Source of the DNA: Bacteroidales bacterium
GTDB taxonomy: Bacteria; Bacteroidota; Bacteroidia; Bacteroidales; VadinHA17
Length of the DNA stretch: 35,036 nt
Direction: 5' to 3'
Assembly (NCBI GenBank): GCA_022865305.1
Contig: JALHSP010000106.1
Location: 1-35,036, forward strand
The notes below the pieces were generated by a model. That model saw only the letters and a program-made list of their open reading frames with translations. It searched no databases and was not told the DNA's origin. Position 1 is the stretch's first letter; every line of letters begins with the position of its first letter. The position numbers and the translations under genes were made by a program. This document shows positions 1 through 35,036 of this stretch, piece by piece.

Positions 1-2790
1 GCATGTTACATTGGCTGATGCCACATTCGCACTCATCACTGCAGGCTCGGTGATAGTAAGCGAACTGTTAAGTACTATCACACATGCCGTATTAGCTGCA
101 TCCCTTATCCGTACATCATAACTTCCTGGTGCAAGAGCTGTAAAGCTTCCTGATGCCTGCCATGAAGTACCTCCGTTCACACTATATTCATAAGTCCCGG
201 ATCCGCCTGTCGGTGATGTGATGTTGATGATCCCATCACCGGCGCCGTTGCAGGTTACCATAGTTGGCGTTACTGCTGCATTAATCACGGTAGGCTGGGT
301 GATCTGAAGTGCAGGATTAAGCACTACCACACAACTTGTATGGGCTGCATCACGTATGCGGACATTATAGCTTCCAGGACCAAGGGCAGTAAAGCTCCCT
401 GATGCCTGCCATGAACCGCCGCCATTGATGCTGTATTCATATGTACCATAGCCTCCAAGAGGATTGGTTATGGTTATTGTTCCATCAGTACCACCATAAC
501 ACGAGATATTGGTTTTGGATACTGTGGCTGAAAGCACTGCTGGTTGTGTTATTACAAGAGCTGCATTAAGAGTTATTATGCATAATGGATTAGCTGCATC
601 TCTTATCCTTACATCATAGGTACTAGGTGCAAGGTTGGTGAAGTTGCCAAAACCACTCCAGGTTGTGCCTCCATTGATAGTGTATTCGTATGTTCCATAG
701 CCACCCGAAGCTCCCGTGATTGTTATGACGCCATCATTAGCTCCGAAACAGTTTACATCAGTTGATGTTACCGTGGCTGCAAGTATTGCAGGCTGGGTGA
801 TCGCGAGTGCAGGGTTAAGCACTATCACACATGCTATATTGGCTGCATCACGAATCTGTACATCATAGCTGCCGACCGCAAGGGCTGTATAGCTTCCTGT
901 TGCCTGCCATGTGCCACCGCCATTGATGCTGTATTCATACGTGCCATAACCTCCTGTTGGATTGGTTATGGTTATCGTTCCGTTACTTGACCCGTTGCAG
1001 GTTACATTGGTCCTTGCAACAGTGGCATTAAGTACTGCCGGTTGTGTAATGTTCAACGATCCGTTAAGTGTTATGATGCATGCAGGATTTGTAGCATCCC
1101 TGATCTTCACGTTATAGAATCCTGGTGTAAGAGCAGTAAAGCTGTTCGAAGCCTGCCATGTTGCTCCACCGTTTATTGTGTATTCATAGCTGCCATAACC
1201 GCCGGCTGCGCCGCTAATAATTATTGTACCATCCGCAGCACCGAAGCATGTAATATTTGTTTTGGCAACTGTTGCTGAAAGAACCGGCGGTTCTGTAATG
1301 ACAACCGGTGGGTTGAGTGCAACTACACAAGCAGTGTTAACTGCATCTCTTATCCTAATATTATATGTTCCGGGTGAGAGATTGATAAAGTTACCGGAGC
1401 CCTGCCATGAAGCTCCTCCGTTAATGCTGTACGAATAAGTTCCATAACCGCCTGTAGGAGAAGATATTGTAATTGTTCCGTCGTTTGCTCCGTTGCAGGT
1501 AACGTTAGTGGATGCAACTGTTGCATTAAGAACAGCAGGTTGTGAGATAACGACTGCAGGATCAAGTATTTTTGTACATGCTGTCTGAACCTTATCTCTT
1601 ATCCGCACATCATAAGTATTTGGTGCAAGTCCTGTAAATGTATTGGATGACTGCCAGGTTGCTCCTCCGTTATTACTGTATTCATATGTTCCGTAACCTC
1701 CTGCCGGGTTGGTTACTGTAATTGTACCATTATTAGCTCCAAAACAGGTAATATCAGTATCAATTACCATGGCATCAAGAGCTGCAGGTTCGGTAATATC
1801 AACCCCATTGTTCAGTACAACCTCACATGAAGAGTTTGCTGCATCCCTTATCCGTACATCATAGCTTCCCGGTGCAAGCCCGTTGAAGAGGCCTGATGCC
1901 TGCCATGAAGTCCCGCCGTTTATCGTATATTCATATGTTCCGTATCCTCCTGACGGTCCTGTGATGTTGATTATGCCATCACTGGCTCCGTTGCAGGTAA
2001 TCATTGTTGTGGTAATCGTAGCTTTAAGAACAGCTGGCTGGGTGATAACCAGTGCATTATTAAGTATAATGTAACAGCTGGTGTAAGCGGCATCGCGTAT
2101 CTGGACGTTATAGGTTCCCGGAGTAAGAGAACTATAGCTTCCGGAAGCCTGCCATGAGCCGCCCCCATTGATGCTGTACTCGTATGTTCCGTGTCCGCCT
2201 GCAGCACCCGAAATGGTTATAGTGCCGTCGCTGCTGCCGAAACAGGTTATATTAGTGCTGTTAACCGTGGCCGAAAGTACCGTTGGCTGGGCTATCACTA
2301 CTGCAGGATCAAGTATTACAACGCAGGTGATATGAGCAGCGTCTCTGATCCGCACTTCGTAGGTGCCTGGGGCAAGATTGGGGAAGTTGCCCGAACCCTG
2401 CCAGGTAGTCCCACCGTTAATAGAGTATCCGTATGTTCCGAATCCTCCTGAAGGATTGGATATTATTATGGATCCGTTGTTTGCGCCGAAACAGCTGACA
2501 TCCGTCTTAACAAAATCAGCATCAAGCACAGCCGGACCTGTCAGCACTCTTGTTGCATCAAGGGTAATAACACATACCGGGCTGGCTGCATCACGTATTT
2601 TAACATTATAGGTACCCGGGTTAAGTCCGGTAAAGGATCCTGATCCGCCCCATGTGGTACCTCCGTCGATAGTATATTCATAAGTTCCTGATCCTCCTGA
2701 AGGAGCCGATATGGTTATAGTACCCTCAGCCGATCCGAAGCAAAAGATATTTGTGCTTGCAAGTGTTGCTGCAAGAACTGCAGGTTGTGT
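1..2790 (-). repeat. Eleven SprB-type repeats with an exact 249-bp period
   Basis: The segment reading GCATC near the RIRDAA codons recurs at 98, 347, 596, 845, 1094, 1343, 1592, 1841, 2090, 2339 and 2588, always exactly 249 bp (83 codons) apart. Each unit has the pattern TCNGANDGTITI, YEYSINGG, SWQASGSF, GTYNVRIRDA and a cysteine near CVIVLN, which gives two cysteines per repeat. Copies differ at many silent and some coding positions but show no indel. The left-most copy is cut by the window edge. Confidence 0.95.
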
Positions 2791-5700
2791 AAGAGTTACC
2801 GAGCCTGTTGATATACAGCCTTTTGTATCAGTAACAGTTACGCTGTACAAACCTGCTTTCAAACCTGAAATATCCTCTGTATTTGCGGTATATCCGTCAG
2901 GACCAGTCCACGCATAACCATATGGGTTGTTTCCTGTTACAGAAAGGGCAACAGCGCCGGTATTATCATTGTAACAGGTAAGATTTGTTCCAACCAGAGT
3001 AAGAACCGGTGGTATATTAACTGTAATAACTGCAGATCCTGATACTGCTCCCAGACAGCTGTTGCCATCTGTAAGGGAAGAAAGGGTATAGGTCGTAGTG
3101 ACCAGCGGCGATACTGAAACCGTATAGACATTTGTTGGATGGTTTGTCACAGTAACCGGTGTTGTACCGTCTGTATAAGTGAAAGTAAACGGTGTCAGAC
3201 TGGTAAATATCATGGTCAGGGTAGTATTGTTACCTCTGCAATGTTCTGTAGTTCCGCTTATTATACCGGTTGGTTTCGGGAAATAGGTAACTGTTGCTGA
3301 GCCTGAACCGATATTGGTACAATTGGCATCCGTAACATTTACTATTGTATATGTACCTGCCAGGGTAACATTTAATGAATATGGATCAGCTGCCGTATTT
3401 ACAGGTGCCTGAGGTACACCGTTCAATGCATAGGTAAAGGTGTAAGGTCCAGTACCGGTAAAGTCAACCGTGAGGTTTCTTGAATCGCCTTCGCATATAG
3501 TGCCTCCGTTACTTATTGTGGCTGTTGGTAAAGGAATAACTGTTACTGCAAGTGGATTGTGATCGGTTATACAACCTGCAACATTTGTCTCACGTACAAC
3601 TATTGTACCTCCGACATTACCAAATACTACTGTAATCGAACTCGTTGAAGGATCTCCAATAATTGCTGCACCTCCCGGGACACTCCAGCTATAAACAGAA
3701 CCGGCACGGTTAGTAACACTGTAAATATGCGTGCTGTTGGCACATACCGATGTAGAACCTGTTATATTTTCCGGGGCTGCCTGGGTATATACCTGAACAG
3801 GAAAAGTTTCAACGTCTCCCGGACAGGTGTAAGCATTGATTTCAAAAACGGTGATATTACCTGATCCTGGTACAGCAGCAGCATCAATAATGATTGCGTT
3901 AGTATTAAAGTCGAAAGTTTTTGTTCCGATTGCCGGATCGACACTCCATGTGAAAGTAGATCCACCGACTGGATTGACATTATAGACTACATTTTTGTCG
4001 TTTACACAAAGCTTATCACGACCAGAGATTGTTTGTGGTAACGGCTCGGGATTTATAGTGATGATAATAGTTATAGGCTGACCGGAACAGGTAAACTGAC
4101 TTACCGGGGTAACTATATATATTGCCGTTATCGGAGCAGGTGAATAATTGACAATAACATCATTAATATGTAATGTTCCTGCAGGATCAGCAGCCACATT
4201 AACCCCGGCAGTTCCCTGGGCTGACATGTCTGAAAGTGCCGGTGCATTCCAGCTAAAGAGTGTTCCGGCAGGAGTGTTTGCAGGAACAAGAAATATCTCT
4301 TTCCCTGTTGCTATACCGCTACATATTGTTTTTGTCTGGCCCGGTACTATTACCGGTTCAGGACGAATAGTAACCACAACATCAACCGGATCACCGAAAC
4401 AGTCGGGAGCCAATACAGGCTGTACACGATATGTAACTGTTTTGTCAACACCCGTAAGATTAGTAAATTTGTCAGCGCTGAGGTACGCAGCCGGAGCTGT
4501 TGCATTAGGTATTACAGCATTTGCACCATCAGGTGTAAGACCTCCGGCTACTGTAATACTTATAATATTATAGTGCGTTGGCACAACACTTCCGGCAGCT
4601 TCTTTGAGAAGAAGACCTGTTGGAGTATTGCTGCATACAAATTTATTAAGACCCGGATCTAGAACAGGTTCAGAGCCAACATTTATAACGACATTGACAT
4701 TAGGACCGGTACAGCCATCTTTGTATGGTGTAACTATATAAGTAGCGGTACCGATACCGCCTGAAGTGTTGATAAATGTATCTGTAATATTAGCAGCAGA
4801 TGCAACCGGTCTTGCACTTCCTCCGGTAATACCTGCACTTAGTGTCGGAGCGGGCCAGGTGAAGATCACATTATCTCCGGGGTTAGTAAAATTATTTAAA
4901 AGTATCTGGTAATTAAGGGCATTACCTGAACAAACAGTCGGATTCTGACCTGCAGTAATCTGTGGTAACTGTTTTACCGTAATGGTTATTGTATTGGAGT
5001 AAACAGTACCGCAGCCGGATGCAGAAGTTGTAACTCTTCTGTAATCGGTGCTGGCAGTCAACAGCGCTGTTTCAGTATAAGCAAGTCCGGTTGCACCGGA
5101 AATATCAGACCAGGTACCCATTCCTGCAGGGCTTTTTTGCCATTGATAAGTCAGTCCTGTTCCGCCGGTTGGGCTGGCAATGTTGGTAAATGCTGCAGGA
5201 GCAGTATTATAACAAATAGATTGATTTGAACCTATAGTGCCTGGAGTTAGATTTCCGTAAACGGTGATAAGGATAGATGTGGAATTAACTGTACCACAGG
5301 AACCACTTGTTACCTGTCGTCTGTAATATGTACTTGATGTCAGGGCTGGTGGTGCATAGCCTATAGCTGTTGCTCCGCCAATGCTTGTCCATGTTGAATT
5401 ATCCGGTGAACTTTGCCACTGATATGTATAGCCACCAGGGCCACCTGTAGGTGCTGTAAGTTCAGTTAAGGCTGCTGGTGTAGCATTGTAGCATATTGAT
5501 TGGGCAGTTCCGATCGTTCCTGGTGTAAGATTACCGGAAACTGTTATAAGGACAGAAGCAGAGCTGACTGTTCCGCAGGTACCACTAGTTACCTGACGCC
5601 TGTAATATGTACTGGTGGTAAGAGCAGGAGGAGCGTAGCCTACTGATGTTGCCCCACCAATGCTTGTCCATGTACTGTTATCCGGGGAGCTTTGCCACTG

Positions 5701-8700
5701 GTATGCGTAACCTCCCGGACCACCGGTTGGTGCTGTAAGCTCAGTCAGAGCTGCAGGAGTTGCATTATAACAAACAGATTGTGCTGTTCCGATCGTTCCT
5801 GGTGTGAAGTTACCATAAACTGTTATAAGAACAGAAGCAGAGCTGACTGTTCCGCAGGTACCACTAGTTACCTGACGCCTGTAATACGTACTGTTGGTAA
5901 GAGCAGGAGGAGCGTAGCCGACGCCTGTTGCTCCGCCAATACTTGTCCAGGTGCTGTTATCGGGTGAGCTTTGCCACTGGTAGGTATATCCGCCTGGGCC
6001 ACCGGTTGGTGCTGTAAGCTCAGTCAGAGCCGCAGGAGTTGCATTATAACATATTGATTGAGCTGTTCCGATTGTACCAGGGGTAAGGTTGCCATAAACT
6101 GTTATAAGAACAGAAGCAGAGCTGACAGTTCCGCAGGTCCCGCTTGTTACCTGACGCCTGTAATATGTACTGGCAGTAAGAGCAGGAGGAGTATAACCGA
6201 ATGCTGTTGCCCCACCGATGCTTGTCCATGTGCTGTTATCTGGAGAACTTTGCCATTGATATGTATAACCACCCGGACCTCCCGTGGGTGCTGTAAGTTC
6301 TGTAAGTGCAGCAGGAGTTGTATTGTAACATATCGACTGTGCAGTTCCAATTGTTCCGGCAGTTAATTGGTCATAAATATTGACATTGATAGATGAAGTA
6401 CCTCCTGCACCACAGCCGTTCTCGGGATATACAGATATAGTCCTTGGGGATGCAGCTCCTGCAGCAAAATCAACTACTATTGCTGTAGTGCCCTGCCCGG
6501 AAACTAACGTCACACCGGCTGGTACTGTCCACACATAATTTGTAGCATTAAGTACTGCTGCAATGGAATAATTGACTCCTGTCTGTGCATAACAAACATT
6601 TGCAGGGCCGATAATTGCTCCTGCAGCCCCCGGTGCTGCAGGGAAGACTGTAACATTATAATTAGGTGTTGTATATGTACACCCGGTTGCAGTTATAGTT
6701 TCAGTAACTCTCACCCAGCCTGCACCTGAAGCGATATTCCAAATGATTGATACCGTATTGTTTGTTGATGAACCTGAAATAGTGCCGTTTGAAACCGCCC
6801 AGCTGTACGTATGGCCGGCAACCAGGGGAGTGGAATAAACCAATGTATTTCCCAGACACGCACTGGTATTTCCCGAAACAACCGGTGTTGGTAAAGGATT
6901 AACAGTGATAAGTATCGATGGAGTATAGACGTCTGCGCAGCTCCCACTTCTGACTCTTAACCGGTAATATGTATTAGCTGTAAGGGCCGGAGGATTATAG
7001 GTAGTACCAGTGGCTCCGGTGATACTGGTAAACGTGACATTATCCGGCGAGTCTTGCCAGCGATAAGTATACCCTCCTGGCCCTCCTGTTGGAGCAGTTA
7101 ATTGTCTAAGCTGTGCCGGAGCAGTATTATAGCATATTGATTGTGCATTTCCTATAGTTCCGGGTGTAAGAGGGGCGTATACTGTTACAGTTAATATATT
7201 TGAATAGGCTGTACCGCATCCTCCACCGGAAATTATACCCCTCCTGTAATCCCTGTTAGCTGTTAAGAGGGTAGCGTCATTAAATGTTAGTCCGTTCGCA
7301 CCAACAATTGAAAGCCATGTACCCATTCCTGCAGGACTCCACTGCCATTGATAAGTCAGACCTGTTCCTCCTGATGGACTTGTTGTATTGGTAAATGCTG
7401 CAGGATCTGTATTATAACAGATCGACTGGTTACTTGCTATTACGCCTCCATTTAGCTGACCATAGACAGTTATTTGTATTGCAGTACTGGTATGAGTGCA
7501 TGATCCGGATGTAACGACACGACGATACCATGTTGTAACTGTATGCGCTCCGGGTACATTATAATTTCGGTTTGTATTTGCACCTGGTGCAGCTGAAAAT
7601 CCGGCAACTGCAGAGGTAGTGCTTCTTTCCCAGAGATAAGCGTATGAACCATTACCTCCGGTTGGAAGCGTACCTGTTAAATTAGCAGGTGTTGCACCGT
7701 AGCAGATCGATTGAGCTGCTGCAACTGTATTATTAGCAATTACGTTATAAATATTCATTGTTATTTGGGCAGGCGGACCTTCGCATGTGTTGCCGCCTGT
7801 TTCAGTAACCCAATAGTTGTAGGTTCCTGTAGTAGTCTTACCATGCGTATAAGTTGTTCCAGTGTATAGAAGTGTGGTCAGACCTGCATCGGCGTACCAT
7901 TTTATTGTGTTACCCGGGATATTTGGTGTTGCCGATATTGTGGCCGGCACACTTCCGACACAATAGTTTTTGGGTGATGTAACTATTGGTGCAGGAGGAG
8001 CATCAATAATCTCAATAATAAAATCCTCATATTCGTAATTAACAGCAGGATTTCCCGTATAGGGATTACATTTATTCCAGTTTTTTATATAAACATAAAA
8101 TCTTTGTCCGGCCACACTGGTGGCAGGAATAGTAATTACATCGGTTTGAGTATTCGGATTTGGAGGATTTATTGGTGTTATTACCGGACCTTCATAACCG
8201 TTTGCTGCGTTTGCGACATTAGTTCCTGCAATAAGTACATTGCCAGTGATAGTGTTCATTACAACTCCTGTCGGTGTTTCGCCATAAATGAATTGAATGG
8301 TCCGTGGTTTGTCATTATCATAATCAGCAGGATTAAGAGGAGGAGGCACATTCGGATTCTGGCAGTTCCATGTACTTATGTCAGCAAGGGTTATATTATA
8401 CTGCTTTCCTTCACAAACGTAATAAATATCAGGGGTATGTGTAATGATCTCTTCCATTTGCAGCAATCCGTCACCATCTGCAGGAATATCCCGGCCATGA
8501 ACAACAAATATGCCTGTATTTGCTAAAAATTCATTGCATGGATTTTTAACAGTCCAGGTTCCTTGATATGCACAATCTGTTGTTGTTGAGAAATTATGTA
8601 TCTGAGTTGGAGGAAGATCATTATCAGCAGTTGATGTATATGTCCACACGGGTGATCCATCACCCCAATCCACTGTCCATGTAGTACCTTTAAGTACACC

Positions 8701-9222
8701 GGTAGGTAACACACCGAGTGGTGCTACCTGATAAGTGCCCTGTGCACCGAGATTAACACATTCACCCAGGTTGCCGAAAAAGGTGAAAAGCTGAATTTTG
8801 GGACATGGAAGTGTTGTGGCATTTAATCTGACAGATGTAGCCTGAAGAACACCGCTGGCATTAGCTGCCACGATATAAATAGTATGATAAGTACTTACAG
8901 CTAACGAACCTGCAACAACCTGAAGAATAGTATTGGCTTGCCCGGCACTTACAGGAAGCACTGCATTAAAAACAATACCAGGAGCAGTAGGATTTATTGC
9001 TTGACTCCTTACTGTATTAGGGGTTTGTGGATTTGGATTATTGTAATTCAAGACGAATATATAAACCGTACCTCGTTGATTAATGCCATAATTTACAGGA
9101 ATTGTTGTCGGACCAACTGTTCCTACATTTGGCGTCCCGGGTACCCAGTTTGGTTGCGCTAATGTACTTCCTAATGATAAAATAGTAAGTGAAAACAGGA
9201 CAAATAACCTTCTTGCTTTCAT
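1..9222 (-). CDS. Giant secreted SprB-repeat / Ig-like (PKD-like) adhesin, 3' end beyond window
   Basis: One open frame of 3,074 codons runs from ATG at 9222 to the left edge with no stop in the stretches I translated, which cover nearly all of it. The N-terminus has a signal peptide (basic MKARR, hydrophobic core, likely cleavage after STLA, about residue 22). A region with a PKD-like VDWGDGSP motif follows, then many Ig/PKD-like modules of about 90 residues with the signature TIGTAQSICYN...YTYQWQSSPDNSTW...YYRRQVTSG, then more varied domains, then eleven SprB-type repeats (YEYSINGG.SWQASG......YNVRIRDA). SprB-repeat proteins are cell-surface adhesins of Bacteroidetes, usually exported by the type IX system through a C-terminal sorting or CHU_C domain; that end is outside the window, so T9SS export is inferred. 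A terminator stands between it and the upstream genes, so it is probably its own transcription unit. Its role (surface adhesin, possibly gliding) is inferred from family. Confidence 0.9.
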   Translation of the reverse strand, partial: MKARRLFVLFSLTILSLGSTLAQPNWVPGTPNVGTVGPTTIPVNYGINQRGTVYIFVLNYNNPNPQTPNTVRSQAINPTAPGIVFNAVLPVSAGQANTILQVVAGSLAVSTYHTIYIVAANASGVLQATSVRLNATTLPCPKIQLFTFFGNLGECVNLGAQGTYQVAPLGVLPTGVLKGTTWTVDWGDGSPVWTYTSTADNDLPPTQIHNFSTTTDCAYQGTWTVKNPCNEFLANTGIFVVHGRDIPADGDGLLQMEEIITHTPDIYYVCEGKQYNITLADISTWNCQNPNVPPPLNPADYDNDKPRTIQFIYGETPTGVVMNTITGNVLIAGTNVANAANGYEGPVITPINPPNPNTQTDVITIPATSVAGQRFYVYIKNWNKCNPYTGNPAVNYEYEDFIIEIIDAPPAPIVTSPKNYCVGSVPATISATPNIPGNTIKWYADAGLTTLLYTGTTYTHGKTTTGTYNYWVTETGGNTCEGPPAQITMNIYNVIANNTVAAAQSICYGATPANLTGTLPTGGNGSYAYLWERSTTSAVAGFSAAPGANTNRNYNVPGAHTVTTWYRRVVTSGSCTHTSTAIQITVYGQLNGGVIASNQSICYNTDPAAFTNTTSPSGGTGLTYQWQWSPAGMGTWLSIVGANGLTFNDATLLTANRDYRRGIISGGGCGTAYSNILTVTVYAPLTPGTIGNAQSICYNTAPAQLRQLTAPTGGPGGYTYRWQDSPDNVTFTSITGATGTTYNPPALTANTYYRLRVRSGSCADVYTPSILITVNPLPTPVVSGNTSACLGNTLVYSTPLVAGHTYSWAVSNGTISGSSTNNTVSIIWNIASGAGWVRVTETITATGCTYTTPNYNVTVFPAAPGAAGAIIGPANVCYAQTGVNYSIAAVLNATNYVWTVPAGVTLVSGQGTTAIVVDFAAGAASPRTISVYPENGCGAGGTSSINVNIYDQLTAGTIGTAQSICYNTTPAALTELTAPTGGPGGYTYQWQSSPDNSTWTSIGGATAFGYTPPALTASTYYRRQVTSGTCGTVSSASVLITVYGNLTPGTIGTAQSICYNATPAALTELTAPTGGPGGYTYQWQSSPDNSTWTSIGGATGVGYAPPALTNSTYYRRQVTSGTCGTVSSASVLITVYGNFTPGTIGTAQSVCYNATPAALTELTAPTGGPGGYAYQWQSSPDNSTWTSIGGATSVGYAPPALTTSTYYRRQVTSGTCGTVSSASVLITVSGNLTPGTIGTAQSICYNATPAALTELTAPTGGPGGYTYQWQSSPDNSTWTSIGGATAIGYAPPALTSSTYYRRQVTSGSCGTVNSTSILITVYGNLTPGTIGSNQSICYNTAPAAFTNIASPTGGTGLTYQWQKSPAGMGTWSDISGATGLAYTETALLTASTDYRRVTTSASGCGTVYSNTITITVKQLPQITAGQNPTVCSGNALNYQILLNNFTNPGDNVIFTWPAPTLSAGITGGSARPVASAANITDTFINTSGGIGTATYIVTPYKDGCTGPNVNVVINVGSEPVLDPGLNKFVCSNTPTGLLLKEAAGSVVPTHYNIISITVAGGLTPDGANAVIPNATAPAAYLSADKFTNLTGVDKTVTYRVQPVLAPDCFGDPVDVVVTIRPEPVIVPGQTKTICSGIATGKEIFLVPANTPAGTLFSWNAPALSDMSAQGTAGVNVAADPAGTLHINDVIVNYSPAPITAIYIVTPVSQFTCSGQPITIIITINPEPLPQTISGRDKLCVNDKNVVYNVNPVGGSTFTWSVDPAIGTKTFDFNTNAIIIDAAAVPGSGNITVFEINAYTCPGDVETFPVQVYTQAAPENITGSTSVCANSTHIYSVTNRAGSVYSWSVPGGAAIIGDPSTSSITVVFGNVGGTIVVRETNVAGCITDHNPLAVTVIPLPTATISNGGTICEGDSRNLTVDFTGTGPYTFTYALNGVPQAPVNTAADPYSLNVTLAGTYTIVNVTDANCTNIGSGSATVTYFPKPTGIISGTTEHCRGNNTTLTMIFTSLTPFTFTYTDGTTPVTVTNHPTNVYTVSVSPLVTTTYTLSSLTDGNSCLGAVSGSAVITVNIPPVLTLVGTNLTCYNDNTGAVALSVTGNNPYGYAWTGPDGYTANTEDISGLKAGLYSVTVTDTKGCISTGSVTLTQPAVLAATLASTNIFCFGSAEGTITISAPSGGSGTYEYTIDGGTTWGGSGSFTGLNPGTYNVKIRDAASPVCVITLDATRVLTGPAVLDADFVKTDVSCFGANNGSIIISNPSGGFGTYGYSINGGTTWQGSGNFPNLAPGTYEVRIRDAAHITCVVILDPAVVIAQPTVLSATVNSTNITCFGSSDGTITISGAAGGHGTYEYSINGGGSWQASGSYSSLTPGTYNVQIRDAAYTSCYIILNNALVITQPAVLKATITTTMITCNGASDGIINITGPSGGYGTYEYTINGGTSWQASGLFNGLAPGSYDVRIRDAANSSCEVVLNNGVDITEPAALDAMVIDTDITCFGANNGTITVTNPAGGYGTYEYSNNGGATWQSSNTFTGLAPNTYDVRIRDKVQTACTKILDPAVVISQPAVLNATVASTNVTCNGANDGTITISSPTGGYGTYSYSINGGASWQGSGNFINLSPGTYNIRIRDAVNTACVVALNPPVVITEPPVLSATVAKTNITCFGAADGTIIISGAAGGYGSYEYTINGGATWQASNSFTALTPGFYNVKIRDATNPACIITLNGSLNITQPAVLNATVARTNVTCNGSSNGTITITNPTGGYGTYEYSINGGGTWQATGSYTALAVGSYDVQIRDAANIACVIVLNPALAITQPAILAATVTSTDVNCFGANDGVITITGASGGYGTYEYTINGGTTWSGFGNFTNLAPSTYDVRIRDAANPLCIITLNAALVITQPAVLSATVSKTNISCYGGTDGTITITNPLGGYGTYEYSINGGGSWQASGSFTALGPGSYNVRIRDAAHTSCVVVLNPALQITQPTVINAAVTPTMVTCNGAGDGIINITSPTGGSGTYEYSVNGGTSWQASGSFTALAPGSYDVRIRDAANTACVIVLNSSLTITEPAVMSANVASANVTC
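5256..6371 (-). repeat. Four near-identical 279-bp Ig-like units in tandem
   Basis: The anchor CTTTGCC occurs at 5411, 5690, 5969 and 6248, exactly 279 bp (93 codons) apart. Long stretches are almost identical at the nucleotide level; compare around 5541-5610, 5820-5890 and 6100-6170. More diverged relatives lie at about 4980-5255 and 6900-7450. The high identity suggests recent duplication or gene conversion. Outer boundaries are approximate. Confidence 0.85.
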
Positions 9223-9307
9223 ATTGATAATTTTTCTGATTTCAGAAGTAATTGACGTTGTCATGTCAGGTTGTTTTAGTCATAATAAAAAAATGATGCT
9301 GACTTTG

Positions 9308-9333
9308 TCCGCCGAAGCTTTAGCGAAGGTGGA
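9308..9333. repeat. REP-like imperfect palindrome, copy 1
   Basis: TCCGCC and GGTGGA pair with one wobble around an inner GC/GC stem and a TTTA loop. Related copies are at 15564-15589 and 16761-16786. It lies in the 288-bp gap upstream of the adhesin. Confidence 0.6.
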
Positions 9334-9362
9334 TTTCAGCTAAAATCAAGACCAGTAGATAG

Positions 9363-9398
9363 AAAAAAAGGTTGCATGTTTTTTTGAGTTGCAACCTT
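9363..9398 (-). terminator. Rho-independent terminator downstream of the first S23 gene
   Basis: On the minus strand a 9-bp perfect stem AAGGTTGCA / TGCAACCTT with a 13-nt loop is followed directly by a run of T residues. It lies 113 bp past the stop of the S23 gene and 140 bp before the adhesin start, so it should stop read-through into the adhesin. Confidence 0.8.
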
Positions 9399-9453
9399 CT
9401 TGTGTTTAGAGAGTTTAGTAAAAGTGATCAGATTTTCTGCTATTTAAGTTTTA

Positions 9454-9476
9454 AGGGATTGGGGATTAGGGATTAG
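9454..9476. repeat. GGGATTA array, left arm of S23 element 1
   Basis: About three units of GGGATTA/GGGATTG on the + strand, 34 bp beyond the stop codon of the S23 gene. It is the inverted counterpart of the TAATCCC array at 9903-9968. Confidence 0.7.
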
Positions 9477-9510
9477 AAAATTTAAATATACGCTTCTGAT
9501 AATGTGTGAG

Positions 9511-9876
9511 TTATGGCTTCGATTGACGATATTTAATTAAACCTGATAGCATTTTGCCAATGCTGTCAAGTTTTTCGGATATTTCATTAAATTCTTTTTC
9601 ATTTATAAAACTCTGATCCCTGGCAATGATTAATTGAGTGTCAAGTTCCGCGACAGACCCAAGGGAAATGTATAAAAAATGGATGTATTCTTTATTGGAA
9701 TCTCTTGCAGCCCCTTCTGCAATATTCGATGGGATCGAAATAGCGGCTCTCTTGATTTGAGCAGTTAGTGAATAAATTTCATCCTTTGGAAACCTTGACG
9801 TTAAAGAATAAATCTCTTTGACAAGTTTCCTACTCTCCTGCCATACTTTAAGATCTTTATGTGTCTGCAGTGCCAT
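9511..9876 (-). CDS. S23-type four-helix-bundle protein (element 1)
   Basis: 121 residues. It has the hallmarks of the S23/bIVP family (23S rRNA intervening-sequence protein, related in fold to the Avd accessory protein of diversity-generating retroelements): N-terminal THKDLKVWQESRKL, then FPKDEIYSLTAQIKRAAISI, PSNIAEGA and a helical C-terminal half with AELDTQLIIA. Length matches the family. Starts at ATG 9876; the next M is far inside. The molecular role of stand-alone S23 proteins is unknown. It is flanked by inverted TAATCCC/GGGATTA arrays and followed by a terminator. It is the most diverged of the four S23 proteins here: its AQIKRAA replaces the DQIRRSSRS of the others. Confidence 0.93.
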   Translation of the reverse strand: MALQTHKDLKVWQESRKLVKEIYSLTSRFPKDEIYSLTAQIKRAAISIPSNIAEGAARDSNKEYIHFLYISLGSVAELDTQLIIARDQSFINEKEFNEISEKLDSIGKMLSGLIKYRQSKP

Positions 9877-9902
9877 ATTCCTTCCTATTTAACTGATTTT
9901 TA

Positions 9903-9968
9903 ACCCTATCCCCTAATTCCTCGTACCTAATCCCTCGTACCTAATCCCTAGTTCCTTATCCCTCATCC
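9903..9968. repeat. TAATCCC array, right arm of S23 element 1
   Basis: Degenerate units of CTAATCCC, CTAATTCC and CTCGTACC on the + strand. It begins 27 bp upstream of the S23 start codon and also forms the stop codon and last ~18 codons (RDKELGIRYEGLGTRN) of the deacetylase-like gene upstream. Confidence 0.75.
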
Positions 9969-10845
9969 TGACAAGAAAATACTTCCCCTCATTCTTCACA
10001 TTCTGCCAGATAAGTTCTTTCAACCATGGAATCGGCTTATCCGTCCATCTTTGTGGATGAAAAGTAATCATCATTCCCCCAGGCAATCTCCCACCCTTTG
10101 CTGCCCTGATTATTTCCGAAGTTGACATGAATTTATATCTATTTTGAAAATTAATCGATTCAGGTGTCATATTCATTAGACTTCCGGACATCGGCTTTAC
10201 TTTCCAGTCTTTATAAACTTCTTCCCCTAATCCCTTGTCCCTAATCCCTAATCCTTTATCCCTAACACTTACAGAACCCCCTCTCCAGGACCTCCCTGTA
10301 TCTGTCAGGTATAACATACTAGAAAAATCGACGTCAAAATACGGTTCCCCGATTATTCCATAATCCCTGTAATCATAATACTCCCACAACAACCTGCTAT
10401 CCCACCTGCTCATCGGACTCCCATGCATGCAGATCGTCTTAACGGGTGCAAGCTCTCTTAATCTCTTCAGATTTTTACTGAAGTTTTCAATCGCAATCTT
10501 TACTATTTCTTCTTTATCCGTTGTGCCTTTGAGCCGTTGCGCCGTTGCGCCTAAATCTTCATAGTGATACCCCACCTCATGCCCCATCCCAGCAATCTGC
10601 TTTATAATCCCTTCATCCCAACTCTCCTTCACTACACGGAAATAATAGGTACCTCTTAAGCCAAGCTCATGCTGTATTTTTGCAAAAATCAATGAATTTC
10701 CCGGTAATTTGTCAACATCATTTCTCAGAACAATAACCCTCTTTGCCGGTTTTGTAATAAACTCTTCAAATGTCTGAAAAGTAAATCCTTGTTGAATTAA
10801 TGAACCAGTCAGTGAGCGATATGATGTAAGGGTAAAATCAAACAT
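9913..10845 (-). CDS. Polysaccharide deacetylase-like protein with array-derived insertions
   Basis: 310 residues starting at ATG 10845. The core looks like a carbohydrate-esterase-4-type barrel: VLRNDVD (residues about 39-45) is in the place of the metal-binding Asp pair, GTYYFR is the next strand, and HEVGYHYEDL and MHGSPMSRWD supply further conserved His residues. It probably acts on a glycan, but the motifs are only partly canonical, so the reaction is uncertain. Two segments look inserted: residues ~98-109 (ATAQRLKGTTD, from a GGCGCAAC-type array) and residues ~193-208 (VRDKGLGIRDKGLG, from a GGGATTA-type array). The last ~18 residues come from the flanking array. The frame stays open through all three. 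Whether the protein still folds is unknown. Confidence 0.75.
   Translation of the reverse strand: MFDFTLTSYRSLTGSLIQQGFTFQTFEEFITKPAKRVIVLRNDVDKLPGNSLIFAKIQHELGLRGTYYFRVVKESWDEGIIKQIAGMGHEVGYHYEDLGATAQRLKGTTDKEEIVKIAIENFSKNLKRLRELAPVKTICMHGSPMSRWDSRLLWEYYDYRDYGIIGEPYFDVDFSSMLYLTDTGRSWRGGSVSVRDKGLGIRDKGLGEEVYKDWKVKPMSGSLMNMTPESINFQNRYKFMSTSEIIRAAKGGRLPGGMMITFHPQRWTDKPIPWLKELIWQNVKNEGKYFLVRMRDKELGIRYEGLGTRN
10223..10267. repeat. TAATCCC array inside the deacetylase-like gene
   Basis: Units CTAATCCC, TTGTCCC, CTAATCC and TTTATCC on the + strand, read as RDKGLG heptapeptides on the coding strand. Same unit as the arms of S23 element 1, about 250 bp away. Confidence 0.75.
10519..10551. repeat. 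GCGCCGTT-type array inside the deacetylase-like gene
   Basis: Four degenerate copies of a CCGTTGCG / CCGTTGTG / GAGCCGTTG unit on the + strand, in frame. The same unit type is found between genes at about 15855-15895, 16808-16840 and 17001-17035. Confidence 0.6.
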
Positions 10846-10867
10846 GAATAATCAATATTAAAAACAT

Positions 10868-12115
10868 TCAGAAATAAAGTCCTGTTAACCAATCAGGTAC
10901 AGGAATAATTCTAATTACCCCTGCAGGGGTTTTTATTTCTTTTCTTTCATTGTATGAAAGAATAACCGAACTTTTGACTGATAGTTCTTTCATTGCTGTT
11001 TCCAGGGCATTGGTTTCACGTTTGTAAGTAACAGGATTGGTGAGATCATAACATACCTGGGCAAGTTGTGGTTCCTTCAGGAACCAGATGAAATCCACCT
11101 CCAGATTGTTTTTGGTTTTGTAGAACCAGCATTCCAATCCTCTTCTCTTAAGTTCTATAAATACAAGGTTCTCAAGCATTCTTCCATTATCCTGACTGGT
11201 TCTGAAGGACACGGCGTTTCTCAGACCATTATCTATTACGTAAATCTTTTTATTTGACTGGTATTGTTTTTTAAGAGAGTAATCGTACCGATAGAGTTCG
11301 AATACCAGATAACTCTCTGAGAGAAAAGAGACATAATCACGTACACTTGTTGTACTATTAAAACCCAGAATTCCGGCTAATGAATTATAATTTGTTTCTC
11401 TTGTAAAGTTGGTAAACAGGTACTGTACAAGGTTTTTAAAACCCTTAACATTTTTAATCCCAAACCTGACAATAAGATCGCGGTAAATTACATCTTCGTA
11501 TATTCTGTGCAGGAATTCGGAGTCATTACTAAATAAAAATTCAGGGAATCCGCCATTTGACAAGTATCCGTCGAAAGCTCCTGACAATTTCCCCAGGTTT
11601 TCAGTTGTTTTCTTTTTATAATCAATTTGTTTAAATTGAAGATATTCGGGAAATGAAAACGGGAATAATTCTGTTTTTATGTACCTGCCGGTTAAGTGAG
11701 TGGCCAGCTCGGAACTCAATAATTTTGAGTTACTCCCCGAGATAAAGACTTTATATTGCTCGTCATGTAATCGTCTCACAAATCGTTCCCATCCTGTTAT
11801 ATTTCGAACTTCATCTATCAAAATGGTTTGGGAAGAATGGTATTTGTTCAGCTCAATCAACAGGGTATTGAAATCAGAAATCTGGAAATTTATTAATCGC
11901 TCATCATCAAAGGTTATATAGTGAAAATCAGGATACTGGTCCGCCAGTTGCAAAAGTAGCGTTGATTTGCCAGAACGTCTGATACCCGAAATTACAGAGA
12001 TCTGCTTTGATTTCAAATGTTTACCGGTATCTATCAGGCGTTTAATTCCTCTGCTTCTCCGGGCTGCCAGCATTTTTTGATCAGCAATAACCTGTTGTAA
12101 TATCAGATAATCCAT
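10868..12115 (-). CDS. AAA_14 / DUF4143 ATP-binding protein (first of three)
   Basis: 415 residues. An N-terminal helical extension (residues 1-37) leads to Walker A GIRRSGKST (44-52), Walker B TILIDEV (about 96-102) and the sensor-like VFISGSNSKLL. A DUF4143-type C-terminal half follows (winged-helix-like STTSVRDYVSFL, then KIYVIDNGLRNAV). In this family the C-terminus has a PD-(D/E)XK-nuclease-like core; here LEVDFIWF is present but the later ExK is replaced (AQVCYD), so nuclease activity is doubtful. I chose ATG 12115; the in-frame GTG at 12127 adds four residues and has no advantage. A TATATTTG promoter box and a palindrome lie just upstream. Function of the family is unknown; some are near mobile or defence genes. 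Confidence 0.85.
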   Translation of the reverse strand: MDYLILQQVIADQKMLAARRSRGIKRLIDTGKHLKSKQISVISGIRRSGKSTLLLQLADQYPDFHYITFDDERLINFQISDFNTLLIELNKYHSSQTILIDEVRNITGWERFVRRLHDEQYKVFISGSNSKLLSSELATHLTGRYIKTELFPFSFPEYLQFKQIDYKKKTTENLGKLSGAFDGYLSNGGFPEFLFSNDSEFLHRIYEDVIYRDLIVRFGIKNVKGFKNLVQYLFTNFTRETNYNSLAGILGFNSTTSVRDYVSFLSESYLVFELYRYDYSLKKQYQSNKKIYVIDNGLRNAVSFRTSQDNGRMLENLVFIELKRRGLECWFYKTKNNLEVDFIWFLKEPQLAQVCYDLTNPVTYKRETNALETAMKELSVKSSVILSYNERKEIKTPAGVIRIIPVPDWLTGLYF

Positions 12116-12135
12116 ATTATTTATCACTATAGATG

Positions 12136-12166
12136 CAAATATATAAACTATTTTGACATTGTCAAT
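12136..12166 (-). promoter_or_regulatory. Bacteroidetes-type promoter and dyad for the AAA_14 gene
   Basis: On the minus strand TATATTTG (12136-12143) fits the -7 consensus TAnnTTTG, with ATTG (12163-12166) 19 nt upstream as -33. The perfect 11-bp palindrome TGACATTGTCA (12154-12164) lies between and may bind a regulator. Confidence 0.55.
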
Positions 12167-12189
12167 GACAATTATATGTATTTTACAAT

Positions 12190-12210
12190 AAAAAATCCTG
12201 TTTTTGCAGG
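12190..12210 (-). terminator. Weak terminator-like hairpin after S23 element 2
   Basis: On the minus strand CCTG CAAAAA CAGG (with two further weaker pairs) is followed by ATTTTTT. The stem is short, so this is tentative. Confidence 0.4.
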
Positions 12211-12317
12211 GTCTCTGTCAGCCGGCAGAGTATGTTGTTAAGGTGAAATCCATTCTTTAAAGATTATACTGAGGGACTCAAGGAGCCCCGCCATGCGGGA
12301 TAAACTCCGCGACGAAG

Positions 12318-12332
12318 TTCCGCGAAGCGGAA
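12318..12332. repeat. TTCCGC-NNN-GCGGAA palindrome, copy 1
   Basis: Perfect 6-bp arms with a GAA loop. Same arms at 15799-15813 (TTA loop) and 18587-18601 (TTT loop); all three lie in array-rich spacers. Confidence 0.6.
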
Positions 12333-12371
12333 GAGAGACTGAGAGACGAAGAGACGAAGAGACGAAGAGAC
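12331..12371. repeat. GAGACGAA array, left arm of S23 element 2
   Basis: Units GAGACTGA and GAGACGAA (8 nt) on the + strand, ending 2 nt before the S23 stop codon. Inverted relative to the array at 12791-12876. Confidence 0.85.
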
Positions 12372-12372
12372 A

Positions 12373-12744
12373 TTACCATGACCAATTTTCAGGATGAAGA
12401 GACATATTAACGAGTTTTCCGATTATATTATCATAGGTTTCATAAAGTTCATTATGATCTTTTTCTGTCATATATGAGCAATTTAAGGAAAAGTCGAGCC
12501 AACATTGTGTTTCTGCGGCCTCGCTCTCAGAGTCTGATAATCTTGAAATAAAAGCTTTAGGGTATCTCCTTTTTCTAAATGCCTCAGCCTGATTTGAACA
12601 GACCGATCTCGACGACCTGCGAATCTGATCAGTCAATGAGTACGTCTCCTCTTTAGGAAAACCTTTTGAAATCTCAAAAATCTTCATTGCAGCATTAAAT
12701 GCTAATTGATAGACCTCAAGGTCCTTGTGTGTCCTGATTTTCAT
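12373..12744 (-). CDS. S23-type four-helix-bundle protein (element 2)
   Basis: 123 residues from ATG 12744 (MKIRTHKDLEVYQ), the usual start position of the family. An in-frame ATG at 12771 would add nine residues (MLNILNRCN) that the family does not need, but it cannot be excluded. Family signatures: THKDLEVYQLAF, FPKEETYSLTDQIRRSSRS, CSNQAEAFRKRRY, ETQCWLDFS. The stop codon almost touches the GAGACGAA array and the start is about 47 bp from the inverted TTCGTCTC array. It lies between two AAA_14/DUF4143 genes transcribed in the same direction. Function unknown. Confidence 0.92.
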   Translation of the reverse strand: MKIRTHKDLEVYQLAFNAAMKIFEISKGFPKEETYSLTDQIRRSSRSVCSNQAEAFRKRRYPKAFISRLSDSESEAAETQCWLDFSLNCSYMTEKDHNELYETYDNIIGKLVNMSLHPENWSW

Positions 12745-12790
12745 ATTGCAGCGATTTAAAATATTTAGCACTAAATAAATTATCTTATAG

Positions 12791-12876
12791 TTCCTTCGTC
12801 TCTTAGTCTCTCTGTCCCTCAGTCTCTCAGTCCCTCAGTCCCTCAGTCCCTCAGTCCCTTAGTCCCTTAGTCCCTC
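12791..12876. repeat. TTCGTCTC / CTCAGTCC array, right arm of S23 element 2
   Basis: About ten 8-nt units (TCGTCTCT, TAGTCTCT, CTGTCCCT, CAGTCCCT, TAGTCCCT) on the + strand. They are the reverse complement type of the 12331-12371 array. The array runs into the TGA stop (12875-12877) of the AAA_14 gene upstream. Confidence 0.85.
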
Positions 12877-14014
12877 ATATAATCTCCCCCCCCCACAACA
12901 TTTCAAGGAATAATTTCCACGGCAAAACAGAGATCCCCTGAATATCCCTTGGATAAGGATCCGTGCTTACAATTATCAGTTTTTTCACTTTGTATTCTTC
13001 AGCAAAGCTTTTTAATCCTTTAAGATGACGCGGATTAACCATGCCGGTTGATTTAACTTCAACAGCAACCTCATGGTCTCCCAGGATAAAGTCAACCTCT
13101 ATCTGTGATGCAGTGCGCCAGTAGAAAAGTGGGAAATTTTTATCGGAATAATGACTATAAGAAAATATTTCATGGTAAATAAAATGTTCAAAAGCCTTTC
13201 CGAAAGCTTCGCTTCCAATTTCCACCCTCCCCCTTTTTAATAAATACCCGGCAATCCCCACGTCAAAAAAATAGAATCTGGGAGCAGTGATAACTCTCCG
13301 TTTTGGTTTTTTCTGATAAGAATTCAGAAATCTGCCGGTCATGGTATCTTCGAGAATATGAAAATATTCTTTAACTGTTGGTGAGCTGATGCCGCAATCT
13401 GCTGCTATGTTTGAATAATTTACCATTTCGCCGTTTGAAAATGCTGCCGCTTCCAGAAACCTGGAAAATGATGTTATATTTCTGATCCTGGCTTCTGTAA
13501 CTATCTCATCACGCAGATAACTTCCTATATAGCCCGATAATAATTTATCAGGATTTGCCGCAAGGTAATGTCGTGGTAATAATCCATTCTTTAAAGCTTT
13601 CAGCAGGTCAAAATCTGGTATTTCAGATGAAACCAGCGGATACAATTCGTATCTGATTGCTCTTCCCCCTAACAGGTTTCCTCCTGAACGCAATATCTTT
13701 CTCGGACTTGATCCGCAGAGAATGAATTGTATGTTCCTGTTGACTATCAGCCAGTGGACTTCATTCAATAACGAAGGAATCCTCTGAATTTCATCAATTA
13801 TTACCGGTCCGGATAAACCGGCATCAGCGAGTATCTCTCTCAAAAGAGATTTATTCCTCAGAAATCGCTCATATTCAGATGATAATAACAAATCAAAATA
13901 AAGGGACCCGGGATACAATTTCTTTAATAAAGTGCTCTTCCCTGTCTGTCTTGCCCCCCAGAAAAAAACAGACTCCCTGCCTGACCCAATGAAGTTTTGC
14001 TTTCGAATATACAT
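12875..14014 (-). CDS. AAA_14 / DUF4143 ATP-binding protein (second of three)
   Basis: 379 residues, ATG 14014. Walker A GARQTGKST (20-28), Walker B GPVIIDEIQ (about 69-77), sensor FILCGSSPRK, then a DUF4143-like half: winged-helix-like segment around YSNIAADCGISSPTVKEYF, RFYFFDVGIAGYLLKRG, and an intact nuclease-like core IEVDFILGD...VAVEVKST (D...ExK). The intact ExK suggests that this copy, unlike the first, could keep the PD-(D/E)XK-type active site. A run of nine G lies within the last codons (12886-12894 as C on the + strand); slippage there would change only the last few residues. The stop codon is at the edge of the S23 element-2 array. Repeated TGATATTTT sites lie at the promoter. 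Substrate unknown. Confidence 0.87.
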   Translation of the reverse strand: MYIRKQNFIGSGRESVFFWGARQTGKSTLLKKLYPGSLYFDLLLSSEYERFLRNKSLLREILADAGLSGPVIIDEIQRIPSLLNEVHWLIVNRNIQFILCGSSPRKILRSGGNLLGGRAIRYELYPLVSSEIPDFDLLKALKNGLLPRHYLAANPDKLLSGYIGSYLRDEIVTEARIRNITSFSRFLEAAAFSNGEMVNYSNIAADCGISSPTVKEYFHILEDTMTGRFLNSYQKKPKRRVITAPRFYFFDVGIAGYLLKRGRVEIGSEAFGKAFEHFIYHEIFSYSHYSDKNFPLFYWRTASQIEVDFILGDHEVAVEVKSTGMVNPRHLKGLKSFAEEYKVKKLIIVSTDPYPRDIQGISVLPWKLFLEMLWGGEII

Positions 14015-14067
14015 GATATTTTGATATGATATTTTATATTATCATGATATTTTAAAGTACAAATATA
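14013..14067 (-). promoter_or_regulatory. Promoter and repeated operator-like 10-mers for the AAA_14 gene
   Basis: On the minus strand TATATTTG (14060-14067) fits the -7 consensus. Between it and the start codon the 10-mer ATGATATTTT (+ strand) occurs at 14013-14022, 14026-14035 and 14044-14053, and TATCATGATA (14040-14049) is a perfect palindrome. No convincing -33 box at the usual distance. Confidence 0.45.
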
Positions 14068-14123
14068 TAACAATTCACAATCAAATAAAAATCGTGGATT
14101 GATTCTGATTTCCGATGAGATAA

Positions 14124-14363
14124 AGGTATTCGGTTTCGCGTTTCACGTTTCGCGTTTTTCGTTTTTCGTTTGTTCCGGATTTATCACTGTACTCTAAACT
14201 CTGAACCCTTAACCACTTACTCACTACTCACATTACTACTCATCGCTCACAACTCATCGCTCATTTCTCCACCCACCTTTCTCTGCCCATTCGCTCCTTA
14301 ATCTCTTAGTCTCTAAGTCCCTAAGTCCCCTGATCACCTCTGCACCATTACGCCTTTACCCCG
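14124..14363. repeat. Composite array island between two ATPase genes
   Basis: Fills most of the 349-bp gap. In order on the + strand: GGTATTCGG; TTTCGCG / TTTCACG / TTTTTCG units; a 97-bp block (14167-14263) found again at 18441-18544; TACTCATCGCTCA units; CTTAGTCTCTAAGTCC units; and GCACCATTACGCC units. The last reach the stop codon of the AAA ATPase gene (QYRRRV). Confidence 0.75.
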
Positions 14364-15461
14364 TTATACCCTCCGTCGGTACTGAATCCACCTGCTGAAG
14401 AAAGGATCATCAATAGAATATACCGATCCTTCCTTAATAATCATCCCTTTTTTCACCAGCCGCTGAAGAGTGCTGAACACCGTACTGGCTGCACCTGTAC
14501 CATACAGCCTGCTGAACTCGTCAGTCAACGGAGAGATATTACCGGCCGACATCCCTGTCAGCACCATCATATCGGTTCGGTTAAGAGTGTTCCACAGCAG
14601 TTCAAAATCATTATCATGACTCATAACAATCTCATAAGCAGCAGCTTCAACAATACCGGACACATCATCCGAACGACTCAGTAACTCCCAGACAGTGAAA
14701 GCCAGTTGCTGTGTATAATACGGGTGCGATCCGGAGATATTGAGAATAGCTTCTGAAACAGGTCCGGCCTCCTTAACAAATCCTGTAAACCTGTATTCAA
14801 GAAATAACCGGAATTTCTCTTCCGGGATTTTTCCGAGCGTAATCAGTGAACCAAAACGGTAAAAAGATGAATCTTTCTTTTCAAAGATATCCCTGATCAT
14901 TGATTCACTGCTACCCATAAAGACATAATTGATATTCCTGTGATTCTGTATTACGGAACGGAGCATCCTGTCAAGGCCGGAATTGATCCTGAAAATATCC
15001 TGGAATTCATCAAGTACAACAATGATCTTTTCACTTTCTTTCCCCAGCTTTTCGATAAGGTTCAATACATCTTCAAGTGGCGCCAGGTCTTTAGATCCGG
15101 GTTTGAATGTAATTTCAACTTCCCCTGTAACCGGATTCAGAATAACTGAAGGTATCAATCGGAAAGATTTTATGTATCCTTTTAACTTCTGCAAGGGAAA
15201 AATGCGGTATATCCTTTTCAAAAGTTGTGATGCAAAATCTTCTTCCGAAATAACCAGTTGCATGTCAAGGTAAACATAACGGCGTCTTGACTCATTGAGA
15301 AGCTTCCTGATAAGACTCGTCTTCCCGAATCGTCTCGGGCTGATAAGGATAAGATGATTTTCACTTTTCAGATAAGACCCTATTTTGGTCAATTCATCTT
15401 CCCTGTCAGTAAAATATTCACCGTCAACAACAGTTCCGAATTTGAAGGGATTCTCTTTCAT
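14364..15461 (-). CDS. AAA family ATPase (archaeal-type ATPase_2-like)
   Basis: 365 residues, ATG 15461. The N-terminus NPFKFGTVVDGEYFTDRE is typical of this group. Walker A SPRRFGKTS (41-49) lacks the usual first glycine, as is common in this family. Walker B is IIVVLDEFQD, followed by the sensor YVFMGSSES and a C-terminal winged-helix-like region (TVFSTLQRLVKKGMIIKEG). It differs from the three AAA_14/DUF4143 proteins and has no nuclease-like tail. The last codons are shared with the adjoining array. Direct-orientation array islands flank it on both sides. Specific role unknown; such ATPases are often found near mobile or toxin-antitoxin genes. Confidence 0.85.
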   Translation of the reverse strand: MKENPFKFGTVVDGEYFTDREDELTKIGSYLKSENHLILISPRRFGKTSLIRKLLNESRRRYVYLDMQLVISEEDFASQLLKRIYRIFPLQKLKGYIKSFRLIPSVILNPVTGEVEITFKPGSKDLAPLEDVLNLIEKLGKESEKIIVVLDEFQDIFRINSGLDRMLRSVIQNHRNINYVFMGSSESMIRDIFEKKDSSFYRFGSLITLGKIPEEKFRLFLEYRFTGFVKEAGPVSEAILNISGSHPYYTQQLAFTVWELLSRSDDVSGIVEAAAYEIVMSHDNDFELLWNTLNRTDMMVLTGMSAGNISPLTDEFSRLYGTGAASTVFSTLQRLVKKGMIIKEGSVYSIDDPFFSRWIQYRRRV

Positions 15462-15563
15462 TACATTCCGATTATATTCGTTACGATATTTTTCGTACTA
15501 AATATACCCATTTAATTCGCAATAACCAAATATGTTTTCATTTCCGGTTTCGCGTTTTCTTTG

Positions 15564-15589
15564 TCCGCCGTAGCCTTGGCGAAGGCGGA
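15564..15589. repeat. REP-like imperfect palindrome, copy 2
   Basis: TCCGCC / GGCGGA outer stem and GCC / GGC inner stem with a TT loop; best-paired copy of the three (others at 9308-9333 and 16761-16786). Confidence 0.65.
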
Positions 15590-15798
15590 TCGTTTTACGT
15601 TTTTCGTTTATTGTTCCGGATTTATTTTCTCCACTGTACTCTAAACTCTGCATCCTGAATCCTAAACCACTTACTCACTATTCACATTTACCTCCCTCCG
15701 TCCTTGACTCATCGCTCATTTCTCACTGCTCATCTCTTTTCGTCACTTGGTCTCTAATTCTCTTAGTCTCTCAGTCCCTTCGTCCCTCCGTCTCTCCG

Positions 15799-15813
15799 TT
15801 CCGCTTAGCGGAA
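15799..15813. repeat. TTCCGC-NNN-GCGGAA palindrome, copy 2
   Basis: Perfect 6-bp arms with a TTA loop inside the 15545-15864 array island. Confidence 0.6.
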
Positions 15814-15864
15814 TTTCGTCGCTTAGTCCCTTCGTCTCTCAGTCCCTAAGTCACCATTAAGTCG

Positions 15865-16305
15865 TTACGCCATTATGCCCCTGCGCCTCTGCGCCATTCC
15901 AACCACCCCCACCCCAACAATTACACCCCCTGCATTAGATACCAGATCGAACACATTAAAAGCCCTTTCCGGCACCCACAGCTGGATCAGTTCGGTAACA
16001 GTGGCCAGAAATAATAACAGCAGAATGAATTTTGTCAGAGAATTTGCAGAGAAGAGTAAGAAGCCCCTTTTCTGACCTGCCAGGTAATAAATGCAGATCA
16101 GGAAATAAGCAGTAAAATGGAGTAGATGGTCGAGACGTATGCGGAATGACTCCGGTCCAAAGGTAATTTTATTGAAACTTCCTTTAATTGGGATGAATGC
16201 GGTTATCAGAACCCCCAGGTAACCGATCCAGAAAAGGTATCGGTAGAGTCTTTGTATTGCAAGTAATCGGTAATCAGTAATCGGTAATCGGTGGTTCTGT
16301 ACCAT
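15865..16305 (-). CDS. VanZ-like membrane protein with both ends read from repeat arrays
   Basis: 146 residues, ATG 16305. The body has about four hydrophobic segments and the VanZ-like pattern: FWIGYLGVLITAFIP, DHLLHFTAYFLICIYYLAG, KFILLLLFLATVTELIQLW and FNVFDLVSNAGGVIVG. The family is small integral membrane proteins of varied or unknown role; a link to the surface glycan locus is possible but unproven. The first ~16 residues (NHRLPITDYRLLAI) are translated from the CCGATTA array that forms the left arm of S23 element 3. The last residues (AQRRRGIMA) are translated from a GCGCC-type array that also gives the stop. No ATG follows the array before the first membrane segment, so either the array is translated or a non-ATG start is used. 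Confidence 0.75.
   Translation of the reverse strand: MVQNHRLPITDYRLLAIQRLYRYLFWIGYLGVLITAFIPIKGSFNKITFGPESFRIRLDHLLHFTAYFLICIYYLAGQKRGFLLFSANSLTKFILLLLFLATVTELIQLWVPERAFNVFDLVSNAGGVIVGVGVVGMAQRRRGIMA
16261..16292. repeat. TAATCGG array, left arm of S23 element 3
   Basis: Four 7-nt units (TAATCGG, TAATCAG) on the + strand, 19 bp beyond the S23 stop. Inverted relative to the array at 16703-16755. It is also the N-terminal coding region of the VanZ-like gene. Confidence 0.85.
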
Positions 16306-16310
16306 TAAGA

Positions 16311-16688
16311 TTATTTCGAACAGAAAGTTGATGATTTATCTACCATTGATTGGAGCATTTTCCCGATTGATTCACATTTTTGTAATAAACTTATAGAAGT
16401 ATCAGAGTCTATATACTTACATTCTTCGGAGATATCGATCCAATGTTGTGTTTCAAGCTGCTCTGAATCAGCATCAGTAAGCTTTGAAATAAAATGAAGC
16501 TCATACTTTCTTTTACCCCATGCTTCAGCGATGTGGGCTCCAACAGATCTTGACGACCGTCTTATCTGATCAGTTAAAGAGTATCTTTCTTCAACCGGGA
16601 AACCTTTACTTATGTTAAAAATTATTTCTGCAACTTCCCTTGATAGTTTATAAACTTCCAAATCTCTAAAGCTTTTTACATATACCAT
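16311..16688 (-). CDS. S23-type four-helix-bundle protein (element 3)
   Basis: 125 residues, ATG 16688. Signatures VKSFRDLEVYKLSRE, FPVEERYSLTDQIRRSSRS, AHIAEAWGKRKYE, HFISKLTDADSEQ and ETQHW. By eye it is a close paralogue of the protein at 25248-25634, much closer than to the other two, so the two cassettes are probably recent relatives. It starts 5 bp beyond the VanZ-like gene, with the array arms on both sides. Function unknown. Confidence 0.93.
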   Translation of the reverse strand: MVYVKSFRDLEVYKLSREVAEIIFNISKGFPVEERYSLTDQIRRSSRSVGAHIAEAWGKRKYELHFISKLTDADSEQLETQHWIDISEECKYIDSDTSISLLQKCESIGKMLQSMVDKSSTFCSK

Positions 16689-16702
16689 ATTATCACCTTA
16701 TT

Positions 16703-16755
16703 ATTGATTACTGATCACCGATTACTGATCACCAATTACTGATTACCGATTACTT
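16703..16755. repeat. CCGATTA / CTGATTA array, right arm of S23 element 3
   Basis: About seven 7-nt units (ATTACTG, ATCACCG, ATCACCA, ATTACCG) on the + strand, 14 bp upstream of the S23 start. Inverted relative to 16261-16292. Confidence 0.85.
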
Positions 16756-16760
16756 TTTAT

Positions 16761-16786
16761 CCTCCGAAGCTTTAGCATAGGAGGAG
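16761..16786. repeat. REP-like imperfect palindrome, copy 3
   Basis: CCTCC / GGAGG outer stem with the same GAAGCTTTAGC centre as the copy at 9308-9333. The outer arms differ between copies, yet pairing is kept. Confidence 0.5.
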
Positions 16787-16800
16787 ATTACTGAATACTG

Positions 16801-17027
16801 ATTTCTCCCCAGCGCCCTTGCGTCGTTGTGCCGTTGTGCCGTTTCGTGTTTCGTGTTTAAACCATATTACCGATTACCGATTACTGATTACTGATTACTG
16901 ATTACCGAATACCATTAACTCATTGCTCATCGCTCACTACTCATCGCTCATTTCCCATCTCCCCTTCCCCCACTCTCCCCCTCTCCCACTCATTTTTCAG
17001 CCCCTGCGCCCCTGCGCCGCTGTGCCG
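16801..17027. repeat. Composite array island downstream of the AbiE pair
   Basis: Rest of the 339-bp gap. On the + strand: GCGTCGTTGTGCCGTT units, TTTCGTG units, CCGATTACTGATTA units (16866-16912), CATCGCTCACTACTCATCGC units, a C-rich CTCCCCCTCTCCC tract, and GCGCCCCTGCGCC units up to the AbiEii stop. No gene seen. Confidence 0.7.
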
Positions 17028-17726
17028 TTAAGCCAGTATCGGGAAATCTTTGTAGAACCTCAACAATCCGATTGTTTCTGTACGCAGTTTTGCGCGGACA
17101 AATTTTTTCATTTTGTTATCCATCAATTCACCCACGCCTTGTAATAAACCTTTATCATTGACCGAATCAAGCCGATCGATACATTTTTGAATATAATCAG
17201 TAAAGAACATATGCATCCTGGATTCAACAATGTCTTTATTTACCGGGGATTGATTTTTCAAAAAGAACCAGCAATCGAATATGTCGCGGCCGGTTATTGA
17301 ATTCCTGTCGAGAAGGGCACAAAGTTTATGAGCGAACATATCGGACAGAACCATTACCTTCATATTGATCCCCAGTAAATTTTTTATTTCATACCGGTTT
17401 TCAAACATACGGTTAGAAATCTCTACTTTTAATTTACGCTCGCCTGTTCCATAGTCAAGCACGATAAGCGGACCATAGAACTTTGGGGCTTCATCATAAA
17501 TTGTCCCGTATTTTAAAAGTATTTTGCGTACTTTTTTATAAACAATTTCCTCTTTCCCCTTATTAATCAGGTTGAAATCCAGATCAACCGAAAAGCGAGG
17601 TAACCCGTAAAAAAACATCAAGGCAGTACCCCCTTTAAAACCAAGGCAATTTGCCAGCTCAATATCAGAGTAAATGTCCTTTAGAATCTGAACTAAAAAG
17701 AATTTATGCCTGTTAATATCAATCAT
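17028..17726 (-). CDS. abiEii: AbiEii-like nucleotidyltransferase toxin
   Basis: 232 residues from ATG 17726. The GTG at 17747 would add seven residues, but MIDINRHKFF fits the family start. It has the nucleotidyltransferase signature KGGTAL (31-36) and the metal-binding pair S-V-D48-L-D50, then the later motif HKLCALLDRNSITGRDIFD. AbiEii is the toxin of type IV toxin-antitoxin and abortive-infection systems and transfers nucleotides; its antitoxin AbiEi is a repressor that does not bind the toxin. The start overlaps the end of the AbiEi-like gene by 8 bp, so the two are probably co-translated. All catalytic motifs are present and the gene looks intact. The last codons touch a GCGCC-type array. 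Confidence 0.9.
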   Translation of the reverse strand: MIDINRHKFFLVQILKDIYSDIELANCLGFKGGTALMFFYGLPRFSVDLDFNLINKGKEEIVYKKVRKILLKYGTIYDEAPKFYGPLIVLDYGTGERKLKVEISNRMFENRYEIKNLLGINMKVMVLSDMFAHKLCALLDRNSITGRDIFDCWFFLKNQSPVNKDIVESRMHMFFTDYIQKCIDRLDSVNDKGLLQGVGELMDNKMKKFVRAKLRTETIGLLRFYKDFPILA

Positions 17727-18306
17727 TCTGAAATAATTTTTTAACACCCAGCCTCAGCGCTTTTGATTGATAGAGAGGCAGAAGTTCATAAACGAGTTCT
17801 TTGTTTAACGGATTCAGATTATCGAAATGGTAATCCTTTTCGAGGTAGAGAAAATCTAAAAATGCCCTCTCGGCAGAGGCAATATTTATATGGTTCTTTT
17901 GCCTGATAATTCCCATCGTGTTCACAATTGTGCTTCCTTTTATTTTACGATAAACAAATTGCTGGTTTCCAATTTCGATTACCCTGCTCAGGTAGCTGAC
18001 GGATGTAATGCGTGAATCATACTGAAATACTATGCCGGTCTTTTGCAATACATATTGCAGAGAGATATAGGATGGGGTAAAAATTGTGCATGCTAATTCT
18101 TCCGGGTTATACCCCGGTTTAGCGTAGATACCTTTACGTGGGTTATGCAATTTGCCGGTGCGTACATAATAGTTCAGTTTTTTGTTGAGCGATTGGAAAT
18201 CTGACTCGTTCATGAGCATCGCAATATCATTTAACCTGAATACCGTCCGGCTCTCTCTGTATATTGCCAATACGATATCTTTTTCTATTTCACGTGAACT
18301 GAACAT
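17719..18306 (-). CDS. abiEi: AbiEi-like antitoxin / transcriptional repressor
   Basis: 195 residues, ATG 18306. The N-terminal winged-helix-like region (residues 1-60: FRLNDIAMLMNESDFQSLNKKLNYYVRTGKLHNPRKGIYAKP) is the usual AbiEi DNA-binding domain; the C-terminal half (ASAERAFLDFLYL) matches the AbiEi antitoxin domain. It is followed by the overlapping AbiEii-like gene, the normal order of this operon. A promoter with a 7-bp inverted repeat over the -7 box lies directly upstream, fitting the negative autoregulation known for AbiEi. A second palindrome, TTCACGTGAA, lies in codons 2-6 (18289-18298). Confidence 0.88.
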   Translation of the reverse strand: MFSSREIEKDIVLAIYRESRTVFRLNDIAMLMNESDFQSLNKKLNYYVRTGKLHNPRKGIYAKPGYNPEELACTIFTPSYISLQYVLQKTGIVFQYDSRITSVSYLSRVIEIGNQQFVYRKIKGSTIVNTMGIIRQKNHINIASAERAFLDFLYLEKDYHFDNLNPLNKELVYELLPLYQSKALRLGVKKLFQND

Positions 18307-18312
18307 TACAAT

Positions 18313-18363
18313 TATTCGTATTATTAGTTCACGAATATAGCTATTTTAATTCTGAATAACAAG
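18313..18363 (-). promoter_or_regulatory. AbiE operon promoter with overlapping operator
   Basis: On the minus strand TATATTCG (18332-18339, one mismatch to TAnnTTTG) lies 20 nt downstream of CTTG (18360-18363). The inverted repeat TATTCGT (18313-18319) / ACGAATA (18331-18337) overlaps the -7 box and ends 7 bp before the start codon; a bound AbiEi would block transcription. Confidence 0.6.
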
Positions 18364-18373
18364 TTTAAAGGAT

Positions 18374-18693
18374 TTCCGTTTCGCATTTATAATTAAATTG
18401 TTCCGTGTGCCGGGTGCCGGGTTTCGCGTTTCGCGTTTTTCGTTTGTTCCGGATTTGTCACTGTACTCTAAACTCTGAACCCTGAACCCTTAACCACTTA
18501 CTCACTACTCACATTACTACTCATCGCTCACAACTCATCGCTCAATGCTCTGTGTCTCTAAGTTTCTCCGTTACTCAGTCACTTCATTCCGCTTTGCGGA
18601 ATTTTCGCTTCGCTCCGACCTCCCGATCCTCGAGATTTCGTCATTTCATTCCTCAAGCTTTGCTCCTCAATCTCTCAGCCCCTTCGTCACCTC
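18374..18693. repeat. Composite array island upstream of the AbiE pair
   Basis: Fills most of the 387-bp gap. On the + strand: GTGCCGG, TTTCGCG and TTTTTCG units; a 104-bp block (18441-18544) nearly identical to 14167-14263; the palindrome 18587-18601; and CTCAATCTCTCAGCCCCTTCGTC units up to the DUF354 gene. No gene seen. Confidence 0.75.
18587..18601. repeat. TTCCGC-NNN-GCGGAA palindrome, copy 3
   Basis: Perfect 6-bp arms with a TTT loop. Confidence 0.6.
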
Positions 18694-19761
18694 CTACCTA
18701 AACCTCTCCTGATACCCTGGATCCTCCTTCATTATCCTGAAACTCTCCGGCCAGTTCTCAACAAACCAAACTATAAAAGCAGTTAAATCAATTTTTTCTT
18801 CCAAGAGTAGTTTTTTGGACTTTTCTTGTTTTTCAAGGTTCGCATTATTAGCTATAAGAGCTTCAATTTTAGCTATTGCTTTTTTAGCATCCTGAAAATT
18901 ATAAACCAATCCGAATCTTTCCTGATCCTCACAATAAGATCTGCGAATTGTATTTACATAAACTGCTGTTGTGCCAAGGACTCCGGCTTCAGAAGCCATG
19001 GTGGCCCCTTCACCAACTACAATTGATGCGAAGTATAAGGCATCATGCATTCTTTCGGGAGGCATCAATATTTTATAGGGTTTCAATTCATCTGTCAATT
19101 CGAATTCAGAAGAAATAAAAACTCTCATCTTTTTTGATAATAGACTAACAATATGTTTTTTTTCATCATCTGAAAATCCCTTTTGACCCTCATCGTGAGT
19201 TGCATTCCATGAAACAAACCTTACTATGCAATATTTTTCGTCTTTATTGATTTTCAATAAATCATATATAGTATCATCTGGGTTATAATAGTTCGGATGG
19301 AGATAAGCTATCTCATGATATGCTTTATATTTTATTTGTTTTTCACCTAAGTCTTCTGGTAATACATCAGGTGTAATGATGGCTTTGGTAAATGGGCGAT
19401 AAAACCTTATTTGCTCCATATTACCGGAATCTTCAAGGGCGATATGTGGCCTTTTTAATAAAAATGCTGCAAAAGCAGCATAAATCGAACCATGACTGAT
19501 GAAAAGATCAGGTTTGAATTGCAGGCCTGCTAAATATTCTTTCAGTGTAAACTTCAATAATCCCCAAGCTTTACCGGCAGATGATTTGTATTTCCTTCCG
19601 AATGTTTTAAATTTGAATCCAAAATAATCTAATAGTTCAACCTCAAATTCTTTCTCCCTGCAGGTAAATAGTACTTCATTATTGTTTTTTATCAATTCCT
19701 GGGCTAAATGCCTGAAAAGGTGAACATGTGCAGGATGACCAATGTCTATTAAAATCTTCAT
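18694..19761 (-). CDS. DUF354 family glycosyltransferase-like protein
   Basis: 355 residues, ATG 19761. It has the DUF354 pattern: N-terminal KILIDIGHPAHVHLFRHLA, SHGSIYAAFAAFLLKRPHI in the first domain, and in the second the VGEGATMASEAGVLGTTAVY loop where GT-B proteins bind a nucleotide sugar. DUF354 proteins have a GT-B/2-epimerase-like fold and occur in polysaccharide clusters; the donor and acceptor are not known. Its ATG overlaps the stop of the upstream FemAB-like gene in an ATGA arrangement, so the two are probably translationally coupled. Confidence 0.85.
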   Translation of the reverse strand: MKILIDIGHPAHVHLFRHLAQELIKNNNEVLFTCREKEFEVELLDYFGFKFKTFGRKYKSSAGKAWGLLKFTLKEYLAGLQFKPDLFISHGSIYAAFAAFLLKRPHIALEDSGNMEQIRFYRPFTKAIITPDVLPEDLGEKQIKYKAYHEIAYLHPNYYNPDDTIYDLLKINKDEKYCIVRFVSWNATHDEGQKGFSDDEKKHIVSLLSKKMRVFISSEFELTDELKPYKILMPPERMHDALYFASIVVGEGATMASEAGVLGTTAVYVNTIRRSYCEDQERFGLVYNFQDAKKAIAKIEALIANNANLEKQEKSKKLLLEEKIDLTAFIVWFVENWPESFRIMKEDPGYQERFR

Positions 19762-20753
19762 TTATTAAAGACCTTCATTATTTTCAACCCAAATTCCCCC
19801 ATATTATACAAAAAAAGATTATTAATTTTCATAAACCTTCCGTACTCAACCGATTCTCCTCCAAATCTGGCCTTAAATTCTCTTACACCATATTGTCCAT
19901 CCGGTTTACCTGCTCCCATAAAATCAAAAACCGGAATATTATTCTGATTTGCATATTCCATAGCAGCCCAGGTTGCCATAACACTTGGATACTGTTCTTT
20001 ATATTCCTCATCAAGACCGCATATATAAAACTCATATATAGACTTCCCTTCCAGTATAGGGCACATGATACCACCGATTATTTTATTTTTGTACCATATC
20101 AAGAGATATTTCCCGAGTCCGCTTTCAAAGAAATTCGTGAACAATTCAACAGGTAAGAGTGGCTTGCCTATTTTGTATCTGTAAAGATTTGACAAAATAT
20201 CATAAAATATTTTAATCTCATCAATATTTTCAGCCTCTTCCCATGTAACGGAATTTCTTTGAGCCTTCTTTACCTGCCTCATGCGGGAGCTGCTTACTGC
20301 AGCACACATAGATCCCATATCACAGGTTGCAATATGAAAATTCAAATAGTGTACATATCTGAATCCATGACTTAAAAAGTTATCTTTATACAAGCTGTAA
20401 TCAGAAAAGTTCCTGGTTTCAATATATATAGCTTTTCTTTCTAATTTAGCAGAGATCTGTTTCAGGAGCATTTCTAATGCTTCAGGATAATCATCATCAA
20501 CTATTGGCCCTCCGTAAATAATACCTCGTCGTGAAAAAATTCCTTTTATTCCCGGCTCTCTTTGCAAAGTAACTACAGCCAGAGCCCTTATTGATTCTGA
20601 ATCGGTGACGGCAATGGCTTCTGCAGATAAATTTTTAACTGAATTGAATAAATTGTAAAATCCCGGCGACTGAAAAGGTGTGGCATAAGGATTTCCGGAA
20701 AGAAATTCCCGCCATGCTCGGAGGGGGATTGAATCGTTTAATAAGATCTCCAT
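19758..20753 (-). CDS. FemAB/GNAT-like acyltransferase of a surface glycan locus
   Basis: 331 residues from ATG 20753 (MEILLNDSIPLRAWREFL). A longer frame to 20795 would need a TTG start in the pre-array spacer. Features: the opening PYATPFQSPGFYNLF, the central RRGIIYGGPIVDDD, SSRMRQVKKAQRNSV, GGIMCPI and the C-terminal FDFMGAGKPDGQYGVREFKARFGG, all typical of FemAB-related GNAT proteins in exopolysaccharide or peptidoglycan-bridge gene sets. These transfer an amino acid or acyl group; the substrate here is unknown. Four-base overlap with the DUF354 gene indicates one operon. Confidence 0.85.
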   Translation of the reverse strand: MEILLNDSIPLRAWREFLSGNPYATPFQSPGFYNLFNSVKNLSAEAIAVTDSESIRALAVVTLQREPGIKGIFSRRGIIYGGPIVDDDYPEALEMLLKQISAKLERKAIYIETRNFSDYSLYKDNFLSHGFRYVHYLNFHIATCDMGSMCAAVSSSRMRQVKKAQRNSVTWEEAENIDEIKIFYDILSNLYRYKIGKPLLPVELFTNFFESGLGKYLLIWYKNKIIGGIMCPILEGKSIYEFYICGLDEEYKEQYPSVMATWAAMEYANQNNIPVFDFMGAGKPDGQYGVREFKARFGGESVEYGRFMKINNLFLYNMGEFGLKIMKVFNK

Positions 20754-20802
20754 TAATATTATTCCACAATTTTTATGAGGGGCACTTTGAATCAAGTAAA
20801 AA

Positions 20803-20887
20803 GGTATTCGGTAAGCAGTATTCAGTGTTCGGTATCCGGTGGTCTTTATACTGTTTTACCGATTACCGATTACTGATTACCGGATAC
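20803..20887. repeat. A-B heptamer hairpin unit 1
   Basis: Block A (GGTATTCGG, GTATTCAGTGTTCGG, 20803-20842), a short spacer, then block B (ACCGATTACCGATTACTG, 20857-20887). B contains the TAA stop of the upstream glycosyltransferase (20870-20872). Confidence 0.8.
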
Positions 20888-21796
20888 CTCTTCATATAAC
20901 GCAACTACCCTCCTGGCAATAGTCTCAGAATCCAACCCCAATTCAATAATCCTCTCCCTCCCGTTGGTAATTTTACCAAAAGCAAGAGCCGCCTTGATTT
21001 TATCTGCCACAGCTTCAGGTTCAAAGGAAGTGATATAACAACCTTCTATTCCACCTGTCATCCATTTCACATCCCCGACATCTGTTGAAACAACGGGACA
21101 ATTACAAGCCATAGCCTCTTTTACGACATTTACACTACCTTCATATTTTGAAGTTAAGAGTAATACATCTGCTGCATTCAGGTAATAAGGGACTTCTGCA
21201 TTTGGCACATTGTAAATTTGCTTAAGCTCAATATTATTATTATGTACTATGGCCGTTGCTTCCTTCGCTAAATCATAATTTTTTTCAGTTCGGTTTGGAT
21301 CAGAAATAAAAAGTATAATCTTTTTGTCAGACTGATAATTTATATGAGTTCTTGCTTCGGTCATGGTTATAGGTTTAAATCTCTCAATATCTACACCATT
21401 GGGAATAATTTGAGCCCTCTTCATCCTTAACAGCTCTTTCATCTGTCTGGTTTTCACAATTGTAGTATCCCACTTGTACTTGTAAAAAAACTGTGTAATT
21501 GTTCGTAAAAATCCAGACATAAAAGCATCTGAACCCATCAGAGACACCACCAAGGGAGAACACCCTGCCAATGATGCTGCAAATCCGCTGAGGCTGTAAT
21601 GCGCATGTGCCAGATCATAATTACCTCTTTTGAAGGTTTTGCTTATATCAGGAATAGCTGAAAGATATCCGGAGAGACCGGGTTTAATAATATAATAATC
21701 AATTTCGATCCCGGCGGCCTTAAGGGACTCGCCCTGATTTCTGACAACATTCCCTACATTCCCGCTTTTCCCGCTTGAGACAAAAAGTACTTTCAT
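20870..21796 (-). CDS. GT4-family glycosyltransferase
   Basis: 308 residues from ATG 21796 (MKVLFVSSGKSGNVGNVVR). The open frame upstream to 21895 only reads the array as PNTEYRI and would start at TTG, so I reject it. Domains: N-terminal acceptor side with LAHAHYSLSGFAASLAG, linker IIPNGVDIERFKP, and C-terminal nucleotide-sugar domain with SKYEGSVNVVKEAM (the E-x7-E signature) and CPVVSTDVGDV. It transfers a sugar from a nucleotide donor to a glycan; the sugar is unknown. The final Gly-Asn-Gln and stop come from the array. Confidence 0.9.
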   Translation of the reverse strand: MKVLFVSSGKSGNVGNVVRNQGESLKAAGIEIDYYIIKPGLSGYLSAIPDISKTFKRGNYDLAHAHYSLSGFAASLAGCSPLVVSLMGSDAFMSGFLRTITQFFYKYKWDTTIVKTRQMKELLRMKRAQIIPNGVDIERFKPITMTEARTHINYQSDKKIILFISDPNRTEKNYDLAKEATAIVHNNNIELKQIYNVPNAEVPYYLNAADVLLLTSKYEGSVNVVKEAMACNCPVVSTDVGDVKWMTGGIEGCYITSFEPEAVADKIKAALAFGKITNGRERIIELGLDSETIARRVVALYEEVSGNQ

Positions 21797-21803
21797 TCTT
21801 TCT

Positions 21804-21819
21804 TTCACCGCTAAGACGC
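21804..21819. repeat. 16-nt motif upstream of start codon, copy 1
   Basis: TTCACCGCTAAGACGC, 7 nt upstream of the glycosyltransferase ATG and directly before a GGTATTCGG array. An identical copy lies at 29971-29986. Confidence 0.6.
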
Positions 21820-21827
21820 TTGTTATT

Positions 21828-21982
21828 TGGTATTCGGTGTTCGGTATTCGGTATTCGGTGTTCGGTATTCGGTATTCGGCGTTCGGTTCTTTCAACTGGT
21901 TTACCGACCACTGATTACTGATTACCGATTACCGACCACTGATTACTGATTACCGATTACCGACCACTGATTACTGATTACC
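21828..21982. repeat. A-B heptamer hairpin unit 2
   Basis: Block A (GGTATTCGG/GGTGTTCGG, about eight units, 21828-21889) then block B (CCGATTACCGACCACTGATTACTGATT, 21903-21982), in which a ~29-nt superunit recurs almost three times. B contains the TAA of the upstream ATP-grasp gene (21971-21973). Confidence 0.85.
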
Positions 21983-23029
21983 TGCAAACTTTTTTAAAAC
22001 AAACTCTACCCGCAAATCATAACACCCATTCCTGGCAAAATCACCCGATTCAAATACCCATCTCCCCCCGATAAACCTGTACCTTCCTGCCTGGCCATCA
22101 ACAAGCATCTGGAAAGGATCGCTCTGCCCGAAAATACATTGCATTTCATTTACCAGGTAACCTCGTTCAGATTCAAAAACATCTAATGCCTGACTGTAAA
22201 ATCCATGTCTGTCTGTAATTTCTTTTAAAAAATCCAGCAGATCCAGGGGCGGATTATCATAATTCTTCAGCAGAGAACCGCTGCTTTTCTCTCCTGTTTT
22301 TAATTTCTTATGAGCAAAAAAACTTTCTCCTATTCTCACCGTCCTCCATTCAAAATCGTGAGGAATATATTCCTGGAAAATCACAAATCCCTTCTGAAGA
22401 TTGACAGTTTTGGTCTGATAAATATCGAGTTTCTTTAATATATCTGACGGATGAAGAATATAATGAAATCCTCTTTTCAGGATTCCTCCCTTGTCAAGAT
22501 TTGGCCCTGTTCGCTGAGGAGATCCCTTCCCTGAAAAAGTATCTTTAATATACTTGTGCGCTTCAATTTTGTTCCTGATTATCCTGACTCCGCTCCCTGA
22601 TGCACCGATATTTGTCTTGGCGACAAAAGGGAATTCACATTCTTCTGAATATTTAAATGCTTCCTTCCGATAGTAAAATACATCAGTGGCAGGATAAGGT
22701 ATATTGTTCGCTTTCAGCCAGAAAGAAAGGAAGCGCTTATTTTCATATATAAATATTCCCAGTGGAGACGGGAATATTTTATAACCCAGAATATAAGCAA
22801 GAATATAGATTCTTTCATCATAAAGCTGCTTGAATGGAGCAGTTAATCCTCCCGGTTTAGCAAGGAGAATGTCAAAAGGTTCTTTTTGTATCTCTTCAAG
22901 CCAGTCTGAAGCAGTCAGATTAACAACCCGGTATTCAATATCATTCCTGTATTCTTCACATGCCTTAACCCAGAGGATGTGGTCATCTTCTTGCTCATTC
23001 CGCAATATTATAACCTTAATCTTTCTCAT
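21971..23029 (-). CDS. ATP-grasp domain protein of the glycan locus
   Basis: 352 residues, ATG 23029. The layout fits the ATP-grasp superfamily: an N-terminal domain (KVIILRNEQEDDHILW), then FPFVAKTNIGASGSGVRIIRN (lysine and glycine-rich loop that covers ATP), FVIFQEYIPHDFEWRTVRIGESF, and near the C-terminus YLVNEMQCIFGQSD, where the E-M-Q would hold the metals. ATP-grasp enzymes join a carboxylate to an amine or thiol using ATP. In polysaccharide loci they may add amino acids to sugars; the substrate here is unknown. The stop codon and last residues (AGNQ) come from the array downstream. Confidence 0.85.
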   Translation of the reverse strand: MRKIKVIILRNEQEDDHILWVKACEEYRNDIEYRVVNLTASDWLEEIQKEPFDILLAKPGGLTAPFKQLYDERIYILAYILGYKIFPSPLGIFIYENKRFLSFWLKANNIPYPATDVFYYRKEAFKYSEECEFPFVAKTNIGASGSGVRIIRNKIEAHKYIKDTFSGKGSPQRTGPNLDKGGILKRGFHYILHPSDILKKLDIYQTKTVNLQKGFVIFQEYIPHDFEWRTVRIGESFFAHKKLKTGEKSSGSLLKNYDNPPLDLLDFLKEITDRHGFYSQALDVFESERGYLVNEMQCIFGQSDPFQMLVDGQAGRYRFIGGRWVFESGDFARNGCYDLRVEFVLKKFAGNQ

Positions 23030-23082
23030 TTTCTTAAGACAATGATCTACTGACTTTTAAGCATCACCATTTTACAACACAA

Positions 23083-23173
23083 GGTATTCGGTATCCGGTG
23101 TTCGGTATTCGGTAATTAGTGGATTCAGAATAACCGATTACTGATTACCGATTACTGACTACTGATTACTGAT
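23083..23173. repeat. A-B heptamer hairpin unit 3
   Basis: Block A (GGTATTCGGTATCCGGTGTTCGG, 23083-23114) and block B (ACCGATTACTGATTACCG, 23131-23173). It is followed directly by unit 4, so two units lie in tandem between the same two genes. Confidence 0.8.
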
Positions 23174-23180
23174 AAGATCA

Positions 23181-23263
23181 TGGTATTCGGTAAGCGGCAT
23201 TCGGTATTCGGTCTTACTTTAAACAACATACTGATTACTGACTACCGACTACCGATTACTGAT
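23181..23263. repeat. A-B heptamer hairpin unit 4
   Basis: Block A (GGTATTCGGTAAGCGGCATTCGG, 23181-23212) and block B (ATTACTGACTACCGACTACCG, 23230-23263). B contains the TAA (23256-23258) of the AbiEii-like gene. Confidence 0.8.
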
Positions 23264-24197
23264 AACGATGAGCGTTGGATTTTAATTTTAATTCCTGTTT
23301 AAGATTTTCAAGTTGTTGTTGATGCTTTTTCGGGGAGTATGCTCTCAGATAATTAATATTCTGCAGCTTCCATTTAATCGCAGGATAGTTTTTAAAATCA
23401 TTGAAAGAATCGAGACTCCAGTCAGGGCTGCCGGATTTAAAACTTATTATAAACCTCTTATCATCCTCTGTTAAAATGTTCCTGATACAAGTAATGAGAT
23501 CTTCTCTTGTCTTCACGAAATCTTCATAGGTAAATACCTCCCTTATCATGCCGGTGAAATTATTTACCAACGTACTCCGCTGATCAATTCGGGCAGGATT
23601 TAAAATTTCATGTCATGGTCTTGAACTGCTGAGCAGACAGAACAGAAACCCTTGCTTCAAATCGTCATTAATACCATCTTCCTCAAGAAGACATCTAATG
23701 TCAAAAATGTCTCGAGCGTGTTGCCTGTCCAACGCTGCACATATTTTACCGCCATAAAGTTGACCCAAAGGGATTACAGGTACCTCAGCATAAAGTGCAA
23801 ATTCCTTCTGGGCAGATTTACAGAGAGATTTTGTCTCAGGTGTCTTAAGAGAACCCCGGTTGACGGTATTTACCTCGATTTTAACTTGAACTCCTTTTAA
23901 TACGCAGACAATTTTACTTTCCCCTGTATGTTCGTCCGGACCAGTAATATGAATTCCCGGAATTACTCTGTTCAGGTTGGTTTTGATTCTTTCAAGTATC
24001 ATCCTGATTTTTGTCAGGCTTTCATCACGATCTTTCAATGGCAGATAGGTCAAATCAATATCCACAGATAATCTGGGCATTTCTCTGATAAAAAGGTTAA
24101 TTGCAGTTCCGCCATGCAATGCTACATCAGGTTCCCGGGCAATAACAGGTAAAATCCTGATTAAAAGTGATACCTGCTTTTTATAACTATCATTCAT
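23256..24197 (-). pseudogene. abiEii: AbiEii-like nucleotidyltransferase interrupted by an in-frame TGA
   Basis: The frame from ATG 24197 stops at TGA 23613-23615 after 194 residues, but the same frame continues without further stop to TAA 23256. The continuation (HEILNPARIDQ...FTYEDFVKTREDL...FKSGSPDWSL...WKLQNI) is the normal C-terminal part of this family. The cause is therefore one nonsense codon, not a frameshift. The first part keeps the catalytic motifs: LHGGTA (27-32), S-V-D46-I-D48 and the KICAALDRQHARDIFD motif. The 194-residue product might thus still be partly active; the last ~118 residues are lost unless TGA is read through. ATGA overlap with the AbiEi-like gene upstream. Confidence 0.85.
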
Positions 24198-24961
24198 GCT
24201 TTAGCCAAATCGGATGGGATTGTGATTTGAAAATCAGGAATAAAAACTCCGTCCGTTACGATGCTTCTTTTACCCTTACCAATATCTACTTTGCTCATGT
24301 CCAGGTGTTTTACCCAGGAATGTCTTGCTTTAACAGCCAGATAAAGAAATAGCCTGGCAATTTTAACTGAATTACATTTTGATAAAAGGAATTGAACCTC
24401 AACCGGGCGCAACGCAGTTAATCCTTCCATAATCTGGTATGCCTCTAGCAGGTTGAATTCCCGGGGTGCAAGATACAAACACTCCATAAGAGCACGTGTT
24501 GGTGAAGAAATCATAACGGTGAAATTTTTTACTTCAACGGCAACTAACGCCGCATCATCAGGAAGAAAATCAGTTTTATGCAATATAAATTCCAATCCCC
24601 AATCAAAGTTTATGAACCAGGAAGGAAGAAATGTACCACGGGGAGCAAAAAGGTCTCTCTTCTTCTCCTCCATCTCCAGGTAATGAGCCAGCCCATGGAT
24701 ATTCAGAGCTGAACGACCACCAATATGGATTTTGCTCTTTGCCTGATTTTGGATAGCATGAAGTGCACCAAGCCAATTGACATTCTGCCCTGTCCTGACC
24801 AAAGCGCCTCTGCCAATAGGTCTTAACCATCCTGATTTGATGTATCTGCGTTGTAGATCGCGGGAATACCCGTTAGTCTCTAACCACGAAGCCAGGAACA
24901 CAACCCCGGATGGCTGAGATTGAAGCAAAAGGTTTATTTTTGTTTGATTATTAGTACTCAT
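24194..24961 (-). CDS. abiEi: AbiEi-like antitoxin (second pair)
   Basis: 255 residues, ATG 24961. The N-terminal half (FLASWLETNGYSRDLQRRYIKSGWLRPIGRGALVR) is the AbiEi-type winged-helix region, followed by the IHIGGRSALNIHGLAHYL segment and the C-terminal antitoxin domain (ISSPTRALMECLYLAPREFNLLEAYQIMEGL). It is longer than, and not closely similar to, the antitoxin at 17719-18306, so the two AbiE pairs are not recent copies. It overlaps the toxin gene by 4 bp (ATGA). Being intact beside a broken toxin, it could act as an orphan repressor. Confidence 0.87.
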   Translation of the reverse strand: MSTNNQTKINLLLQSQPSGVVFLASWLETNGYSRDLQRRYIKSGWLRPIGRGALVRTGQNVNWLGALHAIQNQAKSKIHIGGRSALNIHGLAHYLEMEEKKRDLFAPRGTFLPSWFINFDWGLEFILHKTDFLPDDAALVAVEVKNFTVMISSPTRALMECLYLAPREFNLLEAYQIMEGLTALRPVEVQFLLSKCNSVKIARLFLYLAVKARHSWVKHLDMSKVDIGKGKRSIVTDGVFIPDFQITIPSDLAKA

Positions 24962-24965
24962 AGTA

Positions 24966-24973
24966 CAAATTTA
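24966..24973 (-). promoter_or_regulatory. Possible -7 box of the second AbiE pair
   Basis: TAAATTTG on the minus strand matches TAnnTTTG, only 4 nt before the ATG. If used, the transcript would have almost no leader. No clear -33 box. Confidence 0.3.
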
Positions 24974-25047
24974 CAAACATTTTTAAACTATTATGATACC
25001 TCGGCGTTGTTTTTTGACTCCTTTTCAGAAATGTCCGGGACGCCTCC

Positions 25048-25073
25048 CATAATAAAAAAACGACTTTATTATG
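25048..25073. repeat. Perfect 9-bp inverted repeat
   Basis: CATAATAAA (25048-25056) and TTTATTATG (25065-25073) around an 8-nt loop, in the 286-bp gap between the AbiE pair and S23 element 4. The rest of the gap is CTCTAAACCCTGAGCCC array-like sequence and arm DNA; no gene seen. Confidence 0.45.
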
Positions 25074-25185
25074 CCCCATGCTCTAAACCCTGAGCCCTCC
25101 TGATAAGGCGGGACAGGTTGCGCCCTGCATTGTTCCAACCCCACAGGGATCCAGACTAAAAGTATTGACTACTGATAACTAAAAG

Positions 25186-25263
25186 GGTATTCGGTAAGCG
25201 GTATTCGGTTTTTGGTTTTTGGTATTCGATTTACAAAGAATTACTGATTACCGATTACTGATT
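25186..25263. repeat. A-B heptamer unit 5, left arm of S23 element 4
   Basis: Block A (GGTATTCGGTAAGCGG, GGTTTTTGGTATTCG, 25186-25229) and block B (ATTACTGATTACCG, 25241-25263). B encodes the last four residues (ISNR) and the TAA of the S23 gene. Block A is inverted relative to the CCGAATACC units at 25656-25697. Confidence 0.8.
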
Positions 25264-25634
25264 TTACAGAACTTTGCTGACTTATCAATCATGGAATAAA
25301 GCATTTTACCAATTGATTCACATATTCCAAGAAGCCGTTTAGTATCTTCAATATTGAGGTATTTACATTCTTGAGAAATCTCTAACCAATGCTGTGTCTC
25401 TTGTTGCTCAGAATCAGCATCTGTAAGTTTTGAAATAAAATGTCTTTCATAATTCCTCTTCCCCCATGCTTCAGCTATTTGTGCCCCTATTGATCTTGAG
25501 GATCGTCTTATTTGGTCAGTTAATGAATATCTCTCCTCAACCGGAAAACTCTTACTAAGAATAAATATCTCCCTTGATAATTCTCGAGACATTTTATAAA
25601 CCTCAAGTTCTTTGAAACTCTTAACATATTCCAT
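25248..25634 (-). CDS. S23-type four-helix-bundle protein (element 4)
   Basis: 128 residues, ATG 25634. Signatures VKSFKELEVYKMSRE, FPVEERYSLTDQIRRSSRS, AQIAEAWGKRNYE, HFISKLTDADSEQ and ETQHW. Closely similar to the element-3 protein 9 kb away; differences are spread over the length and the tail differs because this copy ends inside an array (KISNR). Lies between the second AbiE pair and the asparagine-synthase-like gene. Function unknown. Confidence 0.93.
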   Translation of the reverse strand: MEYVKSFKELEVYKMSRELSREIFILSKSFPVEERYSLTDQIRRSSRSIGAQIAEAWGKRNYERHFISKLTDADSEQQETQHWLEISQECKYLNIEDTKRLLGICESIGKMLYSMIDKSAKFCKISNR

Positions 25635-25655
25635 TTTTATTCAAATTTCCCAATT

Positions 25656-25697
25656 AAATACCGAATACCGATTACCGAATACCGATCACTGATTACC
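25656..25697. repeat. CCGAATA / CCGATTA array, right arm of S23 element 4
   Basis: Six 7-nt units on the + strand (AATACCG twice, ATTACCG, AATACCG, ATCACTG, ATTACC), 22 bp upstream of the S23 start. Mostly inverted relative to the GGTATTCGG units of the left arm. Confidence 0.8.
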
Positions 25698-25746
25698 CCT
25701 TGTACACTTAAACTAAATCAACAATAGACCTTAGTGCTGGTGGCAT

Positions 25747-27423
25747 TTAAATTTTTTCAATCAAATAAGACAGACTTATAATCTTAAAGAGAACTTCTTT
25801 ATTAATGTTATTAATATCATCCGTATTAAAATAGTCAGATGAAACTGGGATACTCTGCCAATAATCCCGATTTGTATCCCAGGCCTTTACTACACCGTAT
25901 GGATCCAAATCCCGAGGAACATTACTGGTTATTTTTTTCAGATAGCCTTTTACAATATTCACTTTGCCAAAGAAATTTATCAGATCATCGGGCTTGTATC
26001 CCTTGTCAGTTATCATTTTGCCAAAGGGAGGATAAGCTTTCTTAATTATGTGTGCATATAAAACCTGTCCCTTATATCTTTTTAAAGGATTATGCTCAAA
26101 AAAATCAGAATGGATACCAACCAGTCCTGTTTTAAAAATTGCCTTCAGAAAATCAATATCAAGGAATGGGGTCCTGTTCCTCAGATATTTAAACTGATTA
26201 ACCATTTCGGCCCCAAAATATTTCCTGAATATCTCTTCAAACACAAAAACATAAAACCTTTGATTCTTTGTAAGTCCGGAATAAGTTTGATTATAATATG
26301 GTAATTGCAGAATATCTTCTTTTAATGCTCCCCAGCAGTTCTTGTATGTATCTCTGTTCAGACAATCAAATTCCTTACTGTTTTCAATTGCTTTTATACT
26401 CTCTTCCGCATTCCGGGAATTAAACAAAGTATACAGGTTCCCGGAGATGACCGCCCCGGCAACATGTGCTGCACGGAATATCTCGCTTCCAAAATTGCCT
26501 GTAATTATATATCCATTTTTTGCAGAAAGCTGTTTTGCAGCAAAAAGATAATGGGCTCTTGCAAATGTTGCAGTACCTGATGAGTTCCGGATGAACTCCT
26601 GCCCGCAATTAAGGCTGCTTTCCCGGGCATATTGATCATTAAGCTCAATATTTATGAAAGGAATCCCGGCTTGTTTAGTTAACTGTGAAGCAATTTGTGT
26701 ATCCTTCGATGCAGTTGATCCAAAACTGTAGCATGAGAACTCCTTTTTGTGATAAAGTCCCGCTGAAACCAGCGTGCGCCCGTCAAATCCTCCGGTCAAA
26801 GCGTGAACATAAGGTTTTTCGGGCAGGTATTTTTTTACTGTTTCAAGGAAAAAATCCCTGACATGATTAACGGATTTCTTCCATGGTTTTGGAGATGATG
26901 AAAAGTATTCCTCAATTTTAGTATGTTTTATGATTTTTACCTCTGTGCCTGAAATTTTTAAATATGAATTTGAGGGAAGAAGTTTTACATCTTTATAAAT
27001 ACTGCTGTTAAAAAGAGGGTAATTGAATAAAATTGTTTCAAGTATAAACTGGCGGGAGATGTCTTTTAAATGCAGATGTTCACCAAGGCTTAGGGCATTT
27101 TCTGAAAAGATTATCCTATCCCTATTCTGATAATAGTACAAAGGCAGAATGGAGAACATCGAGTTTCCAATATATGTTTCACCGTTCGCTTTGTTCAGTA
27201 AAATATAATAATAATGTCCATACAGGTTGCTTACAATAAATTCCGGTTCAGGATTTTTTTGAAGTTCTTCTTTAAATCCCTCATTGCTTATCGGATCACC
27301 CCAGGCTATGAATTCATAAGCCGGATCTTGAAAATGCAATTCAACTACCGGTTTTTTAACAAACAGATCTGTTACTTCTGTTAATTTTCTATTTAATGGT
27401 ATATCTAAAAGAAATTCAATCAT
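25747..27423 (-). CDS. Asparagine-synthase-like amidotransferase without the glutaminase cysteine
   Basis: 558 residues, ATG 27423. The N-terminal domain (1-~180) has the glutaminase-like fold of asparagine synthases (GHYYYILLNKANGETYIGNSMF, LPLYYYQNRDRIIFSENA), but the protein starts MIEF and so lacks the catalytic Cys2. The synthetase domain has the ATP pyrophosphatase loop as TGGFDGR (210-216) instead of SGGxDS, then GYIITGNFGSEIFR and FLDIDFLKA. Such variants are common in capsule and exopolysaccharide loci, where they may amidate or modify glycan components. Free ammonia or another nucleophile would have to replace glutamine. Its neighbour upstream is an AAA_14 ATPase, downstream an S23 element. 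Confidence 0.85.
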   Translation of the reverse strand: MIEFLLDIPLNRKLTEVTDLFVKKPVVELHFQDPAYEFIAWGDPISNEGFKEELQKNPEPEFIVSNLYGHYYYILLNKANGETYIGNSMFSILPLYYYQNRDRIIFSENALSLGEHLHLKDISRQFILETILFNYPLFNSSIYKDVKLLPSNSYLKISGTEVKIIKHTKIEEYFSSSPKPWKKSVNHVRDFFLETVKKYLPEKPYVHALTGGFDGRTLVSAGLYHKKEFSCYSFGSTASKDTQIASQLTKQAGIPFINIELNDQYARESSLNCGQEFIRNSSGTATFARAHYLFAAKQLSAKNGYIITGNFGSEIFRAAHVAGAVISGNLYTLFNSRNAEESIKAIENSKEFDCLNRDTYKNCWGALKEDILQLPYYNQTYSGLTKNQRFYVFVFEEIFRKYFGAEMVNQFKYLRNRTPFLDIDFLKAIFKTGLVGIHSDFFEHNPLKRYKGQVLYAHIIKKAYPPFGKMITDKGYKPDDLINFFGKVNIVKGYLKKITSNVPRDLDPYGVVKAWDTNRDYWQSIPVSSDYFNTDDINNINKEVLFKIISLSYLIEKI

Positions 27424-27439
27424 TCTCTCTTCCTGTCCT

Positions 27440-27597
27440 GGTATTCGGTATACGGTAACCGGTATTCGGTTTTACCGACTTACTGATTACCGATTACTGA
27501 TTACCGACTACTGATTACCGACTACTAATTGACTAACTGCTCACCTCTCTCCGCTACCTCTTTCATCCGGCGTGCGGCATCCGGTATTCGGTTTGCA
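27440..27597. repeat. A-B heptamer hairpin unit 6 and adjoining fragments
   Basis: Block A (GGTATTCGGTATACGGTAACCGG, 27440-27471), block B (ACTGATTACCGATTACTG, 27473-27530), then a CTCACCTCTCTCCG stretch and a further short A-type piece (CATCCGGTATTCGG, 27582-27597). The rest of the 251-bp gap to 27674 shows no gene. Confidence 0.75.
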
Positions 27598-27674
27598 GCT
27601 AATGGTGCCTGGCACTACCTGCTCCCTACTTTCTTACACCAGTTTGTCTCAGCTAAGCAAAAAATCGGATGTTT

Positions 27675-28847
27675 CTAAATTATTTGAGTAATTACCGAAG
27701 AAAACTCTTCCCAGGTAATAACCTGAATCCCCAGTATATTGCTTGTGTTTTGGCCGGTATAAATAACCATTTTTTTAATCTTGTCTGTTTTATCGCCCCT
27801 TGGAAAAAGTTTCAGGTTTCTAAGATAATCAACGTTAAAAGTTTGGCCTCCTTTGATTTCAAGTGCGATAATTTCGCCATTCCCTCTTTCTATGATACAA
27901 TCTATTTCCACACCATTGCTTTCGCGCCAGTAATATACTGAAGGACGTTTCCCGCTGTGCATTTGACATTTAATGATTTCACTGATGACTAGATTTTCAA
28001 ACAAAGCTCCGTATAAAAAATGTGTGCGTAATATTTCAGGTTGGATAAGCCTGAGTAAGGATGAGGCAACGCCAGTATCATAAAAATAGATTTTTGGTGA
28101 TTTAATAATCCTCTTGTTAAAATTCCGGAAGTAAGGTTGCAACTGAAAGATAATGTAACTCGATTCGAGTAACGATAACCAGGATTTAGCAGTATTAACC
28201 GCAATTCCGGTATCGTTCGCCAATGATGTCAGGTTTAATACCTGCCCGATTCGGCCTGCACATAAACCCAAAAAACGTGAAAAGGTCTGCAGATTTTCCA
28301 CAGCCTTTAAGGTTCTGATGTCCCTTTCGATATATGTCTGTAAATAAGAAGGATAAAAGTCCTCTGGTCCAATTTTCTGATCATGAAGCCGCGGATAGAA
28401 TCCATTTAAAATGGTCTGTGCCAGATCCTGATTATTCAACGAATTCAGTTCTGTTATATCAAAAGGCAATAATTGGTTAATACTCACCCTCCCTGCCAGA
28501 GATTGAGATATATGATTATTCAGGAGAAAGCTTTGAGAACCTGATAGCAGGTATTGCCCGGTGGTATTCCGCTCATCAGAAACCACCTGGATATAGCTGA
28601 ACAATTCAGGGAGGTTTTGGGCCTCATCAAAAATCACCTGAGGACCGGTATCTTTTAAGAAGCCAATCGAATCGGCCAATATCATTTCCCTGATGTCTAT
28701 TCGTTCCAGATTGAAATATTTGCAATGACCGAAAGCAGTTTTAAGCAACGTGGTTTTTCCCGATTGACGAGGACCTGTTAGCGAAACGATCGGGAATTTT
28801 GTCAACATTTTTTGCAGATGTTCAGTGATTCTTCTGTGAATTATCAT
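27675..28847 (-). CDS. AAA_14 / DUF4143 ATP-binding protein (third of three)
   Basis: 390 residues, ATG 28847. Walker A GPRQSGKTT (25-33), Walker B PQVIFDEAQ (about 69-77), sensor QYLLSGSQSFLL, then winged-helix-like TSLANDTGIAVNTAKSWLSLL, KIYFYDTGVASSLL and an intact nuclease-like core VEIDCIIERGNGEIIALEIKGG (D...ExK; shown in full for its key residues). It is the copy closest to the family standard. It stands alone inside the glycan locus with its own promoter and a perfect palindrome, so it is likely regulated independently of the neighbours. Substrate unknown. Confidence 0.88.
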   Translation of the reverse strand: MIIHRRITEHLQKMLTKFPIVSLTGPRQSGKTTLLKTAFGHCKYFNLERIDIREMILADSIGFLKDTGPQVIFDEAQNLPELFSYIQVVSDERNTTGQYLLSGSQSFLLNNHISQSLAGRVSINQLLPFDITELNSLNNQDLAQTILNGFYPRLHDQKIGPEDFYPSYLQTYIERDIRTLKAVENLQTFSRFLGLCAGRIGQVLNLTSLANDTGIAVNTAKSWLSLLESSYIIFQLQPYFRNFNKRIIKSPKIYFYDTGVASSLLRLIQPEILRTHFLYGALFENLVISEIIKCQMHSGKRPSVYYWRESNGVEIDCIIERGNGEIIALEIKGGQTFNVDYLRNLKLFPRGDKTDKIKKMVIYTGQNTSNILGIQVITWEEFSSVITQII

Positions 28848-28857
28848 TTTATGTTAT

Positions 28858-28880
28858 TTTGCAATATCATTGCAAATATA
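28858..28880 (-). promoter_or_regulatory. Promoter with perfect 19-bp operator-like palindrome
   Basis: TTTGCAAT-ATC-ATTGCAAA (28858-28876) is an 8+3+8 perfect inverted repeat. It overlaps TATATTTG on the minus strand (28873-28880, exact match to TAnnTTTG) and covers the expected transcription start. A regulator bound here should repress the AAA_14 gene. Confidence 0.65.
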
Positions 28881-28920
28881 CATACTTTTTTATTTCTGGT
28901 AACTATTGTAAAAGAGTTTA

Positions 28921-28974
28921 GAGTTCAGCGTTCAGTTTCGGGTTTACCTTACAATTACCGATTACCGACTACCT
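28921..28974. repeat. Degenerate A-B heptamer unit
   Basis: GTTCAGCGTTCAGTTTCGGG (weak A) followed by AATTACCGATTACCGACTACC (B). B contains the TAA (28955-28957) of the deacetylase gene and its last residues GNR. Confidence 0.6.
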
Positions 28975-29965
28975 CTTCCGCTAATTTGCTCATCGTTTTA
29001 ACCTCTATCTTGCCAGAACTCCGATAATCAGCAACCATCTTTAAAACCTCCGGCATTAAGTTTTCAAGATACCATTTATCCATCGAAGGATGAAACCAGA
29101 AATGGCAGACAAGTTTGTATTTTGCTGCCTTAATTAAATAATTCCGGATCATCTTTAAATGGAATTCCTTAGTCCATCCATAAGGATCTTTATCCAGTCC
29201 AAGCGAACTGGGAATTGCAACCATACCATGTGAATCTACATAAGGCAGATCAATATGATATCTCATCGGCTTGCGATAGCAGGTAAATCCCCTCTCTTTA
29301 AGGCTCTCATAATTCCCGAATGTTCCCCCAGGAAAAACCATGCTATTCAGTTTGATACCTTTATCAGCGGCCAGTTTTATACAGGCATCAATCTCTGCAT
29401 CAGCTAATGATTTCGGGCAATTTTTATATGTAAAATCTATATGCGAAAAAGTATGGCATCCAATTTCATGGTTAGTCTTTGATGCTATAATCCGGTCGAT
29501 CAGATCAGAGGCATACCAGGCCGGATCGCTTTTAACATCTGTACATGAATCATGTTGGTACCAGTCACCTGAGCTAAAATTCCAATTCCTGTTTTCAAAA
29601 AATCCGGGACGAGGCATTTCCGGATGTGCCAACCCATTTACCCCTCTTATACACTGACTGAGAAACAGATGTCCGACAGTGGCCCAGGTAACAGGGATAT
29701 TATACTTCTCAAAAAGATCTAGTATAACAGGTACATTTTTTCTTTCAGAAAGTCCTTTTTCAATTGCTTCTTTCTGTTTCGTTTTCGAAAAACTGAAAGC
29801 CCATGCCATTTCAAAATCGGCGGAAAAAATTACAATACCTTTTTCAAAGGGTGATTTGGCGGCTTTATTTACAGTAGGTTTAATCCCGGAATTAACAAGG
29901 AATTTTGTCAAACGTCCCTGATTCCTTACTGAAAGAGAGGCTCGTATTTTTGAATAAACATTCAT
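28955..29965 (-). CDS. Polysaccharide deacetylase family protein (NodB-like)
   Basis: 336 residues, ATG 29965. The CE4/NodB-like domain covers most of the protein: motif 1 SADFE (usual form DD, here DFE), VPVTWATVGHLFL, motif 2 HEIGCHTFSHIDF with H-x3-H metal ligands, motif 3 MVFPGGTFGNYESL, and a late CHFWFHPSMDKW. It probably removes N-acetyl groups from a glycan made by this locus. No signal peptide is visible, so cytoplasmic or inner-face action is likely. It follows the GT4 gene, with hairpin unit 7 between them; its own stop lies in an array. Confidence 0.88.
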   Translation of the reverse strand: MNVYSKIRASLSVRNQGRLTKFLVNSGIKPTVNKAAKSPFEKGIVIFSADFEMAWAFSFSKTKQKEAIEKGLSERKNVPVILDLFEKYNIPVTWATVGHLFLSQCIRGVNGLAHPEMPRPGFFENRNWNFSSGDWYQHDSCTDVKSDPAWYASDLIDRIIASKTNHEIGCHTFSHIDFTYKNCPKSLADAEIDACIKLAADKGIKLNSMVFPGGTFGNYESLKERGFTCYRKPMRYHIDLPYVDSHGMVAIPSSLGLDKDPYGWTKEFHLKMIRNYLIKAAKYKLVCHFWFHPSMDKWYLENLMPEVLKMVADYRSSGKIEVKTMSKLAEEVVGNR

Positions 29966-29970
29966 TATTC

Positions 29971-29986
29971 TTCACCGCTAAGACGC
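29971..29986. repeat. 16-nt motif upstream of start codon, copy 2
   Basis: TTCACCGCTAAGACGC, 5 nt upstream of the deacetylase ATG and before a GGTATTCGG array; identical to 21804-21819. Confidence 0.6.
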
Positions 29987-29995
29987 CAAGTTTTT

Positions 29996-30141
29996 GGTAT
30001 TCGGTATTCGGTATTCGGTATTCAGTATTCGATGGTATTAACTGATTACCAATTACTGATTACCGATTACTGATTACTGATTACCGATTACCGATTACTG
30101 ATTACTGATTACCGATTACTGATTACCGATTACCGATTACT
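29996..30141. repeat. A-B heptamer hairpin unit 7
   Basis: Block A (five GGTATTCGG-type units, 29996-30031) and a long block B (about fourteen ATTACCG/ATTACTG units, 30040-30141). B contains the TAA (30123-30125) of the GT4 gene. This is the last array on the right; none is seen from 30142 to 35036. Confidence 0.85.
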
Positions 30142-31235
30142 TTTCCCTCCATCACCTTTTCTATTATCTCTTCAAATCTATTAACCATAGTATCCACTGA
30201 AAACTTCTTCAAATGAGCCTTGTATTCTTCAGATTGCGGATCAAATGAAGCTTTAAGTTCTTGTGATTTAATCAGACACTGGTAAAGTGCTTCATGATAC
30301 TTATATGTGAACAGCATGGATGAGGCTGGAAAAACTGTTTCCGGAATCCCTCCGACATTTGTAGCAATTATCGGTAGTCCGGCATACATCCCCTCAAGAA
30401 TTGCATTTGAAATACCCTCCCCACGGGAGGAGTGGATCATTATATCGCTTGCAAAGAGGTAGTCTTTTACATTTTCGGTTTTCCCGATTAAAAACACCCT
30501 CTCTTCAAGATTAAAATCTTTTATAAACATTTCTATTTCACCCCTCATCGGTCCGTCACCCAGAATAAGATAATAAAAAACAAAATCGCTCTTTAACTTT
30601 GCAAGCTCCTTTAATACAGTGAAATAGTCTTTATACGGGACAAAGTTGGCTACAGAGATATAAACAAAACCCGGGTTCTCAAAGTAACCCGGAATCAATT
30701 TGTTTCGCAGTATTTCAATATCGGATTTTGAAAGGTCATTAATAAACTTAGTTTCAATACCGTTATAAAGCACGAATCTTCTTTTGCCCGGTTTCAGATT
30801 ATTTACCCTTAGTCCGGCTTCCGAGTTTGCAATGACATAAGGAGAAAGAAAACATGTTATACTGCGGAGAATATGAGATAATCTTAACAACCTTATTCCA
30901 TGCTGGATAGAAGCATTAATAAATATAAAATTTAATTTTCTGTGTAGTAAAAGTGCAAAAATGGAGGTTTGCAAATCCCATGATATAAGAATTTCTGGTT
31001 TTTCAGAACTAACAATCTGTTTGAAACTATAGTATTTCCCTATCCATGTTCCCCCCTTATAAGTATGACATAAATTATTGTTCAACCCATATTCCGACAA
31101 ATAATTTTCTTCTGAAAAATCTTTTGTAATAATATCCACCCTTACACCTTTATCCAATAATGACCGGGTAAGGATAAACAATTGCCTTTCTTTACCTCCG
31201 CGATAAATTGTATCAGTAGTGAATACTATTTTCAT
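30123..31235 (-). CDS. GT4-family glycosyltransferase
   Basis: 370 residues, ATG 31235. N-terminal domain KIVFTTDTIYRGGKERQLF, a mid-protein switch YISVANFVPYKDYFTVLKEL, and the C-terminal donor domain with YLILGDGPMRGEIE, ERVFLIGKTENVKDYL, SRGEGISNAILEGM (E-x7-E) and PIIATNVGGIPE, all typical of GT4 (Glycos_transf_1). Likely adds one sugar to the lipid-linked repeat unit of this locus on the cytoplasmic side. It starts 15 bp after the next GT4 gene, so the two are co-transcribed. The end (KVIGNR) comes from the array. Confidence 0.92.
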   Translation of the reverse strand: MKIVFTTDTIYRGGKERQLFILTRSLLDKGVRVDIITKDFSEENYLSEYGLNNNLCHTYKGGTWIGKYYSFKQIVSSEKPEILISWDLQTSIFALLLHRKLNFIFINASIQHGIRLLRLSHILRSITCFLSPYVIANSEAGLRVNNLKPGKRRFVLYNGIETKFINDLSKSDIEILRNKLIPGYFENPGFVYISVANFVPYKDYFTVLKELAKLKSDFVFYYLILGDGPMRGEIEMFIKDFNLEERVFLIGKTENVKDYLFASDIMIHSSRGEGISNAILEGMYAGLPIIATNVGGIPETVFPASSMLFTYKYHEALYQCLIKSQELKASFDPQSEEYKAHLKKFSVDTMVNRFEEIIEKVMEGKVIGNR

Positions 31236-31250
31236 TTAATCTGAATGAGA

Positions 31251-32432
31251 TTATTTGTCATTCCGATTAGATAATGTGGCAGCGTAACTTTCTTGCATTT
31301 TCAAAACAATCTGAGACCATGAATACTCTCCCGATGTTGTAATACTTCGAATATTATCTTGCATTTGCTCCAGCAATTCAGTATCAGAAATTAATTGTTC
31401 TATTTTTGAGGCTAATGTATCCGAATCTTTCGGAGGTACCAGAAATCCAGTAATACCATCTTTAACCACTTCCGATAAACCTCCTACATTTGAAGAAATA
31501 ACCGGCTTTAAAAATGCATAAGATGTAGCCACTACCGCTGAATGCGTAGCATCTGTATAAGGTACAGCTACAAATAATGAATTCTTTATTAAACCGCATA
31601 ATTCAGAAGTTTTAATATAGCGATTCAGGAAAATAATATTTTCATTGCTCCCCGGTACAAACCATAAAACTCCTTGCCCCGCGATTAAAAGTTTTACATC
31701 TGGAAAATCTTTACTAACTTGATCAAAAGCCTGAACCAGGTAATCAATCCCTTTATATTTAGAAATACGTCCAAAAAACAGGACGTATTTAACACTTGAG
31801 GGAATGATAAAGTCAGGTTCAAAGTCTTTAAAAACCGTCAGAGTTCCGGAGGGTATATAATTGACCTTTTCTTCCGGTAAATGGTATAATTTGATTAGTT
31901 GATCACGTAAATATTTATAGTGCTGAATATAGTGAAAATTAAATTTCATTAGAAGTTTCTGGAATCCAAATGACCGTTTGTCTTCTTCTCCAGAATGAGG
32001 TAAATAATCGTGAAGCGTCCACACTTTACATGATTTCCTCAGAAAAATTACCAGATAAAGCATGAATCCAGAAATTCCATTATAATGGATAATCCTATAA
32101 TTTTCTTTTTTAACTATTTTAGCAAAAGAAATGATTTTTCGGAGGTTCCTAAATTGTTTATCTTTTAAAAGTTTTCGATCGTATGATCTGAAAATCCTGA
32201 TTTTAAAATCGACTCCTAGGTACTTTTTTATATTTCCTGGCAGAGCCTTAAAAGATCTCTCATAAGAGTTTAAGCCATAATCAAGATCCTTTAATGACAT
32301 GGATAAAACTCCTTCTTCAAACAAATCACCCGACACAAAAAAGATAAGGTTAAAATCAATTGCTCCTGAAAGAGCTTTTGAAAGGCTAAAAACGTTGTCC
32401 GGATGCCCGAAGGCAATCATCAGAACTTTCAC
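31251..32432 (-). CDS. GT4-family glycosyltransferase
   Basis: 393 residues with a GTG start at 32432. The first strand KVLMIAFGHPDN needs this start; the next ATG (32420) would remove part of it. Features: IIHYNGISGFMLYLVIFLRK, VWTLHDYLPHSG, IPSGTLTVFKDF at the linker, then donor domain VLFFGRISKYKGIDYLVQAF, LLIAGQGVLW, and PVISSNVGGLSEVVKDGITGF. The usual E-x7-E is replaced here by YTDATHSAVVATSYA, so catalysis may differ from the standard GT4. It lies 27 bp downstream of the dehydrogenase gene. Confidence 0.9.
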   Translation of the reverse strand: MKVLMIAFGHPDNVFSLSKALSGAIDFNLIFFVSGDLFEEGVLSMSLKDLDYGLNSYERSFKALPGNIKKYLGVDFKIRIFRSYDRKLLKDKQFRNLRKIISFAKIVKKENYRIIHYNGISGFMLYLVIFLRKSCKVWTLHDYLPHSGEEDKRSFGFQKLLMKFNFHYIQHYKYLRDQLIKLYHLPEEKVNYIPSGTLTVFKDFEPDFIIPSSVKYVLFFGRISKYKGIDYLVQAFDQVSKDFPDVKLLIAGQGVLWFVPGSNENIIFLNRYIKTSELCGLIKNSLFVAVPYTDATHSAVVATSYAFLKPVISSNVGGLSEVVKDGITGFLVPPKDSDTLASKIEQLISDTELLEQMQDNIRSITTSGEYSWSQIVLKMQESYAATLSNRNDK

Positions 32433-32459
32433 GATGTAATTATATTTAAAATAGATTTT

Positions 32460-33767
32460 CTACCAGTTAAACCCGTGATAATATTTATGAGAGCTTAATT
32501 CAGGGATATTTATTAAGTCAAATAGCCTTAACTCTATGTTTTTAAAAATTTTCTTATAAACGGTTTTATCTCCCTTTTTATTAACTACAAGCAGTTCAAC
32601 ATTATTCAGAAGTTTATCGAAATCTTTTAGCAGTAAGGAGTGAAAGTGGGGTAAAACCTTTTCAATATATTCTTTATTTACTCCAATCAGCTGAGAATCG
32701 TTCACTTGTTCATCAAATAAGTAAACCTTGTACCCTTTGCCAATAAGCCGCTCGATTACTTGAATTATAGGACTGTTACGCAAATCATCAGTGCCGTCTT
32801 TAAAGCTGATGCCCCAGAAACCAATATTTTGAATTTTGAATTCCTCTATTAAACTAATTGCCCTGTCAATCTGATGATTGTTGCTTTTTTCAATACTGTT
32901 TAAAAGAGGTGTCTCTAGGTAGGCATCATGCGCAATCAGGTTCAGAGCCCGTAGGTCTTTGGGAAGGCATGATCCTCCGTATGCGAAACCGGGCTGCAGA
33001 TAAGCTTGGGATATGTTGAGTTTGTTATCCTGAAGGAAAATATCAATAAGCTGGTGAGTATTGATATCCAATGCTTTTGAAATGGTGCCTATTTCGTTGG
33101 CAAAAGCAATTTTCAACGCATGAAAAGAATTGTTCAAAAGCTTAATAGTTTCGGAAACCCTTAAGTCCACAACTCTTTTTGCCCCCGGGATATTCTTATA
33201 TATTTCCATTATTAAGTCTATTCCTTTTTTATCTGAGCCACCTATAACAGTGAGTGAAGGATTAAAGAAGTCATCTACCGCGTTTCCTTCACGAAGGAAT
33301 TCCGGATTAACCAATACGCAAAAGTCTTTACCTGGTATTTTATGACTGGCATCGGCTATTATTTTGCTTATTTCTTCCGCAGTACCCGGCAGAACCGTGC
33401 TTCGGATTACAATAGTGTGAAAGCCCACCTTTTGAGGCAAAGCTATTGCAATTTTAGAAGCAACAGTTTTAATCTGATTTAGATTTAAATGGCCATTTTT
33501 ATCATTCGGAGTGCCAACACAAATAAAAGATATTTCAGAGTTTAGTATAGCCTCTGTGGCATTTTGTGTTGCCCGTATTAAACTATTTTCCCGCCCTTTC
33601 TTAATCAATATATCTATTCCTTTGTCAATAATGGTAGGCAGTCCTCTGTTTATCAGATCATTCTTGTGTTCATTGATATCTACCCCAATTACATTATGGC
33701 CCATTTTAGAAAGACATCCAAGGCTTACACATCCAACATATCCCAAACAAAAAACTGAAATTTTCAT
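32460..33767 (-). CDS. GDP-mannose 6-dehydrogenase-like enzyme (UDP-glucose/GDP-mannose dehydrogenase family)
   Basis: 435 residues, ATG 33767. These enzymes oxidise a nucleotide sugar twice with NAD to give a uronic acid donor. N-terminal NAD domain: VFCLGYVGCVS, IGVDIN, FICVGTPND. Centre: NPEFLREGNAVDDFFNP and FANEIGTIS. Catalytic loop FAYGGSCLPKDLRAL with Cys267; LPKDLRAL is closer to AlgD-type GDP-mannose dehydrogenases than to the FPKD of UDP-glucose enzymes. C-terminal domain: FWGISFKDGTDDLRNSP. Oddity: the first Gly of the GxGxxG nucleotide loop is Cys7. The choice of GDP-mannose over UDP-sugar is by motif only. Confidence 0.88.
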   Translation of the reverse strand: MKISVFCLGYVGCVSLGCLSKMGHNVIGVDINEHKNDLINRGLPTIIDKGIDILIKKGRENSLIRATQNATEAILNSEISFICVGTPNDKNGHLNLNQIKTVASKIAIALPQKVGFHTIVIRSTVLPGTAEEISKIIADASHKIPGKDFCVLVNPEFLREGNAVDDFFNPSLTVIGGSDKKGIDLIMEIYKNIPGAKRVVDLRVSETIKLLNNSFHALKIAFANEIGTISKALDINTHQLIDIFLQDNKLNISQAYLQPGFAYGGSCLPKDLRALNLIAHDAYLETPLLNSIEKSNNHQIDRAISLIEEFKIQNIGFWGISFKDGTDDLRNSPIIQVIERLIGKGYKVYLFDEQVNDSQLIGVNKEYIEKVLPHFHSLLLKDFDKLLNNVELLVVNKKGDKTVYKKIFKNIELRLFDLINIPELSSHKYYHGFNW

Positions 33768-33789
33768 TTTACTTGAAATTCAATAATAT

Positions 33790-34071
33790 CTATAAATCAG
33801 AGTCGTTTATTGTTCTGTAATAACACATATTAATTATTTTACGCAAACCCCCGTCAATACATTGTACAGCATTCATTCCTGGTTTTTCATTGGCTTCTAA
33901 AACTAATGGTCCACTATCAGTTATAACTACATCCCAACCTATTACAAAGTTACTATACAAGAATTTATGCGCGTGTAAACACAGGTCAACAGCCTCCTTA
34001 AGAAAAGGGATATAATAACCATCGAATAAAACCCCTGAATCGGGATGTATCTCTATAATACTCCCTAAAAT
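33790..34071 (-). pseudogene. C-terminal fragment of an ATP-grasp gene cut at the IS
   Basis: Reading up from TAG 33790-33792, the minus strand is open for 94 codons until a TGA at 34072-34074. It encodes IIEIHPDSGVLFDGYYIP, FLYSNFVIGWDVVIT, GPLVLEANEKPGMNAVQ and GGLRKIIN, the C-terminal part of a sugar-transfer-associated ATP-grasp (ATPgrasp_ST-like) domain with its metal-binding E-x-N. No start codon and no N-terminal part are present. The IS3-family element begins at about this point, so it probably truncated the gene; the missing part may lie beyond the right edge. The remnant is 22 bp from the dehydrogenase start. Confidence 0.8.
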
Positions 34072-34117
34072 TCATACCACTGGTTAAGTTTAATACAAAC
34101 GATTAAATTTATCCATT

Positions 34118-34422
34118 ATGAAAAAGAGTAGAAAGAAACACACTGCAGCATTCAAAGCTCAAGTAGCTATTGAGGCGATTAAGGAACAAGAGACGCTGAG
34201 CGATCTGGCAAAGCGCTTTGAGATTCATCCGCAAATGATTTCGAACTGGAAACGCGAGTTTCTATCCATGGGGCTGAGATTTTCCAGACGAAGGCACCAG
34301 ACGAGGAGGCGGAAAAACGGGAGAAGGCCCTGTATGAAAAGATCGGCCGCCTGGAGGTCGAGGTGGATTTTTGCAAGAGGGCCTCAGAGCAACTGGGGAT
34401 CATGAGGTCCTCAAAAAAATAG
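34118..34422 (+). pseudogene. IS3-family OrfA with a one-base frameshift
   Basis: ATG 34118 begins the usual OrfA (KKSRKKHTAAFKAQVAIEA, then the HTH LSDLAKRFEIHPQMISNWKREF). After WKREFLSMG the family sequence AEIFQTKAPDEEAEKREKAL, EKIGRLEVEVDFCKRASE continues only in the +2 frame, to TAG 34420-34422. One base is missing near 34270-34277 in the GGGG stretch. As read, the original frame goes on to 34405 with an unrelated arginine-rich tail. The leucine-zipper half of OrfA is therefore lost unless this is a sequence error. Confidence 0.8.
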
Positions 34423-35036
34423 TGATCCCGAGATCTGGTATTAGTGAGCGTCGACAATGCGAGCTGTTGGGGTTGAGCCGAAGCAGTTTGTATTATAAAC
34501 CCATTGGGGAGAAGCCGGAAAACCTGGAGATGATGCGCAAGATGGATGAAGAGTTTCTGGATCATCCCACCAAAGGGGTTGAAGGAATGGTTGATTTCCT
34601 GTTCCTGCTGGGATTTATGGTCGGACCTAAACGGGTTAGAAGGCTTCTTCGGAAAATGGGCGTGATGGCGATCTATCCGCAACGGAACCTGAGCAAGTTG
34701 GGGTTGGCCCGGTATATTCATTCGTACAAGCTTCGTGAACTCGAACTTACTCATTCGAACCAGGTGTGGTGCATTGACATAACATACATCCCGATGAAAC
34801 GGGGATTTCTCTATTTAACGGCCATTATTGACGTGTATAGCCGGTATGTTGTGGGTTGGGGCTTGTCCAACTCATTGGACGCCGGAAATAGCCTGAAAGT
34901 GCTCCATAAAGCGATTTCCGACTTTGGTAAGCCAGAAATGGTGAACTCGGATCAGGGTTCGCAATTTACGTGTGAAGGTTGGGTGGAATATCTTAAAGAC
35001 CAGGAGATTATTATTAGTATGGATGGGAAAGGCAGA
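34422..35036 (+). CDS. IS3-family OrfB transposase (rve integrase core), partial
   Basis: Open for 205 codons from GTG 34422 to the window edge. The GTG shares a base with the OrfA stop (TAGTG); in this family OrfB is normally made as an OrfAB fusion by -1 frameshifting at the A7 run just upstream. Signatures: SRSSLYYKP, GVEGMVDFLFLLGFMVGPKRVRRLLRKMG (HTH_21-like; key residues only), the first catalytic Asp in WCIDITYIPM, LYLTAIIDVYSRYVVGW, and the second in VNSDQGSQFT. The catalytic Glu lies beyond the window. This part shows no defect, but OrfA is frameshifted. Confidence 0.9.
   Translation, partial: MIPRSGISERRQCELLGLSRSSLYYKPIGEKPENLEMMRKMDEEFLDHPTKGVEGMVDFLFLLGFMVGPKRVRRLLRKMGVMAIYPQRNLSKLGLARYIHSYKLRELELTHSNQVWCIDITYIPMKRGFLYLTAIIDVYSRYVVGWGLSNSLDAGNSLKVLHKAISDFGKPEMVNSDQGSQFTCEGWVEYLKDQEIIISMDGKGR

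Follow-up and report, generated by a model that had tools for sequence, protein, structure and literature searches.

Each of the four S23 genes in a 35,036-nt contig of a Bacteroidales bacterium (JALHSP010000106.1; this whole stretch of DNA is called the window below) lies between inverted arrays of short tandem units, and the best explanation of the evidence as a whole is probably that the S23 gene and its arms form a mobile cassette, the ends of which are held by the S23 protein and the relics of which include many solitary arrays. Sequence comparison shows the cassette to be one discrete unit of about 450-600 bp with the arms as its outer ends. The arms are gained and lost with the gene, pass down with the S23 lineage, and stay matched while the unit drifts, and the S23 unit can replace target DNA. 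S23, annotated as "four helix bundle protein," is widespread and conserved without a known function, and heptamer arrays are unexplained in cyanobacterial and other genomes; linking the two gives a testable role to both.

Table 1. S23 genes, their arms, and arrays without S23 in the window (sense, S23-coding strand)
Feature	Positions	Strand	Basis
S23 gene, element 1	9511..9876	-	PF05635 E 2e-42
5' arm, element 1; sense GGGATTA-type units, 7/14 nt	9911..9968	-	TRF rows 9911-9968 and 9912-9964
3' arm, element 1; sense TAATCCC-type units	9454..9476	-	TRF row; inverted score 16, top 4%
S23 gene, element 2	12373..12744	-	PF05635 E 3.2e-30
5' arm, element 2; sense GAGGGACT-type units, 8 nt	12805..12877	-	TRF score 111
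3' arm, element 2; sense TCGTCTCT-type units	12334..12371	-	TRF score 62; inverted score 28.5, top 0.3%
S23 gene, element 3	16311..16688	-	PF05635 E 1.1e-30
5' arm, element 3; sense CGGTAAT/CAGTAAT units	16700..16754	-	TRF rows
3' arm, element 3; sense CGATTAC units	16263..16292	-	TRF row; inverted score 26, top 0.7%
S23 gene, element 4	25248..25634	-	PF05635 E 5.6e-32; solved relatives 2rld, 2gsc
5' arm, element 4; sense CGGTATT/CGGTAAT units	25657..25697	-	TRF rows
3' arm, element 4; sense GAATACC units	25186..25228	-	TRF row; inverted score 26, top 0.7%
Inner array over end of element 4 S23, oriented as 5' arm	25240..25263	-	TRF row
S23-free array; units of the element 3/4 family	20856..20882		TRF, unit comparison
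S23-free array pair; units of the element 3/4 family	21824..21982		TRF, unit comparison
S23-free inverted array pairs, two in tandem; units of the element 3/4 family	23083..23263		TRF, by eye, unit comparison
S23-free inverted array pair; units of the element 3/4 family	27440..27530		TRF, unit comparison
S23-free inverted array pair; units of the element 3/4 family	29996..30141		TRF, unit comparison

A preliminary description of the window had noted inverted arrays, with units of 7-8 nt, on the two sides of all four S23 genes, and the positions it gave were confirmed when the arrays were located by TRF and by eye (Table 1). It put the spacing between arms and genes at 2-52 bp; the measured range is 1-60 bp. 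The four proteins match the PF05635 profile (E <= 3.2e-30) with 104.9-144.2 bits against a curated cut-off of 33.8 bits, S23 is the only coding content of each unit, and element 1 is the weak case by its inverted score. No Rfam family, rRNA included, was matched in the window at gathering thresholds; the units lie outside the 23S rRNA gene with protein genes as neighbours, which agrees with the earlier view of them as stand-alone, and further such cases occur in relatives and other phyla.

The preliminary description had suggested comparing S23 homologues with control genes for inverted arrays, and these proved to be in excess at S23 relative to both same-genome and size-matched genes. For each gene, the 200 nt upstream were aligned locally to the reverse-complemented 200 nt downstream, and the best alignment gave the inverted score of the flanks. 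For the window's own genome, 17 S23 places were compared with 596 other called genes in 790 kb (Mann-Whitney p = 1.1e-10) and with 98 genes of <= 180 aa (p = 3.2e-9); without the window contig, the difference persisted (13 S23 versus 571 genes, p = 2.4e-8). Fifteen of the 17 places fell in the top 5%, the exceptions being C157:112750 at 6.2% and a truncated copy, C85:25675, at 71.5%. Direct repeats at S23 flanks were at most weakly enriched (p = 0.045). In these comparisons, S23 limits were the domain plus 25-30 nt and those of other genes were the ORF ends, a choice of which the arm-swap control described below is independent.

Of 148 genomes sampled from the phylum, 116 carried S23. Among relatives, 86 S23 genes had a median inverted score of 23.0, versus 10.5 for 438 genes of the same loci (p = 2.5e-37), with 68 reaching or exceeding the background 95th percentile and 18 below it. 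Enrichment was likewise found for 107 further S23 genes in five sets, with p values of 4e-8 to 1.7e-17 in the Bacteroidota sets and 2e-6 to 3e-9 elsewhere (Chloroflexota, 11 genes; Cyanobacteriota, 8; other phyla, 14). In three cyanobacterial genomes, 8 of the 20 scored S23 places were below 17 (the set had 30 rows, of which 8 were left out as truncated copies and another 2 as lying at contig ends). The numbers of S23 ORFs dropped for a short domain, a short flank, or duplication were 10 of 110 in relatives and 6 of 113 in the further sets. The background in relatives and further sets consisted of other genes on S23 loci, where neighbours share an arm with S23, so that this bias runs against the cassette reading. 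The p values treat genes as independent, which relatives are not, and phyla were therefore tested separately. The expectation that one architecture, with an arm sequence differing by element, marks a family of small elements was borne out in the relatives and in other phyla.

Within each element the two arms belong to each other. When arms were swapped between elements, the median score fell from 23.8 for own pairs to 10.5, and the own partner ranked first of 100 for 37 S23 genes and among the best three for 67. The 5' arm was the G-rich one in 76 of 80 cases and, in the further sets, in 72 of 75. Arm similarity tracked S23 protein identity (Mantel r 0.46, reached in 0 of 500 permutations), and the two arms changed jointly (41 versus 12 of 54 disjoint pairs, p = 8e-5, 4 duplicates dropped). 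No common same-side neighbour homologue was found for 55 of 69 same-family S23 pairs, a test limited by the many loci with only 1.5 kb of flank. S23 itself is under purifying selection, with a median dN/dS of 0.11 and values below 0.5 in 25 of 25 disjoint pairs.

Comparison of related loci, which had also been proposed at the outset, revealed pairs of neighbour genes that enclose the S23 unit in some loci and not in others. Most sites that have no S23 gene are also armless: four S23-free tdh loci (L262, L271, L274, and L276) have short spacers and no arrays, and an S23-free nrdA-nrdB spacer of 40 bp has none; putative solo arms remain at L264 and L275 and a short remnant at L258. The idea that the target site sets the arms is thus unsupported, because the arm units track the S23 lineage and gene-free sites are mostly armless. 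Between Fischerella and Nostoc, 90% identity spans S23 and both arms and ends there. Homology ending at the unit ends in unrelated contexts, as for a mobile element, is measured in L331/L332 (89.8% over 498 bp) and L335/L338 (84.9% over 471 bp), the loci being otherwise unmatched. Where cassettes entered two unrelated cyanobacterial genes, 328-329 bp of target is missing, which in these two events is not simple insertion, and elsewhere a 129-132 bp spacer was replaced by the S23 unit. No clear target-site duplication was seen at the examined S23 insertion sites. The presence/absence pattern could also come from loss of the unit; movement itself was not observed, most same-family elements have diverged, and no recent jumps were seen in the window's genus.

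Gene-less copies of the S23 flanking repeats occur elsewhere in the genomes. Of 39 solitary intergenic arrays, 36 were closer to S23 flanks than to control flanks and 24 beat all eight unit-permuted nulls. The window contig is unusually array-rich, with 3 of 25 other scored genes above the background 99th percentile (20870-21895, 21971-23029, and 25747-27423).

These observations suggest a scheme in which the cassette would be a mobile, selfish element and a sister of the S23 elements inside 23S rRNA. The protein is a four-helix bundle; Avd belongs to its family, and the relative with a solved structure is a pentamer. S23 may bind the units of its own arrays as folded single strands and so hold both cassette ends together; cutting and joining would be left to host replication or repair, and arms that remain after gene loss would persist as solitary heptamer arrays. 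If movement is true, this would be a mobile element without a nuclease of its own. The cassette has no known catalytic protein: a nuclease is lacking, and neither a reverse transcriptase nor Y1 is a constant partner. At E <= 1e-8, Y1_Tnp was absent from 7 of 35 S23-bearing genomes, and 6 of the 35 had neither Y1_Tnp nor RVT_1, whereby both were rejected as obligatory partners. No S23 match was found in phages.

Several other readings of the same facts were weighed. Array hairpins might arise independently, with S23 elements entering their loops, much as the rRNA elements occupy helix tips, and the arms belonging to the site. This account draws on the S23-free hairpin array pairs of the window (23083-23263, 27440-27530, and 29996-30141) and on the position of rRNA elements in 23S helices, such as helix 45 in Coxiella (PMC4990558, in excerpt), but it is weakened, and distinctly unlikely, given that the arm unit follows the S23 lineage, that several S23-free tdh loci and the nrdA-nrdB spacer are array-free, and that the 90% identity between cyanobacterial genera takes in the arms. 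It is very unlikely that the arrays are themselves recombination hotspots at which S23 is one of several small genes to end. Arrays of the window do adjoin other genes, and DUF559 genes of the same genomes also have inverted flanks (17 of 27 at or above 17; short flanks removed 2 of the 30 rows, and a match on masked bases removed one more). From 30 GIY-YIG loci, 6 were left out for their length and 4 for short flanks. Size-matched controls nevertheless weaken this passenger role, in that a score of 17 was reached by only 3 of 106 other small genes in the relatives' S23 loci versus 68 of 86 S23 genes; the tie of unit to lineage and the conservation of S23 also speak against it.

S23 might instead bind the arms of its own mRNA, with solitary arrays as targets in other transcripts, forming a post-transcriptional regulon comparable to that proposed by MacGregor for TAACTGA repeats. 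Closeness of the arms to the ORF, their co-divergence with the protein, and purifying selection on S23 are in its favour, as is the pairing of the arms in two predicted folds. The preliminary description had the transcript folding back with S23 in the loop; for the two elements that were folded, the minimum-energy structure does pair the arms (z -1.6 and -3.7), but the wobble signature failed to appear, as arm mismatches contained no sense-strand G-U excess (330 versus 398 of the antisense type, 52 versus 64 elements, p = 0.31). As a test of selection for RNA pairing this came out negative, any wobble excess being on the antisense side. Cassettes also lie antisense to both neighbours, as at the nrd genes, or within other genes, which is unlike shared regulation, and an autoregulatory role is on balance unlikely. 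It is highly improbable that the cassette is driven by a resident reverse transcriptase with which S23, as an Avd relative, would work in copying the folded transcript. Copying slippage could create arrays, and the four window proteins match the bAvd profile (E 5e-11 to 2e-6, three of four below the cut-off), but RVT_1 at E <= 1e-8 is absent (drafts being incomplete) from 21 of the 35 S23-bearing genomes, and G014 with 10 S23 rows and G009 and G024 with 9 each are among the 21.

Compared with known systems, the mobile cassette is closest to the intervening sequences (IVSs) of 23S rRNA, with which it shares a PF05635 protein and complementary ends around the ORF, here inverted arms that pair in predicted folds without a wobble signature. 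The kinship first proposed for the window is upheld by the common Pfam family and by the Coxiella 23S IVS, which carries tandem heptamers just 5' of its S23 ORF in a number that varies by strain (PMC4990558, in excerpt). In contrast to IVSs, cassettes are intergenic or inside protein genes, have many copies per genome, and bear long tandem-array arms that vary between elements; they suggest an origin for the S23 elements of 23S rRNA. RAYT/REPIN systems similarly place a gene between inverted repeats, with gene-less repeat copies elsewhere, and their repeats co-diverge with the protein (PMC3116915, in part). However, S23 is not a Y1 transposase, none lies in or beside the unit as in RAYT/REPIN or IS200/IS605 elements, cassette ends are tandem arrays, and S23 copies per genome are many. 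Avd of diversity-generating retroelements belongs to a fold superfamily common to S23 (bAvd profile; PMC10053308, in part), whereas neither a reverse transcriptase gene nor a template repeat was seen next to the window S23 genes, and a reverse transcriptase with template and variable repeats was not found in the window. Paired arms and proteins offer a natural set for finding what S23 and Avd-like four-helix bundles bind.

The short tandemly repeated repetitive sequences (STRR) of cyanobacteria and the heptamer repeats of Xanthomonas, Nostoc, and Beggiatoaceae resemble the arms in being 7-nt, intergenic, and often hairpin-forming (PMC4692102, PMC2670836, PMC4679880, each in excerpt). Convergently paired GGGAATC repeats number 70 cases in Xcc and 75 in Xac, and PMC4692102 reports no general link between heptamer repeats and mobile elements. 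The term S23 has a count of 0 in the excerpts of PMC4692102 and PMC4679880, and no published description of an S23-plus-arms cassette was found within a limited literature coverage; the tie between heptamer repeats and S23 is drawn in the present analysis. More tentatively, with slightly more doubt than confidence, we propose that S23 cassettes may be a so far unrecognised class of mobile element, with inverted, G-to-C polar array ends of a matched, drifting 7-9 nt unit and no transposase or reverse transcriptase of its own. The class would occur in at least Bacteroidota, Chloroflexota, Cyanobacteriota, and several other phyla, would be able to replace a piece of its target, and would have given rise to much of the heptamer DNA that cyanobacteria and other organisms have been known to carry since 1990, the 23S rRNA elements being a specialised branch. 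Among cyanobacterial plasmid copies, 1 of 15 (L367) was without arms; these were hand-picked (11 of 34 records and four more) and include the near-duplicates L311/L312, L313/L314, and L362/L364. The conjugation-operon copies of Trichormus and Scytonema have arms, with scores of 24.5 and 22.5.

All four S23 genes (PF05635) of the window are encoded by the minus strand, and the genes around them specify AAA_14/DUF4143, AbiEii, VanZ and other domains. The preliminary description placed each between inverted arrays, and this was confirmed: 7-8 nt unit arrays on both sides of each gene are reverse complements of one another. The window is the entire contig C71 of a 4.98-Mb draft genome (99.5% complete), in which a PF05635 search gave 18 rows representing 17 places, two rows being one broken gene. 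Direct reading of the 17 flanks revealed arrays at most places, the unit differing from place to place. When the 200 nt upstream were aligned with the reverse complement of the 200 nt downstream (inverted score), 15 of the 17 places fell within the top 5% relative to 596 other genes (p = 1.1e-10; size-matched genes as control, p = 3.2e-9; without the window contig, p = 2.4e-8). For direct repeats at these flanks, p = 0.045. As counter-evidence, 3/25 other scored genes of the window contig reach similar inverted scores. Three window spacers with an identical array series resemble copies of a composite.

Coordinates of S23 places and other features in the window and its genome (C-numbers, contigs of that genome)
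Position	Feature	Units or remarks
C37:37207	S23 place	arms GCGATGA/CTCATCG
C1:21462	S23 place	arms CGTTTCG/CGAAACG
C85:32492	S23 place	arms TTGCTGG/CCAGCAA
Window 5192-6357	279-bp repeat	~4 copies
Window 10868-12127, 12875-14014	two AAA_14/DUF4143 ATPase genes	amid S23 elements
Window 14364-15461	ATPase_2 gene	
Window 14129-14360, 15550-15900, 18390-18690	array spacers	TTTCGCG, CTCATCG, TCTCTTAG etc. in common order
C1:34202-34600, C25:209156-209554	DUF559 (Vsr-like nuclease) genes	inverted flanks, CCCCCT...AGGGGG hairpins

S23 is present in 35 of 41 genomes (this one and 40 relatives). The expectation that its homologues would exceed size-matched controls was borne out among the relatives, where 86 S23 genes with both flanks had a median inverted score of 23.0 vs 10.5 for 438 other genes of the same loci (p = 2.5e-37; against 106 small genes, p = 8.1e-27), and in five further sets: a phylum draw (29 S23 genes; 17.5 vs 11.0, p = 4e-8), named Bacteroidota/Chlorobi/Ignavibacteria (45; 21.0 vs 11.0, p = 1.7e-17), Chloroflexota (11; 22.0 vs 9.8, p = 2e-6), Cyanobacteriota (8; 28.8 vs 10.0, p = 6.5e-6) and other phyla (14; 19.0 vs 9.5, p = 3e-9), the last comprising, going by record titles, Gemmatimonadota, Armatimonadetes, Planctomycetes, Deltaproteobacteria, Omnitrophota, Acidobacteria, Neomarinimicrobiota and Kiritimatiellales. 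The named loci, 80 in all, were the best of 269, picked by likeness to four proteins. Direct repeats were not enriched at the relatives' 86 genes (p = 0.55) or in four of the further sets (p 0.5-0.77); other phyla gave p = 0.017. Arms are not universal: 18/86 S23 genes of relatives lie under the background 95th percentile, and 12 of 20 scored places in three cyanobacterial genomes score at least 17. One S23 flank (locus L160) is the same as that of L096 in genome G003. Several S23 genes lie at most a few hundred bases from contig ends (L089, L090, L094, L109 and other contigs), as if arrays break assemblies.

The arms belong to their S23 gene. Swapping partners lowers the median inverted score from 23.8 to 10.5, and arm similarity follows protein identity (Mantel r 0.46, 0/500 permutations), with common arms in at most 1% of S23 pairs below 50% identity and in 65% at 70-80%. 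Among 69 pairs of one arm family with at least 60% protein identity, 14 have homologous neighbours on the same side no more than 5 kb away; the other 55 do not. The two arms also co-change within lineages, matched arms fitting better than swapped ones in 41 of 54 disjoint pairs, worse in 12 and equally in 1 (p = 8e-5); in the closest class (0.80-0.97) the ratio is 10 to 4. S23 itself has a median dN/dS of 0.11, with values <0.5 in 25/25 disjoint pairs. Solitary intergenic arrays (39 in 790 kb) match relatives' S23 flanks better than equally many control flanks in 36 cases (27/30 outside the window contig), and 24 outscore all eight unit-permuted versions.

Presence or absence between the same neighbours, proposed as a check, was found at the following sites. 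At tdh (30 loci viewed; 54/58 genomes matched), S23 sequence follows the gene in four loci: the window's own genome (L257), L268 and, as shortened copies, L260 and L265. The tdh-acs spacers that contain S23 measure 577 (own), 570 and 474 bp; those that lack it measure 55, 78 and 118 bp. In many other loci the next gene is presumably kbl, judged by its first residues, and three such spacers (L262, L274, L276) are short and array-free. The tdh spacers of L264 and L275 contain apparent solo arms belonging to the tdh-site family, and some S23-less spacers (e.g., L267, L277) have a different array hairpin instead. An S23-less hairpin of CTTTGTG/CACAAAG-type units stands behind tdh in L263, L267, L270, L277 and L279-L282. 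At the amidohydrolase site, S23 occurs in 1/24 loci (own, 633 bp), and a glycosyltransferase gene adjoins without S23 in 15/24. Between nrdA and nrdB, Nostoc edaphicum plasmid pNe_5 has 497 bp with an antisense cassette; in Calothrix NIES-4105 the spacer is 40 bp and array-free. An S23 cassette in L369 is flanked by cas6 and cas4, part of a plasmid-borne type I-D CRISPR locus in Anabaena.

Homology can be confined to the cassette. Between Fischerella L331 and Nostoc punctiforme NIES-2108 L332, identity is 89.8% over 498 bp, namely S23 and both arms, with no further match in 3.3 kb and different neighbours. Two N. punctiforme loci, L335 and L338, are 84.9% identical over 471 bp and match nowhere else. 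Cassette arrival took away target DNA, because 328-329 bp of uninterrupted homologues are replaced: in L338, 477 bp inside an alkB-like gene replace 329 bp of L353, L354 and L359, and in L335, L342, L362 and L364 a cytosine methyltransferase gene, uninterrupted in L360 and L361, has a like cassette (452-477 bp) instead of 328 bp of its sequence. The lost lengths are nearly equal in these unrelated genes.

Across 152 strong elements, the two arms match in 78.5% of 8286 columns. A period was detected in 82/148 upstream arms vs 5/148 shuffled arms, mostly 8 (37 arms), 7 (32) or 9 (10), and on the coding strand the 5' arm is rich in G (76/80 in one sample, 72/75 in the further sets). As to the proposal that the transcript may fold back through its arms, predicted RNA folds permit the stem, but arm mismatches show no preference for G-U pairs, so a role of the arms as DNA or as a single strand would be as likely as one as an RNA stem. 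S23 is the cassette's only coding content. Among 35 S23-bearing draft genomes, reverse transcriptase was unmatched at E <= 1e-8 in 21, Y1 transposase in 7 and both in 6. S23 may bind the folded arms, with host enzymes carrying out the remaining steps. Related solved structures are 2rld and 2gsc, the latter a pentamer of four-helix bundles, going by PMC4990558 and by a title cited in PMC10053308.

The literature covered, including work on IVS, REPIN/RAYT, STRR and DGR, yielded no account of S23 genes between inverted arrays, a weak sign of novelty since most subscription journals and bioRxiv lay outside that coverage. DUF559 genes in loci L371-L400 also have inverted flanks with CCCCCT...AGGGGG hairpins; scores of at least 17 occur in 17/27 DUF559 genes (one row matched on masked bases dropped) vs 3/106 small genes. 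At small GIY-YIG nuclease genes (L401-L424), the flank repeats are direct, not inverted (direct median 25.8, 20 scored), and some look like copied terminators or tRNA ends.
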